Shown here piece after piece: positions 1-64,000 of a stretch of 64,000 nucleotides of DNA. The position numbers and the translations under genes were made by a program. Where the stretch lies: contig JAFDWO010000087.1 in the NCBI GenBank assembly GCA_018268415.1, positions 1 to 64,000 on the forward strand, given 5' to 3'. Each line of letters opens with the position of its first letter. Positions within the stretch are counted from its first letter, which is position 1. The notes below the pieces were generated by a model. It was not told the origin of the DNA, ran no database searches, and worked only from the letters and a program-made list of their open reading frames with translations. This DNA is from Actinomycetota bacterium. GTDB lineage: Bacteria; Actinomycetota; Thermoleophilia; Solirubrobacterales; 70-9.

Positions 1-38
1 GACGCCGGGAACGTCACCCTTTCCGCAACCTTCGGTCC

Positions 39-69
39 GTTCCCGGGCCCGGAAGGAGGGCCCGGGAAC
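39..69. repeat. Hairpin with 12-bp perfect stem
   Basis: Positions 39-50 (gttcccgggccc) are the exact reverse complement of 58-69, separated by a 7-nt loop. It directly precedes the 46-bp palindrome. No T-run follows on either strand, so it is not a typical intrinsic terminator. Confidence 0.75.
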
Positions 70-70
70 A

Positions 71-116
71 CGTTCCGTACTTTGACCCTGCCATGGCAGG
101 GTCAAAGTACGGAACG
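71..116. repeat. 46-bp perfect palindrome
   Basis: Positions 71-93 are the exact reverse complement of 94-116, with no loop and an NcoI-like ccatgg at the centre. As RNA it would form a very stable hairpin; as DNA it could be a recombination or protein-binding site. A perfect loopless 46-bp palindrome is prone to deletion in bacteria, so it is either recent or selected. Function unknown. Confidence 0.85.
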
Positions 117-428
117 CGTCCGTGACGGTTGGACAACACGGGAGGAAGAGTGGAGTTCCCTACGTCTCCGTGACGGGGTCCCTCTTTGGTGGCGGTCCCG
201 TCACGGATCGGTCGCGCCCTCCGGCCCCCGGGGCCGGGATCGGGGGTCCGTGGGACGCGCGTCCCGGATCCGTGGGAGCGCCGTGTCCCTCGCGTGAGGG
301 ATCCGCCCGCACCCTCCCGCGGGGGCCCTCCGTGCTTCCCGCCGCCCGCTCCCCGTACCCCCGGCCGTCTCGGCCACGGCCACAGCCTGCCCGGGCCGTG
401 GACGAGACGGCCGCAACCCTTTCCTCTC

Positions 429-690
429 GGGCGACAGCTTCATGCGGCCGCGTGCCTTTCCCTGCGGGCGACAGCTTCAGGGGGTCGGGGCCCTTTCCCT
501 TGGGCGACAGCTTCAGGGGGCCGGGGCCCTCTCCCTTGGGCGACAGCTCGAGGGGGCCGGGGCCCTTTCCGCCACGGGACCGCTTCAGGGGGTCGGGGCC
601 CTTTCCCCAGGCCTCAACCTGACGGCAGGGTTCGCGGGGCTTCCGGGGCGACAGCTTCAGGGGGCCCCAGCCCTTCCCCGGGTGAGGCCA
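429..690. repeat. Degenerate ~36-bp tandem repeat, about six units
   Basis: Units begin with gggcgacagctt (429, 466, 502, 538, a diverged one near 576, and 648) and continue cagggggycggggccctttccc. Periods between the first four units are 37, 36 and 36 bp. Each unit carries its own short dyad around ggggccc. Unlike CRISPR the whole unit repeats, with no unique spacers. Not a multiple-of-three-constrained protein repeat in any convincing frame. Confidence 0.75.
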
Positions 691-803
691 TCCCTCCGGG
701 ACCGCCCGCAACGCCCCCGCGGAGTGCCGACGCGATCCGCCCGGTGCATCCCGTCCGCCGCCCCACCCTCCGTCTTGTGGAATCAATCATCTAGGGTCGG
801 GCG

Positions 804-1265
804 ATGGACATCGATTTCGCCGCGATCGCCAAGGGGATGGCGATCGCCGTCCCCTACATCTCGCACATGGGCATCGAGGTGACGGAGATGTCGGAGGGCG
901 CGGCGACGGCGGTCCTGCCGGATCGGCCGGAGCTTCACAACCACGTCGGTAGCCAGCACGCCGGGGCGCTCTTCGGGGTTGCCGAGACGGCGAGCGGGGC
1001 AGCATTCGTGGGCGCGTTCGCAGTGCGGATGGGTGATCTGACGCCGCTCGCGCGGAGCGCCGAGATCTCCTACGTCAAGGTCGCGCGCGGCCCGGTCGAG
1101 GCGAAGGCCAGGCTCGGCGTCCCCGCCGCCGAGGCCCTCGCGACCCTCGACAAGGAGGGCCGCGTCGACTTCTCGGTCGAGGTCGAGATGACCGACGGCG
1201 AGGGCGATACGGTCGCTACCGCGACGGTCGACTGGAACGTCCGACTCAAAGACGCAGAGTCCTGA
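804..1265 (+). CDS. PaaI/DUF4442-type hotdog thioesterase
   Basis: A 153-residue single-domain protein of normal length for hotdog-fold acyl-CoA thioesterases of the PaaI/DUF4442 group. These enzymes hydrolyse aromatic or medium-chain acyl-CoAs in the cytosol as dimers or tetramers. The key visible signature is HNHVGSQHAGALFGVAE at residues 45-61: the HAG motif starts the long hotdog helix and carries the catalytic acidic or polar residue. The C-terminal half alternates hydrophobic beta strands (ISYVKVARGPVEAKARL, FSVEVEMTDGEGDTVATATVDWNV), as expected. It starts at an ATG 17 bp before an ABC ATPase gene and probably shares its transcript. The substrate cannot be told from sequence. Confidence 0.85.
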   Translation: MDIDFAAIAKGMAIAVPYISHMGIEVTEMSEGAATAVLPDRPELHNHVGSQHAGALFGVAETASGAAFVGAFAVRMGDLTPLARSAEISYVKVARGPVEAKARLGVPAAEALATLDKEGRVDFSVEVEMTDGEGDTVATATVDWNVRLKDAES

Positions 1266-1282
1266 GCGCGGCAGGAGGTCAG

Positions 1283-2086
1283 GTGGCGGCGATCCGAATG
1301 TCGGGGGTGACCGTGTGGCGCTGGGTCGCCGCGGAGGAACGGCGCGCGGTGCTGCTGTCGGAGGTCGACTGGGCCGTGGAGCCCGGTCAGCATTGGGTCG
1401 TCCTCGGGCCGAACGGCGCGGGGAAGACGACGCTGCTCAACCTCGCGGCCGCGGTCTCGCATCCCTCGGAGGGGACGGTCGAGATCCTGGGGGAGACGCT
1501 GGGCTCCGTCGACATGCGCAAGCTGCGCGAATCGATCGGCTCATTGGAGCCGGGCCTGTCGCGGAAGATCCGCGGGCGCTACACCGGCTTCGAGGTGGTG
1601 CTGACGGGGGCGACCGGGAGCATCGCCCTCCTCCACGATCGGATCACCGCCGACGACCGCGCGCGGGCCGACCGGCTGATGGGCGAAATCGGCGTCGAGC
1701 CCCTGCGGGAGCGCCGCTTCGAAGACTGCTCCCAAGGCGAGCGCCAGCGCCTCCTCCTCGCCCGCTCCCTGATGGACGAGCCCGACCTCCTGCTCCTCGA
1801 CGAGCCGACCACCGGCCTCGACCTCCCCTCCCGCGAGCGCCTGATCGCCTCCCTCGACGCCATGGCCGAAGCCAACGCCAACCTCCCCACCGTCATCGTC
1901 ACCCACCACCTCGAGGAGATCCCGGCCACCACCACCCACGCCCTCCTCCTCCGCGACGGAGCCATCGTCGCCGCCGGCCAGATCGCCGCCGTACTCACCT
2001 CCGAGGCCGTCTCCACCACCTTCGACATCGAGGTCCAAGTCGCCCACAACACGGGCCGCTGGGCCGCAATGGTCATCCGCAGCTAA
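1283..2086 (+). CDS. ABC transporter ATP-binding protein (YlmA-like)
   Basis: A 267-residue ABC ATPase. Walker A is GPNGAGKTT at residues 42-50, the signature is an unusual CSQGERQR near 149-156 (LSGGQ replaced by CSQGE), Walker B is LLLLDEPTTGLD at 169-180, and the H-loop is VTHHLEEI near 207. The start is GTG at 1283, supported by aggagg at 1273-1278. The sequence resembles stand-alone cytosolic ABC proteins of the YlmA/ModF type, in which a CSQGE signature is usual. No permease or binding protein gene lies nearby, so a transport partner is not evident. It is followed by tRNA-Arg 55 bp downstream. Confidence 0.9.
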   Translation: MAAIRMSGVTVWRWVAAEERRAVLLSEVDWAVEPGQHWVVLGPNGAGKTTLLNLAAAVSHPSEGTVEILGETLGSVDMRKLRESIGSLEPGLSRKIRGRYTGFEVVLTGATGSIALLHDRITADDRARADRLMGEIGVEPLRERRFEDCSQGERQRLLLARSLMDEPDLLLLDEPTTGLDLPSRERLIASLDAMAEANANLPTVIVTHHLEEIPATTTHALLLRDGAIVAAGQIAAVLTSEAVSTTFDIEVQVAHNTGRWAAMVIRS

Positions 2087-2140
2087 AATCCCGCGTCCCG
2101 CGGAGCGGCGGCCCTCACAGGCCCGGCTCCCAGGGTACGC

Positions 2141-2214
2141 GCGCCCGTAGCTCAGCCGGATAGAGCGTCGGTCTACGAAACCGAAGGTCATTGGTTCGAA
2201 TCCAATCGGGCGCA
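2141..2214 (+). tRNA. tRNA-Arg (anticodon ACG)
   Basis: A complete cloverleaf can be drawn. The acceptor stem gcgcccg pairs with cgggcgc, the D arm is gctc...gagc, the anticodon stem tcggt/accga encloses loop ctacgaa (anticodon ACG, wobble A to inosine), the T stem attgg/ccaat encloses ttcgaat, and the discriminator is A. CCA is not encoded. Its 3' 46 nt recur at 11354-11399, so it is the probable integration target of the following island. Confidence 0.95.
2169..2214 (+). repeat. Putative attL (3' part of tRNA-Arg)
   Basis: These 46 nt, from the anticodon stem to the discriminator base, match 11354-11399 at 44 positions in the same orientation. The intact tRNA at the left end and a tRNA 3' fragment at the right end is the classic footprint of a tyrosine-recombinase element integrated in a tRNA gene. 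Confidence 0.7.
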
Positions 2215-2461
2215 TGCGGTTCGGCTCGCCAGAGTGGCTTGAGGCCATAGTTAGCCTCTTTGATCGTCCGTCTTCAAGGCCTGAGCCATCTTCTCGACAG
2301 GCAGGGATTTCCAGCGATTAGAGGTGGTCCTTCCCTTCTGGACCCACAGGGGGACGCTTCCCGCGCCTGGCAAATGGTGCTCCTCTGCTTGGTGCCAGCT
2401 ATCCAGTGCTAGACGGGTAAGCATCCGGAGCTATGTCCGCCACCAAGCCATAATCGCTTTC

Positions 2462-3607
2462 ATGCCGGTAAGGGTCGATGTCCAGCCTTCTCTGTTGTCC
2501 TGGGCCGCAGAGCGCTCCGGGCGGGACGAGGACGATCTTCGGCGGCGCTTCCCGCGGCTCTTGGACTGGCTCGAGGGAGCGTCGAAGCCCACGGTCAAGC
2601 AATTGGAGGGGTTTGCGCGAGCAACCAATACGCCATTCGGCTTCATGTTCCTGCCAGAGCCGCCCGACGAGCCAATGCCAGTGCCGGACTTTCGCACGAT
2701 GCCCCGGGGGCGCACCGCCCGGCCTAGCCCAAACCTGCTCGACACGATTTATCTCTGCGAACAGCGTCAGGACTGGTATCGGAATTATCTGCGTTCGAAT
2801 GGGGCTGCCCCACTCAGTTTCGTTCGTTCCGTCGACATCGGGGTTGGCGTCGAGCGAGCGGCTCGCCTCATCCAGGAAACTCTCGACTTCGGCGTCGATG
2901 CTCGGCGAGCAGTCCCAAATTGGTCGGAAGCACTCCGCCGCTTTGCCGAAAAGTCCGAGGAAGTCGGTGTGCTGGTGATGATCAGCGGCGTCGTCGGAAG
3001 CAATACCCACCGCAAGCTTGATCCTCAAGAGTTTCGCGGCTTCGCACTTGTCGACGATCTCGCACCTGTGATCTTCGTGAACGGGGCCGACACGAAGGCG
3101 GCTCAGATATTTACGCTGGCTCACGAGCTCGCTCATGTCTGGCTCGGCCAGACCGCACTCTCTAACGCCGGGCTTGATCGCAGGTCGGACGACGCAACCG
3201 AGCGCTGGTGTAATGCAGTCGCTGGTGAGTTTCTGGTTCCCGCCCGGGACCTGCGGTCGGAGTTCGACGGCGATGCCCAACTCTCTCACGAGGTGACGCG
3301 GCTTGCCCGGACCTTCAAAGTGAGCACTCTCGTCATCCTGCGGCGCCTATTTGACGGCGGCTATATGAACTGGCAGGCCTACCAGGCTGCATATGACGAG
3401 CAGCTCTCCCAGATCCAGCAGGTCGCGACTCCCGGGGGCGGGAACTTCTACAACACCCAGCCCGTTCGAACCAGCAAGCAGTTCGCCCGCGCCGTTCTTT
3501 CAGACACTATGGAAGGGCGAACCCTTCATCGCGATGCCTTCCGATTGTTGGGAGTACGCAAATACGAGACGTTCAGAGAGCTTGCGGATCACCTGGGGGC
3601 CGAGTGA
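2462..3607 (+). CDS. ImmA/IrrE family metallopeptidase
   Basis: A 381-residue protein with the zinc-peptidase motif HELAH at residues 221-225 inside IFTLAHELAHVWLG, typical of the ImmA/IrrE (COG2856) family. The first ~60 residues (VQPSLLSWAAERSG..., VKQLEGFARATNTPFGFMF) look like the HTH-like region often fused to this family. Family members cleave repressors or act as regulatory partners of toxins. The chosen start is ATG 2462; the open frame continues upstream but that part has no family-like sequence. The stop overlaps the downstream PIN-domain gene by 4 nt, so the two are co-translated. This ImmA-DUF4411 pairing is a recurring, predicted toxin-antitoxin arrangement. Confidence 0.9.
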   Translation: MPVRVDVQPSLLSWAAERSGRDEDDLRRRFPRLLDWLEGASKPTVKQLEGFARATNTPFGFMFLPEPPDEPMPVPDFRTMPRGRTARPSPNLLDTIYLCEQRQDWYRNYLRSNGAAPLSFVRSVDIGVGVERAARLIQETLDFGVDARRAVPNWSEALRRFAEKSEEVGVLVMISGVVGSNTHRKLDPQEFRGFALVDDLAPVIFVNGADTKAAQIFTLAHELAHVWLGQTALSNAGLDRRSDDATERWCNAVAGEFLVPARDLRSEFDGDAQLSHEVTRLARTFKVSTLVILRRLFDGGYMNWQAYQAAYDEQLSQIQQVATPGGGNFYNTQPVRTSKQFARAVLSDTMEGRTLHRDAFRLLGVRKYETFRELADHLGAE

Positions 3608-4089
3608 GATATCTGCTCGACTCCAACGTCTTCATCCAGGCCAAGAATCTCCACTACGGATTCGATTTTTGCCCGGCATTCTGGGATTGGATCATCGAGA
3701 AGCAGCAGGCCGGAGTCGTCTACAGCATCGAGAAAGTCGCAGACGAGCTCCGAGCAGGCGCCGATGAGCTGTCTGATTGGGCCGATGCCCGTCGCGACTT
3801 ATTTCTGCCGCTCGATGATGAGGTCGTCCCCAGCCTCGCGACCGTAAGCCGGTGGGCTTCAGGTGCGGGGTACGAGCCCTCGGCGGTGAGCACCTTTCTC
3901 CAAGTGGCCGACTACTACCTGATCGCTCATGCACACGCTCACGGGATCACCGTCGTGACGCACGAGGTCCCCGCAGAAGGTGCTCGGAAAATCAAGATTC
4001 CGAATGCCTGTATCGCTATGCAGGTGCCCTGCATCTCCCCTTACGAGATGCTTAGGGCAGAGAGGGCCCGCTTCGTCTTGCCAGCCTGA
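3604..4089 (+). CDS. DUF4411 (PIN-domain) protein, putative toxin
   Basis: A 161-residue protein starting with MRYLLDSNVFIQAKN, where D6 is the first acidic residue of a PIN nuclease site. It continues with the DUF4411 hallmarks FDFCPAFWDWI, SIEKVADEL, the central ADYYLIAHAHAHG and VVTHEVP, and C-terminal IKIPNAC...PYEMLR. PIN domains are Mg-dependent RNases; most act as VapC-type toxins. Start is GTG 3604, overlapping the stop of the ImmA/IrrE gene in GTGA, so translation is coupled. Length is normal for the family and acidic positions are kept, so it is probably intact. Confidence 0.88.
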   Translation: MRYLLDSNVFIQAKNLHYGFDFCPAFWDWIIEKQQAGVVYSIEKVADELRAGADELSDWADARRDLFLPLDDEVVPSLATVSRWASGAGYEPSAVSTFLQVADYYLIAHAHAHGITVVTHEVPAEGARKIKIPNACIAMQVPCISPYEMLRAERARFVLPA

Positions 4090-4554
4090 ATTCACCACGA
4101 ATGGCTCGTGTCAAATTGAAGTCCCGAAGCGGGTGCTAAAGGCCGAAGGATGCACCACGGTCTCCGGCGCCCCGGCATAGGGCGGCTGTTCGCTCCTTGG
4201 GTGAGTCGGTCATTCCGGCCGCCGATTAGCGGAGCCTCCTCCGGACGGGCTTCGCCCGTCCTTCCCCCGGCTCTGCTGTCGCCCGGTCATGACCGACTCA
4301 CACCCATGCGCGAATCCACCTGGCCCGAGGCAGGGCCGTCAAGAACCTCATCGATCGACCGGCCGCTCCAGGTCCTCGACGCGGGCGGCGGGACGAAACC
4401 GGGCCGCCGTACGTTATGTGCTCATGAGCCACTCCAAGACCCGGACGACGACCTCCCGTGGTTGGCGATCGAACCACACCTCCTGCACGAGCTTGCCGAG
4501 TTCCTCTCGACGCTCGGGTCGGCGCCGCTCGCCACCCACCTGGACGGGGCGGGG
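4090..4554. other. Intergenic stretch between PIN gene and integrase
   Basis: The open frame of the integrase continues upstream to 4150, but the translated extension is low-complexity and has no recombinase-like sequence, so I treat this stretch as non-coding. It contains the ~105-bp imperfect hairpin at 4198-4304. Nothing else is recognised. Confidence 0.5.
4198..4304. repeat. Long imperfect palindrome (~105 bp hairpin)
   Basis: The outer arms gtgagtcggtcat (4201-4213) and atgaccgactcac (4289-4301) are exact reverse complements. A 2-nt bulge separates them from a further ggg/ccc. The intermediate arms (ccgg...agc...gagcc against ggctc...gct...cccgg) are imperfectly paired. The core is ggacgggc/gcccgtcc (4243-4250, 4254-4261). 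It could be a MITE, a recombination site for the adjacent integrase, or a folded leader RNA. Confidence 0.7.
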
Positions 4555-5799
4555 GTGAGCGAGATGTCCGAGGACACGCGGCGTTTCGTCGACACCAAGA
4601 CCCGCTACCAGGGGGTCTTCGCCCGCCACCAGCTGAGCTGTGACCTCGCGGCCGACGGCAGCAAGCGCTGCACCTGTAAGCCGAGCTACTACGGCACGGT
4701 CTGGGACAAGGAGCGGGGCCTGAACCGCAGGACCGCGCGGGGGCAAACGGTCTCGGAGGCGCGTAACCGCCGCGCCGATCTCCTGGCCAGGGTCAGATCG
4801 AAGAGGGCCGAGCCGATCGCGGTGAGGATGTCCTTCCGCGACGCCCACACCTCCTTCATCTCCGACTGCAAGGACGGAGTGGCGCTGAACAAGCACGGCA
4901 GGCGCTACAAGGCGGCTGCGATCGCGAATCTCGACTCCTCGCTGAAGAAGCTTCCCGCTCCCCTGAGGGGCAAGCAGCTCACCGAGATCGGCCGCGGCGA
5001 TCTCCAGCGGGCGGTCGACGACTTCAGACGGGCGGGACTCTCGAGCTCACGGATCCGCGGTGTCGTCAACTCCGCCCGCGCCCTCTACCGCTGGGCCGAA
5101 GATCGCGAGCTCGTCACCGACCACGAACTGGACCGGGTCCGTCTTCCCGCCAACGACTCCGTCGAACGCGATCGGGTCGCCTCCCCGGGGGAATTCGCCC
5201 TCCTCCTATCGAAGCTGAAGGGCGCCGACGCGCTCCCCCTCGCGCTGGCCGGATACGGGACGGCCCGTCTGCAGGAGATCCGCGCTCTCGAATGGTCGGA
5301 GGTCGACTTCGAGCGGGGCCTGATCCTCCTTGCCGACGACGAGGAGGCAAGGAAATCGGAAGCGGCACGTCGAGTCGTGCCGATGGTGGCTTGCCTACGC
5401 GCCCGGCTTCGCGCACAGTGGATCGCCCAGGACCGGCCGACGAGCGGACGGGTGTGTCCGCCGCGGAGGGAGTCGGACTCGGGGATGGTCTCCTTGGACC
5501 AGCTGCAGAAGCGGGTGAAGAAGATCTGGGAGGACCAGAAGCTTCGGCCCATCGGCCTGCAGGAGGCACGTCATACCTCCGCGACCTGGCTCGACCATGC
5601 CGGGGTCGCCCCGAAGGTCGCGTTGGTCTTCATGGGACACAAAGCCCCGCAGCGTCAGCCCGATGCGGCTCCTATCACTCTGCGTCGTTACACGCACGTC
5701 CTGCCGGGAGAGCTCGAGCGTGCCCGCGATCAGCTCGACCGGTTCATTGCAGAGCGCGAGGTTGGTGAAGAAAACGATGATTTCAGCTCTTCCGAATAG
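4555..5799 (+). CDS. Tyrosine recombinase (phage-type integrase)
   Basis: A 414-residue site-specific recombinase counted from GTG 4555 (ATG 4564 is a close alternative). The N-terminal part has a Cys-rich CDLAADGSKRCTC patch and an AP2-like arm-binding region, then a SAM-like core-binding domain near 95-200 (FRDAHTSFISD...). The catalytic domain shows Arg at YGTARLQEIRALEW (R238), the second box as LQEARH (R339), MGHK (H362) and the nucleophile in LRRYTHV (Y379). The first His of the HxxR box is Gln, a tolerated variant. It is the likely integrase of the tRNA-Arg island although it sits ~2.3 kb from the tRNA. It appears intact. Confidence 0.9.
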   Translation: MSEMSEDTRRFVDTKTRYQGVFARHQLSCDLAADGSKRCTCKPSYYGTVWDKERGLNRRTARGQTVSEARNRRADLLARVRSKRAEPIAVRMSFRDAHTSFISDCKDGVALNKHGRRYKAAAIANLDSSLKKLPAPLRGKQLTEIGRGDLQRAVDDFRRAGLSSSRIRGVVNSARALYRWAEDRELVTDHELDRVRLPANDSVERDRVASPGEFALLLSKLKGADALPLALAGYGTARLQEIRALEWSEVDFERGLILLADDEEARKSEAARRVVPMVACLRARLRAQWIAQDRPTSGRVCPPRRESDSGMVSLDQLQKRVKKIWEDQKLRPIGLQEARHTSATWLDHAGVAPKVALVFMGHKAPQRQPDAAPITLRRYTHVLPGELERARDQLDRFIAEREVGEENDDFSSSE

Positions 5800-5950
5800 T
5801 CCGCCCCGTCGGTCGCCCCGGCTCTGTGGGGCCCGGAGATTCGGCTGGTTCCGCGATGCCGCGTCCGCGTAGAGATCGCGCCTAGGCTGCCGGGGGGCCC
5901 AGCTGAAGTAGGTTGGACCGCTCCCCCCGGCCGTTGTCACCCAAGGCCAC

Positions 5951-6807
5951 TCATCTGTTTAGGGATCTGAGGCCATCCTCCCAGACGGCTGCCACCTCCT
6001 TCGGCGTGCGGTAGTCGAGGCCCGAGTGGGGCCGGTGGTGGTAGGCCTCGACGTAGGCGGCGATCGCCGATCGGGCCTGGTCGAGGGTCTCGAACTCCGA
6101 GCGCCAGATGCAGCGCTCCTTCAGGTAGCGGAACCAGGACTCGATGAAGGCCTGGGACTCGGGGTCGCGGTAGGTGCCGCGACGATGGGTGATGCCGAGG
6201 CCCGAGAGCACCATCCGGGTCCGTCGGGCGCTGTAGGCGGAGCCATTATCCGTGCCGAGAACGAGCTGACCCGGCGAGATCGCCCGCATCGAGGCCATCT
6301 CCTCGATCAGCTCGCAGGCCTCGACGGCCCGGCAGCGCAACTCCAAGGACCAACCGACGATCTCCCGCGTGCAGCAGTCGATCGCCGCGTTCAGATGGCA
6401 CCAGCCGTGCTCGGCGACCCAGATGCTCGTCATGTCGAGGTGCCAGAGCTCGTCGGGGCGGGTGACCTGGAAGTAGCCGGGCCGTTTCCGCCTCGGCTCG
6501 TGGGGTCCTTGCCGTTGGATCAGCTTCTGCTCGCGCATCACCCGCAGGACGCGCTTGCGGTTGACCGCGATCCCGAGTCTGCGGCGGGTGAGCGCCCAGA
6601 CCATCCGGTAACCGTCGGTCGGGTTGGCCTTCGCCACCTCGACGATCGCCGCATCGACGGCGTCGGAGACCGGCCGCCCCGAGGCGGCCGGTCTTCTCCT
6701 CGGGATCCGGTAGATCGCCTGGCGGCTGACCTGTAGGACGCGCGCCGTGGTCGCGACGGGATATCCTCCGCGACCAACCTCCGAGACCGGGCGACGCGCT
6801 CCTTCAC
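5951..6807 (-). pseudogene. IS3-type transposase OrfB, frameshifted
   Basis: OrfB starts at GTG 6807, overlapping the OrfA stop in GTGA, and reads VKERVARSRRLVAE. It must then change frame near 6765 to continue GYPVATTARVLQVSRQAIYR and the whole catalytic core. A one-base loss in a gga repeat (cctcc on the + strand at 6764-6768) explains it. The core from 6637 down is complete: DELWHLDMTSIW (D), LGTDNGSAYS (D) and AFIESWFRYLKER (E) form the DDE triad, followed by the C-terminal YHHRPHSGLDYRTP signature of IS3 transposases. With the shift no full-length transposase is made unless ribosomes frameshift at this point. Confidence 0.85.
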
Positions 6808-7130
6808 TCCCAACCCCGCAACGCTTTTCCCGCTATCTCGAGCTCCAGCGTCTTGCGACCCAGGACCCGCTCGAGCTCGGCTATCCGCTTCTCCTTGGCC
6901 TTCTCGCCGGCGCGCTCCTCCTTGCCGGCGAAGCGCTCGGCCCCGGCCTCCAGCAGCTGCTCACGCCACTGGTAGTAGAGGGCTTCCTGGATCTGGTGCT
7001 CGCGGCAGACGTCGCGGACCGATCGGTCCTCGCGCAGGCCCGCCAGGACGATCTCCAGCTTCTGCTTGGCGGTGAACTTCCGCCGTTGTTTCTCGCTCAA
7101 CTCGCTTCTCCTTCGGGTCGAGCGACCCAT
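6804..7130 (-). CDS. IS3-type transposase OrfA
   Basis: A 108-residue OrfA with an N-terminal HTH (RRKFTAKQKLEIVLAGLREDRSVRDVCREHQIQEALYYQWREQLLEAG) of the transposase_8/InsE type, followed by a C-terminal heptad helix (EKAKEKRIAELERVLGRKTLELEIAGKAL) used for oligomerisation. It binds IS ends together with OrfB. Its stop codon overlaps the OrfB GTG start by 4 nt, so coupling rather than programmed frameshifting seems to be used here. The frame is open and undamaged. Confidence 0.9.
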   Translation of the reverse strand: MGRSTRRRSELSEKQRRKFTAKQKLEIVLAGLREDRSVRDVCREHQIQEALYYQWREQLLEAGAERFAGKEERAGEKAKEKRIAELERVLGRKTLELEIAGKALRGWE

Positions 7131-7142
7131 CCTCGAGTCGCC

Positions 7143-7187
7143 CCCGGACGGCCTCGTCGGGGCTTCGCCCCTCCTCGGCCGTCCGGG
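7143..7187. repeat. Hairpin upstream of OrfA
   Basis: cccggacggcc (7143-7153) is the exact reverse complement of 7177-7187, with a secondary ggggc/ttcg/cccc stem in between. It lies at the 5' side of the IS just inside its proposed right end. Such hairpins often protect IS genes against read-through transcription from outside. Confidence 0.6.
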
Positions 7188-7352
7188 TCGTCTCTAGGAG
7201 GCGGGTGTCAATGCGGCGGAGGGGAGCGGTCCACATCTCACCCTCCGAACTTGTCGCGTTCGTACGCAAGTACGAGAGGTTGCTCCCGCCGCGGGTTCGG
7301 ACCTGGTTTGAGCTCGCGAAGAGGTAGATCGCGGGCGGTGCAGCTTGAAGTA

Positions 7353-7440
7353 GCGGTCTACATAAGGTCGATTCTCGGGCGTCTACGTAGGTCCCTTTCT
7401 CGGGCGTCGACATAATGGCCCTTAATCGGGCGTCCATGAT
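7353..7440. repeat. ~26-bp tandem repeat, 3.5 copies
   Basis: Units start with gcg-gtctacat, gcgtctacgtag, gcgtcgacataa and gcgtccat at 7353, 7379, 7404 and 7430, each ending in the tcgg that runs into the next unit. Periods are 26, 25 and 26 bp. Repeated short blocks of this kind resemble the multiple terminal repeats of IS21-type elements, but no istA/istB gene is present. Confidence 0.6.
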
Positions 7441-7513
7441 CTGCGGACGAGAGGTGGGGCGATTCCATGGATCGGACCGGAGCCACGACAGGCGCTCGGT
7501 ATGCGATGACCGA

Positions 7514-7560
7514 GAGAAACTCCGCAGCCTCGGCTCAGGCCTAAGGCTGCGGAGTTCTCG
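7514..7560 (-). terminator. Intrinsic terminator of the 8683-7589 operon
   Basis: aactccgcagcct (7518-7530) pairs perfectly with aggctgcggagtt (7544-7556), 13 bp around a 13-nt loop, extendable through gag/ctc. On the minus strand the stem is followed by tttctctc. It lies 29 bp beyond the stop of the minus-strand gene. Confidence 0.75.
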
Positions 7561-7588
7561 CGGCGACCTGACCTCCGGGGAAAAGGCC

Positions 7589-8236
7589 CTAGTTGCAGGC
7601 CTCGTTCGTTTCGGCGTAGTAGTCGACCGGGATCGCGGTCTTGAATTGCGCTGCGCCGGAGCTGTCGACGCCGATGGCGGTCGATGCCTCTGCCCCTATG
7701 GTCCCTTCGTAGACATTGTCGACGACGGGAAGACTGACGTCAGCAAGGCCGTCGCTCCCTTGATCGATCTGGACCTGGGTGACCCCATCGGGCACCACGC
7801 CGAAGATCCAGTAGCTGCCACAGGCGACGGGCCGGGCACCGAAGAGCTCGCCCGAAGCCGCCTGCGCGGCGTCATCGCAGGCTGCGTTCGCCTCCTGCGT
7901 GACGCAGATGGATCGGCCGAGTGCGGCCACGGTCATTTCTTTGCCACTCGGCATATCAGCGACGCCAAGTTGGGACACCGGCTGGGCGTCAGTGTTTCCG
8001 GGCAGGACGGCTTCGGCTGCGATCTTCAGACCCGATGGCGCCGCAGGCGACGTGACAACTGAATCCCCGGCTTGTCCGACCGGATGAAGGACCGAGAATC
8101 GGCTTAAGGGATCACTGTTGGACTTGGAAGACGCGGCATCCGAGTTCCCCGAGCCCCAGAGAATGAGAGCCGCGAGGAACAGCGCGATGGCACCAATGGT
8201 TCCGAACCAGAACTTGGATGAGAGTCGAATAGACAT
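7589..8236 (-). CDS. Exported or membrane-anchored protein of unknown function
   Basis: A 215-residue protein not recognised as a known family. Residues ~8-27 (KFWFGTIGAIALFLAALILW) form a signal anchor. A Ser/Asp-rich linker follows, then an extracellular part with five Cys (ICVTQEANAACDD, VACGSY, terminal EACN) likely to form disulfides. Its C-terminal stretch (WIFGVVPDGVTQVQIDQG...DVSLPVVDNVYEG) has a beta-sandwich-like pattern that parallels a stretch of the protein at 9392-10225 (FYVAGRISPGVKSVDVVF...). It follows the 8249-8683 gene by 12 bp on the same strand, so the two form an operon divergent from the ECF sigma gene. Confidence 0.75.
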   Translation of the reverse strand: MSIRLSSKFWFGTIGAIALFLAALILWGSGNSDAASSKSNSDPLSRFSVLHPVGQAGDSVVTSPAAPSGLKIAAEAVLPGNTDAQPVSQLGVADMPSGKEMTVAALGRSICVTQEANAACDDAAQAASGELFGARPVACGSYWIFGVVPDGVTQVQIDQGSDGLADVSLPVVDNVYEGTIGAEASTAIGVDSSGAAQFKTAIPVDYYAETNEACN

Positions 8237-8248
8237 TGTGTCTTCCTC

Positions 8249-8683
8249 CTACTGGTAGCCGAAGCCGAGGATGTACCGGGGTCCGGGTGCACCGTGGCGG
8301 ATGAAAAGGTATCCCGGCTGCCATGCGGCCCCAATGCCAGCCGACTGAAAGCCTGCTCCACACGCGACCTGTGCCGTTTCGCCGTTCGAGCCTTTGACGA
8401 CGTGCACGCACTTCTGGGTGACTTCAGCTCCGCCTTGGTTGCCTCCATTGACCCCCGCTGCGTACCAGTTGCGGAGATTCGTACCTGCTTCGAACCAATC
8501 CTGGACGCCGGGTGCGAGGCCCGGCTGCCCCCAATTGCAGGTCCAGCTCGCTCCCGTCCAGGTGCAGGACCCCGGACTCGCCGCCGCAGTCCCCGCTCCT
8601 CCGGCGGCGATAGCGAGGATGGCCACTCCGCCTAGGGCCAGTAGAAGTTGACATTTTCGTAGGAGATGCGTTGGATATCTCAT
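8249..8683 (-). CDS. Secreted small protein of unknown function
   Basis: A 144-residue protein with a clear Sec signal peptide (MRYPTHLLRKCQLLLALGGVAILAIAAGGAGTAAA, cleavage after ~residue 35). The mature ~110 residues are rich in Gly, Trp and Tyr with four Cys (SCTWTGASWTCNWG, QKCVHV, ACGAGF). No known domain is recognised. It is first in a two-gene minus-strand operon and faces the ECF sigma gene across a 149-bp AT-rich intergenic region. It may be a target of that sigma factor. Confidence 0.75.
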   Translation of the reverse strand: MRYPTHLLRKCQLLLALGGVAILAIAAGGAGTAAASPGSCTWTGASWTCNWGQPGLAPGVQDWFEAGTNLRNWYAAGVNGGNQGGAEVTQKCVHVVKGSNGETAQVACGAGFQSAGIGAAWQPGYLFIRHGAPGPRYILGFGYQ

Positions 8684-8832
8684 ATAAACAAAGATAATAG
8701 AACGAAAATGCTTCCTTGAATATATTGGCCATATGATCTACTAAGCTGAATTATCAAAACTCGGTACAGGGAACGGCCTCCGAATGAAGGTGCTCGGGAG
8801 CATCCGGGGTATGCCCTCCGTATTAGAGGTAG
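8684..8832. promoter_or_regulatory. AT-rich divergent promoter region
   Basis: This 149-bp gap is markedly richer in A+T (tataaacaaagataatag, gaatatattggccatatgat) than the rest of the window and separates divergent start codons at 8683 (-) and 8833 (+). A ggaac box at ~8772 is compatible with an ECF -35 element (GGAAC) for the plus-strand genes; the -10 is not obvious. The sigma factor start has gagg at 8825-8828. Confidence 0.5.
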
Positions 8833-9399
8833 ATGGGCAAGTTGAGAGAATTCGAGATCCGGCCACCGGTTGAGCGGGTCAGCGTCGGTCCCGCTGAGGG
8901 GAAGCTGCTGAGGGAGGCAAAGGATGGCTCCAAGGAGGCGACCGAAGAGCTGGTCCGGCGGCATTGGGATCGGGCCCATCGAATCGCCAGTGCGATTCTT
9001 GGTGACCCCGTTGTCGCCGAAGACGTCACGCAAGAGGCGATGATCTCGATCCTCTCGAGCCTCGGCCGATTCGATACCCGTCGTCCTTTTGTGCCTTGGC
9101 TGCATCGGGTGGTTACCAATCGCGCTATCGACTGGGAACGGGCACGTGATCGCCGGGAACAGCTCACCTTCGCTGTGTCGATCTTCAGCCCTGCGGATCC
9201 TGGTCCGCGGGAGGCGCTGGTCGCGGCATTGGGCACGCTTCCGTTGGATCAACGGACCGTTGTCGTGCTCCGCCATATAGCCGGCTACGGGACGAACGAG
9301 ATCGCTCGGATGTTGCGGCTCCGCCGGGGAACTGTCGGGTCCCGCCTGCGGAGGGGACTGGATCAACTCAAGCGCGAATTGGAGAATCAGGATGGATGA
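8833..9399 (+). CDS. ECF RNA polymerase sigma factor
   Basis: A 188-residue ECF (sigma-70 group 4) factor. Region 2 spans ~35-100 (EELVRRHWDRAHRIASAILGDPVVAEDVTQEAMISILSSL...PFVPWLHRVVTNRAIDWER) and region 4 ~130-182 (LGTLPLDQRTVVVLRHIAGYGTNEIARMLRLRRGTVGSRLRRGLDQL) with its HTH. It has no extra C-terminal domain. The stop overlaps the next gene by 8 nt, the usual arrangement with an anti-sigma factor. It sits inside the tRNA-Arg island and faces two exported proteins, so it may control an envelope or stress response carried by the island. Confidence 0.93.
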   Translation: MGKLREFEIRPPVERVSVGPAEGKLLREAKDGSKEATEELVRRHWDRAHRIASAILGDPVVAEDVTQEAMISILSSLGRFDTRRPFVPWLHRVVTNRAIDWERARDRREQLTFAVSIFSPADPGPREALVAALGTLPLDQRTVVVLRHIAGYGTNEIARMLRLRRGTVGSRLRRGLDQLKRELENQDG

Positions 9400-10225
9400 A
9401 CGTAGCCTGACCGAGAGACTCGCGAGCATCGACCTTCCGCCGGCAAACGTCGGGCGGGACGAAATCGCTGCCATGGTCGCCTCGAACGTCGAGACCGCTC
9501 GAGCGAGACGGAGCCACCGGGCATCTGCGCGACTACGTGTTGCCACTTTGCTGGCCTGCGCGGCCTTCGGACTGGCCGCGTTCGCGGCCTGGACGTCGCC
9601 GGGACAGGCGGGAGCATCATGGGTGGTCGATCGTCTTGGCTTCGGCGATCCGGGTGAGCCCCCGGCACTCGAAGAACTGCGCGCGTCTTGGAGCCGCGGG
9701 ACCGTTGCCGAAGGCCAGCCTGCCTACGTGCTCGTGAACGCACCAGCCGCCGCCGCGGGCCGCTACGAATTCATTACCTATCGTCCCAAAGCGGTGGGAA
9801 CCGAAAATAAAGAGCCCTGCTTCGAGCTCGATCTGACCCAGGCCCGGAGTTCTAGCGGGCAGGGCTGCGGGGTCTTCCCCGAAGGCGGAGATCTCTACTC
9901 GAACGGGTATGGAGGTGGGATTCAATCCGGAGGAGAATCGTTCTACGTGGCGGGGCGGATCAGTCCGGGTGTCAAGTCTGTAGACGTGGTTTTCGCGGGC
10001 CATACTGTCGACGTGGAAGTCGTCCAGATCCCGGACGACCTTCTCGAACGGCTGGGGATCACCACGAGGTTCAGCTTCTTCATCGCCTTCCTGCCGAACG
10101 CTGCGCACGGCGGGGATCTGGTCGTGCAGGCGCTTGGCGACGGCGGTGAAGTTCTCGGGAAGAAGATCTCGATCGTGCCCGACTTGCTGGCGGGGAGAAC
10201 CGGCTACCTACCGCCGCCCCAGTAG
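9392..10225 (+). CDS. Membrane protein, probable anti-sigma or signal sensor
   Basis: A 277-residue protein with a short cytosolic N-terminus (~46 residues, MDERSLTERLASIDLPPANVG...), one TM helix near 47-66 (RVATLLACAAFGLAAFAAW) and a ~210-residue extracellular part with Cys pairs (PCFELDL, GCGVF). The N-terminus is shorter than a standard zinc-binding anti-sigma domain and lacks HxxxCxxC, so the anti-sigma role rests on position: it overlaps the ECF gene by 8 nt (ATGGATGA). The exported half resembles in pattern the protein at 7589-8236, which suggests the island encodes related external domains on both sides of the sigma gene. Confidence 0.75.
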   Translation: MDERSLTERLASIDLPPANVGRDEIAAMVASNVETARARRSHRASARLRVATLLACAAFGLAAFAAWTSPGQAGASWVVDRLGFGDPGEPPALEELRASWSRGTVAEGQPAYVLVNAPAAAAGRYEFITYRPKAVGTENKEPCFELDLTQARSSSGQGCGVFPEGGDLYSNGYGGGIQSGGESFYVAGRISPGVKSVDVVFAGHTVDVEVVQIPDDLLERLGITTRFSFFIAFLPNAAHGGDLVVQALGDGGEVLGKKISIVPDLLAGRTGYLPPPQ

Positions 10226-10569
10226 TGGATCGGTCTGACCTGGCTGCGAGTCTGCTGCCCATCTCCGTCTGGCTGCGACGCCCTGATGGGCCAGTCGGCC
10301 AGATCCTGTAGAGGGGACGAATCCCGTCCAGCGGTCGCTAGACACCAGATATCCAGCGGCCCTCCGCTGTTTCGGGCAGAGAGCCGAGACGATCGCGGTG
10401 TCACCGCCGCCTGCGTCGCTCATGATGCGGCCGCTCACGCCTCGCTGCCCTCCGTTGGTATAGGGAAGCGCTTCGACCCATATCGCTTCATCGACGTCGC
10501 GGTGGATCTTCTTTCCTACGAGGACGCTCCCGAGGCGCTCGAATACCGCCAGAGCCAGAACCTGGCGAA

Positions 10570-10802
10570 AGAGGAATCAGCCGCAGGACGGCGTCCCCGA
10601 CGTCCCGGTCTCCCGCTTCGTCCTCGAGATGAAGGGGGCGAGAAGTACGACCTGCTGATCAACTCCCCAGGACATCTGCAAGCGACCGCGGCGGCTGAAG
10701 GCGGCCTTCACCACCCAGAACGGCAAGACTGCGGATCTCGGGCAGAAGGTGGCGATCGGGTGCGTGACGGGGAAGGGGAAGAGAAAGGCCAAAGGTTCTT
10801 AG
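10570..10802 (+). pseudogene. Remnant C-terminus of a large secreted repetitive protein
   Basis: Read with one frame change near 10668, this segment gives PQDGVPDVPVSRFVLEMKGG..., then KAAFTTQNGKTADLGQKVAIGC, then a Lys-rich tail ending at TAG 10800-10802. Similar ends (VPDVPxSRF...KAxFTAQNGK) occur, from my knowledge, in long exported proteins of Solirubrobacterales. Only the end survives, and no single frame spans it. It supports both the taxonomic guess and the decay of this end of the island. Confidence 0.6.
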
Positions 10803-10859
10803 ACCAGTTTTCTGTCTCGGGCACCGGCTCTCCCTGCTCCGGTTCCTCTCGCCAGTTCA

Positions 10860-11025
10860 CGAAAGCGGGCAACGGAGGAGTGCGTGCTTATCAAAGCTGA
10901 ACGGGACCGAGGCATCTCCCAGCTCACGGACTCGCACCTCGGGATCCAGGCGACGGGTTAGACCGATCTTCACCACGCCCTCGCCGACGATCCGATGTTC
11001 GAGATGACGTAGACATAGCTGGCCC
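10860..11025 (-). pseudogene. Remnant of Mug113/T5orf172 (GIY-YIG-like) domain protein
   Basis: On the minus strand one frame reads YVYVISNIGS and, after a shift near 11000, another reads GEGVVKIGLTRRLDPEVRVRELGDASVPF followed by SFDKHALL. This is the core of the Mug113/T5orf172 nuclease-like domain, found at the C-terminus of DUF4041 phage and defence proteins. The rest of the gene is missing. It is a dead fragment, consistent with a phage- or island-derived origin. Confidence 0.65.
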
Positions 11026-11353
11026 GGATGTTGGCGGCCGGTAGTCGACGTCATCGATTGCCCGTTGAATTCGGTCAAGCTCGGCCTCATGCGGTGCGGC
11101 GGCCTCCTCGGAACCATAGTGGTGCTCAGGGGGATCTGAGACCCCGGGGGAACATCTTCACCTACGCCCCGGGCCCTCCCGCCCGAGGCGGGGTGGTGCT
11201 GCGAGGTCAGGCCCGAAGTCTCCGTCATCCTCGGACTCCCGGGGCACGAAATGGGGCACGGTGCCATACGGAGTCCAGCCGATCTCAGCCGTGCTCGATT
11301 CCGTGTATTCCACCTGAAACCGAATCCCACATAGCCCAGCCGAGCCCAGTTCG

Positions 11354-11399
11354 CGGTCTACGAAACCGAAGGTCACTGGTTCGAATCCAGTCGGGCGCA
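11354..11399 (+). repeat. Putative attR (tRNA-Arg 3' fragment)
   Basis: It matches 2169-2214 at 44 of 46 positions. The two differences (t to c and a to g) are partners in the T stem and keep pairing (actgg/ccagt), so this half evolved, or was acquired, as part of a functional tRNA. The upstream 5' half does not form an acceptor stem with it, so it is not a working tRNA gene. Confidence 0.7.
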
Positions 11400-11500
11400 C
11401 TTCGGGAATCTCGCCGGTCGAGTCGGCATCAGGAGAACTGCCTTCGTCGTCGATGCGTCGAATGCTTCAAGTTGCGGGGCGGGCGCGCCGATGAGGCCGG

Positions 11501-14230
11501 ATGCGCGCCGAGCGGAGTCCGAGTGCACCGTCTGCTCCGACGATCCGGTCGGCGGCGCAGAAGTTGGCGCTCGGGGCGCTGATGATTCTGGCGGCGGTAT
11601 CGGTGTTGCTGTCGGGAACGGCGTCGGCAGGGCGGCCGAGGGCCTCCGACTCTCGTCGCATCATCCACGCCCGCCCCGTCGTACCGGTGCTCGCGGAGTC
11701 GGGTGGCTCACTCCTGCGCGAACGCCAACGGAGGGCGCGGGTCCGGATCTATGCCGTCAGCCGCGGCCACGGTCGCCGGCTCGTCGGTCGGGGTCGAACC
11801 GGCGCCGAAGGGGTGGCGCTGGTGCGACTGCGAACGCGACGGCTGCCGCGCTCGGCGGCCGTCGTGGTCGGGGGTGGTCGCCTGCTCGGTCGGCGCTTCG
11901 GGGGCCACATGGTGACCCGGGTGCATCTGCGGCCGGGCAAGCCGGTATTCGTCTCGCCGCTTTCCTCCCTGATCGCTGCGCTGCGGTCCGCCCACCCGCA
12001 GCTCTCCCAGAGGGTGGCCACGCGGCGGGTCCGGACCGCGCTCGCTCTGCCGTCGTTCTTCGATTTCGCCGGTGACCTCGCCGACCGCCGGATCTTTGAC
12101 GGTCGCGCCTTCGTCCGCCGCGCTCGCCGTCACGGTGGTTTCGACCGGTTCGTCCGCCGCCGCGCCCGCCACCTGCACCGCGCCACCGTCCACGCCTCCG
12201 CCGCCGAAGCCGACGGGTGCTTCGCGGAAGCGTCGAGGACCACGGCCGGCTTCGCCGAGCTGATGGGCTTCCGCAACGTGCCGAATGCCCCCTCGCTTCC
12301 CGCCTGCGCCGCGCCGAGCCCGGCCTCGAACCAGACGTCGCGCCTCGTCGCGACGGCATCTGCGGAGTCGCCGCTCTCGATCTTCGGCACCGTCGTCTCG
12401 GTAGCGAGCTTGATCTACGGCGTGGTCTCGGGTCAGAGCACCGCGGGAGAACTCGAAGAAATCAGGTCCCAGCTGAACGAAGTCCAGAGCGAACTGCAGC
12501 AGATCCAAGCCGACCTGGGCGAACTGCAGGCGGAGGTGGCGGCGGTCAACGCCAACGTGGTCAGCGGCAACATGTCGACCCTGGTCGGCGATGCGGTGCC
12601 GACGATCGATCGCATCAAGAGCGGTGGTGACGAAGTGATGGTGTTGCTCGGCGCCGCCGCCCAGATCCTCTGTGAAGGGGAAAAGGGCTGTCCTGTCCCG
12701 AGCGGGACGACCAACCTCACCGAAGCCCTCGAAGTCGCCTGCGAACCCGAAACCAAGGCTTGCGAAAACTTCTACACCGACCTCTATTTCACGAGCCGAA
12801 CGGTGAGTGGTTACCGACCTCGTCAAGCCGTGGAAAATCTCGGCAGCTGGGCCGAGGGATCGGCTTTCACCGGTGCCGCTCCCGACCCCGGCATCGTCCA
12901 GTGGGCGCTCGACCAGGGCGCCGGCGACGAACAGTTCTTCCAGACGTCGAACGCCGCCGACGCCCGCCTCCAGTGGGCCTATTACACCGTCTACTCGACC
13001 TACTCTCAACTGGGGTACGCGACGGCTCTGGCGATGGGCCTCGGCCAGCCGCTGCCCGGCGCACACTCGGCGCATCCGCCGAAGCTGACCATCGCGGTCC
13101 TCCGTGAACAGGTCGAAAAGATGGACAAGCCGATCGGCCTTCAGATCGCCCAGTTCCCGAACATGCCGGACTCGGCGGTGATCGACACCAACGCCGAAAA
13201 CCCGGATCGAGACCCGCCGTCGATGTTCGCCCAGCAGGTCGGCGCCGAGGCTCGCATATCGGAATACCAACGTGAAGGCGCGCTCTACGAACTGAACGGT
13301 GACGTCTCCTCCGGTTCGATCAAGTCCTCGAACCAGCCCGGGGTGACACTCACGACCTGGCAGAAGCAGGGCGAACCGCCGCTCGTGATGACCCCGGCGG
13401 CGGCGGCCGGAAGCGAAACCTGGAGCCTCCTGCCGACCGGTGGCAAGCGCGCGCAGACGCCCGCCATGACGAGCGCCACATTCTCCGACTGGGCTCTCGC
13501 CGCCGGTACCAGCGACGCCGCCCTACCGGAGTGGAACTCGAGCACCCACAAGGTCGACAAGACCGAAAATCCGTTGACCGGCCCGCTGCCCGACCTCTAC
13601 AGCGGCGCGCAGCCGCAGGGTGGTCAGACGGCGGGGCAGTGGATGAGCGAAAGCTCCGGGATCAGGCCGGCTCTGCTGAGCCCGACCGCTTCGGGCTTCG
13701 GCGAAGAAGAGGGCATCGTCACCGAATACGGGAAGACGGGTGACAACAACAAGGACGCGGGCCTCGGCTGGGGTCTCTGCACCCCGGCCGGCAGCGACCG
13801 ATGCATGCTGCCGACCTGGCAGTCACAGCAGATCGATCCGTACGCGCAGGTGTCGAGTGGGCAGACCTACAACACCGGCTCGTCCCAGAAGAACACCGGG
13901 CTCTTCGACCTCAACAACGGCGTCGTCATCGCCAATCAGGGCCTTCAATCCCAACCCGATCCCGGCACCTTCGTGAACCAATATCCGAACTGGACCAACG
14001 AAATCAATCTACGCGGGGTCTGGTTCACGGGATTCCTGGAAATCATGAACGGCACCGCCAACGGCGCGGTCCTGGCCTTGGGGGGAATGAGCCCTCTGGG
14101 TCGGCCCGTCCTCTTCACCCGCGAGCAGGCGGCGAACGATTGCTTCTACTGGACCCCGTCGGGCAGCGGCCCGGCCGCCGGCAGCGGCTGCCTGAAGCAG
14201 CGGGCCCACAGCGGTGAAATCCTGCCCTGA
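11501..14230 (+). CDS. Large secreted coiled-coil protein of unknown function
   Basis: A 909-residue exported protein with no recognised family. Residues 1-42 form a signal peptide (h-region LALGALMILAAVSVLL, cleavage after SGTASA). The next ~200 residues are Arg-rich and could hold an Ig-like beta domain (VRIYAVSRGHGRRLVGRGRTGAEGVALVRL). Near 291-311 lies a hydrophobic stretch (PLSIFGTVVSVASLIYGVVSG), immediately followed by a regular coiled coil at ~315-352 (ELEEIRSQLNEVQSELQQIQ...). The remaining ~550 residues are Trp/Tyr/Gly-rich with scattered Cys. Hydrophobic helix plus long coiled coil recalls alpha-helical pore-forming toxins, but that is only a resemblance. From ~12440 on, Glu codons are almost all GAA, unlike cytosolic genes of the window. 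Confidence 0.8.
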   Translation: MRAERSPSAPSAPTIRSAAQKLALGALMILAAVSVLLSGTASAGRPRASDSRRIIHARPVVPVLAESGGSLLRERQRRARVRIYAVSRGHGRRLVGRGRTGAEGVALVRLRTRRLPRSAAVVVGGGRLLGRRFGGHMVTRVHLRPGKPVFVSPLSSLIAALRSAHPQLSQRVATRRVRTALALPSFFDFAGDLADRRIFDGRAFVRRARRHGGFDRFVRRRARHLHRATVHASAAEADGCFAEASRTTAGFAELMGFRNVPNAPSLPACAAPSPASNQTSRLVATASAESPLSIFGTVVSVASLIYGVVSGQSTAGELEEIRSQLNEVQSELQQIQADLGELQAEVAAVNANVVSGNMSTLVGDAVPTIDRIKSGGDEVMVLLGAAAQILCEGEKGCPVPSGTTNLTEALEVACEPETKACENFYTDLYFTSRTVSGYRPRQAVENLGSWAEGSAFTGAAPDPGIVQWALDQGAGDEQFFQTSNAADARLQWAYYTVYSTYSQLGYATALAMGLGQPLPGAHSAHPPKLTIAVLREQVEKMDKPIGLQIAQFPNMPDSAVIDTNAENPDRDPPSMFAQQVGAEARISEYQREGALYELNGDVSSGSIKSSNQPGVTLTTWQKQGEPPLVMTPAAAAGSETWSLLPTGGKRAQTPAMTSATFSDWALAAGTSDAALPEWNSSTHKVDKTENPLTGPLPDLYSGAQPQGGQTAGQWMSESSGIRPALLSPTASGFGEEEGIVTEYGKTGDNNKDAGLGWGLCTPAGSDRCMLPTWQSQQIDPYAQVSSGQTYNTGSSQKNTGLFDLNNGVVIANQGLQSQPDPGTFVNQYPNWTNEINLRGVWFTGFLEIMNGTANGAVLALGGMSPLGRPVLFTREQAANDCFYWTPSGSGPAAGSGCLKQRAHSGEILP

Positions 14231-14341
14231 CGCGGGGTGCCGGATCATTGGAGCCGCTCTGGCCCGACTCGATCCGTCGCAGGCTCGCGGTGGAGATGCC
14301 GATCGCCGGTGGTCCACGCAGGACGGCAGATCCACGCGGGA

Positions 14342-15121
14342 TCAGGAGTCCCTGCCGCTCCCGCTCAGGATCACCTCGGCAACGAGTCTTGGGTCGTCGG
14401 TCATCGGCACGTGGCCGCAGCCGTCGAGCGGGACGAACCGGGCGTCGGGCAACAGCCGGCGTGCCCGTTCCGCCTGCCGCCAGAAGAGGATGCGGTCGCG
14501 GCGGCCCCAGGCGATCGTCACCGGCGCGGCAGGCTTCCCGGAGAACCGGTAGTTGCCGGCGGCCTCGACGCCCCTCCCGAAATCTGATGCCGTCGCCATT
14601 GCCCGGGCACCTGAGATCGCGCTCTCGGCCGGCATCCGCCACGGCTTGGCCAGCGCCTGCCAGAGGGCGATCGTGCGAAATACGCGGCTCCTGAACACCA
14701 CCGGCGACACCGGGCTGAGGGCCCTCGCCCCAAATCGGGTCAGGCGCAGCGAGGCTGACCCGTAGAAAAATTCTCGGGCATTGAAGAATCCGATCGGCGA
14801 AAGCGCGGTTGCGGTGGAGACCAGTTGGCCCTTTGCCATCTCGAGTGCGATTCCGCCCCCGAGCGAGTTTCCAGCCACATGAACACCGCCCAGGTCTTGT
14901 TCGATCATCCACCGTTCGACCGTCTCGGCCAGCGCCGGGACCGTCGGCGTCACCTCGGCAGAGAGCGCCGGTGAAGATCCGCAGCCGGGAAGGTCGATTG
15001 CGAAGACGCGCCGATGCGGCGTCAGCAATGGCACAACGGGATCCCAGGCCGCCCGGCTGCCCCCGGTCCCGTGGATCAGGATCAGCGCTGGTCCGTCCCC
15101 CTCGCTATCCCAAGCCAGCAT
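14342..15121 (-). CDS. Alpha/beta-fold hydrolase
   Basis: A 259-residue serine hydrolase. The oxyanion region is LILIHGTGGSRAAW near 13-26, the nucleophile elbow is GNSLGG (VHVAGNSLGGGIALEMAKG), the acid is probably in WGRRDRILF, and the His is in DGCGHVPMTDDP near the C-terminus. The cap region (FFNAREFFYGSASLRL...) is hydrophobic. The length fits the MhpC/BphD-like group, but the substrate is not evident. It starts at ATG 15121, 9 bp after a small upstream minus-strand frame. Confidence 0.88.
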   Translation of the reverse strand: MLAWDSEGDGPALILIHGTGGSRAAWDPVVPLLTPHRRVFAIDLPGCGSSPALSAEVTPTVPALAETVERWMIEQDLGGVHVAGNSLGGGIALEMAKGQLVSTATALSPIGFFNAREFFYGSASLRLTRFGARALSPVSPVVFRSRVFRTIALWQALAKPWRMPAESAISGARAMATASDFGRGVEAAGNYRFSGKPAAPVTIAWGRRDRILFWRQAERARRLLPDARFVPLDGCGHVPMTDDPRLVAEVILSGSGRDS

Positions 15122-15130
15122 CAGCGAGTC

Positions 15131-15331
15131 CTAAGTGTTCTGGTAGAGCGGTCCGTCGCCGCCCTCGGGTGGCGTCAACCGCCCGCCCTTGGCGGTGATC
15201 GCGCCGCACTGCACGCAGTTGGTGTAGTTGACGATCACGTCGACCTCGGGCGGAGGTGGTCGCGTCGGCGTAGTCGAGTCGACGATGAAGCCGATCGAGA
15301 CGAGGTCCTTGCCGGTCTTCTCGTCCTTCAT
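15131..15331 (-). CDS. Small hypothetical protein with a CxxC motif
   Basis: A 66-residue frame directly upstream of the hydrolase gene on the same strand. It reads MKDEKTGKDLVSIGFIVD, a Pro-rich linker, and NYTNCVQCGAITAKGG. It has a sensible composition and a CxxC that could bind metal, but no family is recognised. It could be a real leader gene of the hydrolase operon or a chance frame. Confidence 0.4.
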   Translation of the reverse strand: MKDEKTGKDLVSIGFIVDSTTPTRPPPPEVDVIVNYTNCVQCGAITAKGGRLTPPEGGDGPLYQNT

Positions 15332-15365
15332 CGTGTTCGCGCGCCGCTTTCGTCGAGCTCATATC

Positions 15366-15401
15366 TCGACACCATATCGTGTCGATTGACGAGTCAGTCA
15401 A
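15366..15401. promoter_or_regulatory. Two adjacent dyads in a divergent promoter region
   Basis: tcgacac/gtgtcga (15366-15372, 15379-15385) is a perfect 7-bp inverted repeat with 6-nt spacer. It is followed at once by ttgac-n6-gtcaa (15386-15401), which resembles, with one extra spacer base, the TTGAC-n5-GTCAA operator found four times between 17446 and 40054. It lies between the minus-strand 15331 frame and the plus-strand HAD gene. Confidence 0.5.
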
Positions 15402-15454
15402 CGGCTCGCCAGGTCCTCGACACCTACGATCACCGCGCTAGGCTGGCTTACTTG

Positions 15455-16105
15455 GTGGCTGCCTCCATTGAGCTTGTGATCTTCGACTGCGACGGCGTTC
15501 TCGTCGACAGCGACCGCCTCTCGCTGGAGATCCAGGCAAGGCACATCACCGCTCTGGGAGTGCCGATGACTGGCGATGACTGCTCACGCGAGTTCCTCGG
15601 GATCGGGATGGAGTCGACGCTGGAGAGGATCGTGGAGATGACCGGTCGGCCCGTCCCCTCGGACTGGCTACCCCGACTCGAAGCAGAGGTGGAGGCGACG
15701 TTCCGGCGTGAACTGCAGGCCGTGCCCGGGATCGCGGATGCCCTGGACCTGGTCGCGCTCCCGACCTGCGTCGCCTCCGGGGGCAGTCACGAGAAGATGC
15801 GGTTGACGCTCGGCCTGACCGGGCTGTGGGAGCGCTTCGACGGGCGGATCTTCAGCGCGAGCGAAGTGCCTCGCCCGAAGCCCGCACCGGACCTCTTTCT
15901 CCACGCGGCCGCAGAAACCGGTGTCGATCCGGCCCGGTGCCTGGTCGTCGAGGACAGCCCGTTCGGCGTCGACGGCGCGAAGGCGGCCGGGATGAGCTGC
16001 CTCGGCTTCGCCGCTCTCACGCATCCCGACCGATTGGCGGCCGCAGATCAGGTCTTCTGGGACATGGCCGAGTTGCCCCGATTGATCGAGGGGCGGATCG
16101 AGTAG
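15455..16105 (+). CDS. HAD-superfamily phosphatase or phosphoglucomutase-like protein
   Basis: A 216-residue HAD subfamily IA protein. Motif I is FDCDGVLVDSD (nucleophile D11 and acid D13 counted from GTG 15455), motif II Ser/Thr is in CVASGGSHEK, the Lys is in PRPKPAPDLF, and motif III is VVEDSPFGVDGAKAAG. The helical cap (LEIQARHITALGVPMTGDDC...) is the type-1 cap of beta-phosphoglucomutase/GPH-like enzymes. The open frame extends upstream to 15014, but only the part from VAASIELVIF is HAD-like, so GTG 15455 is chosen. Substrate unknown. Confidence 0.9.
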   Translation: MAASIELVIFDCDGVLVDSDRLSLEIQARHITALGVPMTGDDCSREFLGIGMESTLERIVEMTGRPVPSDWLPRLEAEVEATFRRELQAVPGIADALDLVALPTCVASGGSHEKMRLTLGLTGLWERFDGRIFSASEVPRPKPAPDLFLHAAAETGVDPARCLVVEDSPFGVDGAKAAGMSCLGFAALTHPDRLAAADQVFWDMAELPRLIEGRIE

Positions 16106-16310
16106 TCCCCGCGACCGCTCAGATATGGGCGGCTGGCAGACGGGGTCCAGTAGCGCTCCTACGTTCGTCGCATGCCTGTTTCAGCGCGCGACAAGAAGGG
16201 CCGGGCGACCGCGCCGGTAGATACCGAGGACCTCTACATGTTGGTCCGGTTGATCGCGCAGGCAGCCTGCGAGAAGGCGCCCGAGCGGATCACCCAGCGA
16301 GCCTTCGACG

Positions 16311-17314
16311 GTCGTGAACCTGGATGAGCAGGCTCCGCGCGAGGCCGCCCTCGCCGACCCGGAGGCGTTCGTCGCCGGTCTGCAACGACCGGTCCTGATC
16401 GACGAGGTGCAGAGGGGTGGACCGGATCTCTTCCTCGCCATCAAGTCGATCGTGGACGAGCACCTTTCCCCGGCCAGTTCCTCCTGACGGGGTCGGCGAA
16501 CGTCCTGCGCAGCAGGCGTGTCGATGAGGCGCTGACCGGCCGGATCGAGATCATCAGGCTCGGGCCGCTGACCCAGGCGGAGATCGAGGGCTCTGCCGGC
16601 AACTTCGTCGACGCGCTCTTCGGCGGCGAGCCGCCCCAGGTCGAGGGCGCGCCGAAAGGCCGTGATGCCCTGATAGATCGTCTCGCTCCCGGCGGCTACC
16701 CGGAGGCTCGACAGCGAACTCCCAAACGTCGCAAACGCTGGTTCGACAACTACGTGCAGACCACGCTCGAGCGGGATCTGAGAGACATCAGCCAGGCTCA
16801 CAAACTCAATGAAATGCCAGGGCTTCTGCGCCTCATCCCCTCACAGTCGGCCAACCTCTTCAAGGCGCGCGGTCTGAGCGACAAGCTGGGGATCAGCCAC
16901 GAGACCGTCGAGAGCTACGTCAGCCTGCTCGAAGCCATCTTCCTGGTGCAGCGCCTCCGTGCCTGGGCGCCGGGGATCGGTCCCAGGGAGGTCCACCACC
17001 CGAAGATCTACGTCAATGACACCGGCCTGCTCCTCTACCTGTTGGGCGCAGACGAGAAGCGCCTGCGAGACGACGACCAGATCACCGGCAAGGCGGTGGA
17101 GAACTTCGTGGCGATGGAGCTGGTCCGACACGCGGACTCCTCCGAACAGAATCCCGAGGTGTTCCACTATCGCCGCGACCGTGACGAGCTCGACCTCGTC
17201 CTCGAGAATCGCGCCGGCGAGATCTGTGCGATAGAGGTGAAGTCCAACTCCAAAATCAGAGAGAAAGACTGGGCAGCACTACAGCGGCTCCGGGACGCGC
17301 GATACTACGCCTGA
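16311..17314 (+). pseudogene. AAA_14/DUF4143 ATPase, truncated and frameshifted
   Basis: The C-terminal 186 residues (ATG 16754 onward) are a DUF4143 domain: LRDISQAHKLNEMPGLLRLIPSQSANLFK, IYVNDTGLLLYLLG, HYRRDRDELDLVLENRAGEICAIEVKSN. The frame upstream continues LLTGSANVLRSRRVDEALTGRIEIIRLGPLTQAE. Before that, VVNLDEQAPREAALADP...VLIDEVQRG lies in another frame, so a one-base change near 16475 breaks the gene. The P-loop that should come ~40 residues earlier is absent; instead a 51-codon unrelated frame (16172-16327) abuts. Such proteins are mobile, defence-like ATPases; this copy is dead. Confidence 0.8.
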
Positions 17315-17445
17315 AGAACGACGCCTGGCGCCCCGCGTCGAGTCCGCGTCCAGCGAGCATGCTGAATGGCTTGCTCGACGGGATCGCTCGCTCGGCTCCC
17401 AGGGCCGCCTCCGGCATTTCTTGAACACCGGCACTCGCGATAGCG

Positions 17446-17490
17446 TTGACATTCCGTCAAGCATCGGGTGTTCAAACGGCTCGCTTTGCC
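17446..17490 (+). promoter_or_regulatory. Regulon module copy 1
   Basis: TTGACATTCCGTCAA (17446-17460, a TTGAC/GTCAA dyad), a 21-nt spacer, then CGCTTTGCC (17482-17490). ACGATC follows at 17518, 12 bp before the ATG at 17530, with no Shine-Dalgarno sequence between. It precedes the VOC-cupin-cyclase-amidase operon. Confidence 0.8.
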
Positions 17491-17529
17491 TCTCACGCGA
17501 CCCGTGGTCCATCGGCAACGATCCTCGCC

Positions 17530-18075
17530 ATGCAGGAGATCGGACACGTGGCCTTCGGACAGCCGATCGACGGGATCATCCAGTTCGCGTACACGGTTGA
17601 GGACATCGAGCGGGCGATGCCGCTCTACGCGGACCTGCTCGGCGTCGGACCGTGGTTCAAACGCGGGCCGGTCGTCGCCGAGACCGCTCTCTATCGTGGC
17701 AAGCCGACCGAGCTGGAACTGACGCTCGCGCGCGGCTTCACCGGCCACTCGATGGTCGAGTTGATCCAGCAGCACAACGACGCGCCCTCCGTCTTTCTGG
17801 AGTCGATCTCTCGGGCCGGGTACGGCTTCCACCATTGGGGAGTCGGCGTCACCGACATCGATGCCTCCGTCGCCCGCTTCACCGCCTCCGGTTACGAGGT
17901 GGTGTTGTCCGATCGTCTCCCGACCGGCAGCGCGGTTCGTTACCTCGATACCACGAAAGACCTGGCCGGGATGATCGAGCTGATCGAGATGAACCCGGCG
18001 CAGGAGCGCCACTACACGAGCTTCCATGCGGCTTCGTTGGCCTGGGACGGGACCGATCCCGTGAGGATCGGTTGA
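17530..18075 (+). CDS. VOC (glyoxalase-fold) family protein
   Basis: A 181-residue vicinal-oxygen-chelate protein. The first beta-alpha-beta module starts at residue ~12 (IDGIIQFAYTVEDIERAMPLYADLLGVGPWF), and the second at ~95 (GFHHWGVGVTDIDASVARFTASGYEVV). It resembles methylmalonyl-CoA epimerase/glyoxalase-like VOC proteins acting on metal-bound small substrates; the His in FHHWG and Glu in IELIEMN are likely ligands. The longer open frame begins at 17446, inside the upstream regulatory motif, so ATG 17530 is chosen. It is the first gene of a four-gene unit with 4-nt overlaps downstream (TTGA into the cupin gene). Confidence 0.88.
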   Translation: MQEIGHVAFGQPIDGIIQFAYTVEDIERAMPLYADLLGVGPWFKRGPVVAETALYRGKPTELELTLARGFTGHSMVELIQQHNDAPSVFLESISRAGYGFHHWGVGVTDIDASVARFTASGYEVVLSDRLPTGSAVRYLDTTKDLAGMIELIEMNPAQERHYTSFHAASLAWDGTDPVRIG

Positions 18076-18410
18076 GCATCGGGACCCCCGCGAGCCCTCG
18101 CGTCCACACCGGCACGGTGGCGACCGAGAAGTTCGTTCCCCTCGGTGACGGCGCGATCAGCTGGCTTCGCCAGGACGGCGACGTGAAAGCCGGCACCTGT
18201 GTGTACACGCTGGCCGAGGCGGGCGGCCGTCACCCGATCGACTTCGGGATCAGCGAGACGCTGATCGTGCTCGAGGGCCGAATCAGGCTCGAGATGGAGG
18301 GTGGGCCGACGCTCGAGCTGGGCCCCGGCGAGTCGGCCTCCTTCGCGCGGGGAGCCCGCGGCGCCTGGAGCCTGGTCGAGGACACCAGGTTGTTCTTCGT
18401 CTCCACCTGA
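18072..18410 (+). CDS. Cupin-domain protein (EutQ/DUF861-like)
   Basis: A 112-residue single cupin starting at TTG 18072, overlapping the VOC stop in TTGA. Cupin motif 1 (HPIDFGISETLIVLEGRIRLEMEGG) and motif 2 (ELGPGESASFARGARGAWSLVED) are clear, and the first lacks the usual second His, as in EutQ-like DUF861 proteins. Such cupins bind small molecules or act as isomerases in catabolic operons. Its exact role in the pathway is unknown; tight overlap with its neighbours says it works in the same pathway. Confidence 0.85.
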   Translation: MSIGTPASPRVHTGTVATEKFVPLGDGAISWLRQDGDVKAGTCVYTLAEAGGRHPIDFGISETLIVLEGRIRLEMEGGPTLELGPGESASFARGARGAWSLVEDTRLFFVST

Positions 18411-18424
18411 ACGGGCACCTTGGG

Positions 18425-19387
18425 ATGAGCGCGAGCAGAGGTACGTACAGTCGGGAGGACTTCCGCCGGATCGCCGACGCGGTCCGCAATTGGGGCCGTT
18501 GGGGTGACGACGACCGGATCGGCACGCTGAACTACATCACCCCCGACCGGCTCGTCGCGGCGACCAGGTTGGTGAGGCGTGGCGTCTGCCTCGATCTCGG
18601 AATCCCGCTCGACGCGAACGGTCCCTATCCCGGTACCCACGGCCGTGCCAACCCGATCCACCTGATGACCGAGACCGGCGCCGACCAGGACCTCCCCGGC
18701 GGCCTCTGCGTAGCCGACGACTACATCATGATGCCGCTGCAGGGGGCCACCCAGTGGGACGGCCTCGCGCACGTCTTCTACGAGGGCAAGCTCTACAACG
18801 GCTTTCCCGCCGCCGACGTGACTCCACACGGCGCCAAGACCCTCGGCATCGAGCAGATCGGCAAGGGCGTGGCGGGCAGGGGGGTCCTGCTCGACGTCGC
18901 CCGCCACCAGGGCGTCGACTGGCTCGAGATGGGGGCGGTGATCACGCCCGACGATCTCGACGAGGTCGCCGCGGCCCAAGGGGTCGAGGTGGAGAGCGGG
19001 GACATCCTTTGCCTGCGCACCGGTTGGCGGCAGAAGTTCTTCGCCGACGGCGCCCACGCGTTCCTCGCCGGGGAGCCGGGCATCGGCATGGCGACGATCG
19101 AGTGGCTGCACGAGAAGGAGATCGCCGCGATCGCCTCCGACAACTGGGCGATCGAGGTGCTCAATCCCACCGATGACTTCTGGTGCGGCGAGATCGAGGG
19201 CATGGTCGACAACGTGCACATGATCCTGATCCGCGACATGGGCATGACGCTCGGCGAGATCTTCGACTTCGACGAGCTCGCTGCGGATTGTGTCGCGGAC
19301 GGCACCTGGGAGTTCTTCTTCTGCGGCCCACCGCTGAAGGTCACCGGCGGCGTCGGCACCCCGATCAATCCGCTCGCGATCAAGTGA
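18425..19387 (+). CDS. Cyclase-family (KynB-like) metal hydrolase
   Basis: A 320-residue member of the cyclase family (Cyclase, KynB-like fold), which includes kynurenine formamidases and isatin hydrolases. It belongs to the long subfamily beginning WGRWGDDDRIGTLNYITPDRL. The canonical HxGTHxDxPxH metal motif appears here as LQGATQWDGLAH near residue 110, so the first two His are replaced by Gln, a pattern I associate with this subfamily. Amide or lactam hydrolysis is the best guess. Its stop overlaps the amidase start (GTGA), so the two are co-translated and probably act in succession. Confidence 0.88.
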   Translation: MSASRGTYSREDFRRIADAVRNWGRWGDDDRIGTLNYITPDRLVAATRLVRRGVCLDLGIPLDANGPYPGTHGRANPIHLMTETGADQDLPGGLCVADDYIMMPLQGATQWDGLAHVFYEGKLYNGFPAADVTPHGAKTLGIEQIGKGVAGRGVLLDVARHQGVDWLEMGAVITPDDLDEVAAAQGVEVESGDILCLRTGWRQKFFADGAHAFLAGEPGIGMATIEWLHEKEIAAIASDNWAIEVLNPTDDFWCGEIEGMVDNVHMILIRDMGMTLGEIFDFDELAADCVADGTWEFFFCGPPLKVTGGVGTPINPLAIK

Positions 19388-20817
19388 CGCTCGCTCCCGA
19401 GGGGATCGCGGGGGCCGGCCACCGCGCGCTGCGGGACCTCGCTGCCGACGTCCGCGCCGGCCGCGTCTCGGCGCGAGAGCTGGTCGACGATGCTCTCGCG
19501 CGGATCGACCGCGACAACGGGACGCTCGTCGCCTTCGTCCACCTCGATCCCCAGGGCGCGCGTGAGGCCGCCGCGGCGATCGATCGCCTGGTCGCGGCCG
19601 GCGGGGATCCGGGACCGCTGGCGGGCATCCCGTTCGGCGTGAAGGATCTCCAGGACTGCGTCGGGATGCCGACCATCCGGGGCTCCCTGACGAACGCCGG
19701 CGCGGCCCCGGCCATCGCCGACGCGCCGATCGTCGCCCGGATGCGGGAAGCGGGTGGAATCCCGATCGGCAAGACGGCGGTGCCGGAGTTCGGCTTCGAC
19801 AGCGCGACCAAGAGCCGGCTCCACGGAACGACCCGTAACCCGTGGGACCTGGGCCGCTCCCCCGGCGGGAGCAGCGGTGGCGCAAGCGCGGCGGTGAGCG
19901 CGGGCCTGGTCCCGATCGCGACCGGGTCCGACGGCGGCGGTTCGATCCGCTCGCCCGCCGCCTGGTGCAATCTCGTCGGACACAAGCCTTCGCACGGCAT
20001 GATCGCCGACGCCGCCGCATCCGATTTCTCCGTCGCCGGCGTGCTCACCCACACCGTCCCCGACACCGCGATGGCCCTTGACGTCGTCGCCGGTCCGGAC
20101 CCGTTCGACCGGACCTCCCTGCCGCCGCGGTCCTGGGACCTGGGGCAGGCGATCGAGGGGCTCGACGTCGGCGGACTACGGGTCGCCTGGTCGACGGACA
20201 TGGGCTATGCGCCCGTCGACCCCGCCGTGGCGGAGCCGGCGCGAGGCACGGCGGAGGCGCTGATCGAGGCGGCCGGGCTGGTCGAGGTCGAGGCGCCGTT
20301 GCGTATCCCCAACGCGGTGATGACCCTGATCCGCCTCGCCGGGTTCACCCTGAAGGGCGAGCTCGAACTCGACGGGATCTACCCCGACCGGGCCGAGGAG
20401 CTGGCGCCCTTCACGCGCGAGGGCCTCCGATACGCGGCCCGGGGACCGCGGGAGCTGGCCGCGGCCCAGCGGGACCGACGCGAGATCGAACGGGCGGCGG
20501 CCGCGCTCTTCTCCCGGGTCGACGTGCTGATGACGCCGACCACCGCCTGCGCGCCGATCGCCGCCGACGCCGATCCACCGGCGGAGATCGCCGGGATGGA
20601 CGCCAGTGAATCCGGCGCCGAGCCGCTCACGATCCTGGCCAGCATGACTTGGCAGCCGGCGCTCTCGGTCCCCGCCGGGTTCACCCCGGAGGGGCTGCCG
20701 GTCGGACTGCAGATCATCACCAGGCGGTGGCGCGACGACGTTGCCCTCCGGCTCGGCCGGATCCTCGAAGACGTCCGCCCGTGGCGAGTCGACCCGGTGC
20801 CCGTGCCCGGATGCTGA
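19384..20817 (+). CDS. Amidase (amidase signature family)
   Basis: A 477-residue amidase-signature enzyme starting at GTG 19384. The Ser-cisSer-Lys triad is visible: Lys in LAGIPFGVKDLQD, cis-Ser in SPGGSSGGASAAVSAG, and nucleophile Ser in GSDGGGSIRSPAAWCN. It hydrolyses an amide in the cytosol; relatives include GatA, acetamidases and aryl-acylamidases, but no Gat partner genes are nearby, so a catabolic role is likely. It is the last gene of the VOC-cupin-cyclase-amidase unit and ends 5 bp from the convergent PucR gene. Confidence 0.92.
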   Translation: MTLAPEGIAGAGHRALRDLAADVRAGRVSARELVDDALARIDRDNGTLVAFVHLDPQGAREAAAAIDRLVAAGGDPGPLAGIPFGVKDLQDCVGMPTIRGSLTNAGAAPAIADAPIVARMREAGGIPIGKTAVPEFGFDSATKSRLHGTTRNPWDLGRSPGGSSGGASAAVSAGLVPIATGSDGGGSIRSPAAWCNLVGHKPSHGMIADAAASDFSVAGVLTHTVPDTAMALDVVAGPDPFDRTSLPPRSWDLGQAIEGLDVGGLRVAWSTDMGYAPVDPAVAEPARGTAEALIEAAGLVEVEAPLRIPNAVMTLIRLAGFTLKGELELDGIYPDRAEELAPFTREGLRYAARGPRELAAAQRDRREIERAAAALFSRVDVLMTPTTACAPIAADADPPAEIAGMDASESGAEPLTILASMTWQPALSVPAGFTPEGLPVGLQIITRRWRDDVALRLGRILEDVRPWRVDPVPVPGC

Positions 20818-20822
20818 GGCCG

Positions 20823-22469
20823 TCAGTGGTCGGTGCGGTCGAGATGGCGCTTCGCCCGCACCGCCAGGTGTAGGGAGAAGCGCGTTTCGCCATCGTCGAG
20901 GTCGACGCCGAGGGACTCTTCGATCCGGCGCAGGCGGTTGTAGAGGGTCTGCCGCTCGACGTGCAGGGCCCGTGCCGTCTGGACCTTGTGGCCGCCGTTC
21001 GCGCAGAAGGTCGCCAGGGTCTGAAGGAGGTCGCTTCGACCCTGGCGGTCGCGCTCGATCAGCGGCCGCAGCTGCTGGTCGACGAATTCGCGCAGCTCCG
21101 CCGTTTCGCGGAAGGCGAACAGGAGCCGGTCCGGTGAGGCCACCGAGACGTCGTGCCACGGGCAGGGATCGAGGTTGGCCGAGGCGGGGATCGCGTGCGC
21201 CGCCGCGCCGAGTTCGGCGGCGGCCTCGACCCAACCCGGGGAGGCGGCGGCGATGCAGATCGTCGGCTGACCGGTGATCCCGCGACGCGTGGCGGAGCGG
21301 GCGATCAGCAGCGCGACCTGGTCGCCCAGGCGCTCGCGGTCCCCTGCCCGCGCCAGGCCGAGGACCAGCAGGACGTTGCCGTTCTCGCCGGTGCCGGCGA
21401 GGACCGGTACGGCCTGTTGTTCGAGTTCGTCGACGAGATCGCGTCGGACGGCGGACCAACCCGAATCCTCACCGTCCGTTTCGGCCCGGCCGGGCGGCGC
21501 GATCACCAGCGGCAGCAGCACGCCGCCGTCGTGGGCGAAGCCGAGTTCGGCTGCTCCGGCGGCGATTTTCCGTTCCACCGACGGCGCCACGATCTTCTCC
21601 TCGCCGGAGTGGGAGTCGATCAGCCCGGCCAGGAAGTCACCGCGGCGGCGCGCCGTCAGCGCCTCCTCCTCCTGCCTGCGCATCAGAGCCAGCGCGATCA
21701 ACTCGACCGCCCGCTCCAGCGCCACCTGGTCCTGCGGCTCGAGCGGGCTGTCGACGGCCAGGGCGACCAGGCTTCCCCATGTGCCCGACTCGCCGGTCGG
21801 GACGGCGGCGGAGATCGCCGCCGGCGCCGCCACATCGCCGCGGGTGTACGAGCCCCACGCCCCGAGCACGGTGGCGTCGTCGGCCTCGAAGCAGGCGTGG
21901 TAGGCGATCCCCTGACCGGAGCGCTCGAGCACGACGGGGTTGCGGATGAAGCCGGAAAGCTCGACCAGAACGTCCGAGATGTGGGCGCCCCGCAGCATCA
22001 GCGAGATCAGGCGACTGCGCGACTCCTCGCCGCGCCTGATCAGCTCCCCGTCCCGGTCGATGATCGCCCGGTGGACGCTCTCGCTGATCTCGACGAAGCG
22101 GACCTCGCGGTGAAAGGCGATCAGGCAGAGCCCGTGTTCGTCGGCCGCTTCGACCAGCGGCTTGGGGACGGAGGTGAGCGCGGAACCGAGCTCGATCGCG
22201 AGCGCCGCGATGCGGCGGGCGGCGAGATCGGCGGCGAAGCGACGCTGGACCTCGCCGCTCGCCCCGATGTCGATGCCGGTGGTGACCAACAGCTCGCCGC
22301 CTTTCAGCAGGGAGGCGAGGTTCAGTCCCTCGCCGGCGTGCGTCCAGCGCACCTCGGTACCGAGGGCGGCCGCCCCGGCCAGGATCTCCGGCTCACCCCG
22401 GCGCAGGGGCGGGAGCGCCAGGGCATCGCGAACCGAAAAGGAGGTGTTCTTGGATTCGGTGATGGTCAT
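20823..22469 (-). CDS. PucR-family transcriptional regulator
   Basis: A 548-residue PucR-type regulator. The N-terminal PucR domain (SVRDALALPPLRRGEPEILAG...VRWTHAGEGLNLASLLKGGELLVTTG) covers ~10-130, a GGDEF-like or GAF-like middle part follows, and the C-terminal HTH_30 is at ~470-540 (LLQTLATFCANGGHKVQTARALHVERQTLYNRLRRIEESLGVDL). PucR proteins usually activate purine, amine or other N-compound catabolism when bound to an intermediate. It is convergent with the amidase gene and divergent from the SBP gene at 22627, whose promoter carries one of four copies of a shared module, so it is the best candidate controller of that regulon. Confidence 0.9.
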   Translation of the reverse strand: MTITESKNTSFSVRDALALPPLRRGEPEILAGAAALGTEVRWTHAGEGLNLASLLKGGELLVTTGIDIGASGEVQRRFAADLAARRIAALAIELGSALTSVPKPLVEAADEHGLCLIAFHREVRFVEISESVHRAIIDRDGELIRRGEESRSRLISLMLRGAHISDVLVELSGFIRNPVVLERSGQGIAYHACFEADDATVLGAWGSYTRGDVAAPAAISAAVPTGESGTWGSLVALAVDSPLEPQDQVALERAVELIALALMRRQEEEALTARRRGDFLAGLIDSHSGEEKIVAPSVERKIAAGAAELGFAHDGGVLLPLVIAPPGRAETDGEDSGWSAVRRDLVDELEQQAVPVLAGTGENGNVLLVLGLARAGDRERLGDQVALLIARSATRRGITGQPTICIAAASPGWVEAAAELGAAAHAIPASANLDPCPWHDVSVASPDRLLFAFRETAELREFVDQQLRPLIERDRQGRSDLLQTLATFCANGGHKVQTARALHVERQTLYNRLRRIEESLGVDLDDGETRFSLHLAVRAKRHLDRTDH

Positions 22470-22495
22470 CGGCTCCTTCGCTGACGGCTCCTGAC

Positions 22496-22540
22496 TTTAC
22501 ATTCCGTCAATGAAGAGCGAGCCGAAAGGCTCGCTTTGCC
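22496..22540 (+). promoter_or_regulatory. Regulon module copy 2
   Basis: TTTACATTCCGTCAA (22496-22510), 21 nt, CGCTTTGCC (22532-22540), with ACGATC at 22567. In this copy the spacer contains an 8-bp hairpin agcgagcc/ggctcgct with a GAAA loop. It sits in the 157-bp gap between the divergent PucR and SBP genes, 26 bp upstream of the PucR start, so it could also autoregulate PucR. Confidence 0.8.
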
Positions 22541-22626
22541 CCTCACTCGCTCGTACTCCATGGGCGACGATCCCCGCGATGAGCAGGCCGTCGTGTCGGG
22601 ACGGCACCGAATCGTGAGGAGAGTCG

Positions 22627-24204
22627 ATGGGGTCGAGGAGAACGTCGAACGTAAGGACCGTGTCCCTGCTGGTGTTGGTGGCGATCGCCTTCCTGGTCGC
22701 CGGCTGCGGTGGCGGTGGTGCGTCGAGCGGGGTCAACCGCACCACGGGCGACGAAGCGGCCACCGAACCAGAACACGGCGGGACCCTCTCGGTCTCGCTC
22801 GGTGAAGAAATCCTCTCGGTGAATCCGCTCAAGGCCTACTCGGCCGAAGACGTGAACGTCGTCTCGCAGATGTTCGAGACCCTGTTCAAAGAAGACTACG
22901 AAGGCAAGGTCGTCCCGTGGCTGCTCGAAAGCTACAAGTCGAGCAAGAACGACACGGTGTGGACGCTGCAATTAAAAAACGGAGTGGACTTCTCCACCGG
23001 TAAGCCGATGACCTCGGCCGACGTCAAGTGGTCTCTCGACCACGGCAGGGAAGTCGAAACCGTTGCGGGCGTGGTGGCGGGGTGGGAAAGCGTAGAGGCG
23101 ACCTCGCCGACCACCGTCGTGATCACCACCAAGCAGCCGAGCCCCGAAATGCCGGAGATCCTCTCCGCCTGGAGCTTCAGCGTGATGCCCGCGAACTGGG
23201 GCGGCGAGTCCGAGAAGCAGTTCGACGAGCATCCGATCGGCACCGGTCCGTTCGAGTTCGCCGGGCGGAAAAAGGGCGAATCGCTGACGTTGAGGAAGAA
23301 CCCCAACTACTGGGTGCCGCAACGGCCCTATCTCGACGAAGTCGTCTACCACACCGTGCAGAACCCCGAGAGCCGGACGGCCCAGATCCGCGGCGGCCAA
23401 CTCGACATGGCCTACGACCCGCCGTTCCCGGAACTCGAATCGCTCGAACAGAGTCCCGAACTGGCGGTGGAAGCGCCCTACCTCGGCGTCGGCTGGCTGA
23501 TGATCCTCAACACCGAAAACCCCCTGTTCGAAAACAAGAAGGCGCGAGAAGCGGTCAACATCGCCCTCGATCGCGAGTCGATGGTCGAACTGTCACTCCA
23601 CGGGCACGGCGAACCGATGAACGCGTATCTGCTGCCCTGGATCCCTGGCTACGACAAGAGCCTGGTGGCGGCCGAACACAACCCCGAAAAGGCGAAGAAA
23701 CTTCTCGCCGAAGCGGTCCAGGAAGGGGTGAAGCCGACGTTCACGATCTCCTCGATGTCCGAAGACCCGTTCTGGACCCAGGCATCGCAGATCGCGCAGG
23801 CGAACCTCGAAGAAGTCGGCTTCACCGTGACGATCAAGAAGTCCGACCTCAGCAGTCTGCTCGGCCAGCTGGAAAGCCGGGAATTCGACGCGACCACGAT
23901 CTACAACACGGCGCTGTCGCCCTACCCCGCCGAATTGTTCTCGTTCTACAACGCGACCGGCGGCTTCTTCACCGGCGTGGACACCAAGCGAACCGAAGCG
24001 CTGATGGCGGCCGCGCAGAGCGAGACGAACACCGCGAAGCGCAATGCGATGTGGGGCCAGATACAACGGATCATCAACGAAGAACAGGCACTGATCCTGG
24101 TCGCCTATTCACCGTACGTCTGGGTCAGGCAGAGCGATGTGACCGGGTCGTTCGTCGGCAGGACCGGCATCCTCTGGCTCGGAGAAACCGGGTTCGCGAG
24201 CTAG
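22627..24204 (+). CDS. ABC transporter substrate-binding lipoprotein (family 5)
   Basis: A 525-residue peptide/nickel-type SBP (SBP_bac_5). Residues 1-27 are a lipoprotein signal with lipobox LVAGC (C27), then a Gly/Ser linker. The conserved SBP_5 entry (GGTLSVSLGEEILSVNPLKAYSAEDVNVVSQMFETLF) and the VKWSLD and GTGPF motifs are present. It is closely similar along its length to the SBPs at 28552 and 40152 (shared blocks QEGVKPTFTISS, PFWTQ, IAQANLEEVGFTVTIKKSDL). No permease follows it; it probably feeds the transporter encoded at 30188-33880. Glu is almost always GAA. Confidence 0.93.
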   Translation: MGSRRTSNVRTVSLLVLVAIAFLVAGCGGGGASSGVNRTTGDEAATEPEHGGTLSVSLGEEILSVNPLKAYSAEDVNVVSQMFETLFKEDYEGKVVPWLLESYKSSKNDTVWTLQLKNGVDFSTGKPMTSADVKWSLDHGREVETVAGVVAGWESVEATSPTTVVITTKQPSPEMPEILSAWSFSVMPANWGGESEKQFDEHPIGTGPFEFAGRKKGESLTLRKNPNYWVPQRPYLDEVVYHTVQNPESRTAQIRGGQLDMAYDPPFPELESLEQSPELAVEAPYLGVGWLMILNTENPLFENKKAREAVNIALDRESMVELSLHGHGEPMNAYLLPWIPGYDKSLVAAEHNPEKAKKLLAEAVQEGVKPTFTISSMSEDPFWTQASQIAQANLEEVGFTVTIKKSDLSSLLGQLESREFDATTIYNTALSPYPAELFSFYNATGGFFTGVDTKRTEALMAAAQSETNTAKRNAMWGQIQRIINEEQALILVAYSPYVWVRQSDVTGSFVGRTGILWLGETGFAS

Positions 24205-24232
24205 GTCAGCCACCGCCACGGCCGGTACGACG

Positions 24233-25291
24233 ATGAGCGAGAAGGCGAACGTCGGCAAGGTCATGACCGCCGACGGGCCGGTCGACCCGGCCGATCTGGG
24301 GCCGACGCTCACGCACGAGCACATACTCGTCGATCTGACCTCGCACGCGAGGGAACCGCAGGACGAGACCGAGCGGGAGCTCGCCGGGCAGTCGCTCCGG
24401 ATTGAACTGCTCGGGCGGGCCAGGCACGATCCGCTGCTGATCAAGGACTCCCTCCTGATCGACGATCCCGGGCTCGCGGCCGTGGAACTGGGCCGGTTCA
24501 CGGCGGTCGGGGGAGGGACGGTCGTCGACGTGTCCACGGTCGGCCTGCGGGCGCCGAGCCCCACCGTGGTGCGCGAGGTCTGTCGCGCCGCCGGGCTCCG
24601 CCTCGTCGCCTGCTCGGGCTACTACGTCCAGGCCACCCATCCCATCGCGGTGGCCGAGGCGAGCGTCGACCAGCTCACCGAGCAGTTCGTCGCCGAGGCT
24701 TGCGTCGGCATCGGCGACACCGGCATCCGCAGCGGGATCCTCGGTGAGATCGGGATGAGCCAGCCAGGGCACCCGGAGGAGTGGAAGGTCCTCGACGCGG
24801 CGTGCCGGGCCCAGACGATCACCGGCCTGCCGCTCTGTGTCCACCCCTACGCGGGCGAGGCGAGTCGGATGGCCCCCCAGGTCGCCCGCTTCGTAATCGA
24901 ACGTGGGGTCGACCCGCGGCGCCTGAACCTCTGCCACATGGACGGGCATATGGACGTCGCCTATCAGCGCCGCATCCTCGACCTGGGCGCGTGGATCTCG
25001 TTCGACACCTTCGGGCTGGAGATCTTCTTCAACACCCCCGACCACAACCACACGGCCACCGATCTCGCGCGGATGGACGCCCTGATCCGGCTCCTCGATC
25101 TCGGCTACGCCGACCAGCTGCTGCTCTCACACGACGTGTGTTCGAAATTGCAGCTCCGGCGGTACGGCGGATATGGCTACGCGCACCTCGTCGAGACGAT
25201 CATCCCGACGCTGGAACAGCGGGGCGTCACGCCCGAGTTGACGCGGCAGCTGATGGTCGACAACCCCGCTCGGTACCTTGCGATCGCCTGA
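24233..25291 (+). CDS. Phosphotriesterase-family metal hydrolase (1)
   Basis: A 352-residue TIM-barrel amidohydrolase-superfamily enzyme of the phosphotriesterase (PTE) family. The HxH pair is in TLTHEHILVDL (H28, H30). A Glu in GILGEIGMS takes the place of the carboxylated Lys, as in the PTE-homology group. Metal His residues appear in LCVHPY and LCHMDGHMD, and the catalytic Asp in LLSHDVC. Members hydrolyse lactones or esters, so a lactone or N-acyl substrate is more likely than an organophosphate. It is co-transcribed with the SBP gene 28 bp upstream and ends inside the terminator/module region at 25291. A paralogue is at 38911. Confidence 0.9.
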   Translation: MSEKANVGKVMTADGPVDPADLGPTLTHEHILVDLTSHAREPQDETERELAGQSLRIELLGRARHDPLLIKDSLLIDDPGLAAVELGRFTAVGGGTVVDVSTVGLRAPSPTVVREVCRAAGLRLVACSGYYVQATHPIAVAEASVDQLTEQFVAEACVGIGDTGIRSGILGEIGMSQPGHPEEWKVLDAACRAQTITGLPLCVHPYAGEASRMAPQVARFVIERGVDPRRLNLCHMDGHMDVAYQRRILDLGAWISFDTFGLEIFFNTPDHNHTATDLARMDALIRLLDLGYADQLLLSHDVCSKLQLRRYGGYGYAHLVETIIPTLEQRGVTPELTRQLMVDNPARYLAIA

Positions 25292-25325
25292 AGACCCGGG
25301 TTGACATTCTGTAAACCCGGGTCTT
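25291..25325. terminator. 12-bp-stem hairpin overlapping regulon module copy 3
   Basis: aagacccgggtt (25291-25302) is the exact reverse complement of 25314-25325. The 11-nt loop holds most of the operator TTGACATTCTGTAAA (25301-25315). It starts at the last base of the upstream stop codon, so it can both end the SBP-PTE transcript and present the operator for the next unit. Confidence 0.7.
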
Positions 25326-25345
25326 GCCAAAACCCCCGCTTTGCC
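25301..25345 (+). promoter_or_regulatory. Regulon module copy 3
   Basis: TTGACATTCTGTAAA (25301-25315, two mismatches in the right half), 21 nt, CGCTTTGCC (25337-25345), ACGATG at 25373, and ATG at 25385. Distances match copy 1. It heads the longest unit, from the GcvP-like genes probably through to 40023. Confidence 0.8.
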
Positions 25346-25384
25346 TCTTATGTCGCCGGGGTCGCATCGAGAACGATGCGAGCC

Positions 25385-26812
25385 ATGAGCAAGACGATTG
25401 GGACCGCGACCGTGACCGGCGCGCATCCGTTCATGGCCAACTCGACCCCGGAGGCGAAGGAGCGCATGCTCGAGGCCACCGGCTTCGACAGCATCGACGA
25501 CCTTTTCGCCCAGATCCCGGCGGACCACCGCCTCACCGGCCGACTCGGTCTGCCCGCCGGCGGCCGCTCGGAGGCCGCCGTCCGCCGGCGTCTCCTCGAC
25601 GCCCTCGCCAAGAACGAGACCTGCGAGGAGAACCTCAGCTTCATCGGCGGGGGTTGTTGGCAGCACTACGTCCCGGCGGTGTGCGACGAGATCGTCTCGC
25701 GCACCGAGTTCGTCACCTCCCACCTCGGCACCCCGGCCTCCGATTACGGCCGATTCCACGTCTGGTTCGAGTTCGCGAGCCAGCTCGGCGAGCTGCTCGA
25801 CCTCGACTTCGTCGGCCTCCCGGTCTACAGCTACGGCTGCGCGGCCGGTCACGCGATCCGCATGGCGGCGAGGCTCACCGACCGCAACCAGGTTCTGCTG
25901 CCGGCCTGCATCGACCCGGAACGTCTGGCGGTCATCCGCAATTACTGTGAGCCGCCGGAGATGGAAGGCCACATCGAGATCGTCACCGTCGAGTTCGATC
26001 GTGAGACCGGTGAGATCGACCTTCGCGACCTGGAGGAGAAGCTCTCCGAGCGGACCGCGGCCGTCTACTTCGAGAACCCGAGCTACCTCGGCACGATCGA
26101 GAGCGCCGGGGCGGCCATCGGCGCCGCCGCGCGGGCCGTCGGCGCCGAGACGATCGTCGGCGTCGACCCGATCTCGCTGGGCGTGCTGGCTCCCCCCGGC
26201 CGCTACGGGGCGGACATCGTCGTCGGCACCCTGCAGACGCTCGGCGTCCACATGAACTGCGGTGGGGGGGTCGGCGGCTTCATCGCCAGCCGCGACGAAG
26301 AGCGGTACGCCTACGAGTACCCGACGATCGCGATCACCGCCTGCGAGACGACCGAGCCGGGGGAGTTGGCCTTCGCCCCGACCCTGGTCGAGCAGACCTC
26401 GGCGATGACGCGCGAAGGCGCCAAAGACTGGTACGGGAACAACTCGGTTCGCCTCTGGACGGTCGCGAACGCCGTCTACATGTCCCTGCTCGGTCCGCGC
26501 GGCTTTGCCGAGATCGGCGAGTCGATCGTGCGCCGCGGCAGCTACGCCGCCGGTCGGATCGGCGAATTGCCAGGCGTCGAGATCCGACCCGGGGGCGCGT
26601 TCTTCAAGGACTTCGTCGTCGATTTCGAGGGCACCGGGAGGACCGTGGACGAGATCAACGCGGGCCTCCGCGAGCGGGCGATCTTCGGTGGGCGAAGCCT
26701 CTCTTCGACCTTCCCCGAGCTCGGCCAGAGCGCCCTCTACGCGGTCACCGAGATCCACACGATCGAGGACATCGATCGACTGGTGGACGGGCTGACCGAG
26801 GTGACCCGATGA
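25385..26812 (+). CDS. GcvP-alpha-like PLP-fold protein
   Basis: A 475-residue homologue of glycine decarboxylase subunit 1 (GcvPA). The family signature ATGFDSIDDLFAQIPADHRL at the N-terminus, NLSFIGGGCWQHYVPAVCDEI, the ALEAAGAA-like central part and TLQTLGVHMNCGGGVGGF are clear. GcvPA pairs with GcvPB to make a PLP-dependent decarboxylase; the PLP Lys is in the partner. The open frame starts upstream at 25301 inside the operator, so ATG 25385 is used. No GcvH or GcvT gene is in the window, so a decarboxylase or other PLP enzyme for a different amino compound is likely. ATGA overlap with the next gene. Confidence 0.88.
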   Translation: MSKTIGTATVTGAHPFMANSTPEAKERMLEATGFDSIDDLFAQIPADHRLTGRLGLPAGGRSEAAVRRRLLDALAKNETCEENLSFIGGGCWQHYVPAVCDEIVSRTEFVTSHLGTPASDYGRFHVWFEFASQLGELLDLDFVGLPVYSYGCAAGHAIRMAARLTDRNQVLLPACIDPERLAVIRNYCEPPEMEGHIEIVTVEFDRETGEIDLRDLEEKLSERTAAVYFENPSYLGTIESAGAAIGAAARAVGAETIVGVDPISLGVLAPPGRYGADIVVGTLQTLGVHMNCGGGVGGFIASRDEERYAYEYPTIAITACETTEPGELAFAPTLVEQTSAMTREGAKDWYGNNSVRLWTVANAVYMSLLGPRGFAEIGESIVRRGSYAAGRIGELPGVEIRPGGAFFKDFVVDFEGTGRTVDEINAGLRERAIFGGRSLSSTFPELGQSALYAVTEIHTIEDIDRLVDGLTEVTR

Positions 26813-28380
26813 CCAGCCCCGGCGTCGGTCGCCGTTATCGGGCCCCGATCTGGGACGAGCCCCTGATCATGGAGATGGGCGCGCCGGGTCGGCGGGCGAC
26901 CGTGCCGCCGCCGGTCGAGCCCGAGATCGAGTCGGCCGCCGGCAGCCTCGCCGACCTGATCCCCACGGGGATGGCGAGGAGCGCCCCGCCCGCGCTGCCG
27001 GAGCTGACCGAGTTCGAAGTGCAACGGCACTACATCCACCTCGCCCAGCAGACGCTGGGAATGCTCGGCGTGAACCTGTTCGGGACCTGCACGATGAAGT
27101 ACAACCCCCGCCTGGGGGAGATGCTCGCGGCGCGCCCGGAGATCGCCGAAGTGCACCCGGGCCAGGACGAGGACACCTTGCAGGGCGTGCTCCAGATCAT
27201 CTACGAGATGGACCTCGTCCTGCGCGAGCTGTCCGGCATGGATCAGTTCGTCTTCCAGGCCGGAGGTGGGACCGAGGCCTCCTACGTGAACACCTGTATC
27301 ACCCGCGCCTACCACGCCTCGCGGGGGGAGCTCGAGCAGCGCAACGAGGTGATCGTCACGATCCAGACCCATCCCTGCAATGCCGCCACCGCCGCCGCGG
27401 CCGGCTTCAAGGTCGTGACGCTGACGCTCGACGAGGGCGGCTATCCGTCGGTCGAGCAACTCCGCAGCGTCGTCTCCGAGCGCACGGCCGCGCTGATGGT
27501 CGTCAACCCGGACGACATGGGGATCTACAACCCGAACATCAAGCAGTGGACCGAGATCGTCCACGAGGCCGGGGGCCTCTGTTTTTACGATCACGCCAAC
27601 TTCAACGGCGTGATGGGCAAACTGAGGGCGCGCGAGCTCGGCTTCGACGCCTGCATGTACATGCTCCACAAGACCTTCGGCGCGCCCAAGGCCGGCGGCG
27701 GGCCGGCGGTCGGTGCCTACGGCTGCTCGGAAGAGCTGGTCCCCTTTCTGCCCCGCCCGCTCGTGCGGCGGGAGGGCGACGGCTACGCGCTCGACCGCGA
27801 ATCGTCGCTCAGCATCGGCAAGGTGCGGGAGTTCTGGGGCAACGTGCCGGTGGTCATGAAGGCCTACAACTGGGCGTTGATGATGGGCGGAGACGGGATC
27901 GAAGAGGCCTCCGACATCTCGGTCCTCGCCAGCAACTACATGGAAAAGCGCCTGTTGGCGATGCGGGGCGTGACCAGGAGCAACCCCGACGTCGACCTAC
28001 CGCGGCTGGAGATGAATCGTTATAGCCTCGCCACTCTCGCCGAGGAGACCGGGGTGACGATCGGGGACGTCGAAAACCGGCTGACCGACTTCGGCATCGA
28101 CCCCCCGATGAACAGCCATCACCCTTGGCTGGTGCCGGAACCGCTGACCCCCGAGGTGGGCGAGCTCTGGTCGATCGAGGACATCGACTATTGGCTCGAC
28201 GCGCTGGAGACGATCTGCGAGGAGGCTTACGCCGACCCCGAGACGGTGAAGACGTCGCCCCACAATCAGGTCCTTCACCGCACCGACTACTCCCGCACGG
28301 AAGACCCGGCCTACTGGGCGACGACCTGGCGTGCCTACCAGCGCAAGCGCGGTGCCCCGTCGACCGAGGAGGTGGACTGA
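26809..28380 (+). CDS. GcvP-beta-like PLP-dependent protein
   Basis: A 523-residue homologue of glycine decarboxylase subunit 2 (GcvPB). Visible marks are SLADLIPTGMARSAPPALPELTEFEVQRHY near the N-terminus, LFGTCTMKYNPRLGE, FQAGGGTEAS, FYDHANFNGVMG, and the PLP-lysine box MYMLHKTFGAPKAGGGPAVG, equivalent to NLHKTFSTPHGGGGP in true GcvPB. It forms a complex with the GcvPA-like product (4-nt overlap). In place of an H-protein gene the operon continues with an SBP and transporter, which argues for a stand-alone catabolic role such as decarboxylation or deamination of an imported amine or amino acid. Confidence 0.88.
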   Translation: MTSPGVGRRYRAPIWDEPLIMEMGAPGRRATVPPPVEPEIESAAGSLADLIPTGMARSAPPALPELTEFEVQRHYIHLAQQTLGMLGVNLFGTCTMKYNPRLGEMLAARPEIAEVHPGQDEDTLQGVLQIIYEMDLVLRELSGMDQFVFQAGGGTEASYVNTCITRAYHASRGELEQRNEVIVTIQTHPCNAATAAAAGFKVVTLTLDEGGYPSVEQLRSVVSERTAALMVVNPDDMGIYNPNIKQWTEIVHEAGGLCFYDHANFNGVMGKLRARELGFDACMYMLHKTFGAPKAGGGPAVGAYGCSEELVPFLPRPLVRREGDGYALDRESSLSIGKVREFWGNVPVVMKAYNWALMMGGDGIEEASDISVLASNYMEKRLLAMRGVTRSNPDVDLPRLEMNRYSLATLAEETGVTIGDVENRLTDFGIDPPMNSHHPWLVPEPLTPEVGELWSIEDIDYWLDALETICEEAYADPETVKTSPHNQVLHRTDYSRTEDPAYWATTWRAYQRKRGAPSTEEVD

Positions 28381-28453
28381 AGAGCGAAGAGCACCGTCAG
28401 CAACCCCGGCGCTGATCGACCGCTCCTTGGGAAGAGCGTGACATCGAAAGACA

Positions 28454-28524
28454 CCAGGCAGCACCTGGGGCTCCAATCCGCGGTTCTCCCGGTGAGAACC
28501 GACGGCGATCATGAACCACCGTCG
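28454..28524 (+). promoter_or_regulatory. Three consecutive hairpins in the SBP leader
   Basis: ccagg/cctgg (28454-28458, 28464-28468), cggttctc/gagaaccg (28481-28488, 28494-28501, loop ccggt) and cgacgg/ccgtcg (28500-28505, 28519-28524). The last two share two bases, so they compete. They lie in the 171-bp gap before the SBP gene, whose RBS aggagg is at 28541-28546. A role in mRNA processing or attenuation is possible; no known riboswitch is recognised. Confidence 0.45.
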
Positions 28525-28551
28525 AGTCCGTATGCAATCAGGAGGAGAGAG

Positions 28552-30159
28552 ATGAAGTCGAGTAGAGCTTGGAAGGCGAGGCCGGCGTGCCTGTCGGCGC
28601 TGGCAGTGCTTGCCGTCCTGGTCGCGGGCTGCGGTGGAGGCGGCACCTCCGGCAGCGGCGGAGGCGGAACGGCGGGCGGCGAACCGGCCGCGGGCACGAC
28701 GGTCAGCGAATCGTCGGCCGAACCGCAGGCGGGCGGGACCCTCTCGGTCTCTCTGGGCGAAGAAATCATCGGCCTGAATCCGCTCACGAACATCTCGTTC
28801 GAAGACGTCAACGTGATGTCCCAGATGTTCGAGACGCTGTTCAAAGAAGACTACGAAGGCGAAGTGGTCCCCTGGCTGCTCGAAAGCTTCAAGCCGAGCA
28901 AGAACTACACGGTGTGGACGATGGAGCTGAAAAAAGGCGTCGACTTCTCGACCGGCAAACCGATGACCTCGGCCGACGTCCAATGGTCGCTGGAACAGGA
29001 CATGGAATCCGAATCCCACGCCGGGATCGTCGAAGGCTGGAAGAAGGTGGAAGCCACGTCGCCGACCACCGTCGTCCTGACGACCAAGGCGCCGACTCCT
29101 GAAATGCCGACGATCCTCTCGCAGTGGATCTTCAGCGTGCTGCCGAAAGACTTTGAAGGCAAGTCCGAAAAGGAGTTCTTCGAACATCCGGTGGGCACCG
29201 GCCCCTTCGAATTCGTGAGTTGGAAAAAAGGCGAATCGATAACCCTCAGGAAAAACGCGAACTACTGGATGCCGGACCGTCCCTACCTCGACGAAATCGT
29301 CTACCACACGGTCCAGAGTCCGGAGAGCCGCACGGCCCAGGTGCGCGGCGGCCAGCTCGACGTTGCCTACGCACCCCCGTTCCCGGAAATCGAATCGCTG
29401 GAACAGAGTCCGGAACTGGCGGTCGAAGCGCCGTTCGTCGGCACGAGCTGGTTCATCATCCTGAACACCCAAAGCGACCTCTTCAAGAACCGGAAGGCGC
29501 GGGAAGCGGTCAACTACGCGCTCGATCGGGAAGCGATGATCGATCTGGCGCTCCACGGCAACGGCGAACCGATGAACTCGCAGCTGATGCCCTGGGTGCC
29601 GGGGTACGACAAGAGTCTGCCGGCGCCGGAATTCAACGCCGAAACGGCAAAAGAACTGCTTGCCGAAGCGGTGCAGGAAGGCGTGAAGCCGACGTTCACG
29701 CTGCTCACCTTGGCCGAAAGCCCCTTCTGGACCCAGGGCGTGCAGATCGCCCAGGCGAACCTCGAAGAAGTCGGCTTCACCGTGACGATCAAAAAGTCCG
29801 ACCTCAGCAGCCTGCTCGGGCAGTTGGAAGAAGGGAGCTTCGACGCGAGCACGATCTACAACGTCGAGCAGTCGCAGTCGCCGAACGAATTCTTCTCGTT
29901 CTACAACGCGACCGGCGGCATCTTCTCCGGCGTGAACACGGAAAGGACCACCAAGCAGATGGTCGCCGCGCAGAGCGAGACGAACACCGCGAAACGCAAG
30001 GCGATGTGGAGCCAGATGCAGAAACAGGTGAACGAGGAAACGTCGTTGATCATGGCCGCGTACTCGCCCTACGTCTGGGTTCGACAGGGCGATCTGAGCG
30101 GGGTCTTCGCGGGTAAGACCGGCATCCTCTGGCTCGGCGAAGCCGGGTTCGGCGGCTAG
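28552..30159 (+). CDS. ABC transporter substrate-binding lipoprotein (family 5)
   Basis: A 535-residue SBP_bac_5 lipoprotein with lipobox LVAGC (C27) and a Gly-rich linker. The fold starts at GGTLSVSLGEEIIGLNPLTNISFEDVN. ATG 28552 is chosen over upstream starts because of the strong aggagg at 28541-28546 and the immediate signal peptide. It is first of five transporter genes (SBP, two permeases, two ATPases), a complete Dpp/Opp system for oligopeptide-like or amine compounds. It is most similar within the window to the SBPs at 22627 and 40152. Glu codons are overwhelmingly GAA. Confidence 0.95.
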   Translation: MKSSRAWKARPACLSALAVLAVLVAGCGGGGTSGSGGGGTAGGEPAAGTTVSESSAEPQAGGTLSVSLGEEIIGLNPLTNISFEDVNVMSQMFETLFKEDYEGEVVPWLLESFKPSKNYTVWTMELKKGVDFSTGKPMTSADVQWSLEQDMESESHAGIVEGWKKVEATSPTTVVLTTKAPTPEMPTILSQWIFSVLPKDFEGKSEKEFFEHPVGTGPFEFVSWKKGESITLRKNANYWMPDRPYLDEIVYHTVQSPESRTAQVRGGQLDVAYAPPFPEIESLEQSPELAVEAPFVGTSWFIILNTQSDLFKNRKAREAVNYALDREAMIDLALHGNGEPMNSQLMPWVPGYDKSLPAPEFNAETAKELLAEAVQEGVKPTFTLLTLAESPFWTQGVQIAQANLEEVGFTVTIKKSDLSSLLGQLEEGSFDASTIYNVEQSQSPNEFFSFYNATGGIFSGVNTERTTKQMVAAQSETNTAKRKAMWSQMQKQVNEETSLIMAAYSPYVWVRQGDLSGVFAGKTGILWLGEAGFGG

Positions 30160-30187
30160 CCGGAGAAGGAAGCAGAGAGTCGTACCG

Positions 30188-31129
30188 ATGGACTATTTGC
30201 GGTTCCTCGCCAGGCGTCTCCTTCAGGCCATTCCGGTGGTGCTGGGCGTGACCATCGTGGTGTTCTTCCTCATCCACCTGGTGCCGGGAAACCCGGCGAG
30301 GACCGCCCTCGGTACGAATGCCACCCCGGAAGCCGTGGCGGCGCTCGAACACAAATGGGGCCTCGACACGTCGTTGCCCGAGCAGTACTGGCTGTTCATG
30401 AAGAACCTGTTCTCCGGCGATCTCGGCACCTCGCTTCGCTACGAACAGTCGGCCGGTGAACTGGCGATCGAACGGATGCCCGTCACCATCTGGCTGCTCG
30501 TCTACGCCACCGTTCTCACCGGGCTGATCGCCGTCCCGGCCGCCTTGCTCGCGGCCTCGAAGAGCGGCGGCATCCGCGACAAGGTGGTGCGCTGGGTCTC
30601 GGTGGTCTCGCTGGGGATCCCCGGGTTCTGGCTCGGGCTGATCCTGATCGAGTACGTGGCGATCGAAACCGGCCTGTTCCCGGCCGCCGGCTTCGGCGAA
30701 GGGTTCGCCGGACACCTCGAATCGCTCTTCTTACCCAGCCTGACCATCGCCGCGGGCCTCGTCCCCTTGGTGGTCCGCAGCCTGAGGACCGAGCTGTTGC
30801 GCGTCGCCGAGGCGGACTTCGTCACCACGGCGCGGGCGAAGGGCCTCACCGAGCGGCGCATCCGTTATCGCCACGTGCTGCGCAACGCCCTGGCGCCGAC
30901 CGTGACCGTGTTGGCCGTGAACATCTCCTTCCTGGTCGGCGGCACCCTGGTGATCGAACAGGTCTTCAGCCTCGGCGGCGTCGGCGCGCTGATGCTGCAG
31001 GCGATCAACAACCGCGACTTCCCCGTCGTCCAGGCGGTGACCCTGATCCTCGCCATGGTCGTGGTCCTGGTGAACATCATGGGTGACCTCGTCCAGGCGC
31101 TCATCGACCCGAGGGTGGAGGCACGATGA
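30188..31129 (+). CDS. ABC transporter permease (DppB/OppB-like)
   Basis: A 313-residue inner-membrane permease. The N-terminus MDYLRFLARRLLQAIPVVLGVTIVVFFLIHLVPGNPA is the DppB hallmark, and the EAA-loop region is TELLRVAEADFVTTARAKGLTERRIRYRHVLRNALAPTVT. About six TM helices are visible. It forms a heterodimer with the DppC-like product of the next gene, which it overlaps by 4 nt (ATGA). Its Glu codon use is intermediate between the SBPs and the ATPases. Confidence 0.95.
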   Translation: MDYLRFLARRLLQAIPVVLGVTIVVFFLIHLVPGNPARTALGTNATPEAVAALEHKWGLDTSLPEQYWLFMKNLFSGDLGTSLRYEQSAGELAIERMPVTIWLLVYATVLTGLIAVPAALLAASKSGGIRDKVVRWVSVVSLGIPGFWLGLILIEYVAIETGLFPAAGFGEGFAGHLESLFLPSLTIAAGLVPLVVRSLRTELLRVAEADFVTTARAKGLTERRIRYRHVLRNALAPTVTVLAVNISFLVGGTLVIEQVFSLGGVGALMLQAINNRDFPVVQAVTLILAMVVVLVNIMGDLVQALIDPRVEAR

Positions 31130-32034
31130 GCTCCGACGGCTACACCGGGCCGACCTCGGGTGCCGACATCCTGGTCGAGGATCGCTCGCCACTCTCCCCG
31201 CGGGCGATCGGCGCCTCGGTCCGCGGGCGGGTGGGGGCGAACGTGGCGCTCAGCGTCGGCCTCGTCATCGTCATCGCACTTGCCGTCATCGGTGCCTTCG
31301 CGGGCCTCTTCGCGCCGCACGACCCGATCAAGCAGAACGTCCAGGAAGCGCTGCTACCGCCAGGCTCGGCAGGGCACCTGCTCGGCACCGACCAGCTTGG
31401 TCGCGACACCCTCTCGCGCCTCATCTACGGGGCGCGGAACGACATCTACACCGCGCTCGCGGCGTTGATCCTGCCGTTCGTCCTGGGCACCGCGATCGGC
31501 ATCATCGCCGGCTACCGGGGCGGCTGGGTCGACACCGTGATGGTCGGGGTGATCGACGTGATCATCGCCTTCCCGATGTTGGTGCTCCTGATCGCCCTGG
31601 TGTTCGTCCTCGGCGCGGGCGTGACCACCATCATCATCGCGGTGACCGCGATCGACTGGGTGGTCTACGCCCGGTTGGCACGAACCTCGTCGCGCCGGGA
31701 AGGCGCCCTGGAGTACGTGATGGCGGCACGGATCGGCGGGATCCCGGGTTGGCGGATCATGCTGCGCCACATCCTCCCGAACATCATCACCCAGTCGATC
31801 GTCTACGCGATGTCGGACATGGTGCTGATCATCCTCTTCATCACCACGCTGGGTTACCTCGGCCTCGGTGTTCCACCGCCCGCTCCCGACTGGGGGACGA
31901 TGATCGCCGAAGCGCAGCCCTACTTCAATCAACAGTGGTGGCTGGCGGTATTCCCCGGCGCGGCGATCGTGATCACCGGTCTCGGGCTCTCACTGATCGC
32001 CGACGGCCTGGCGCAGAGGTTCGACCTCCGATGA
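31126..32034 (+). CDS. ABC transporter permease (DppC/OppC-like)
   Basis: A 302-residue permease with the DppC pattern: a cytosolic N-terminus, a first TM near 45-65 (VALSVGLVIVIALAVIGAFAGLF), periplasmic GTDQLGRDTLSRLIYGARNDI, and the EAA loop (LARTSSRREGALEYVMAARIGGIPGWRIMLRHILPNI). It ends GLGLSLIADGLAQRFDLR as usual. It pairs with the DppB-like product. The stop overlaps the ATPase start in ATGA. Confidence 0.95.
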   Translation: MSSDGYTGPTSGADILVEDRSPLSPRAIGASVRGRVGANVALSVGLVIVIALAVIGAFAGLFAPHDPIKQNVQEALLPPGSAGHLLGTDQLGRDTLSRLIYGARNDIYTALAALILPFVLGTAIGIIAGYRGGWVDTVMVGVIDVIIAFPMLVLLIALVFVLGAGVTTIIIAVTAIDWVVYARLARTSSRREGALEYVMAARIGGIPGWRIMLRHILPNIITQSIVYAMSDMVLIILFITTLGYLGLGVPPPAPDWGTMIAEAQPYFNQQWWLAVFPGAAIVITGLGLSLIADGLAQRFDLR

Positions 32035-33041
32035 CCTCGGCGAACGGCAACGCAGCCCTGGAGGGCACCCTGCTCGCGGTCAAGGACCTCGGCGTCGAGA
32101 TCCCCGGCGGCCTGCAGGTCGTCACCGACGTGTCGCTGAGCGTGGGCAGGGGAGAGGTCGTCGGCGTGGTCGGCGAGTCCGGCTCGGGCAAGTCGCTCAC
32201 CCTCAAAGCGATCGCCGGTCTGCTCCCCCGGGGGGTGACCGTCAGCGCCGGCCAGATCGCGGTCGAGGGCACCGACGTCGCGCGGGCATCGTCGCGCGAG
32301 CTGCGCCGCCTCCGCGGCGGGGTGGTCGGGATGGTCTTCCAGGAACCGATGACCGCGCTCAATCCGACGATGCGGATCGGGCGCCAGATCGCCGAGTCGG
32401 TGAAGGCCCATGCGCAGGTCTCGAACAAGCAGGCAGGCGCGAAGGCGATCGAGCTGCTCGGGGAGATGGGCTTCAAGGACCCGCGGCACAGCGCCGACCT
32501 GTTCCCGCACGAACTCTCCGGCGGCATGCGGCAGCGGGTCGTCATCGCGATCGCCCTCGCCGGCGATCCGTCGCTGCTCCTCTGCGACGAGCCGACCACC
32601 GCGCTCGACGCGACGGTGACGATGAAGGTCCTCGACCTGATCCTCGGTCTGTCGGCCGAGCGCAACATCGGCGTCGTGCTGGTCAGCCACGACCTCGGCG
32701 TCGCCTCGCGCGTCTGCGACCGGCTCGTCGTCATGTACGGCGGGCGGATGGTGGAGGAAGGCCCCGCCGACGAGGTGCTGCGACGGCCCCATCACCCCTA
32801 CACCTTCGCGCTGCTGCGGGCAGTGCCGACGAAGGACTCCTCGATCGACGACCTGAAGGCGATCCCGGGGGCGCCGCCCGCGGCCGGCGAGGCCGGGCCC
32901 GGGTGTCCCTTTGTGCCGCGCTGCGCCTTCGCCGAGGAGGCCTGCGGGCAGCGGGTCGAATCGATCGCCGTCGGACCCCGCCGGATCAGCGCCTGTCGGC
33001 GGCAGGAGTTGTTCCCCGACCTGGTCGAGGCCGCCAAATGA
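32031..33041 (+). CDS. ABC transporter ATP-binding protein (DppD/OppD-like)
   Basis: A 336-residue ATPase. Walker A is GESGSGKS near 44-51, the signature LSGGMRQR, Walker B LLLCDEPTTALD, and the H-loop VSHDLGV. The C-terminal oligopeptide-transporter extension has the four-Cys cluster CPFVPRCAFAEEACGQ...ISACRR (iron-sulfur-type in characterised relatives). ATG 32031 is chosen because it forms the ATGA overlap with the permease gene. Glu is mainly GAG (18 of 22 by hand count), unlike the SBPs. Confidence 0.95.
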   Translation: MTSANGNAALEGTLLAVKDLGVEIPGGLQVVTDVSLSVGRGEVVGVVGESGSGKSLTLKAIAGLLPRGVTVSAGQIAVEGTDVARASSRELRRLRGGVVGMVFQEPMTALNPTMRIGRQIAESVKAHAQVSNKQAGAKAIELLGEMGFKDPRHSADLFPHELSGGMRQRVVIAIALAGDPSLLLCDEPTTALDATVTMKVLDLILGLSAERNIGVVLVSHDLGVASRVCDRLVVMYGGRMVEEGPADEVLRRPHHPYTFALLRAVPTKDSSIDDLKAIPGAPPAAGEAGPGCPFVPRCAFAEEACGQRVESIAVGPRRISACRRQELFPDLVEAAK

Positions 33042-33880
33042 GTGAGCCCCTGCTCGAGGTGAGGGATCTGCGGGTCGGCTTCGGCGGCGGCCGCGACTTC
33101 TTCTTCCGCCGCAAGGAGCGCTTCGAGGCGGTCCGCGGAGTCGATCTGACGATCCGTAAGGGGGAGTCCTTCGCGATCGTCGGCGAGTCGGGCGCGGGCA
33201 AGTCGACCGTGGCCAAGTGCATCGTCGGCCTGCAGGCGCCGACCAGCGGCGAGATCCGTTTCGAGGGCGAGCCGCTACGCGTCGAGGCTGACGCCGACCA
33301 GCGGCGGGCGATCCAGATGGTCTTCCAGGACCCCTACGGGTCGCTGAACCCGCGGATGACGGTAGGTAGCGCGATCGGCGAACTCCTCCGGGTCAACGGC
33401 GTGGCCGCGGACAAGGAGGCGGCGCGGGCGCGGACCGCGGAGCTGCTCGGGATGGCCGGACTTCCCGCGGCGGCGATGGACAAACGCCCGCGCGCCTTCT
33501 CCGGCGGGCAGCGACAGCGGATCGGGATCGCCCGGGCGCTCGCGATCGATCCGACCCTGCTCGTCGCCGACGAGCCCGTCTCGGCCCTCGACGTATCGAT
33601 CCAGGCGTCGATCTTGATCCTGCTGAAGCGACTGCAGCGCGAACTCGGGCTGACCATGGTCTTCATCTCGCACGACCTCGCCGTGGTGAAGCAGCTCTGC
33701 GATCGGGTGGCGGTGATGAACGAAGGCGTCGTCGTCGAGGAGGGCTCGGTCGGCGAGGTGCTCGCGCACCCGAAGGACGCCTACACGCAGAAGCTCCTCG
33801 ACGCGACCACCGAGCTGCCGCCGATGGAGATCTCCGAGCTCGGCGTCGTCGCGGCGCCGCCCGGCGAGACCCGCGGCTAG
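33038..33880 (+). CDS. ABC transporter ATP-binding protein (DppF/OppF-like)
   Basis: A 280-residue ATPase. The N-terminus LLEVRDLRVGFGGGRDFFFRRKERFEAVRGVDL is the OppF type. Walker A is GESGAGKST, the Q-loop QMVFQDPYGSLNPRMTV, the signature FSGGQRQR, Walker B LLVADEPVSALD, and the H-loop ISHDLAV. It lacks the long Cys-containing tail of OppF, ending soon after AYTQKLLDATTELP. It makes a heterodimeric motor with the preceding ATPase (ATGA overlap). Confidence 0.95.
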   Translation: MSEPLLEVRDLRVGFGGGRDFFFRRKERFEAVRGVDLTIRKGESFAIVGESGAGKSTVAKCIVGLQAPTSGEIRFEGEPLRVEADADQRRAIQMVFQDPYGSLNPRMTVGSAIGELLRVNGVAADKEAARARTAELLGMAGLPAAAMDKRPRAFSGGQRQRIGIARALAIDPTLLVADEPVSALDVSIQASILILLKRLQRELGLTMVFISHDLAVVKQLCDRVAVMNEGVVVEEGSVGEVLAHPKDAYTQKLLDATTELPPMEISELGVVAAPPGETRG

Positions 33881-33890
33881 AGGGGCCGAG

Positions 33891-34649
33891 GTGCGGATCG
33901 ACGGTTCGGTAGTCATCGTCTTCGGCGGCGCCTCCGGGCTCGGCGAGGCGACGGCGCGCGGGCTGGCGGCCGGCGGCGCCACGGTCGTGGTCGCCGATCT
34001 GGCGGCGGACCGGGCGGCGGCGGTGGCCGACGAGATCGGCGGCTCCTGGGCCGAGGTCGACGTCTCCGACCCGGGCTCGGTCGAGGCGGCGGTCGCCGCG
34101 GCGACCGAGCTCGGCGCCCTGCGGATCGTCGTCAACACCGCCGGCATCGCGACCCCGAACAGCTTGATCGGCAGGGAGGGGCCGACCCCGCTCGCGGCGT
34201 TCGCCAGGGTGATCGACGTCAACCTCCTGGGCACGATCAACGTGCTGCGGTGCGCCGCCGCGGCGATGGCGCTGGGCGCGCCGGCCGAGGACGGTGAGCG
34301 CGGCGTCTGCGTGAACAGCGCTTCGATCACGGCCTTCGACGGTCCGCTCGGCATGGTCGCCTACTCGGCCTCGAAGGCGGGAGTCGTCGGGTTGACGCTG
34401 CCGTCCGCCCGGGAGCTCGCCCGGCACGCCATCCGCGTCGTCACCGTCGCCCCCGGCGTCTTCGACACGCCGATGGTCGCCGGCCTGCCCGCGGGGACCG
34501 GCGATGCGCTGGCCCGGAGCGTTCCCTATCCACGGCGACCCGGCACCCCGGAGGAGTTCGCGGCGTTGGTGGAGCAGATCGTGGTCAACCCGATGCTGAA
34601 CGGCGAGACGATCCGCCTGGACGGCGCCCTGCGGATGGGCACCGCCTAG
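33891..34649 (+). CDS. SDR oxidoreductase, HSD10-like
   Basis: A 252-residue short-chain dehydrogenase from GTG 33891. The nucleotide-binding GGASGLGEA motif (a variant of TGxxxGIG) is near 11-19, DL near 37 suggests NAD preference, the structural NTAG appears, and the catalytic Ser-Tyr-Lys is in NSASITAFDGPLGMVAYSASKAG. The pattern of insertions (TPNSLIGREGPTPLAAFARVIDVNLLGTINVLRCAAAAM) matches type-II 3-hydroxyacyl-CoA dehydrogenases (HSD17B10-like). It probably oxidises a hydroxyacyl-CoA or alcohol intermediate of the pathway. Confidence 0.9.
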   Translation: MRIDGSVVIVFGGASGLGEATARGLAAGGATVVVADLAADRAAAVADEIGGSWAEVDVSDPGSVEAAVAAATELGALRIVVNTAGIATPNSLIGREGPTPLAAFARVIDVNLLGTINVLRCAAAAMALGAPAEDGERGVCVNSASITAFDGPLGMVAYSASKAGVVGLTLPSARELARHAIRVVTVAPGVFDTPMVAGLPAGTGDALARSVPYPRRPGTPEEFAALVEQIVVNPMLNGETIRLDGALRMGTA

Positions 34650-34665
34650 GGACGGTGGCCTACCG

Positions 34666-35496
34666 ATGGGTCTGTTGGAGGGCAAGGCGGCGATCGTCAC
34701 CGGCTCGGGGCGAGGGATCGGGCGGGCGACCGCCGAGCTCTTCGCCGCCGAGGGGGCGAAGGTGATGATCAACGGGGTCGATCCCGTCGTCGCCGCGGCG
34801 ACCGCGACCGAGATCGACGGCGAGACCGCCGTCTTCGGTGGAGACCTGACGAAGCCGGGCGCCGCCGACGAACTCGTGGCCGCGGCCGTCGAGGCCTTCG
34901 GGTCGGTCGACATCGTCGTCAACAACGCCGGCTACCCATGGGACGGCGTCGCCCACAAGATGAGCGACGAGCAGTTCCAGGCGATGCTTGACATCCACAC
35001 CGTCGTCCCGTTCCGGGTGGCGCGGGCGCTTGCGCCCCACTGGCGGGCCGGCGCTAAGCGGGAGCGCGAGGAAGGCGTCGAGGCCTTTCGCAAGCTGATC
35101 AACGTCTCCTCGACGACGGGGGCCATGGGCAACCCCGGCATGGTCAACTATGCGGCCGGCAAGGCGGGGGTCATCGGCGTCACCAAGACCCTGGCCAAGG
35201 AGTGGGGCCAGTTCAAGATCAACGTCAACGCGCTCGCCTTCGGCTACGTGGAGACCCGCCTCACCGCCGCGAAGGAGGAGGCCGGTGAGATCCTCGCGCC
35301 GACCGGCGAGAGGATCGCGCTCGGCATCCCCGCGAGACTGCGCGGGGTTGCCGCGGCGGTCATCCCGCTCGGCCGCCCGGCCACCGCGCGCGAGGCCGCG
35401 GGCCCGGTTCTCTTCCTCGCCTCGCCGCTCGCCGATTACGTGCATGGCCAGGTGCTGAACGTCAGCGGCGGGATGCCCGGAGGGCTCTACGCATGA
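34666..35496 (+). CDS. SDR oxidoreductase, FabG-like
   Basis: A 276-residue SDR. TGSGRGIGRA is near 13-22, NNAGYPWDGVAHK gives the NNAG motif, and the catalytic residues are in NVSSTTGAMGNPGMVNYAAGKAGV (Ser, Tyr, Lys). An insert after the NNAG helix (LAPHWRAGAKREREEGVEAFRK) is typical of one subgroup of 3-oxoacyl reductase-like SDRs. It follows the previous SDR gene by 16 bp, so both belong to the same unit. The specific substrate is unknown. Confidence 0.9.
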   Translation: MGLLEGKAAIVTGSGRGIGRATAELFAAEGAKVMINGVDPVVAAATATEIDGETAVFGGDLTKPGAADELVAAAVEAFGSVDIVVNNAGYPWDGVAHKMSDEQFQAMLDIHTVVPFRVARALAPHWRAGAKREREEGVEAFRKLINVSSTTGAMGNPGMVNYAAGKAGVIGVTKTLAKEWGQFKINVNALAFGYVETRLTAAKEEAGEILAPTGERIALGIPARLRGVAAAVIPLGRPATAREAAGPVLFLASPLADYVHGQVLNVSGGMPGGLYA

Positions 35497-35512
35497 GGGC
35501 GGGGCGACGCTG

Positions 35513-37720
35513 ATGCTGACCGGATACACCGACACCTTCAGCGTCGAACCGGGCAGCGCGATCAAGTTCATGGTCAGCAGCTCGGTCGGGCCGTACGAGG
35601 CATCGTTGGTGCGCCTGATCCACGGCGACCGAAACCCGGCCGGCCCCGGCTTCAGGCAGCAGGAGCTGCGGACCGCCATCGACGGCACCTATGAAGGCGC
35701 CATGCAGGACACCAGGCCCGGGTCCTACGGGCGCGTGGACGGCATCTCGGTTCCGACGCCGGCGTTCAGCCTCAGCGCCTGGATCTACCCGACGACGATC
35801 GATTGGCGGCAGCCCCAGTGCGTGCTCTCCCTCGATGGAGAGGAGGGAGCCGGGGTCGCGCTGGAGATCCGCGCGGGGCGCCTTTGCCTCTGCGCGGGCG
35901 AGGGACAGGCGATCGCCCTGGAGTCGGACCTCATGGACAGGACCTGGTACTTCGTCTACGCGGGGGTCGACGACGACGGTTCGGCCGAGGTCGAAGCCCG
36001 GAGCGTCGCCTGGCCCACCTTTCATGGATCCGGGTCGGGCCGGTTCGCAGCCCCGTCCGCGGCGGGCGAGCTTCACCTGTCGGTGGCCGCCGCGCGATCC
36101 CCGGGCGGCTCGTCGGCGCGGAGCTTCTACAACGGCAAGATCGCGGAGCCCCGCCTCTACCGACGGGTCCTGGCGGAGTCCGAGCGCGGGGATCTCGCCG
36201 GTGCGGCTTCCGGCCTGGAGGTCGGCGCGGATGCGTTGGTCGGCGCCTGGAACCTGTCCTCCGATCCGGGCCGTGCGGAGTTCGTCGATCGGCTCGGCCG
36301 CGGCCCCGCCGGTGAGTTGGTGAACCAACCGGCCGCGGCGATGACCGATCACTCCTGGCGGGACGAGCAGGATTGGCGCTGCGCCCCCGACCGGTTCCGC
36401 GCCGTCCACTTTCACGCCGACGACCTCGTCGACGCGGGTTGGTCTCCAGGCTTCTCGTGGGAGGTCCCGGGCGACCTCCCGAGTGGGGTCTACGCCGCGC
36501 GGCTACGGGCCGGTGGGGAGGAGGACCACATCCCGTTCTTCGTCCGGCCACGCCGCGGCGCGCCGACCGCCGAGGTCGGGGTGCTGATGCCGACGTTCAC
36601 CTACCTGGCCTACGCGAACGAGCGCGTCCGCCGGTCGAAAGAGGGATTCGAGGAGCTGAAGAACTTCGCCGGCGACTTCTCCGATCCGCGCGAGGAGGAG
36701 TGGGCAGAGTTCCCCGAGTTCGGGATCTCGCTCTACGACACCCACGCCGACGGATCGGGATGCTGTTACGCGAGCGCACGACGGCCGATCCTGAACATCA
36801 GGCCCGACTACCGCATGTGGTCGACCGGCGCGCCCCGGGGTCTGGGGGCGGATCTCCACCTGATCGACTGGCTGACCGAGAAGGGCCATCGGCACGACAC
36901 CTTCACCGACGGCGACCTGCACGATGAGGGCCTCGAGCTCCTCCGCGGCTACCGGGTGGTGATCACCGGCTCGCACCCCGAGTACTGGAGCGCCCAGATG
37001 CTCGACGCGCTGCGGGCCTACCTCGACTCCGGCGGGCGGGTGATGTACCTGGGTGGCAACGGGTTCTACTGGGTGACCAGCGTCGCCGCCGAGGCACCGC
37101 ACCTGATCGAGGTCCGACGGGGATACGCCGGGACCCGGGTCTGGGAGTCGGAGCCCGGCGAGTATCACCACAGCACCACGGGTGAGCGGGGCGGGCTCTG
37201 GCGCTTCCGCGGCCGTAGTCCGAACGCCCTGGTGGGGATCGGCTTCGCCGCCGAGGGTGTCTCCCCGCCCTCGCCCGGTTATCGGCGCAGGGACCGGACG
37301 AGCGCGATCGCCGGAGTGATCTTCGACGGTGTCGACGAGGACCCCTTCGGGACCTACGGCCTGATCATGGACGGCGCGGCGGGAGACGAGATCGACCGCG
37401 CCGATGCCCGCCTCGGGACTCCTCGGCACACCTTGGTGCTCGCCTCCTCGACCGGACACGACGACAAGTACCAGCTCGTCTGCGAGGACATCCTCGTCAC
37501 CGCTCCCGGGCTCGGGGGGAGGGAGAACCCGGACGTTCGGTCCGACATCACGTTCACCGAGACGGCAAACGACGGCGCCGTGTTCGCGGCGGGGGCGATC
37601 ACCTGGTGCGGCAGCCTGTCCCACAACGGTTATGACAACGCCGTCTCGCGGATCACCGAGAACGTCCTCGAGGCCTTCCTGACAAGAACCTCGTGGCCCG
37701 ACGCCGTCCGCTCGACGTGA
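35513..37720 (+). CDS. N,N-dimethylformamidase large-subunit-like hydrolase
   Basis: A 735-residue protein. The N-terminal half holds a LamG/concanavalin-like domain (~70-220: FSLSAWIYPTTIDWRQPQCVLSLDGEEGAGVALEI...FYNGKIAEPRLYRR). The C-terminal half (~350-730) is the dimethylformamidase beta-subunit domain: VLMPTFTYLAYANER, WSTGAPRGLGADLHLIDWL, GYRVVITGSHPEYWS, GGRVMYLGGNGFYWV, ESEPGEYHHS. Characterised DMFase hydrolyses formamides with an iron held by Tyr and Glu; the YHH and E residues here are candidates. No recognisable small-subunit gene follows. It may act on an amide larger than DMF, fitting the amidase/cyclase-rich regulon. Confidence 0.85.
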   Translation: MLTGYTDTFSVEPGSAIKFMVSSSVGPYEASLVRLIHGDRNPAGPGFRQQELRTAIDGTYEGAMQDTRPGSYGRVDGISVPTPAFSLSAWIYPTTIDWRQPQCVLSLDGEEGAGVALEIRAGRLCLCAGEGQAIALESDLMDRTWYFVYAGVDDDGSAEVEARSVAWPTFHGSGSGRFAAPSAAGELHLSVAAARSPGGSSARSFYNGKIAEPRLYRRVLAESERGDLAGAASGLEVGADALVGAWNLSSDPGRAEFVDRLGRGPAGELVNQPAAAMTDHSWRDEQDWRCAPDRFRAVHFHADDLVDAGWSPGFSWEVPGDLPSGVYAARLRAGGEEDHIPFFVRPRRGAPTAEVGVLMPTFTYLAYANERVRRSKEGFEELKNFAGDFSDPREEEWAEFPEFGISLYDTHADGSGCCYASARRPILNIRPDYRMWSTGAPRGLGADLHLIDWLTEKGHRHDTFTDGDLHDEGLELLRGYRVVITGSHPEYWSAQMLDALRAYLDSGGRVMYLGGNGFYWVTSVAAEAPHLIEVRRGYAGTRVWESEPGEYHHSTTGERGGLWRFRGRSPNALVGIGFAAEGVSPPSPGYRRRDRTSAIAGVIFDGVDEDPFGTYGLIMDGAAGDEIDRADARLGTPRHTLVLASSTGHDDKYQLVCEDILVTAPGLGGRENPDVRSDITFTETANDGAVFAAGAITWCGSLSHNGYDNAVSRITENVLEAFLTRTSWPDAVRST

Positions 37721-37771
37721 GGTTCCGAGTCCCGACCTTGCCGATGGCCGAAACGAACCGAAAGGAAGCCG

Positions 37772-38191
37772 ATGTATAAGACGGTCTGGTTGCTTCGCCG
37801 TAACCCCGCGATGACGCGGGAGGAGTTCGTCGAGTACTACGAGACGAAGCACTCGAAGCTGGTCGGGCACTTCGACGGCGTGGTGAAGTACTTTCGGCGT
37901 TACCCGGAGGAGGGGAAGAGCCTCGCCGAGCGCTCCACGCCGGGTGGGGTCGACTTCGACGTGGTGATGGAGCTCTGGTTCGAGTCGCGTGAGGCATTCG
38001 ACGCGGCGCACGAGCGCGGCGGCGCCGATGCGGATTTCTGGCGGGAGGCCGCCGAAGACGAGAGGCGGCTCTTCGACGTCGATTCCGCGGGGTGGCAGAC
38101 GAAGATCACGATCGAGGTCGAGCACGAGACCGACCTCTCCTCGCCGACACTGGAGACCACCTACGAGCGCGGGGTGACCTCGTGGAGCTAG
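37772..38191 (+). CDS. EthD-domain protein
   Basis: A 139-residue ferredoxin-like (dimeric alpha-beta barrel) protein of the EthD family. YKTVWLLRRNPAMTREEFVEYYETKHSKLVGHF is the EthD signature (His in the TKHSKL stretch), followed by VVKYFRRYP and VVMELWFESREAFDAAHE. EthD proteins accompany degradation operons for ethers, polyketides or steroids; their reactions are mostly unknown. Preceded by a gaaagga RBS. Its last ten bases overlap the next SDR gene. Confidence 0.88.
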   Translation: MYKTVWLLRRNPAMTREEFVEYYETKHSKLVGHFDGVVKYFRRYPEEGKSLAERSTPGGVDFDVVMELWFESREAFDAAHERGGADADFWREAAEDERRLFDVDSAGWQTKITIEVEHETDLSSPTLETTYERGVTSWS

Positions 38192-38910
38192 AGGGCAAGC
38201 AAGCGCTGGTCACCGGGGCCGGGGCGACCGGCGGGATCGGGTTCGAGATCGCCCGTCGGTTCATCGACGAGGGCGCCGTGGTCCTGATCACGGGACGCGA
38301 CCCCTCGCGCGGTGCCGAGGCGGCTGCGGCCTTGGGCGATCGCGCGACCTTCCTGCTCGCGGACCTGGTCGAGCTCGAGGCGCTCGCCCGCCTCGTCGAT
38401 GCCGCCGGCGAGGTGGACATCCTGGTCAACAACGCAACCGCGATCGGCCGCGGAAACGTTGTCGACCGCAACATCGCCGGGCTCGACGAAGTTCACTTCA
38501 CGAACGTCCGCGCGCCCTACGTCCTCACCGCCGGGCTCGCCCCCGGGATGGTGTCCCGGCAGTCGGGCTGCGTGGTCAACATCAGTTCGTTGGTGGCCGG
38601 ACGCGGTACCCCGGGGATGGGCAGCTACGCGGCCTCGAAAGCCGCGCTCGAGTCCCTCACGCAGACGTGGGCCGCGGAGCTGGGTGGAAGCGGGGTCCGT
38701 GTGAATGCGGTGGCGCCCGGCCCGATCAGAAGCGCCAAGAACCTGACCGAACATCAGGACGAGTTGGAGGAGTTCGGAAAGGTGACTCCCCTGCGGAGGA
38801 CCGGGGCAACCGCCGAGATCGCCGAGGTCGTCGCCTTCCTGGCAAGCGACCGTTCCAGTTACGTCACCGGCACCGTGATCCCGGTCGACGGCGGCTCGCG
38901 GGCAATCTGA
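38182..38910 (+). CDS. SDR oxidoreductase
   Basis: A 242-residue SDR from GTG 38182, overlapping the EthD gene by 10 nt. TGAGATGGIGFE gives the cofactor motif (with a two-residue insertion typical of enoyl-reductase-like SDRs), NNAT is the NNAG variant, and catalytic Ser/Tyr/Lys are in NISSLVAGRGTPGMGSYAASKAA. It ends with the usual SSYVTGTVIPVDGGSRAI. It is directly followed by the phosphotriesterase-like gene with no gap (stop 38908-38910, ATG 38911). Confidence 0.9.
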   Translation: MELEGKQALVTGAGATGGIGFEIARRFIDEGAVVLITGRDPSRGAEAAAALGDRATFLLADLVELEALARLVDAAGEVDILVNNATAIGRGNVVDRNIAGLDEVHFTNVRAPYVLTAGLAPGMVSRQSGCVVNISSLVAGRGTPGMGSYAASKAALESLTQTWAAELGGSGVRVNAVAPGPIRSAKNLTEHQDELEEFGKVTPLRRTGATAEIAEVVAFLASDRSSYVTGTVIPVDGGSRAI

Positions 38911-40023
38911 ATGGCGGATCCGGCGCAGGACGGTTGCCGCCCGCCGAGCGTGATGACCGTGCTCGGGCCGGTCGAGCCTCCCGCGCTCGGCTACACGCAG
39001 ACGCACGAGCACGTCCTGGCAGATCTCTCGGGCGTTCTCGGCTCGAGTCAGATGACGGATGGGGTGTACGCGGCGGACACGGCACCGGCCGCGCTCGACG
39101 TCGAGTTCCCGGCCTCGGTGCGTCGCCGCATGCACGAGCCGATCCGGCCGGACAACTATGACTGGATCCGGCGCCACGTGACGAACATCGACAACCTTCG
39201 CCTCTGGGACGAGGAGGAGGCGATCGAGGAGTTGGGCCACTACGCGGTCGCAGGCGGGGCGTCGCTGGTGGAGTCCACCTCGATCGGGCTCGGCCGCGAT
39301 GCCGCGGGCCTGGCGCGCGTCTCCCGCGCCTCGGGCGTCAACGTGATCATGGGTTGCGGCTTCTACTGTCGACCCCTGGGCCTGGATCGGGTGCCCCGCG
39401 AGGCGATCCGCGACCTCATCCTCAAGGACCTCCAGGTGGGCGTCCGCGACACCGGCATCCGCGCCGGGATCATCGGTGAGATCGGGCTCAGCGACCCGAT
39501 CCTCCCGACCGAGGCGAAGGTCCTGGAGGCCGCCTGCGAAGCGCAGAAGAGCTCGGGCGCCGCGCTCCAGATCCACCCCGGGCGCAGCCCCGAGTCGTTG
39601 TTCGAGGCGGTCGAGAAGATCCTCGCCGCCCGCGTCGACCCGGGCAGGCTCGTGATGTGTCACCTCGACCGGACGCTGACGAGCCCCGCCGATCTCGAGC
39701 GCCTGGCGCGGACGGGCTGCTACCTCGAGTTCGACCTGTTCGGGCAGGAGAGCAGCTACTACCCGTGGAGCGACATCGATCGTCCGAATGACGCGACCCG
39801 CATCGATTGGCTCGGAGGGCTTGCCGAGCAGGGCTTCGGCGACCGCCTCGTGATCTCCCAGGACATCTGCATGCGGGCGTACTTCCGCAAGTACGGCGGG
39901 CCGGGGTACTCGCACATCCTCGAAAACGTCCTGCCGCTGATGAGAAAGAAGGGGTGGGACGCAGCCGATATTCAACGTGTGACCGTCGATAACCCGGCGG
40001 CCCTGTTGAAGAACGCGTGGTGA
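38911..40023 (+). CDS. Phosphotriesterase-family metal hydrolase (2)
   Basis: A 370-residue PTE-family TIM barrel, paralogous to 24233-25291. HxH is in YTQTHEHVLADL (H32, H34), Glu bridging residue in GIIGEIGLSD, metal His in LQIHPGR and MCHLDR, and Asp in VISQDICM. The shared GVRDTGIRAGIIGEIG and C-terminal GYxH...TVDNPAxL blocks show the two paralogues have a common ancestor. Two such hydrolases in one regulon suggest two lactone/ester/amide steps or two related substrates. It is the last gene before regulon module copy 4. Confidence 0.9.
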   Translation: MADPAQDGCRPPSVMTVLGPVEPPALGYTQTHEHVLADLSGVLGSSQMTDGVYAADTAPAALDVEFPASVRRRMHEPIRPDNYDWIRRHVTNIDNLRLWDEEEAIEELGHYAVAGGASLVESTSIGLGRDAAGLARVSRASGVNVIMGCGFYCRPLGLDRVPREAIRDLILKDLQVGVRDTGIRAGIIGEIGLSDPILPTEAKVLEAACEAQKSSGAALQIHPGRSPESLFEAVEKILAARVDPGRLVMCHLDRTLTSPADLERLARTGCYLEFDLFGQESSYYPWSDIDRPNDATRIDWLGGLAEQGFGDRLVISQDICMRAYFRKYGGPGYSHILENVLPLMRKKGWDAADIQRVTVDNPAALLKNAW

Positions 40024-40039
40024 AGGTACCGCCGTCGAG

Positions 40040-40084
40040 TTGACATTCCGTCAAGGGTCGGCGCGACAAAAGACGCGCTTTGCC
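40040..40084 (+). promoter_or_regulatory. Regulon module copy 4
   Basis: TTGACATTCCGTCAA (40040-40054, identical to copy 1), 21 nt, CGCTTTGCC (40076-40084), ACGATC at 40112. It lies 16 bp after the upstream stop codon and precedes the SBP-ligase-thiolase unit. Confidence 0.8.
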
Positions 40085-40151
40085 CCTCCCGCACCCTTCA
40101 CCTCTTCGAGGACGATCTCTGTCACGGGAACCGAGGAAGAGAGGATCCACT

Positions 40152-41741
40152 TTGAGTCGAATGCGGAGTGCAAGCGTACGGGCACTCTTGGTGCTGTTGA
40201 CGATTGCCGCCTTGGTCGCCGGCTGCGGCGGCGGTGGTGGGACGTCGGCCTCCGGCGGCAGCACCTCCCCCGGCGGCGGTTCGACCGACGCCGGAGGGGC
40301 CGGTGAACCACAGCAGGGTGGAACCCTCTCGCTCTCGCTCGGCGAAGAATTCCTCGGACTGACTCCGTCGACGGCCTTTACCCTCGAAGACGTCAACGTC
40401 GAGTCGCAGATCTTCGAGACCCTGTTCAAAGAAGACTACGAAGGTGAAGTCGTTCCCTGGCTGCTCGAAAGCTATAAGGCCACCAAGAACGACACCGTGT
40501 GGACGATGCAGCTGAAGAAGGGCGTCAAGTTCTCCACCGGCAAGCCGATGACCTCCGCTGACGTGAAGTGGTCGTTGGAACGCAGCGAGGAAGTCGAAAC
40601 CCTGGCGGGTATCGTCGAAGGCTGGGGAAAGCCGCAGGCGCCGACTCCGACGACGGTGGTCCTGACGACCAAGAAACCGACCCCGGAAATGCCCGCCCTC
40701 CTCTCCCGCTGGGGATTCGGTGTGGTGCCGCAGGACTGGGGAGGCGTCTCCGAAAAGCAGTTCGAAGAACATCCGATCGGGACCGGTCCGTTCGAATTCG
40801 CCAAATGGAAAAAGGGCGAATCGCTGACGCTGAAGAAGAACGTCCACTACTGGATGCCGCAGCGGCCGTACCTCGACGAGGTCGTGTACCACACGGTGCA
40901 GAACCCCGAGAGCCGCACGGCCCAGGTGCGTGGCGGTCAGCTCGACATGGCCGAGTCACCGCCCTTCCCGGAAGTCGAAGCGCTCGAACAAGACCCCCAG
41001 CTCGCCGTGGACTCCTCGGCGCTCGGGACCGAGTGGTACCTCATCCTGAACAATGAAGGCGCCCTCTTCAAGAACCCGAAGGTGCGCGAAGCGGTCAACT
41101 ACGCGCTCGATCGTGAATCGATGGTCCAGCTGGCGCTCCACGGCAACGGCGAACCGATGAACTCGTACCTGACGCCATCGACCCCAAGCTACGACTCGAG
41201 CCTGGCGGCGCCGGAACACGACGCCGAAAAGGCGAAGAAACTGCTCGCGGAAGCAGTGCAGGAAGGAGCCAAGCCGACGTTCGCCATCTCCTCCATCGCC
41301 GAAAGCCCCTTCTGGACGCAGGCGGTGCAGATCGCCCAGGCGAACCTCGAAGAAGTTGGCTTCACGGTCGCGGTGAAGAAGGCCGATCTCAGCACCGTGA
41401 TCGGTGAAATGGAAGAAGACGAATTCGATGCGGCGGCAATCATGAACTACGGCAAGTCGTCGCCGGCCGAATTGTTCTCCTTCTACAACGCCACCGCCGG
41501 CAGCTTCGCCAACGTGGACACGAAAGAGATGGAAAAGCTGCTCCCGGAAGCGCAGATGGAGACCGATGCGGCGAAGCGCGATGCCATCTACGCCCACATG
41601 CAGCGGATCATCAGCGAAGAACACGCATTGATCTCGGCGGCCTACTCGCCGTTCGTCTTCGCCCGGCAGAGCGACGTCGTCGGCACGTTCATCGGCAAGA
41701 CGGGCGTCCTTTGGCTCGGTGAAGCCGGGTTCTCCGGCTAG
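40152..41741 (+). CDS. ABC transporter substrate-binding lipoprotein (family 5)
   Basis: A 529-residue SBP_bac_5 lipoprotein. Start taken as TTG 40152, 7 nt after gaagagagg; ATG 40161 is the alternative. Lipobox is LVAGC (C25). GGTLSLSLGEEFLGLTPSTAFTLEDVNVESQIFETLFKEDYEGEVVPWLLESYKATKNDTVW is nearly superposable on the SBPs at 22627 and 28552. It lacks its own permeases, so it probably shares the 30188-33880 transporter or scouts a related compound. Glu mostly GAA. Confidence 0.92.
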   Translation: MSRMRSASVRALLVLLTIAALVAGCGGGGGTSASGGSTSPGGGSTDAGGAGEPQQGGTLSLSLGEEFLGLTPSTAFTLEDVNVESQIFETLFKEDYEGEVVPWLLESYKATKNDTVWTMQLKKGVKFSTGKPMTSADVKWSLERSEEVETLAGIVEGWGKPQAPTPTTVVLTTKKPTPEMPALLSRWGFGVVPQDWGGVSEKQFEEHPIGTGPFEFAKWKKGESLTLKKNVHYWMPQRPYLDEVVYHTVQNPESRTAQVRGGQLDMAESPPFPEVEALEQDPQLAVDSSALGTEWYLILNNEGALFKNPKVREAVNYALDRESMVQLALHGNGEPMNSYLTPSTPSYDSSLAAPEHDAEKAKKLLAEAVQEGAKPTFAISSIAESPFWTQAVQIAQANLEEVGFTVAVKKADLSTVIGEMEEDEFDAAAIMNYGKSSPAELFSFYNATAGSFANVDTKEMEKLLPEAQMETDAAKRDAIYAHMQRIISEEHALISAAYSPFVFARQSDVVGTFIGKTGVLWLGEAGFSG

Positions 41742-41772
41742 GCCGGCACCGCCGGATCGAAAGGGAGATGAG

Positions 41773-43653
41773 ATGACCACGATGCCGATGCCGGCGGCGC
41801 TGATCGCCGCCGCACGAGCCGAGCCGCACGCCCCGGCGTTGACCGTCGACGACGCGACGATGACCAGGGCCGAGTTGGTCGCCCTGGCCGTGGGTTACGC
41901 ACGAGCCTTCGAGCGGCTGGGCGTCACCGCGGGCGACTTCGCCACCGTCCTGCTGCCGAACAGCCATGACTTCATCGCCGCGACGATCGGCGCGCAGATG
42001 CTCGCGGCGACGCCGCAGCCGCTGTCGAACCGGCTCGCCCCGGCCGAGCTCGAGGCGATCCTCGAGCTGACCGGCCCGGCGGCGGCCGTGATCGCCGATG
42101 ATGATCTGCGCGGGTTTGGCGGGCTGGAGATCCCGGTCCTGCGACCCGCCGAGGTGGAGCGCGCCGAGCTTGGCGCCGAGGTGCCTACCGAGTACGCCGA
42201 GGCGACGTCGGCGGCGTGGAAGGCCCCGACCTCGGGAGGCAGCACGGGTCGCCCCAAGGTCATCGTGTCCGCCGCGCCGGCCACCGTCGATCCCGATGAC
42301 GAGGGGCTCCGCCGGCTGACGCGACTGCCGACGGATCGCGCGATCGTCGTGCCGGGCCCGCTCTACCACAACGGCCCCTTCCTCTTTGCGATGTTCGGGC
42401 TGCTGCGGCGCAACCACGTGGTCCTTAGCACCCGCTTCGATCCGCGCCGGACCCTGGAGCAGATCGCGCGACATCGGGCCATCTACCTCTACGCGGTGCC
42501 GACGATGATGATGCGGATCTCGCGGCTCGGCGACGAGGCGCTCGGGGCGGTCGACCTCAGCAGTCTCGAGACCGTCATGCACACCGCGTCGGCCTGCCCG
42601 CACTGGCTGAAGGAAGACTGGATGGACCGATTCGGCGACGAGGCGGTCTACGAGATCTACGGGGGCACCGAGCAGATCGCCAACACCGTGATCAGCGGGG
42701 CCGAATGGCGCCGGCACCGGGGCTCCGTCGGCCGACCGGTGGCGGGCGAACTGCGGATCGTCGGCGACGACGGGACCGAGATGGCGCCCGGGGAGGTGGG
42801 CGAGCTCTTCATGCGGAGGGACCCCGACGCCACGCCTACCTATCGCTATCTCGGTGCCGAGTCGAAGCGGATCGAGGGTGGCTGGGAGTCGCTCGGCGAC
42901 GTCGGCCGGCTGGACCAGGAGGGCTACCTCTATCTCGCCGACAAGCGCTCGGACCTGATCCTGCGGGGCGGCGCGAACATCTACCCGGCGGAGGTCGAGG
43001 TGGCGATCGAAGCGCATCCGGCCGTCCTCGAAGCCGTCGTGGTCGGGCTCCCCGACGAGGATCTGGGCCAGCGGGTGCACGGGATCGTCCGCTCGCAGGC
43101 CCCGCTCGAACACGAGGAGTTGAGCACCTTTCTCGCCGAGCGCCTCAGCCGCTACAAGATCCCGACGAGCTTCGACTTCGTCACCGAGCCGCTGCGGGAC
43201 GACAGCGGCAAGGTGAGGCGATCCATGCTGCGCGAGGAGCGCTCCCTGCCGCCGATCGCCGCGGGCCTCTTCGTCGAGACCGCGGCCGGGCCGCGCCTGG
43301 TCGGCTCGCGCTGCCGCAGCTGCGGCACCGTCACCTTCCCCCGCCAGGCCTCCTGCGCCCGTTGCGCGGCGGCCGACCCCGAGGAGTATCTGCTCTCCCC
43401 GCGGGGGAACCTCTGGACCTGGACCGTGCAACGGTTCCGGCCGAAGTCACCGCCCTACACGGGGCCCGAGGAGTTCGAGCCCTATGGGGTCGGTTATGTC
43501 GAGCTGCCGGGCGAGTGCCGGGTCGAGGCGATCCTCACCACCGCCGACCCGGACGAGCTGCGGATCGGGATGGCGATGGAGCTGCGGCTGATCCCGGCCA
43601 CCGGGCCCGACGACGCGGAGGCGCGCACGTTCGCCTTCGCCCCGGCCGACTGA
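41773..43653 (+). CDS. Acyl-CoA ligase fused to DUF35 (Zn-ribbon/OB-fold) domain
   Basis: A 626-residue fusion. Residues ~1-490 form an AMP-binding CoA ligase: P-loop TSGGSTGRPKVIV, VPGPLYHNGPF, YGGTEQIA, GDVGRLDQEGYLYLADKRSDLILRGGANIYPAEVE, and catalytic Lys in DDSGKVRRSM. Residues ~500-626 form a DUF35 domain with a zinc ribbon (CRSCGTVTFPRQASCARC) and OB fold (LWTWTVQRFRPKSPPYTG...YVELPGECRVEAILTT). DUF35 proteins normally bind thiolase-like partners, and a thiolase gene follows 21 bp downstream. The fusion would tether substrate activation to the thiolase. No frameshift separates the halves. Confidence 0.92.
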   Translation: MTTMPMPAALIAAARAEPHAPALTVDDATMTRAELVALAVGYARAFERLGVTAGDFATVLLPNSHDFIAATIGAQMLAATPQPLSNRLAPAELEAILELTGPAAAVIADDDLRGFGGLEIPVLRPAEVERAELGAEVPTEYAEATSAAWKAPTSGGSTGRPKVIVSAAPATVDPDDEGLRRLTRLPTDRAIVVPGPLYHNGPFLFAMFGLLRRNHVVLSTRFDPRRTLEQIARHRAIYLYAVPTMMMRISRLGDEALGAVDLSSLETVMHTASACPHWLKEDWMDRFGDEAVYEIYGGTEQIANTVISGAEWRRHRGSVGRPVAGELRIVGDDGTEMAPGEVGELFMRRDPDATPTYRYLGAESKRIEGGWESLGDVGRLDQEGYLYLADKRSDLILRGGANIYPAEVEVAIEAHPAVLEAVVVGLPDEDLGQRVHGIVRSQAPLEHEELSTFLAERLSRYKIPTSFDFVTEPLRDDSGKVRRSMLREERSLPPIAAGLFVETAAGPRLVGSRCRSCGTVTFPRQASCARCAAADPEEYLLSPRGNLWTWTVQRFRPKSPPYTGPEEFEPYGVGYVELPGECRVEAILTTADPDELRIGMAMELRLIPATGPDDAEARTFAFAPAD

Positions 43654-43674
43654 ACGACCCGAAGGAGCGAAGAG

Positions 43675-44823
43675 ATGAGCGAAGACGTAGCGATCGTCGG
43701 GACCGGCCTGCACCCGTTCGGGCGCCACCCCGGCGTCAGCGGATTGGAGATGGCGGCGATCGCCGCCCGCGAGGCGTGCGCCGACGCGGGGGTGAGGTGG
43801 GAGGACATCGAATTCGCCGCGGGCGGGTCCGACGCGGCGGGCAACGCCGATACCTCGGTGTCGGTGCTCGGGCTGACCGGCCTGCCGTTCATCAACGTGA
43901 GCAACGGCTGCGCCACCGGCGGCTCGGCGCTGACCACCGCGCACGCGATGATCGTGGCCGAGTCGGCCGAGCTGGCCCTGGTCGTCGGCTTCGACAAGCA
44001 TCCCCCCGGTGCGTTCAACCTCCTCCCCGAGGACTGGGGCATCGGCTCCTGGTACGGCGAGACCGGGCTGATGCTGACCACGCAGTTCTTCGCGCTGAAG
44101 ATCCAGCGCTACATGGAGCTGCACGGGATCTCCGAGGCCACCCTGGCGAGGGTCGCCGCGAAGGCCTTCGCCAACGGCGCGCTGAACGAGAAGGCCTGGC
44201 GACGCCAGAGGCTCAGCGAGGAGGAGGTCGCCGGCTCGCGGATGATCTCGGACCCGCTCACCCAGTTCATGTTCTGCTCGCCCGGCGAGGGCGCGGCGGC
44301 ACTGGTCCTGGCGAAGGGAAAGAAGGCCCGCTCGATGCCGGTGGATCCCGTCTACCTCCGCTCGGTCGCCTTCCGCACCCGCAGGTTCGGCTCCTTCGAG
44401 GTCCTCAGCCCCTCGATCCCGGTCGAGGACGGCGTGCCGCCCACCACCGAAGCGGCGCGGGCCGCCTTCGAGGAGGCCGGGATCGGACCGGAGGAGGTCG
44501 ACGTCGCCCAGCTGCAGGACACCGAGTCGGGCGCCGAGATCATCCACATGGCCGAGACCGGCCTCTGCGAGCACGGCGAGCAGGAGCGCCTCGTCGCCGA
44601 AGGCGCCACCGAGCTCGACGGTCGCCTGCCGGTCAACACCGACGGCGGCTGCCTCGCCAACGGCGAGCCGATCGGCGCCTCCGGCCTGCGCCAGGTGGTC
44701 GAGATCGTCGAACAGCTGCGCGGCCGGGCCGGGGACCGCCAGGTCCAGAACGACCCGAAGGTCGGCTTCACCCACGTCTACGGCGCCCCCGGCGTCAGCG
44801 CCTGCACCGTCCTCTCGCGCTGA
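43675..44823 (+). CDS. Thiolase-family (SCP2-like) acyltransferase
   Basis: A 382-residue thiolase-superfamily protein of the SCP2/lipid-transfer type. The N-terminus is DVAIVGTGLHPFGRHPGVSGLEMA. The nucleophile region is INVSNGCATGGSALTTAHAM with Cys retained. Later boxes are NTDGGCLANGEPIGASGLRQVVEI (the usual NxxGG box) and terminal VYGAPGVSACTVLSR. It probably cleaves a beta-ketoacyl-CoA or works in retro-aldol cleavage with the DUF35 domain of the upstream fusion. A weak terminator-like hairpin follows. Confidence 0.9.
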   Translation: MSEDVAIVGTGLHPFGRHPGVSGLEMAAIAAREACADAGVRWEDIEFAAGGSDAAGNADTSVSVLGLTGLPFINVSNGCATGGSALTTAHAMIVAESAELALVVGFDKHPPGAFNLLPEDWGIGSWYGETGLMLTTQFFALKIQRYMELHGISEATLARVAAKAFANGALNEKAWRRQRLSEEEVAGSRMISDPLTQFMFCSPGEGAAALVLAKGKKARSMPVDPVYLRSVAFRTRRFGSFEVLSPSIPVEDGVPPTTEAARAAFEEAGIGPEEVDVAQLQDTESGAEIIHMAETGLCEHGEQERLVAEGATELDGRLPVNTDGGCLANGEPIGASGLRQVVEIVEQLRGRAGDRQVQNDPKVGFTHVYGAPGVSACTVLSR

Positions 44824-44835
44824 GCCGACGGCCGG

Positions 44836-44880
44836 GCCCTCGGGATATGACGGCTTTGCCGTCGTCGACGTACCGAGGGC
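44836..44880. terminator. Convergent terminator-like hairpin
   Basis: gccctcgg (44836-44843) pairs exactly with ccgagggc (44873-44880), enclosing an inner gacggc/gccgtc stem (44849-44854, 44858-44863). It lies between the convergent thiolase and MACPF genes and can serve both strands. Confidence 0.6.
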
Positions 44881-44922
44881 TCCCGGTGGCAGGGGAAGCG
44901 GGCGCGTTGGCGTGGCGGCTGC

Positions 44923-46455
44923 TCAGGGCGCGCTTGGTGCCTGCAATCGGTCCCAGAGGTAGATGTAGGCGCCGCCGGCGCCGCGGTTCAGGTCGGTCGA
45001 GTCGAGCGTCCAGCCGGGCCCGACGCCGATGTTCGGAGTCTTCTCACCGTCGATCTGCACGCCCAGGGAGCGCACGACCTTGCCGGCGGACGCCGCCGCC
45101 CTCGGATCGTGGGTGTAGAGCAGCCAGAGGTAGGCGCCCCCGGCGCCCCGGTTCAGGTCGACGTTGGTCGACCGGTAATTGACGCCGTTCTTGGAGTAGT
45201 GATTGGAGCCCTTGCCGTCGGTGATCACCACGTCGGTGACGGCCTGGGAGGGATCGGTCGTGGTCGTGTAGCCGAGGTAGATGAAGGCCCCGCCCGCACC
45301 GCGGTTCAGGTCCCACGGCGCGGCGTACATGACGAAGTCGTTGCTGCCGATCTGCCTGCGCAGTTCGGCCTCCGCGGCGGTCGAGTTGTTGTTGTCGGCG
45401 ACGTAGATGTCCCTCACGTAGGAGGTCGGTTCCTGCAGGGTCTTGAAGTAGGAGGAGTTTTCGCGCAGGATGGCGTCGAAGCGGTCCTTGATCGCCTGAC
45501 GGCGGGCCGGGTCCGCGGCGAACTCCCAGATCGGCCAGGCCCAGGTGTCGAGCGCCGCGTTCGGGCTCGGCCCACCCACGAACGCCAGCGATCGCGGGTC
45601 GTCGGGGTTGATCGAGCCCTCCCAGTTCGCGAACGAGGCCCGGGCGGCGTCGATCGAGGTTACGTTGATGCTGTTGGTCCCGCCCGAGGACTTGATGGCG
45701 ATCTCGCTGTTGGAGGTCAGCTTCGTCGCCTTCTGCTGTTCGGCGTAGCTCGCCGAGCCGCTGATCGTGCCGTAGGCGGCCTGGGCGGCGATGCTCATCG
45801 AACTGGCCGATTCCTGGGCGACGTTGTTGTAGCGGTAGTTCATGCTCAGTCGTCCACCGAAGCCGACGTTGTAGAGCAGGTGCGTCCCGTAGGTGTTGAA
45901 CAACGTCTCCGGACTGACCCTCGGGTCATTGATGTCGTGCTGGAAATCCGGCGTCAGATACGGCATCAGGTTCGCGATCCGGGAGCCGCCCTCGATCCAG
46001 TACTGGCGCTTGCGTGACACGGCGTTGTTGGTGATGAAGGACGTCTCCGCCGAGGACTTCTGGGAGCTGCCGAAGCTGGTCGTCACCGACGCCTTGAACG
46101 CGCCGATCCCGCCGGAGACGCCCACGCTCGTCGACAACGACCTGGAATATTCCGTGATGTTCGACCCGACACTGATGCTCTGGTCGAAATCCGACAGCGG
46201 CTGCGTGCGGAGCAGCCCGGCCGCCTCCAGCCTGCCGATGTCGAGGATCGGCGTGGTCTTGATGTCGCCGCTGCTGAAGTAGGCGCTGTTGGCGACGTCG
46301 TAGCCGTAACCCGGCCCCCGCCAATTGGCGTCGGGGGCCTTGTTGACCGGGACGCTCTCGGCGCGCGCGGGCTGTACGCCGAGGAAAAGGCCGGCCGCGG
46401 CGGCGAGCAGGAGAAAAGCCAGGACAGGGACCGTGCGACACGTGGTGGGACGCAT
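44923..46455 (-). CDS. Secreted MACPF protein with C-terminal beta-prism repeats
   Basis: A 510-residue exported protein from ATG 46455 (preceded by gaaggag); the open frame extends upstream but the signal peptide MRPTTCRTVPVLAFLLLAAAAGLFLGVQPARA begins here. The MACPF domain (~55-345) shows the signature YGTHLLYNVGFGGR near 189-202. The C-terminus (~345-510) has three copies of DLNRGAGGAxIYLxY (near 383, 434 and 489), the pattern of MABP-type beta-prism domains that direct membrane or glycan binding. MACPF proteins oligomerise into pores; bacterial examples with this layout include a Photorhabdus protein. Targets could be competitors or predators. Confidence 0.92.
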   Translation of the reverse strand: MRPTTCRTVPVLAFLLLAAAAGLFLGVQPARAESVPVNKAPDANWRGPGYGYDVANSAYFSSGDIKTTPILDIGRLEAAGLLRTQPLSDFDQSISVGSNITEYSRSLSTSVGVSGGIGAFKASVTTSFGSSQKSSAETSFITNNAVSRKRQYWIEGGSRIANLMPYLTPDFQHDINDPRVSPETLFNTYGTHLLYNVGFGGRLSMNYRYNNVAQESASSMSIAAQAAYGTISGSASYAEQQKATKLTSNSEIAIKSSGGTNSINVTSIDAARASFANWEGSINPDDPRSLAFVGGPSPNAALDTWAWPIWEFAADPARRQAIKDRFDAILRENSSYFKTLQEPTSYVRDIYVADNNNSTAAEAELRRQIGSNDFVMYAAPWDLNRGAGGAFIYLGYTTTTDPSQAVTDVVITDGKGSNHYSKNGVNYRSTNVDLNRGAGGAYLWLLYTHDPRAAASAGKVVRSLGVQIDGEKTPNIGVGPGWTLDSTDLNRGAGGAYIYLWDRLQAPSAP

Positions 46456-46637
46456 TCCAGGACTCCTTCGGTGGGCAGAGGTTCCACGCGGGTGATCGAC
46501 CGGCGGCCCGCCAACTTGAGCGCAATGTTTGGCGGGCCGAGGCGCCCGGCCGGATCCCGCCGGCCCGGCTATCTCGCCCCCAGGATGCCCTTCCCACAGC
46601 CCTCGAGTCTGTAGCGAATCAAAATTCAGTTTTGTAC

Positions 46638-46666
46638 TTGACAGGATGTGCATCCTGTTCTAGGTT
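46638..46666 (+). promoter_or_regulatory. Sigma-70-like promoter with palindromic operator in its spacer
   Basis: -35 TTGACA (46638-46643), 17-bp spacer, -10 TAGGTT (46661-46666). The palindrome ACAGGATG-TG-CATCCTGT (46641-46658) overlaps the -35 and fills most of the spacer, so a bound repressor would block polymerase. It drives the SBP gene at 46745, whose RBS aaggagg is at 46734-46740. Confidence 0.75.
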
Positions 46667-46744
46667 GAAATTGAGGAGGGTAACTCGCGTCGCGGGACGC
46701 ATCCACCGTTTTCGAAGCCGTATGGGATCTGCAAGGAGGAGAGG

Positions 46745-48370
46745 ATGGGAAACGCAAAGGCCAACTCTGGCCGCACCGTAGGGAATTGGTCGAGGGCAGC
46801 TCTTGTCGGGTTGTCGGTCGTCGTCCTGGCGGTGGTCGTCGCGGCGTGCGGAAGTAGTAGCAGCGGTGGTACCGCGGGCTCTACGGGCGCGTCGACGGGC
46901 GGCTCGAAGACGGTGTCCGCGCCGGCCGGCGGGCCGAGCGGGAGCCTCGTCTACACGATCGCGATCGGGCCGGAAGGGCTGGATCCGGATCTGCAGGGGC
47001 TGGGCCCGCAGGGGATGATCAACTGCTCCCTGCTCTACGACAGCTTGACGTACCAGCAGCCGAACGGCACGGTCGAACCTCTGCTGGCGACCGAATGGAA
47101 GACCGGGGTCGGCAAGAAGGGCCCGTACGTCGACTTCAAGCTGCACGAAGGCCTGAAGTTCGAAGACGGGGCTCCGTTCGACGCCGAAACCGTGGTCAAG
47201 CGGATCGAACGGGCGAAAACGTTGCCCGGCTCGATGACGTTGCCGGAAGTCGCCAGTGTGACGGTGACCGAACTGGGGAAATACGAAGTGCGGATGTCCG
47301 GTCCGAACGCGCTTGCGCTGCCGGCCATCATGGCGGGCCCGGCCGGGATGATGATCTCGCAGAAGGCGATCGCCGAAGGTGTGCCGCTGGCGACGAAGCC
47401 GGAGGGGATCGGGATGTACAAGCTGGTGTCCTACAACAGCGGTCCCGTGATCAAATACACCGCGAACCCCAAGTACTGGGATCCGGAAGCGGTGAAGATC
47501 AAGGAAATCACCATCCAGGCGGTCACCGACGCCAACGCGCGCCTCAATCAGATGCGAACCAAATCGGTCGACTGGACGTACCTGGAACCGGTCCAGGATT
47601 CGACCGCCGGCAACCTCGGGTACAACGAAGTCCCCGCGCCGGTGCTCAGTTCCTACACCTACGCGCTGAACACCTCGATGAAGCCGCTGGACGACGTGCG
47701 GGTGCGTAAGGCGATGGCGATGGCGTTGGACCGCGAAGCGATGAACGAAGCGGTCCTCGCCGGGCAGTCGAAGCCGCTCTACCAGCTCTACCCCGAACTG
47801 TCACAGGCGTTCAACAAAGAAGTCCAGCCGATTCCCCACGACATCCCGGCGGCGAAGAAGTTGATCGAAGAAGCCGGTGCCACCGGGGCGGAAATCGAAC
47901 TGTCCGTTCCGTCGCTCCCGACCAAGTTCGTGAGCCTGGCCGAGATCGCCCAGCAGGCTTGGGAAGAAATCGGACTGAAGGTGTCGGTGAAGTCGGCCCC
48001 GCTCCTGCAGGCCTACGAACGGTTCACCACCGGGAAGGCCGGGGTCGGCTTCGTCCTCGCCGGCTCGTTCGCCGATCCGCAGCAGGGCTACGAATTCTAT
48101 CTCTCACCGAAATCACTGTTCAATCCCGGTCACTTCACCGATCCGAAGATCGCCAAGCTGGCCGAAGAAGGGGCGACCGAGACCGATGCGGCGAAACGCC
48201 TGCAGACCTACCGTGAGCTGTCGGCGCGGACCTCGGAAACCCTCTCGATCATTCCGGTCCTGTCCAGTGTCATCCACTACTGGGTGAAACCGGAAGTGCA
48301 GAATTTCGTCCCACCGATCACGCCGTCGGATCCTGACTGGCGGAGCGGCATCTTCGTCGCGTCGGAATAG
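46745..48370 (+). CDS. ABC transporter substrate-binding lipoprotein (family 5)
   Basis: A 541-residue SBP_bac_5 lipoprotein with lipobox VVAAC (C35) followed by a Gly/Ser/Thr linker. The mature domain starts GSLVYTIAIGPEGLDPDLQGLGPQGMINCSLLYDSL. It is clearly less related to the three SBPs of the upstream regulon than they are to each other. It is the first gene of a second complete transporter (46745-52214). Glu is GAA in 32 of 36 cases by hand count. A strong hairpin separates it from the permease genes. Confidence 0.95.
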   Translation: MGNAKANSGRTVGNWSRAALVGLSVVVLAVVVAACGSSSSGGTAGSTGASTGGSKTVSAPAGGPSGSLVYTIAIGPEGLDPDLQGLGPQGMINCSLLYDSLTYQQPNGTVEPLLATEWKTGVGKKGPYVDFKLHEGLKFEDGAPFDAETVVKRIERAKTLPGSMTLPEVASVTVTELGKYEVRMSGPNALALPAIMAGPAGMMISQKAIAEGVPLATKPEGIGMYKLVSYNSGPVIKYTANPKYWDPEAVKIKEITIQAVTDANARLNQMRTKSVDWTYLEPVQDSTAGNLGYNEVPAPVLSSYTYALNTSMKPLDDVRVRKAMAMALDREAMNEAVLAGQSKPLYQLYPELSQAFNKEVQPIPHDIPAAKKLIEEAGATGAEIELSVPSLPTKFVSLAEIAQQAWEEIGLKVSVKSAPLLQAYERFTTGKAGVGFVLAGSFADPQQGYEFYLSPKSLFNPGHFTDPKIAKLAEEGATETDAAKRLQTYRELSARTSETLSIIPVLSSVIHYWVKPEVQNFVPPITPSDPDWRSGIFVASE

Positions 48371-48420
48371 CGCCACGGAGAGGCACTCCCCAGTGTTTCA
48401 GGTGATCCCTCCACCCCCAG

Positions 48421-48448
48421 CCCTCCGGGCGCCTCGGCGCCCGGAGGG
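48421..48448 (+). terminator. 13-bp-stem hairpin between SBP and permease genes
   Basis: ccctccgggcgcc (48421-48433) pairs exactly with ggcgcccggaggg (48436-48448). With no T-run after it, it more likely acts as a partial terminator or 3' mRNA stabiliser that keeps SBP expression above that of the membrane components. Confidence 0.7.
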
Positions 48449-48466
48449 GAACCTTCACTCCGACCC

Positions 48467-49516
48467 ATGAGCACCGTCGGCGGACAGGCACCGGAGATCC
48501 TCCTGGAGGACACCTTCCTCACCGAGGAGATGGGACGGAGCGCCTGGCTCGGCGGACCGGTGGCGAGGCTGGCCGTGCGACTTGCGGCCGGCGTCGTGCT
48601 GTTGGTCGCGGTGAGCCTGCTCAGCTTCGTGCTCCTGTACAGCATCGGCAACCCGGCCCGCGCGGTCGGGGGCGAAGCCGCCACCAATGCCCAGATCGAA
48701 AAGATCACCGAACAGTTCGGTTTCGATCGGCCGGTGGTGGTGCAGTACTGGGACTGGTTGTCGCACGCCGTGCGGGGCGATTTCGGGACCACCTTCCAGT
48801 CCGGCCAGCGACCGGTCACGGAAGTCATCATGCAGCGGTTGCCGACCAGCCTTGCCCTCGCCGCCGGCGCGGTCCTGCTCTCGGTCATCGTCGCGGTCGC
48901 CTGCGGCTTCGTGATCGGTCGGTGGCCGGCGAGCGCCGCCGACCGCGGGATCACGGCACTCGCCAACCTGAGCGCCGCCATCCCGCCCTACTTCCTCGGA
49001 TCTCTGCTGGCCCTGCTGTTCGCGGTCCAGTTGGGACTGTTCCCTCCCGCGGGCTACGTGCCGATCAGCGATGGGGTCCTCCGCTGGGCCTCCTTCATGG
49101 TCCTGCCCTGGATCACGCTGGCGATGGGCCTGGTCGGCCAGCAGGTGAGGACGTTGCGGGCCTCGCTGCTCAAGGAGCTCGATTCCGATTATGTGCGCAC
49201 GGCGAGGATGAAGGGTGTGGGCGAGGGCACGATCCTGCGGCGCCACGTGGCGCGCAACGCGGTTCTGCCCTACCTGACGGTGCTCGGACTGCAGACGCCC
49301 CGGTTGATCACCAGCGCCCTCTTCGTCGAGGCGGTGTTCGCGGTCCCGGGAATCGGCAGCCTCCTGGTCGTCGCCGTCCAGGAACGCGATCTGCCCCTCG
49401 TCCAGGGCCTCGTCGTGATGGTCTCGGCCGCCGTCATCCTGGCGAACATCCTCGTCGACCTCAGCTACGAAGTCCTCAACCCACTGGCTCGCTCGAGCGA
49501 GGAGAAGGTGGCGTGA
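48467..49516 (+). CDS. ABC transporter permease (DppB/OppB-like)
   Basis: A 349-residue permease with an atypically long cytosolic N-terminus (~40 residues) before the first TM (LAAGVVLLVAVSLLSFVLLYSIGNPARAV). The DppB pattern continues with QYWDWLSHAVRGDFGTTFQSGQRPV and the EAA loop TLRASLLKELDSDYVRTARMKGVGEGTILRRHVARNAVLPYLT. Starts at ATG 48467 after an unconvincing RBS. Overlaps the next permease gene in GTGA. Confidence 0.93.
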   Translation: MSTVGGQAPEILLEDTFLTEEMGRSAWLGGPVARLAVRLAAGVVLLVAVSLLSFVLLYSIGNPARAVGGEAATNAQIEKITEQFGFDRPVVVQYWDWLSHAVRGDFGTTFQSGQRPVTEVIMQRLPTSLALAAGAVLLSVIVAVACGFVIGRWPASAADRGITALANLSAAIPPYFLGSLLALLFAVQLGLFPPAGYVPISDGVLRWASFMVLPWITLAMGLVGQQVRTLRASLLKELDSDYVRTARMKGVGEGTILRRHVARNAVLPYLTVLGLQTPRLITSALFVEAVFAVPGIGSLLVVAVQERDLPLVQGLVVMVSAAVILANILVDLSYEVLNPLARSSEEKVA

Positions 49517-50391
49517 GCGCCGGGCGGGGCACCGCGTCGTTCGCCTCCCGGCTGCCGCTGCGGGCACCGCGGTCGCTCGCGTCCGGCGGCCTTCTTACCA
49601 AGTTGGCGGTCGGCTTCCTGGTGATCGTCTTCCTCATCGTCCTGGTGGCGCCCATCCTGCCCATCCAGGACCCCAACCACCAGAACCTCGGCAGCAGCCT
49701 CCAAGGCGCCTCGGCGGGGCACCCGCTGGGAACCGACCAGCTCGGGAGGGACTCTTTGGCGAGGCTGATCTGGGGAACCCGGACCACCATCCTGAGCTCG
49801 CTGCTGGCCGTGGTGATCGCGGTGGCCATCGGCCTGCCGACCGGCATCGTCGCCGCCTACCGGCGCGGGGTGGGGGACTTCGTCCTCGGTCGGATGGCGG
49901 ACCTGCTCCTCGCCCTGCCGGGGCTCGTCCTGTTGCTGGCGGCCCAGGCCACGCTCGCCGGCGGGGTGTACCTGTCGATGGCGATCTTCGGGGTCCTGCT
50001 GGCGCCGCAGCTCTTCCGGGTCATCCGCTCGGCGACCCTGGCGACCGTGCGTGCACCGTACGTCCAGGCCGGGCGTCTCTCCGGAGCCAGTCACACGAGG
50101 ATCGTCTGGCGCTACATCGTGCCCAACGTCGCCGAGCAGCTCGCCGTGCAGGTGAGCTTCCTGTTCGGCTTCGCGCTCCTCGTCGAAACCGGCCTGAGCT
50201 TCCTCGGCCTCGGGGTGCAGCCGCCCGATCCGAGCCTCGGCACGTTGGTGGCGGAAGGAACCACCCTGATGGGGAGCAACCCGATGACGCTGATCGTGCC
50301 GGGCACCCTGGTCACCCTCTTGATCGCCTCCACCAACCTGGTCGGTGACACGCTCGCCGAAAATCTGGTCCAGACTCCGGAGGCCTCATGA
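49513..50391 (+). CDS. ABC transporter permease (DppC/OppC-like)
   Basis: A 292-residue permease from GTG 49513 (overlap with the upstream stop). It contains PILPIQDPNHQNLGSSLQG, GTDQLGRDSLARLIWGTRTTI, the EAA loop LATVRAPYVQAGRLSGASHTRIVWRYIVPNV, and FLGLGVQPPDPSLGTLVAEG, the standard DppC landmarks. It pairs with the preceding permease. The stop overlaps the fused ATPase gene by 4 nt. Confidence 0.94.
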   Translation: MSAGRGTASFASRLPLRAPRSLASGGLLTKLAVGFLVIVFLIVLVAPILPIQDPNHQNLGSSLQGASAGHPLGTDQLGRDSLARLIWGTRTTILSSLLAVVIAVAIGLPTGIVAAYRRGVGDFVLGRMADLLLALPGLVLLLAAQATLAGGVYLSMAIFGVLLAPQLFRVIRSATLATVRAPYVQAGRLSGASHTRIVWRYIVPNVAEQLAVQVSFLFGFALLVETGLSFLGLGVQPPDPSLGTLVAEGTTLMGSNPMTLIVPGTLVTLLIASTNLVGDTLAENLVQTPEAS

Positions 50392-52214
50392 GCCTGCGGG
50401 TCCGCGACCTCGGCGTCGAGGTGCGTCATCGCGGTGTCTGGATCCCGGCCGTGACCGGGGTCAGCTTCGACGTCGAGCCGGGCCAGATGGTCGGGCTGGC
50501 GGGTGAGTCGGGATCGGGCAAGTCGCTGACCGGGCTGGCGATCATGGGCCTGCTGAACTCGACCGCGAGGCGTTCGTCCGGCTCGATCGAGCTGGACGGC
50601 GAGAGGCTTACCGCCGCCGCCGGCGGCGGCCGCCCGGCTGGTGCCGGCACCGGGTTGGCGATGGTCTTCCAGAACCCGATGACCAGCCTCAACCCGTCGC
50701 TGCCGATCGGCCGGCAGATCGCCGAGGCGGTGCAGCTGCACGAGCCCGGCGTCGGGGCGGGGCAGGCCGCCGACCGCGCCCGCGAGCTGTTGGGGCTGGT
50801 CGAGATCAGGGACGCCGCGCACGCGGCGGCGAAATACCCGCACGAGTTCTCCGGCGGGATGCAGCAGCGCGCGATGATCGCGATGGCGGTGGCCTGCGGG
50901 CCGAAGGTCCTGATCGCCGACGAGCCGACCACGGCGCTCGACGTCACCGTCCAGCGGAGCGTCATGGACCTGCTGGCGCGGCTCCAGCGGCAGCTGGGGC
51001 TGGCGGTGCTCCTGGTCAGCCACGACCTTGCCCTGATCGCCGAGCGCTGCGATCAGGTGCTGGTGATGTACGCGGGCGAGCTGGTCGAGGTCGGGCCGGC
51101 CGCCCGGGTCGTCGCCGAGCCCGAGCACCCCTACGTCGCCGGGCTGATCCGGGCGATGCCGGACCGGGCGCTGGAAAGCGGCGCGCTCGAGCCGCTCGAG
51201 GGTCGGGTCCCGCGGGTCGGCGAGTCGGCCCCGACCGAGTGCCGCTTCGCCGGTCGGTGCGAGTTCGCCGTCGACGCCTGTCGTCGCGGTCATCCGGTGA
51301 TGTCGATCGTCGGCGAGCGGGCGCTGGTCCGTTGCGTGCGGGCGGGCAGCCTCGCGCTCGGGTCCCCGGCGCCCTCGGCGGAAGAGGCCCCGGTGCCCGA
51401 CGCGTCGGGCGGCCCGCCGCCCGACGGCAACATCCTCGAGGCCGCGGGGCTGACCAGGCGCTTCGCGGCGCCGGTCGGCCGGGGCGCGAAGCGGATCGTC
51501 GTCGCCGTCAACGAGGTGAGCATCGCCGTCGGCGACGGTGAATCGCTCGGGCTGGTGGGGGAGTCGGGCTCGGGCAAGTCCACCCTGGGCAAGATGATCT
51601 GCGGGCTGACCAGGCCGGACTCCGGCCGCGTCTCCCTCCGGGGCCGTGACGTCCTTGCCGCGAAGGCGTCCTCGGACGAGCTCTGGCGCACGGTCCAGCT
51701 GGTCTTCCAGGATCCGTACTCCTCGCTCAACCCCCGGATGAAGGTCGGGCAGATCCTCGCCGAGCCGCTGAAGCTGTGGCTGGGTGTGTCGAGGAGGGAG
51801 GTCGACGGGCGCGTCGCCGAGCTTCTCGACAGCGTCGGCCTCGACCAGCGCTTCGCCGCGGCCTTCCCGGGGACGCTCTCCGGCGGCCAGCGCCAGCGGG
51901 TCTCGATCGCTCGCGCCCTCGCCGGGGATCCGCGGCTGATCGTCTTCGACGAGGCGGTCTCCTCGCTCGACGTCTCGGTCCAGGCCCAGATCCTCGCCCT
52001 GCTCAATCGACTGCGGGCCGAACGCGGCCTTTCCTACCTCTTCATCAGCCACGACATCGGGGTGGTCCGACTGGTCTGCGACCGGGTGGCGGTGATGCGC
52101 AACGGAGAGATCGTCGAGACCTGCGCGGCGGGCGACCTCGTGCCCGGTTCGACGCATCAGCCCTACACCGAGAGGCTGCTTTCGGCCGTTCCCCGGATGC
52201 CCGCGCGGGCGTGA
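50388..52214 (+). CDS. Fused dual ABC ATPase (OppD-OppF type)
   Basis: A 608-residue protein with two complete ABC domains. In the first, Walker A is GESGSGKS near residue 40, the signature FSGGMQQR, and Walker B LIADEPTTALD; a Cys cluster (CRFAGRCEFAVDACRR) follows at ~285. In the second, Walker A is GESGSGKST near 391, the signature LSGGQRQR, and Walker B LIVFDEAVSSLD, where the usual DEP is DEA. One chain thus supplies both motor halves, so only this gene is needed to complete the transporter. Confidence 0.95.
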   Translation: MSLRVRDLGVEVRHRGVWIPAVTGVSFDVEPGQMVGLAGESGSGKSLTGLAIMGLLNSTARRSSGSIELDGERLTAAAGGGRPAGAGTGLAMVFQNPMTSLNPSLPIGRQIAEAVQLHEPGVGAGQAADRARELLGLVEIRDAAHAAAKYPHEFSGGMQQRAMIAMAVACGPKVLIADEPTTALDVTVQRSVMDLLARLQRQLGLAVLLVSHDLALIAERCDQVLVMYAGELVEVGPAARVVAEPEHPYVAGLIRAMPDRALESGALEPLEGRVPRVGESAPTECRFAGRCEFAVDACRRGHPVMSIVGERALVRCVRAGSLALGSPAPSAEEAPVPDASGGPPPDGNILEAAGLTRRFAAPVGRGAKRIVVAVNEVSIAVGDGESLGLVGESGSGKSTLGKMICGLTRPDSGRVSLRGRDVLAAKASSDELWRTVQLVFQDPYSSLNPRMKVGQILAEPLKLWLGVSRREVDGRVAELLDSVGLDQRFAAAFPGTLSGGQRQRVSIARALAGDPRLIVFDEAVSSLDVSVQAQILALLNRLRAERGLSYLFISHDIGVVRLVCDRVAVMRNGEIVETCAAGDLVPGSTHQPYTERLLSAVPRMPARA

Positions 52215-52218
52215 TCGG

Positions 52219-53133
52219 ATGGAGGGAAAGTTGAAGGTCGAGCGGTTGGGTGACCGGGTCCATTACCTGCCCGGGTTCCCCTACGCGGCGATCGTGGTGA
52301 CCGACGATGGCGTGGTGTCGTTCGACGGGCCGATGCTGCCCGGGCCGGGCAGGGCGTGGCGGCGGCACGTGGACGCCCAGGGCCCGCTGCGGGCGAGCTT
52401 CCTGCTGGAGCACCACATGGACCACGTGTTCGCGGCCTCCTACCTGGAGCCGCCGGTGCTGATCTCCACCGAGCGGACCGACGCGGACTTCTACGCCACC
52501 ACGGAATCCGAGGAGGGGGCCCGCAAGCGCCTCCTGGCGCTCGATCCCGACAGCGCCGAGGAGATCGCCGGACTCCAGCTCCGCCGCCCCGACCTCACCT
52601 TCTCCGAGCGCCTGACCATGACCGTCGGGGGCTCCACCTTCGTCGCCTTCCACGCCCCGGGCCACACGCCGGGATCGATGGTCGTCCACGCGGTCGAGGA
52701 CCGGGTCGCCTTCGTCGCCGACAACCTCAGCCCCGGACTGTCGCTGGCGTTCAGCATGGGCTCGGCCGACGTCGAAGGCTGGTTTCCCACCCTCGCGCTG
52801 CTCGAATCGCTCGATGTCGATTGGTTCCTCAGCGGCCACGGGGAGCCGTGTGGAAAGGAGGAGCTCGGCGCCCACCGCGAGCGGCTGCTGGAGACGATCG
52901 GCGTGGTGCGCGAGCTTCGTGATCGCGGGTTGTCACGGACCGCCGCGGAGGCGGAGATCGTCCGTATGCCGATCTGGGACGCGTGGGGGCGGAGCGCGCG
53001 GGTTCCCTACGCGCCGACCCCGTCGGGCGCCGCCCCGCCGGTCTCTCGCACGGCGGGCATCGCCAGGATCTACGAAAGCCTCGACCAACACACTCCAACC
53101 TCTACGAAAGGGCCCGATGTCGAAGCTGAGTGA
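52219..53133 (+). CDS. MBL-fold metallo-hydrolase with altered metal motif
   Basis: A 304-residue metallo-beta-lactamase-fold protein. The metal-binding HxHxDH motif appears as LLEHHMDHVF (residues ~60-70), so the first His of the motif is Glu while HxDH is kept. The other metal sites are in HAPGHTPGSM, VADNLSPG (Asp) and LSGHGEP (His). A single-metal or changed-metal enzyme is possible. It follows the fused ATPase gene by 4 bp and overlaps the crotonase gene by 17 bp, so it belongs to the same unit and probably hydrolyses a thioester, lactone or similar compound taken up by this transporter. Confidence 0.88.
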   Translation: MEGKLKVERLGDRVHYLPGFPYAAIVVTDDGVVSFDGPMLPGPGRAWRRHVDAQGPLRASFLLEHHMDHVFAASYLEPPVLISTERTDADFYATTESEEGARKRLLALDPDSAEEIAGLQLRRPDLTFSERLTMTVGGSTFVAFHAPGHTPGSMVVHAVEDRVAFVADNLSPGLSLAFSMGSADVEGWFPTLALLESLDVDWFLSGHGEPCGKEELGAHRERLLETIGVVRELRDRGLSRTAAEAEIVRMPIWDAWGRSARVPYAPTPSGAAPPVSRTAGIARIYESLDQHTPTSTKGPDVEAE

Positions 53134-53926
53134 GTACGCCGAGCGGTACGAGATCGCCGAGATCACCCGTGACGACGGTGTCCTGGAGGTCAGGTTCCAC
53201 AGTAACGGTGGGCCGCTGCGGTTCGGTCGCGAGGTACACCGGGAATGGCCCGCCCTCTTTGCCGACATCAAGCGGGACCGGGACAACCGGATCGTGATCC
53301 TCACCGGCGCGGGCGACGCGCTGATCCCACCACGGCTGATGCTGCGCGACCGTAAGTACACCCCGGAGAGCTGGCGCGAGCTCTTCGAGGAGGGCCGTGA
53401 CCTGATCTACGGGATCCTCGACATCCCGGTGCCGGTGATCGCCGCGGTCAACGGCCCGGTCCACATCCACTCCGAGGTGGCGCTGCTCAGCGACATCGTG
53501 GTGGCGGCCCACGACACCACCTTCCGTGATCTCTGCCACGTGCCCGAGCAGATGATCCCTGGCGACGGCATGCACGTCGTGATGCCGATGCTGATGGGTC
53601 GGCTGCGGGCCAGCTACTTCCTCCTCACCGGCCAGGTCATCGACGCGGGGGAGGCGAAGCAGATCGGCCTCGTCAACGAGGTCCTGCCGCGCGAGCAGGT
53701 GCTCGACCGGGCCCGGGAGCTGGCCCACAAGCTGCTCGCCCAGCCCGCCGCGAACCTTCGCTACACGAGGATGATCCTCACCCACGAAGTCCGGGCGCGC
53801 ATGCACGGCCTGCTCGAGCTGGGGATGGCGGTCGAGGGGCTCGCCGCCCTGGACTCGAGGTGGGACGACTGGGAGCTCCCGATCGAGGGCGACTGGCCGG
53901 GGTTCAAGGACCAGGCGCCGGGCTGA
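53117..53926 (+). CDS. Enoyl-CoA hydratase/isomerase-family protein
   Basis: A 269-residue crotonase-fold protein from ATG 53117. The first oxyanion strand is NRIVILTGAGDALIPP and the second is PVIAAVNGPVHIHSEVALLSDIVVAAHD. The usual catalytic Glu pair is not obvious; the EVALLSDI and CHVPEQMIPGDGM positions suggest a hydrolase, or decarboxylase-like variant. LRASYFLLTGQVIDAGEAKQIGLVNEVLP is the conserved helix region. Last gene of the second transporter unit, 13 bp before a convergent gene. Confidence 0.9.
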   Translation: MSKLSEYAERYEIAEITRDDGVLEVRFHSNGGPLRFGREVHREWPALFADIKRDRDNRIVILTGAGDALIPPRLMLRDRKYTPESWRELFEEGRDLIYGILDIPVPVIAAVNGPVHIHSEVALLSDIVVAAHDTTFRDLCHVPEQMIPGDGMHVVMPMLMGRLRASYFLLTGQVIDAGEAKQIGLVNEVLPREQVLDRARELAHKLLAQPAANLRYTRMILTHEVRARMHGLLELGMAVEGLAALDSRWDDWELPIEGDWPGFKDQAPG

Positions 53927-53938
53927 GCCGGCCTGGCC

Positions 53939-54568
53939 TCAGCCGTGTTGGCCCGCGGTCCAGCCGCTCGGTGACAGGTGCTCCGTGCCGAACTGCATCG
54001 GTACGTCCTCGAGCGGTGGCGCCAGCGTGTCGTTCCAGCGGTTGAGGAAGCCGAAGAACGAGATGACCGCGACGATCTCGAGGATCTGGTCGTCGTCGAA
54101 GTGGCGGTGGAGTTCCTCGAAGTTCTCGGCGGTGACCGCATTGGGGGTCACCCCGGCGGCGATCGCGAGGCGCAGCGCGACGCGCTCGGACTCGTCGAAT
54201 TCGTCGCTCGCCTCGAAGTCCCAGACGTTTTCGATCTTCGCCACCGGCACGCCGTGGTTCGCCCCGTGGGCGAGGGTGTGGGCCTGGCAGTAGCGGCAGC
54301 CCGCCGACCGACTTGCCATCCCGGCGACCAGCCATTTCAGCTCGACCGGGACGCGGCCGGGGCGATGGAGGACCAGCTCGCCGAGGTCGACGAGGGCGGT
54401 CGAGAGCTCGGCATCACGGGCCATGATCCGCAGGGCGTTGGGGAAGAAGCCGCCGTAGACGCCGGCCAACGGATCGAACAGGTCGGCGTGGCCGGCGAAC
54501 ACTTCGCGAGCCTCCAACTCGTCCAGGGGCTCGACCAGGAAAGCGGGACCTTCGGCGGGAGCGTTCAT
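53939..54568 (-). CDS. AhpD/carboxymuconolactone decarboxylase-like protein
   Basis: A 209-residue AhpD-like (CMD family) all-helical protein. The redox motif SAGCRYCQAHTLAHG (CxxC...H) is intact, preceded by LKWLVAGMASR. Such proteins are peroxidase partners or act in CMD-type decarboxylation. The start is ATG 54568. The promoter just upstream (54576-54603) overlaps the opposite-strand promoter of the hydrolase gene. Confidence 0.9.
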   Translation of the reverse strand: MNAPAEGPAFLVEPLDELEAREVFAGHADLFDPLAGVYGGFFPNALRIMARDAELSTALVDLGELVLHRPGRVPVELKWLVAGMASRSAGCRYCQAHTLAHGANHGVPVAKIENVWDFEASDEFDESERVALRLAIAAGVTPNAVTAENFEELHRHFDDDQILEIVAVISFFGFLNRWNDTLAPPLEDVPMQFGTEHLSPSGWTAGQHG

Positions 54569-54575
54569 GATTGCA

Positions 54576-54603
54576 GTCTAGAACAAAGTCTATGTATGTC
54601 AAT
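54576..54603 (-). promoter_or_regulatory. Promoter of the AhpD-like gene
   Basis: On the minus strand TTGACA (54603-54598), a 16-bp spacer and TAGACT (54581-54576), 7 bp upstream of the ATG at 54568. The short distance suggests a leaderless or nearly leaderless transcript. Confidence 0.55.
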
Positions 54604-54616
54604 TACATATTCTGGT

Positions 54617-54622
54617 ATTGTC
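54617..54622 (+). promoter_or_regulatory. -10 box of the alpha/beta hydrolase gene
   Basis: TATTGT at 54617-54622 ends 7 bp before ATG 54630, with no Shine-Dalgarno sequence, which fits leaderless initiation. The surrounding 54585-54622 is AT-rich against the background. The -35 is not clear. Confidence 0.45.
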
Positions 54623-54629
54623 ACTTACC

Positions 54630-55511
54630 ATGGAGAGCAGGCTCGACGTCGGGGGCGGGGAGATCGTCTACGAGACGATCGGTGACGGCGATGTGGTGAT
54701 TCTCACTCCGGGCGGGCGGCACGGCCGTGATGTCCCCGGGCTCCGTGAGCTCGCGGGCGGCCTCGCCGAGCGTGGGCTGATGGCGGTCATCTGGGACCGC
54801 CGTAACTGCGGCGCCGCCGACGTCGGGTTCGAAGGACGTTCGGAGTCGCATATGTGGGCCGAGGACCTGGCTGCGCTGGCGGTCGCGCTCGACCGCGGCC
54901 CGGTGCTCCTCGCCGGCGGCTCGGCCGGCTCCCGGATCTCCCTGCTGACCGCGGTCCTCCGTCCCGAGCTCACCAGAGGCTTGGCGCTCTGGTGGGTCAC
55001 CGGCGGTCTCTACGGGCACTTCGGGCTCGCCGCGCACTTCTCGCTGCCGATGATCAAGGCGGTGAGCGACGGCGGCATGGAGGCGGTGGCCGACCTGCCG
55101 GAATGGGCCGCCTCGCAGCAGGCCAACCCCGGCAACCGCGACCGGATCCTCACCGCCGACCCCGAGCAGTTCCGCGCGACCGCGATCCGCTGGCTCGAAG
55201 CCTTCGTGCCCGACTCGCGGAACCTGCTCCCCGGCGTCCCGACCGACTCGCTGCGGGGGATCGAGGCGCCGGCTCTGATCTTCCGCAGCGAAGAGTCGGA
55301 CCCGATGCATCCGGCGGCGACCACCGACGCGCTCGACCGGGTCCTGGCCGACTCGGAGCTCGTCGCGCCGCCCTGGTCGCCGCGCGAATGGCCCGCGATC
55401 GACGCGGCGATGCATCAGGGCAGCTTCGCCTGCTGGGAGCGGCTGGCGGCGCCGATCGCGGACTGGGCGGCGGCTCGCCGCGGAGACGGTCGTCTGTCCG
55501 TTACAGAATGA
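54630..55511 (+). CDS. Alpha/beta-fold hydrolase
   Basis: A 293-residue hydrolase. The strand-loop GDGDVVILTPGGRHGRDVPGLR replaces the usual HG oxyanion motif by PGGR, the elbow is LLAGGSAGSRISLL (GGSAGS), and candidate acid and His are in ESDPMHP and DAAMHQGSF. The first open-frame codon is TTG 54618, but ATG 54630 fits the promoter distance. Its stop overlaps the MocR gene start in ATGA, so the two are co-translated. Substrate unknown. Confidence 0.85.
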   Translation: MESRLDVGGGEIVYETIGDGDVVILTPGGRHGRDVPGLRELAGGLAERGLMAVIWDRRNCGAADVGFEGRSESHMWAEDLAALAVALDRGPVLLAGGSAGSRISLLTAVLRPELTRGLALWWVTGGLYGHFGLAAHFSLPMIKAVSDGGMEAVADLPEWAASQQANPGNRDRILTADPEQFRATAIRWLEAFVPDSRNLLPGVPTDSLRGIEAPALIFRSEESDPMHPAATTDALDRVLADSELVAPPWSPREWPAIDAAMHQGSFACWERLAAPIADWAAARRGDGRLSVTE

Positions 55512-56881
55512 CCAGTATGTCTGTCAAGGCGCCGTCGCGTGGTACGTTCCGTGCCGGTTTGGACACGGCGAAGTACATCAAAGGGTCGACGGCCTCGGAG
55601 ATCGCCGCCAGCATCGAGAGCGCGATCACCTCGGACGCCCTGAAGGCCGAAAGTCGACTGCCCACGGTGCGGGCGCTGGCCGAGTCGTTGGGGGTCAGCC
55701 ACTCGACCGTCGCGTCCGCCTACCGCACCCTGCAACTGCGCAACCTGATCTCCTCGCAGGGCCGCTCCGGCACCCTGGTGAACCCCCGCCCGCAGTTCGG
55801 CCCGCGGCCCGGGCTCGCCCTGCCGAGCGGCGTCCGGGACCTCGCCAGTGGCAATCCGAGCCCGGAGCTCCTGCCGCCGCTCGGGCGCTACCTGCCGGTC
55901 GAGGACGCACCCCCACGCCTCTACGGAGAGAAGCGGAACCTCGAGGCCCTGCTCGAGATCGGACGGGAGTGGTTCGGCGCGGGCGGGGTCGACGCCGAGG
56001 CGATGGCGGTGACGAACGGCGCGCTCGACGCCGTCGAGCGGCTGCTCGCCGCCACCTCCGCGGGCGATCGGGTGATCGTCGAGGACCCCGGCTTCTGGAT
56101 CGTGCGCGACCTGCTCACCGCGCACGGCCGGCTGATCGAGCCGGTTCCGATCGACCAGGAGGGGTTTCGGCCCGAGGCGCTCGAGCGCGCCCTCGGCGAC
56201 CCGGTCGCGGCGATCGTCTACAGCCCGGTCGCGCAGAATCCCACCGGGGCGGTCCTGACCGAGCGGCGGGCGACCGAGCTGCGCTCGATCCTGGCCGGTA
56301 GCCCCGACGCCTTCCTGATCGAGAACGACCACGCGAACCTGGTCGCCGGTGCCACGGCCGGCTCGCTGATCGAGCCCAACCGCAAACGGTGGGCGGTGGT
56401 CCGCACGGTGTCGAAGGCGCTCGGTCCCGACCTGCGGCTGGCCCTCGTGGCCGGCGACCGGCACACGATCGACACACTCGAGTCCCGCCAGCAGCTGGGT
56501 ACCGCGTGGGTGAGTCACATCATGCAGCAGACGGTGGCGCGGATGCTCGCCGACGTGAAGGTCCGCAAGGGCTTCGGGGAGGCCGCCGCCATCTACGACG
56601 AGCGACGCCAGGCGCTGATCGCGGCGCTGGCCGCCGGCGGGGTTCCCGCCTACGGGAGCGCCGGGATGAACGTCTGGGTCCCGGTCGCCGAAGAGTCCTC
56701 GCTCGTCAGCCAGATGATCGAACGGGGCTGGGGGATCTGTCCCGGGGAGCGGTTCCGCGTCCGCAGCGAGGCGGCGGTGCGGATCACGATCTCGACCCTC
56801 GAGCCGGACGACGCTCGGAAGCTTGCACAGGACATGGCCGAAGTGATGCGTGGCGCTGACTCCAGCGCCCGCTCGGCCTAG
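55508..56881 (+). CDS. MocR-type regulator (GntR HTH fused to aminotransferase)
   Basis: A 457-residue regulator. Residues ~30-90 are a GntR winged helix (ASEIAASIESAITSDALKAESRLPTVRALAESLGVSHSTVASAYRTLQLRNLISSQGRSGTLV). Residues ~115-450 are a class-I aminotransferase-like PLP domain with the PLP Lys in TVSKALGPDLRLA. MocR proteins sense PLP plus an amine and control nearby genes. It overlaps the hydrolase gene by 4 nt and precedes a cyclase-FAH unit by 32 bp, so it could control the hydrolase and the genes up to 58641. Confidence 0.92.
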   Translation: MTSMSVKAPSRGTFRAGLDTAKYIKGSTASEIAASIESAITSDALKAESRLPTVRALAESLGVSHSTVASAYRTLQLRNLISSQGRSGTLVNPRPQFGPRPGLALPSGVRDLASGNPSPELLPPLGRYLPVEDAPPRLYGEKRNLEALLEIGREWFGAGGVDAEAMAVTNGALDAVERLLAATSAGDRVIVEDPGFWIVRDLLTAHGRLIEPVPIDQEGFRPEALERALGDPVAAIVYSPVAQNPTGAVLTERRATELRSILAGSPDAFLIENDHANLVAGATAGSLIEPNRKRWAVVRTVSKALGPDLRLALVAGDRHTIDTLESRQQLGTAWVSHIMQQTVARMLADVKVRKGFGEAAAIYDERRQALIAALAAGGVPAYGSAGMNVWVPVAEESSLVSQMIERGWGICPGERFRVRSEAAVRITISTLEPDDARKLAQDMAEVMRGADSSARSA

Positions 56882-56913
56882 TACACGAACCAGCGAGACG
56901 AGGAGAGTCCGGG

Positions 56914-57714
56914 ATGCCTGACCTGATCGAAGCCGGCGGCCAACGCATGGTGGCCTACGACCTGAGTGCGACGCTGACCAACGAGACCAGCTCGTTCGAG
57001 GCCAATCCTCACCACATCGAGTACACGACGAACGAGGACATGGAGGGCATCTGCGGCGACATCTTCGAAGGCCTGACCGTCGACTACTTCCCCGACGGCA
57101 AGCTCTTCAACATCGAGACGGTGACGCTCTCGACCCACGCCGGTACCCACGTCGACGCACCACACCATTACGGGCCGGCGCGCGCCGGGGTGGCGCAGAC
57201 GATCGACGAGGTGTCGCTGCGCTGGTACTTCGGTGACGGGGTGCGACTCGACTTCACCCACAAGGAGCCCGGGTCCGGCATCACCAAGGACGACGTCCTC
57301 CGGGCTCTCGACGCGGCCGGGCACGAGCTGAAGCCCTACGACATCGTCCTCGCCTGGACCGGGACCAGCGCCCACTACGGCGAGCCCGGGTACGAGCGGA
57401 TCCATCCCGGCCTGCGTCGCGAGGCGACCGAGTTCCTGATCGACCAGGGCGTGCGCCTGATCGGCATCGACGCCTGGGGCCTCGACCGGCCGAACCACAT
57501 CATGATCGAGGAGGCGCGGGCCGGCGATCGCGACCAGCTCCTGGAGAGCCACGTCCTCGGTCGCGAGAAGGCGTACTCCCAGATCGAGAAGCTGGCCAAC
57601 CTCGACCAGCTGCCGGTCTCCACCGGCTTCACCGTTGCCGCGTTCCCGATCAAGCTCGAGCGGGCCAGCGGTGCCTGGGCGCGGGTGGTGGCTTTCGTGC
57701 CCGAGGCCGGCTAG
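56914..57714 (+). CDS. Cyclase-family (KynB-like) metal hydrolase
   Basis: A 266-residue cyclase-family enzyme with the full canonical metal motif STHAGTHVDAPHHYG (residues ~84-98), unlike the cyclase at 18425. Other landmarks are ITKDDVLRALDAAG, DIVLAWTGT and GIDAWGLDRP. Kynurenine formamidase and isatin hydrolase belong to this fold, and amide or enol-lactone hydrolysis is expected. The RBS gaggag lies 9 bp upstream. An FAH-type gene follows 21 bp downstream, a typical pairing in aromatic or lactam degradation. Confidence 0.92.
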   Translation: MPDLIEAGGQRMVAYDLSATLTNETSSFEANPHHIEYTTNEDMEGICGDIFEGLTVDYFPDGKLFNIETVTLSTHAGTHVDAPHHYGPARAGVAQTIDEVSLRWYFGDGVRLDFTHKEPGSGITKDDVLRALDAAGHELKPYDIVLAWTGTSAHYGEPGYERIHPGLRREATEFLIDQGVRLIGIDAWGLDRPNHIMIEEARAGDRDQLLESHVLGREKAYSQIEKLANLDQLPVSTGFTVAAFPIKLERASGAWARVVAFVPEAG

Positions 57715-57735
57715 CCCGGGCGTCGGGGCACCGAC

Positions 57736-58641
57736 ATGCGCTGGGTCAGCTTCGCCACCGCGGCCGATCCCCAGGTCGAGCGGGTGGGCGTCGCGATCGA
57801 GGAGGAGATCGTCGCCCTGCCGGCGGGCACGACGCTGCTCGGCCTGCTGCGGGCCGAAGGCGATCTCCGGGCCGCCGGGGAGGCGGCCCTGGCGGCCCGC
57901 CACGAGGTACAGGAGCCGGCTGCCGTCCGGCTCCTGCCGCCGATCCCGGAGCCGCCCAGCGTGCGGGACTTCATGGCGTTCGAGCAGCACGTCGCGAGCG
58001 CCGCTCGCCACTACGGGCGCGAGGTGGCCGAGGCCTGGTACCGGATGCCGGTCTTCTACTTCTCCAACCCGGCGTCGATGTTCGGCGCGCGCGATCCGGT
58101 CGGCATCCCCGCCGACTCCGAGCGCTTCGACTTCGAGCTCGAGGTCGGTTGTGTGATCGGGCGCGAAGGTCGCGACGTGGCGGCGGCGGACGCGATGGAT
58201 CACGTCGCCGGCTTCACCATCTTCTGCGACTGGAGCGCCCGTGATCTGCAGCTGGACGAGATGACGGTCGGCCTCGGGCCGGCCAAGGGGAAGGACAGCG
58301 CGACGACGCTCGGGCCCTTCATGGTGTCGCCGGAGGAGCTCGAGGACGTCCAGAGCCCGAAGGGCTACGACCTCCGCATGAGCGCGTTCCTGAACGGCCG
58401 CGAACTGGGCTCGGACCGCTGGAGCAACGTGCACTTCTCCTTCCCGGAGATGATCGAGCGGGCCTCGCGGGGCACGCGGCTGCGCCCCGGCGACATCCTC
58501 GGCTCGGGCACCTGCGGGTACGGCTGCCTCTCCGAGCTCCGGCGCAGCGACGACCAGCTCGGCTGGCTCGCTCCCGGCGACGTGGTGAGGCTGGAGATCG
58601 AGCGGCTGGGGAGCGTGGAAAGCCGCATCACCAGCGGCTAA
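57736..58641 (+). CDS. Fumarylacetoacetate hydrolase-family protein
   Basis: A 301-residue FAH-superfamily enzyme. The lid and entry region are SVRDFMAFEQHVASAARHYG and FYFSNPASMFGARDPV. The metal-binding acidic residues are in FDFELEVGCVIGREGRDV and DWSARDLQ, followed by KDSATTLGPFMVSPEEL and GTRLRPGDILGSGTCGYGCL. Members cleave C-C bonds of beta-diketo acids or act as hydratase/decarboxylase. The N-terminal ~70-residue extra domain (MRWVSFATAADPQVERVGVAIEEE) is usual. It ends just before an AT-rich promoter region. Confidence 0.92.
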   Translation: MRWVSFATAADPQVERVGVAIEEEIVALPAGTTLLGLLRAEGDLRAAGEAALAARHEVQEPAAVRLLPPIPEPPSVRDFMAFEQHVASAARHYGREVAEAWYRMPVFYFSNPASMFGARDPVGIPADSERFDFELEVGCVIGREGRDVAAADAMDHVAGFTIFCDWSARDLQLDEMTVGLGPAKGKDSATTLGPFMVSPEELEDVQSPKGYDLRMSAFLNGRELGSDRWSNVHFSFPEMIERASRGTRLRPGDILGSGTCGYGCLSELRRSDDQLGWLAPGDVVRLEIERLGSVESRITSG

Positions 58642-58673
58642 AAACATATTTCCAACTATGTACGGTCCAAACC

Positions 58674-58692
58674 AGCACATTTGTGCTAGGTT
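58674..58692 (+). promoter_or_regulatory. Palindrome and -10 box of the acyl-CoA synthetase gene
   Basis: AGCACA-TT-TGTGCT (58674-58687) abuts -10 TAGGTT (58687-58692), which ends 8 bp before ATG 58701. There is no Shine-Dalgarno sequence, again suggesting a leaderless message. The -10 hexamer is identical to that of the promoter at 46661, which also has a palindrome just upstream. Confidence 0.55.
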
Positions 58693-58700
58693 TATCCGGG

Positions 58701-60806
58701 ATGAACGCGGTCGACCACGCACCGGCACCGACGTCGCTTGCGCGACTTCTGGCTCCACAGTCGATCGCGGTGGTCGGTGCCTCGGCCTCGGGCCGGGGCT
58801 TCGGCGCGCGGGTCGTCCAGAACCTGCGCGACCAGCGCTTCGGCGGCGACGTCTACGTGATCAACCCCAACGCCGCCGGCACGGAGATGCACGGCTTCCC
58901 GGTCTACCCGGATCTCGCCGGCGTCCCCGGCAGCATCGACGCGGCGGTCCTCGCGGTCGCCTCGACGGCCATCCCCCAGGTCCTCGAGGCCTGCGGCGAG
59001 AAGGGCGTCCGCCTCGCCGTCGTGATCAGCGCCGGCTTCGCCGAGCTCGGTGAGGTCGACCGCGAAGCGACCCTGAGCGAGCTGGTCGAGGACGGTGACC
59101 TGCGCATTCTCGGGCCCAACTGCCTCGGCTTCATCAACGTGTCCGAGTCGGTCGCCGCCACCGCGTCCGGCGCGGTCGGCGCCGCCGAGTTGATCGATGG
59201 CGGTGTCTCCTTCGTCACCCAGAGCGGCGGGGTCGGGATCACGTCGGTGTTCGCCCGGGCGCTCGAGCACGGCGTCGGCTTCCGCCGGGTCGTCTCCACC
59301 GGCAACGAGGCCGACCTGGGCGCCGCCGAGCTGATCGAGGCGATGATCGAGGACCCGGAGACCAAGGTCGTCGCCGCGTTCCTCGAGCAGCTGCGCGAAC
59401 CGGCCCGGTTCAGCGCGGCGGCGAAGAAGGCCGCGGTGGCGCAGGTGCCGCTGGTCGCGCTGAAGGTCGGCCGGACCGGAGCGGGGGCCCGCGCCGCCGC
59501 GACCCACACCGCGGCGTTGGTCGGGTCCGATCGCGTTGTCGACGCGATCTTCCGCACCCACGGCGTGATCCGCGTCGACGACATCGACGAGCTGTGGCGG
59601 GTGGCGGGTTTCCTCGCGCAGTCGCCGCTGCCGCGCGGCAACCGGGTCGGGGTGCTGGGGACCTCGGGCGGGATGAACGGCGTGCTCGCCGATCAGCTGA
59701 GCCTGCACGGCCTGGAGCTGCCGGACCTCGCGGCGGAGACCGAGGCGCGGCTCCGCGAGCTGCTCCCCGCTTACGCCGGGATCGGCAACCCGCTCGACAT
59801 CACCGGCGCCGCGCTCGGCCTCGAGGGCGAGGCGCGGCTCTACGCCGACCTGCTGGAAGCGATGAACGCCGACCCGAGCGTCGATCTGATCGTCGCGATG
59901 ATGTGGGGCGGGCCGACCTTGCGCGACGACCTGGAGGTCCTCACGGCCGCGGTCGAGGGCTTCGAGAAGCCGGTCGCGGTCGTCTGCCCCGGGGTCGAGG
60001 AGGGCGTCCGGGCCCTCGCCGCGCTGGAGCGCAGCCCGATCGGGCTCTTCACCTCGCCCAGCGAGTGCGCCGCGGTGCTGGGCCACGCGGTCCGCTACCG
60101 CGCCTTCCTCGACCGGATCGACGAGGCGGCCGACGAGGACGCCGGCGACGGCATCGCGGATACCCCCGCGGCCCCGTCCACGGTGAGCCGCGACCCATGG
60201 GAGATGCTCGCCGCGTACGGGATCTCCGGCGCGCCGAGCGCGACCGTCGGCGACGCTCCCGAAGCGGTGGAGGCGGCCGGGTCGCTCGGCTACCCGGTCG
60301 CGATCAAGCTCGACGACCCCGAGGTCATGCACAAGACCGAGGTCGGCGGGGTCCACCTCGATCTTCGCGGGCCCGCCGAGGTCACCGCGGCGGTCGAGTC
60401 GCTGCGCCGCGGGTTCCCCGACTCGCCCCTGGTCGTCCAGTCGATGGTCAGCGGCATCGAGGTCCTGATCGGGGTCCAGCACGATCCCCAGTTCGGGCCC
60501 GTGATCGCGGTCGGGGCGGGCGGCACGCTGGTCGAGCTCCTGTCCGACACGGTGCTCGCGCTGCCGCCGCTGAGCGAGCGCGACGTCATCGGCATGCTCG
60601 GCGAGCTGCGCCTGAAGCAACTTCTCGACGGCGTCCGGGGGGCAGGTCCTGCCGACGTGGGTGCCCTCGCGCGGGCGGTCAGCAACGTCGCGCGGCTGGC
60701 GCTCGACCTGGGCGACGAACTCGAGTCCCTTGACATAAACCCGATCGTCGTCCTGCCCCAAGGGGAGGGCACGGCGGTCCTGGACGTGGCGGTGGAGTGG
60801 CGATGA
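58701..60806 (+). CDS. ADP-forming acyl-CoA synthetase (acetate-CoA ligase family)
   Basis: A 701-residue NDP-forming acyl-CoA synthetase with alpha and beta parts fused. The CoA-binding Rossmann part starts at IAVVGASASGRGFGARVVQNL; LGPNCLGFINVS and SFVTQSGGVGITSVFARALEHG are the ligase-CoA blocks. A His for phosphorylation is in ATHTAALVGSD. The C-terminal ATP-grasp (~490-700) has GYPVAIKLDDPEVMHKTEVGGVHLDL and SLDINPIVV. It activates a carboxylate intermediate. The open frame begins at 58683 but the promoter distance favours ATG 58701. Confidence 0.92.
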   Translation: MNAVDHAPAPTSLARLLAPQSIAVVGASASGRGFGARVVQNLRDQRFGGDVYVINPNAAGTEMHGFPVYPDLAGVPGSIDAAVLAVASTAIPQVLEACGEKGVRLAVVISAGFAELGEVDREATLSELVEDGDLRILGPNCLGFINVSESVAATASGAVGAAELIDGGVSFVTQSGGVGITSVFARALEHGVGFRRVVSTGNEADLGAAELIEAMIEDPETKVVAAFLEQLREPARFSAAAKKAAVAQVPLVALKVGRTGAGARAAATHTAALVGSDRVVDAIFRTHGVIRVDDIDELWRVAGFLAQSPLPRGNRVGVLGTSGGMNGVLADQLSLHGLELPDLAAETEARLRELLPAYAGIGNPLDITGAALGLEGEARLYADLLEAMNADPSVDLIVAMMWGGPTLRDDLEVLTAAVEGFEKPVAVVCPGVEEGVRALAALERSPIGLFTSPSECAAVLGHAVRYRAFLDRIDEAADEDAGDGIADTPAAPSTVSRDPWEMLAAYGISGAPSATVGDAPEAVEAAGSLGYPVAIKLDDPEVMHKTEVGGVHLDLRGPAEVTAAVESLRRGFPDSPLVVQSMVSGIEVLIGVQHDPQFGPVIAVGAGGTLVELLSDTVLALPPLSERDVIGMLGELRLKQLLDGVRGAGPADVGALARAVSNVARLALDLGDELESLDINPIVVLPQGEGTAVLDVAVEWR

Positions 60807-60842
60807 ACCTGAAGACGGTGGAGTGGTGATGAACCTGAAGGA
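60791..60842 (+). repeat. 26-bp tandem duplication over a start codon
   Basis: 60791-60816 and 60817-60842 share 23 of their first 24 bases (ggtggagtgg...gatgaacctgaag). The first copy contains the synthetase stop and an ATG (60803) that opens an 8-codon frame ending at TGA 60827-60829; that stop overlaps the second ATG (60829), the start of the thiolase-like gene. Confidence 0.85.
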
Positions 60843-61974
60843 CGAGGTCGCGATCGTCGGCATCGGGCAGACCGAGTTCAGCCGGGGATCCGGTCGCACC
60901 GAACTCGATCTCGCCTGCGAGGCGATCTCGGCAGCGATCGAGGATGCCGGGCTCGACGTCGGTGAAATCGACGGGCTGACCAAATACGAAATGGACGGCA
61001 CCCTGGAGATCTCGCTGGTCAGTGCCCTGGGCATCCCCAACCTGAGGTACTTCGGGCAGGTCGGTTATGGAGGCAGCGGGCAGTCCTCGGTCGTGCAGAT
61101 GGCCGCGATGGGCGTGGCCACGGGCCAGTGCGACGTCGCCGTCTGTTATCGCGCGATGAACGGTCGCTCCGGCCTGCGCCTGGGGCTCTCGCGGGCCGGT
61201 GAACGCGCGGTCGGGGCCTTCGCCTACACCGATCCGTTCGGCATGGTCTCGATGGCCCAACGGCTCGGCATGTTCGCCCGCCGCCACATGATCGAGTACG
61301 GGTCGACCGAGGAGCAGTTCGGGCACGCCGCCGTCACCCTGCGCGACCACGCCCAGCACAACCCGAAAGCGATCATGTACGGGCGGCCGATCACGCTCGA
61401 GGACCACCAGGAAAGCCGGATGATCGCCGACCCGCTGCGCCTCCTCGATTGCTGCCTGGAGTCCGACGGGGCGGTGGCGCTGGTGTTGACCCGGGCCGAC
61501 CGGGCGAAGACCCTGCGCCGCAAGCCGGTGTACATCATGTCCACCGCGCAGGCCACCGGGCCGCACGCGGACGGGATCGTCTTCCGCCCCTCCTTGGCCG
61601 TCGCCGAGTCCCCGCTCGCCGCCCGCGACCTCTACGCCCGCGCCGGCGTCGGGCCGGGGGACGTCGACGTGGCGATGCTCTACGACCACTTCACGCCGTT
61701 CATCCTGATCGGCCTGGAATCGTTCGGGTTCTGCGGGCCGGGTGAGGCGGGGCCGTTCGTGGAAGAGGGCAACATCCGCTGGCCGCACGGCCCCCTGCCG
61801 GTCAACACGCACGGCGGCAGCCACTCCGAGGCCTACGTCCACGGCCTCACGCACGTCGCCGAGGCAGTCCGCCAGCTCCGTGGCACCTCCACGGCGCAGG
61901 TTGACGATGCCGAGATCGCGTTGGTCGGCAGCTCGGTGAATCAGGTATCCAGCGCGCTCATTCTGAGGAGATGA
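60829..61974 (+). CDS. Thiolase-like protein lacking the nucleophilic Cys
   Basis: A 381-residue thiolase-superfamily protein (SCP2/Ltp2-like). The start is DEVAIVGIGQTEFSRGSGRTELDLACEAI. The region that should hold the active Cys reads FGQVGYGGSGQSSVVQMAAM, so Gly/Ser replaces it. The later boxes are DHFTPFILIGLESFGFC, NTHGGSHSEAYVHGLTHVAEAV (His kept) and LVGSSVNQVSSALIL. Loss of Cys with a DUF35 partner gene next door is the pattern of steroid side-chain retro-aldolases (Ltp2-ChsH2), so C-C lyase activity is more likely than thiolysis. Start codon context is a tandem duplication. Confidence 0.9.
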   Translation: MNLKDEVAIVGIGQTEFSRGSGRTELDLACEAISAAIEDAGLDVGEIDGLTKYEMDGTLEISLVSALGIPNLRYFGQVGYGGSGQSSVVQMAAMGVATGQCDVAVCYRAMNGRSGLRLGLSRAGERAVGAFAYTDPFGMVSMAQRLGMFARRHMIEYGSTEEQFGHAAVTLRDHAQHNPKAIMYGRPITLEDHQESRMIADPLRLLDCCLESDGAVALVLTRADRAKTLRRKPVYIMSTAQATGPHADGIVFRPSLAVAESPLAARDLYARAGVGPGDVDVAMLYDHFTPFILIGLESFGFCGPGEAGPFVEEGNIRWPHGPLPVNTHGGSHSEAYVHGLTHVAEAVRQLRGTSTAQVDDAEIALVGSSVNQVSSALILRR

Positions 61975-61976
61975 GG

Positions 61977-62402
61977 ATGACTACCTTGGGCAAAGAGTTC
62001 GGCCTGCCGTTGCCGCTGATCGACGTCGGCAACCAGTCCTTCTGGCAAGGCACCGCGGCGGGCGAGTTGCGCCTGCAGGCGTGTGAGCAGTGTGGTGAGT
62101 TCAGGTATCCGCCCGCGCCCGCGTGCTGGAACTGTCACGCGATGGGGGGAACCTGGACCGCGGTCAGCGGTAAGGGTTTCGTCTACTCCTGGGTGATCGC
62201 CCACCACGCGGCCCACCCCGGGGCGGCCGACCTGGTGCCGTACAACATCGTCATCGTCGAGCTCGAGGAGGGGCCGCGGCTGGTCAGCAACCTCGTCGAC
62301 TGCCCGAACGAGGAGATCGAGGCCGGCCTTCCGGTCGAGGCCCTCTTCGAGGAGGTCAGCGACGACGTCACCCTGCCGCGGTTCCGCCGGTCGGGACGAT
62401 GA
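61977..62402 (+). CDS. DUF35 Zn-ribbon/OB-fold protein, thiolase partner
   Basis: A 141-residue DUF35 protein from ATG 61977 (gaggag at 61965-61970 gives ideal spacing; ATG 61971 is the alternative). The zinc ribbon CEQCGEFRYPPAPACWNC is near 37-54, followed by the OB fold (FVYSWVIAHHAAHPGAADLVPYNIVIVELEEGPRLVSNLVD). It is expected to form a complex with the preceding thiolase-like protein and to supply the acyl-CoA binding surface. It ends in an ATGA overlap with the cyclase gene. Confidence 0.92.
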   Translation: MTTLGKEFGLPLPLIDVGNQSFWQGTAAGELRLQACEQCGEFRYPPAPACWNCHAMGGTWTAVSGKGFVYSWVIAHHAAHPGAADLVPYNIVIVELEEGPRLVSNLVDCPNEEIEAGLPVEALFEEVSDDVTLPRFRRSGR

Positions 62403-63250
62403 GCGTCGAAGCCACGCCCCGCGCCTCGGCGAACGCGACGCACGAGGACCACGCGGGGCGCGAGGCGGGGCTGCAGTTCTTCGACCTCTCCCACCCCTGG
62501 GGCCACGACGCGCCGCTCTGGCCCTACTTCCCCGACGTCAAGATCGAGCGCTTCCATTATCACGCGAAGTCGGGGGTGCTCTCGCAGCAGATCACGACGT
62601 TCATGCACTGCACCACGCACACCGACGCGCCCGCGCACGTGATCGAGGGGACCCGCTTCATCGACGAGGTGCCGCTGGCCTCCTACTTCGGCACGGGCGT
62701 CGTCGTCTCGATCCCGAAGGCGAAATGGGAGGTGATCACGGCCGCCGACCTGGAGAGCGCGACGCCGGCGATCCGCCCCGGTGACATCGTCATCGTCAAC
62801 ACCGGTTGGCACCACCACTGGGGGGACTCGAGGAAGTACTTCGTCGACTCGCCGGGGACCTACGACGAGGCGGGCGCCTGGCTCGCCGAGAAGGGCGTCA
62901 AGGGCTTCGGGATCGATTGCCAGGCGCTCGACCACCCGCTCGGCACGGCGATCGGCCCGCAGCCGAACGGTCCCCTGATCCCGACCGTGCTCGATGAGTA
63001 CCGCGAGCACACCGGCCGCGAGGCGGCCGATGATTTCCCGCTCTGGGAGCCCTGCCACCGCCACCTGCTCGGCAACGGGATCGTCGGCTTCGAGAACGTC
63101 GGCGGTGAGCTCGACGCGGTGACCGGCAAGCGGGTGACCTTCGCCGCCTTCCCCTGGCGCTGGACCAAGGGCGATGGCTGCATCGTGCGCCTGGTCGCGA
63201 TCGTCGACCCGACCGGCGAGTACAGGATCGAGACGGGCACGGCCTCCTGA
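62399..63250 (+). CDS. Cyclase-family (KynB-like) metal hydrolase
   Basis: A 283-residue cyclase-family enzyme. The metal motif is present as FMHCTTHTDAPAHV (HxxTHxDxPxH, residues ~71-83), preceded by FFDLSHPWGHDAPLWPYFPDVKIERF. GDIVIVNTGWHHHWGD and FGIDCQALDHPLGTAIG complete the fold. It is the third cyclase-family gene in the window and the third sequence type. It overlaps the DUF35 gene by 4 nt and belongs to the synthetase-thiolase unit. Confidence 0.92.
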   Translation: MSVEATPRASANATHEDHAGREAGLQFFDLSHPWGHDAPLWPYFPDVKIERFHYHAKSGVLSQQITTFMHCTTHTDAPAHVIEGTRFIDEVPLASYFGTGVVVSIPKAKWEVITAADLESATPAIRPGDIVIVNTGWHHHWGDSRKYFVDSPGTYDEAGAWLAEKGVKGFGIDCQALDHPLGTAIGPQPNGPLIPTVLDEYREHTGREAADDFPLWEPCHRHLLGNGIVGFENVGGELDAVTGKRVTFAAFPWRWTKGDGCIVRLVAIVDPTGEYRIETGTAS

Positions 63251-63266
63251 TGGGGGAGGTCGTCGG

Positions 63267-64000
63267 ATGAGGGCCGTCGCCGGCGTCGATCCGGCGGGGC
63301 TCTTCGACCTCGGTGGGCGCTCGGCGCTGGTCACCGGGGCGACCGGGGCGCTCGGCACCGCTGCCGCCCGCGGCCTTGCCGCCGCCGGGGCGAAGCTGAC
63401 CCTCGCCGGCGGCAACGCCGAGCGGCTCGAGGCTGTGGGCACCGAGCTGCGCGCCGCCGGCGCCGCCGTCGAGCTGGTCGCCCGCCGCCCCGACTCGCTT
63501 GCCGACGCGGAGAAGATGGTCGCCGCCGCGACCGCCGCCCACGGCGTCCCGGAGCTGATCGTCACCGCCGCCGGCGTCAACAAGCCGGCGCCGATCGAGG
63601 ACCAATCGGTCGCCGACTGGGAGGACGTGATGGACGCCAACGTGCGCGGCAGCTGGCTCGTCTGCAAGGCGGCGGCGCCGGGACTGATCGAGCGCGGCGG
63701 CGGCAAGGTCGTGCTGGTCTCCTCGACCCGGGGCCGGCTCGGCCACCCGGCCGGCTACTCCGCCTACTGCGCCTCCAAGGCGGCGGTCGACGGCCTCTGC
63801 CGGACGCTCGCCTGCGAGTGGGGCAGGCACGGGATCAACGTCAACGCGATCGGCCCGACCGTCTTCCGCTCCGACCTCACCGCCTGGATGTACGCCGACG
63901 AGGACCCGGGGAAGGGAGTGCGGGAAGGGATGCTGACGCGGATTCCCCTCGGCCGGCTCGGCGAGCCCGAGGACTTCGTCGGCGCCCTGCTCTTCCTGCT
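63267..64000 (+). CDS. SDR oxidoreductase, FabG/gluconate dehydrogenase-like (partial)
   Basis: The frame from ATG 63267 is open to the window end and lacks only its last ~20-25 residues. Visible are TGATGALGTAAARGLAAAGAKLTLAGG (cofactor motif), VTAAGVNKPAPIEDQSVADWEDVMDANVRGSWLVC (NAAG variant TAAG), catalytic VSSTRGRLGHPAGYSAYCASKAAVDGL (Ser, Tyr, Lys) and NAIGPTVFRSD. gggagg upstream is the RBS. It probably oxidises or reduces an alcohol/ketone in the same unit as the cyclase and thiolase-like genes. Confidence 0.9.
   Translation, partial: MRAVAGVDPAGLFDLGGRSALVTGATGALGTAAARGLAAAGAKLTLAGGNAERLEAVGTELRAAGAAVELVARRPDSLADAEKMVAAATAAHGVPELIVTAAGVNKPAPIEDQSVADWEDVMDANVRGSWLVCKAAAPGLIERGGGKVVLVSSTRGRLGHPAGYSAYCASKAAVDGLCRTLACEWGRHGINVNAIGPTVFRSDLTAWMYADEDPGKGVREGMLTRIPLGRLGEPEDFVGALLFL

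Follow-up and report, generated by a model that had tools for sequence, protein, structure and literature searches.

A repeated two-part module with fixed spacing, probably a promoter under a PucR-family regulator, in a Solirubrobacterales genome

Why does the same two-part sequence, with the same internal spacing, stand at four places between genes in one stretch of the genome of an uncultured Solirubrobacterales bacterium, and what protein might read it? We addressed this question by analyzing a window of 64,000 nt that contains all four copies and, next to one of them, a gene for a PucR-family regulator.

The module is present in four intergenic copies with exact spacing

Each copy, on the + strand, consists of a distal dyad, a proximal box (CGCTTTGCC) and a downstream RACGAT hexamer that is the predicted -10. 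At site 1, the dyad TTGACATTCCGTCAA (TTGAC and GTCAA around ATTCC) is at 17446..17460, the box at 17482..17490 and AACGAT at 17517..17522. Site 2, between pucR and the divergent gene for the solute-binding protein SBP1, has the dyad TTTACATTCCGTCAA (TTTAC, ATTCC, GTCAA; 22496..22510), the box at 22532..22540 and GACGAT at 22566..22571. Site 3 has the dyad TTGACATTCTGTAAA (TTGAC, ATTCT, GTAAA; 25301..25315), the box at 25337..25345 and AACGAT at 25372..25377. At site 4, TTGACATTCCGTCAA is at 40040..40054, the box at 40076..40084 and GACGAT at 40111..40116. We confirmed the fixed spacing claimed in a first-pass annotation of this DNA: the box starts at offset 36 from the start of the dyad in 4/4 copies, so the 21-nt gap is exact. 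The annotation had also placed ACGATS 27-28 nt beyond the box. The positions (17518, 22567, 25373 and 40112, + strand) were correct, but the copy at 22496 has a gap of 26 nt and the other three have 27 nt.

Allowing up to three mismatches, the dyad matched four times in the window; 100 dinucleotide shuffles gave a mean of 0.49 matches and at most 2, and none gave 4. The dyad followed after 21 nt by the box (up to six mismatches) also matched four times, compared to no matches in 19 of 20 first-order Markov resamplings and one match in the other. A search of the entire 4.74-Mb genome for ACATTCYGT-N20to35-CGCTTTGCC gave four matches, and the control gave none. All four were the sites described here, on the + strand and intergenic. 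That is, the motif is neither randomly distributed nor mainly intragenic.

Conservation is concentrated in the elements. Among the four window copies, identity is 0.90 for the dyad, 1.00 for the box and 0.45 for the spacer, and the stretches flanking the -10 are ~50% identical compared to 89-100% for the dyad, box and -10. The spacers had been called unconserved. This is largely so, but C at column 28, A at column 30 and C at column 35 do not vary among the seven copies available from two genomes (see below). We considered that the conservation might reflect only recent duplication, without function, since SBP1, SBP2 and SBP3, and the phosphotriesterase-like PTE1 and PTE2, are paralogues within one cluster. 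The divergence of the spacers and -10 flanks makes this explanation extremely improbable, and so does the location of two of the four sites in front of glyoxalase and gcvPA, genes that lie outside these paralogous groups.

The sites precede catabolic and transport genes

As first proposed, the sites precede catabolic and transport units that look like a small regulon: a glyoxalase-fold gene (17530..18075, +; Pfam Glyoxalase_4), SBP1 (22627..24204, +), GcvPA (25385..26812, +) and SBP3 (40152..41741, +). SBP1 and SBP3 are family-5 solute-binding proteins, SBP1 of the oligopeptide/nickel type. SBP3 has a putative TTG start at 40152 that matches the GTG start of its counterpart in a related genome, Solirubrobacterales bacterium 70-9 (G011). 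SBP1 is preceded by a 12-codon leader ORF (22579..22617, +) whose TGA overlaps the SBP1 Shine-Dalgarno sequence, and G011 likewise has a 12-codon ORF there. This GcvPA is an accessory copy and shares 34% identity with the genome's other GcvPA-like match. The cluster also contains phosphotriesterase-like and dimethylformamidase-like proteins, peptide-type transporters and accessory glycine decarboxylase subunits. A link of the pathway to amide- or glycine-releasing compounds was considered and set aside as guesswork; no assignment was convincing.

A related genome has the module at matching places

Three readable copies of the module are present in G011 at matching places: gcvPA, pucR/SBP1 and PTE2/SBP3. 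The fourth site, at the glyoxalase gene, is masked by a run of N, and what remains is AACGAT, 6 nt and ATG. Over the two genomes, the box is at offset 36 in 7/7 copies (with CGCTTTGCG as the box in one G011 copy). Spacers of matching copies are identical to those of the source genome at 18, 15 and 12 of 21 positions. This comparison by itself separates the elements weakly, because the spacers are fairly alike there too.

The exact module was found in two of 101 genomes, the source genome and G011; the set included 11 genomes of the same genus, G011 among them. Among 399 genomes of the class (a set in which G011 is absent), we found 14 matches in 13 genomes beyond the window, all with three mismatches, compared to 9 in the control. 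These class-wide matches are therefore near the chance level.

We also asked if the conserved sequence could act as RNA, that is, as a riboswitch-like element in the 5' leader with the dyad as a hairpin and the spacer as a second stem. Hairpins at 22496 and 25301, which fold better than shuffled sequences (z of -2.31 and -4.64), prompted this idea. The sites at 17446 and 40040 fold no better than shuffles (z of 0.05 and 0.13), the strong hairpins are lost in the G011 copies, and the consensus fold has 7 pairs, of which 0/7 show a compensatory change. Rfam at gathering thresholds found only a tRNA in the window, and between 17000 and 40500 no match overlapped any site at E up to 5. We dropped the structured leader and give it almost no credence.

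The conserved hexamer is likely a -10 element

The first-pass annotation read TTGCCY, at the end of the box, as an unusual -35 contacted by RNA polymerase. We found no support for this in the geometry. From the end of the box to RACGAT there are 26 nt (25 nt at 22496), and a gap of 25-26 nt from TTTGCC to RACGAT is far from the usual -35/-10 spacing of 17. TTGCCY is rigidly placed in all copies, but moving the -10 elsewhere to accommodate it leaves RACGAT and its fixed spacing to ATG unexplained. A -35 role is very improbable.

RACGAT itself behaves as a -10, likely of the ANNNT type. It is followed by 7 nt and then ATG in 5/7 copies over the two genomes, a count that includes the two pucR/SBP1 copies, in which the ATG opens the short leader ORF. 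In these five copies, ACGAT is at -12 to -8 of the ATG, the layout of a leaderless ANNNT promoter. Both SBP3 copies have ACG at the predicted +1 (40124 in the window), and their leaders contain a Shine-Dalgarno-like stretch. The -10 is 71 nt from the dyad start in 6/7 copies and 70 nt in one. In Mycobacterium smegmatis, 79% of promoters have ANNNT at -13 to -6, and leaderless transcripts make up 24% of the total, according to the part of the study available to us (PMC6448022), which is also the source of the ANNNT rule used here.

If RACGAT is the -10, with ATG 7 nt downstream, then the dyad would be centered near -77 (-84 to -70), the box would span -48 to -40, and the glyoxalase and GcvPA genes, two of the four, would probably be leaderless, each with its ATG at the predicted +1. 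The -10 role of RACGAT and these leaderless starts had been missed in the first-pass annotation.

The adjacent PucR protein is the likely regulator

The gene beside site 2 (20823..22469, - strand) encodes a PucR-family protein that is 91% identical to its G011 counterpart. It has an N-terminal PF07905 domain (105 bits; cut-off 33.5) and a C-terminal HTH_30 domain (PF13556; 77.2 bits; cut-off 27). A search for a GGDEF-like middle domain gave no GGDEF_2 match at E up to 0.001; such a match is present in the Mycolicibacterium protein discussed below. In the available text of PMC7652997, this domain is in about half of PucR family members and is not required. The best NCBIfam match was PmfR (NF045769), at 61.9 bits. 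This falls well short of the 800-bit cut-off, so the protein is not a PmfR equivalog; no paper giving the PmfR operator was found in the literature searched.

Loci of other lineages show a similar arrangement. We compared the region above pucR in 25 mycobacterial loci, from the genus of Mycolicibacterium sp. P9-64, in which pucR is beside a dehydrogenase-like gene. A TTKAC-n5-GTMAA dyad at the start of pucR was present with up to one mismatch in 15/25 loci (mean of 0.18 and maximum of 3 in Markov-resampled controls) and with up to two mismatches in 24/25. An ANNNT -10 follows ~70 nt downstream, at +69 in 24/25 loci (A at +70, T at +74), compared to +71 in the window module, and it is followed by ATG or GTG within 5-8 nt in 16/25. 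These 24 loci are not 24 independent events because they are related by descent. There are also differences. The mycobacterial dyad core is mostly ANAGT rather than ATTCY, and the second element is not CGCTTTGCC but a looser, dyad-like TKACA-n4-YG sequence at +31, in which A (+34), C (+35) and G (+41) are present in 25/25 loci. In a Prescottella locus and a further Mycobacterium locus (L046), the offsets of the elements are identical. The rigid phasing noted initially is better read as the geometry of activator sites relative to a -10 than as polymerase contact at a -35; the mycobacterial loci are rigid in a like manner. In the source genome, a paralogous PucR (52% identical) has a dyad-like TTGTCATAGCGTCAA, with one mismatch, that starts 82 nt before the ATG of the divergent gene. 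Another locus (L043; 51%) has CAGACT at +70 and a dyad that we weigh lightly because it has three mismatches and was picked by eye.

The recurrence of this dyad and -10 geometry beside PucR genes is consistent with the dyad being an activator-type operator and with the adjacent PucR protein, already the suggested candidate, as its likely regulator. We nonetheless considered that the module could be the operator and promoter of a different transcription factor encoded elsewhere in the genome, with pucR merely one target. Nothing corresponding to the proximal box was seen at other PucR loci, and among 16 other PucR homologues (33-45% identity) none had the dyad with up to two mismatches near the start (three mismatches in 7, absent in 9), even though these are closer to the window PucR than the mycobacterial proteins are (27-29% in six checked). 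Ten of the 16 are in one genus, which we take to be Streptomyces. Against this reading, the dyad and -10 geometry recurs beside PucR genes of other lineages. In addition, no other helix-turn-helix regulator was among the matches listed in a Pfam or NCBIfam scan of 53 distinct ORFs (of 180 mechanical window ORFs of at least 120 aa). We consider a different regulator quite unlikely. The only other regulator-like protein among those matches was an IrrE-like peptidase (2324-3607). A LysR-type RBS/ABS arrangement was considered and rejected: no LysR protein was among the matches listed for those ORFs, and HTH_1 scored 19.6 on PucR (cut-off 26.6). By eye, a Nitriliruptoraceae locus (32%) had no dyad. 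Dyads of this type are common, a point that counts against the PucR reading.

Comparison to known PucR-type systems and a proposed mechanism

The closest parallel is GabR, a PucR-type activator of Corynebacterium glutamicum. In the available part of PMC7652997, GabR has two inverted repeats as its binding sites, within -87 to -23 of the divergent gabTDP operon and just above the -35 region, and binding is strong only with both; one site overlaps a possible promoter of the regulator gene. The window module shares the PucR-type regulator divergent from a catabolic or transport operon, a site that overlaps a possible promoter of the regulator gene and, as predicted here, activation. By their predicted positions (as above), the dyad and box may correspond to the two GabR sites. 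There are differences, as far as that part goes: GabR is described as a local regulator, compared to four promoters here; its sites are two similar 21-bp inverted repeats, whereas the box is not a dyad-like inverted repeat; and the gabT promoter has a predicted -35 and a 36-nt leader, whereas we see no -35, and two of the four genes look leaderless. The two GabR repeats resemble each other, but CGCTTTGCC does not repeat the dyad, and this counts against our preferred explanation. Bacillus subtilis PucR, PutR and AdeR are likened to the window protein by family and not by binding sequence. They control the breakdown of purines, proline and alanine; the sites of PutR and AdeR are inverted repeats, and PucR both activates and represses from a site that is not palindromic (same source, in part).

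It is possible that PucR binds the dyad and a second, different protein binds the CGCTTTGCC box, such that two signals are integrated. This differs from our preferred explanation only at the box, which is identical in 4/4 window copies, keeps CGCTTTGC in 7/7 copies over the two genomes and yet is unlike the dyad. We think a second protein unlikely: the box would fall inside the stretch corresponding to that bound by GabR, it is near the position of the second mycobacterial element, and a weak GNCRA pattern, like the GTMAA half-site, precedes it in 6/7 copies. We do not claim an everted half-site in the proximal element, as only this weak pattern was seen.

The reading we favor, and in our judgment probably the right one, is that the copies are complete, activator-dependent promoters, all belonging to one small regulon under the PucR encoded beside site 2. 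A PucR oligomer, presumably with a ligand, would bind the TTKAC-n5-GTMAA dyad, would also touch the CGCTTTGCC element, and would recruit sigma-A polymerase to a promoter whose RACGAT (ANNNT) -10 is weak and which has no recognizable -35. Transcription would start at the A of the ATG for the glyoxalase gene, GcvPA and the leader ORF before SBP1, and upstream of the Shine-Dalgarno sequence for SBP3. PucR may also limit its own expression, because the site 2 dyad overlaps TAAAGT (22494..22499, - strand; also in G011), a possible -10 of pucR. We judge the regulon to be real, of the PucR type and a variation on a known kind of system. It was not found in the literature searched, which gave no match for short motif strings and no title describing the motif.

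A broader idea is more doubtful, and we offer it tentatively. A branch of PucR-type activators across Actinomycetota might share one fixed promoter layout, in which the TTKAC-n5-GTMAA dyad stands ~70 nt upstream of an ANNNT -10, another element lies between the two, a -35 is absent and transcripts are often leaderless. The Solirubrobacterales would have exchanged the proximal site for a distinct box, CGCTTTGCC, which another DNA-binding surface or a further protein would recognize. If so, the geometry was kept while the proximal sequence was rewritten, and PucR regulons could be predicted from sequence. The dyad, second element and -10 at +69 to +71 suggest a testable rule for finding PucR targets in actinobacterial genomes. 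The rule would also allow start codons to be checked, because the -10 marks leaderless starts, and it would tie a poorly understood catabolic cluster to one regulator.

Searches with the dyad alone found a few other sequences. In G011, one match with one mismatch (C57) is the SBP3 copy. Another, TTGACATTCCATCAA (C91; one mismatch), has no box and looks like the ordinary -35/-10 promoter of another gene; we rejected it. The source genome has two further matches, with two mismatches each.

Four copies of a module in one genome, and three in a relative

We found that the four dyads (TTKAC-n5-GTMAA, starting at 17446, 22496, 25301 and 40040), the four CGCTTTGCC boxes and the four ACGATS strings reported in the first-pass annotation are at the positions it gave. 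A scripted layout, counted from the dyad start, gave the box an offset of 36 in all four copies; RACGAT had offset 71 in three copies and 70 at site 22496. The module pattern had four matches in the whole genome (4.74 Mb, 160 contigs), all in the window and all on the plus strand, with 0 control matches. Two controls exclude a chance origin of the four-copy module. Among the window copies (n=4), identity was 0.90 in the dyad, 1.00 in the box, 0.89 in the predicted -10, 0.45 in the spacer and ~0.5 in the rest.

Downstream of the sites are a glyoxalase-fold gene (start 17530), SBP1 (22627), the glycine dehydrogenase subunit gene GcvPA (25385) and SBP3 (~40152), SBP1 and SBP3 being family-5 solute-binding proteins. 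GcvPA seems to be an accessory copy, because the genome's other match shares 34% identity. A PucR protein with PF07905 and HTH_30 domains is encoded on the minus strand (20823-22469). Between and after the sites are genes for a cyclase-like protein, an amidase, two phosphotriesterase-like proteins (PTE1 and PTE2), GcvPB, peptide-type transporters, short-chain dehydrogenases, a dimethylformamidase-like protein, and a CoA ligase with a thiolase.

The exact module was present only in this genome and in G011 (101 genomes searched, own genome counted), a relative from the same genus that matches Solirubrobacterales bacterium 70-9 (phylum Actinomycetota, class Thermoleophilia). The G011 region is syntenic, with 81-92% protein identity for the cyclase, amidase, PucR, SBP1, PTE1 and GcvPB (six genes aligned nearly full length) and 90% for the glyoxalase. 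Its contig MKSH01000056.1 has the 91% PucR match and two dyads; one module copy precedes gcvPA and one is between pucR and SBP1. A third, slightly diverged copy (GTCCA in the dyad, CGCTTTGCG as the box) lies on a separate contig, with PTE2 on one side and SBP3 on the other. At the glyoxalase start AACGAT is kept, 6 nt from the ATG; upstream is a run of N, so a fourth copy is unreadable. Matching copies from the two genomes were identical at 15, 13 and 13 of 15 dyad positions and at 18, 15 and 12 of 21 spacer positions, a weaker contrast than that among the window copies. Invariant over all seven copies were 11 of 15 dyad columns, CGCTTTGC, the C-T that follows the box, ACGAT, and the isolated columns 28, 30, 35, 67, 69, 85 and 87.

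A structured leader RNA is not supported, with folding, consensus fold and Rfam all against it. Two of the four sites fold well singly and two do not. The consensus fold of the seven copies had an energy of only -1.5 kcal/mol and no compensatory changes in its 7 pairs. In the window, tRNA was the only Rfam match at Rfam's own thresholds, and no match at E up to 5 overlapped a site.

Predicted start sites and -10 element

In M. smegmatis, ANNNT is reported at -13 to -6 in 79% of promoters and 24% of transcripts are leaderless; earlier studies cited in the same paper did not detect a -35 consensus for mycobacterial SigA (PMC6448022). Numbering ACGAT as -12 to -8, which puts an A at +1, fits this ANNNT pattern, and we therefore set the predicted +1 at offset 84. 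The dyad would then lie at -84 to -70 and the box at -48 to -40, a spacing that makes the TTGCCY once proposed as an unusual -35 unlikely to be one.

Leaderless starts are probable among the four promoters. RACGAT is followed after exactly 7 nt by ATG in five of the seven copies, and the reading frame identifies this ATG as the gene start for the glyoxalase and for GcvPA. Upstream of SBP1 it opens a 12-codon ORF (22579-22617), also 12 codons in G011 with a different peptide; in both genomes its TGA overlaps the SBP1 Shine-Dalgarno, and translational coupling of SBP1 to this leader ORF from a leaderless start is possible. Upstream of SBP3, both genomes have ACG at the ATG position, then a Shine-Dalgarno-like stretch and a later start.

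The likely regulator

The PucR protein, proposed as regulator from the sequence, is likely to control the four promoters. In both genomes site 22496 separates pucR from SBP1, and its dyad overlaps a TAAAGT hexamer that may serve as the pucR -10. The same genome also encodes a paralogous PucR (52%). Its divergent region contains TTGTC-ATAGC-GTCAA, which begins 82 nt upstream of the neighbour's ATG (a putative aldehyde dehydrogenase gene, by our reading), with an ANNNT hexamer at +70 from the dyad.

We compared 25 PucR loci of mycobacteria. They were supplied by 24 of 60 sampled genomes (one genome with two), including that of Mycolicibacterium sp. P9-64; the dyad start was moved one base onward for L074 and L085. 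The dyad was beside the pucR start with at most one mismatch in 15 of 25 loci (Markov-resampled mean 0.18, maximum 3) and with at most two in 24. A second, looser element, TKACA-n4-YG, is at +31, with A at +34, C at +35 and G at +41 in 25/25. A and T of ANNNT were at +70 and +74 in 24/25; elsewhere between offsets 55 and 94, the hexamer fit 0 to 4 loci. ATG or GTG followed the -10 hexamer by 5-8 nt in 16 of 25, the ATG being read as not the gene start at L057 and L069. Prescottella and Mycobacterium loci (L048, L046) have the elements at the same offsets. A weaker case is L043, from another Solirubrobacterales genome (51% PucR), where CCGAC-ACTCC-GTCAC, with 3 mismatches, was picked by eye and CAGACT is at +70.

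Other observations argue against the assignment. None of 16 other PucR homologues at 33-45% identity had a dyad with at most two mismatches in the region running from 230 nt upstream of the match start to 20 nt into the match; seven had one at 3 mismatches and nine had none. These are closer overall to the window PucR than the mycobacterial proteins (27-29%, six checked). Ten are from one genus, which we take to be Streptomyces, and the targets of the 16 may lie elsewhere. All 19 PucR rows compared have similar-looking recognition helices, so protein sequence does not settle the question. The proximal element also varies by lineage, TKACA at +31 in mycobacteria versus CGCTTTGCC at +36 in the window.

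The four matched promoters are real, their anatomy is well supported, and PucR is the likely regulator. The module resembles the gabTDP promoter of C. glutamicum in anatomy. There, the PucR-type activator GabR, whose gene is divergent from gabTDP, is described as an octamer with a binding region from -87 to -23; it binds strongly only when two inverted repeats are present (PMC7652997). In the window module, by contrast, four promoters are predicted to share a single regulator, the second element does not repeat the first, and leaderless starts are probable. The mechanism would be a variation on a known type.

Other features of the loci

In most mycobacterial loci (L064-L087, L057) the dyad lies directly against the start codon of pucR. 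The minus strand reads like TACACT, 6 nt, then ATG (read, uncounted), so the dyad itself may be the -10 of a leaderless pucR. At L055 (G011:C91:4833), the near-palindrome TTTGACATTCCATCAAA can also be read as a -35, with TAGACT following 18 nt later; we read the ORF after it as a putative LLM-type flavin oxidoreductase.

The dimethylformamidase-like protein (735 aa; 35513-37720, plus strand) has a large-subunit-like C-terminal domain and a lectin-like domain, and gene order there is kept in G011. Adjoining the catabolic cluster, a protein at 44923-46653 (minus strand) matches the perforin-like MACPF domain (31.7 bits, cut-off 21.5). There are three 'putative cyclase' (PF04199) genes in the window (18425-19387, 56914-57714 and 62399-63250).

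A tRNA-Arg(ACG) gene (2141-2214) is followed by a phage-type integrase gene (4150-5799) and, ~9.2 kb on, by a 22-nt repeat of the tRNA anticodon region (CGGTCTACGAAACCGAAGGTCA, 11354-11375); together these look like an integrative element at a tRNA. In G011, a tRNA-Ser is near the glyoxalase end of the cluster, past a run of N, so the cluster may occupy different places in the two genomes.
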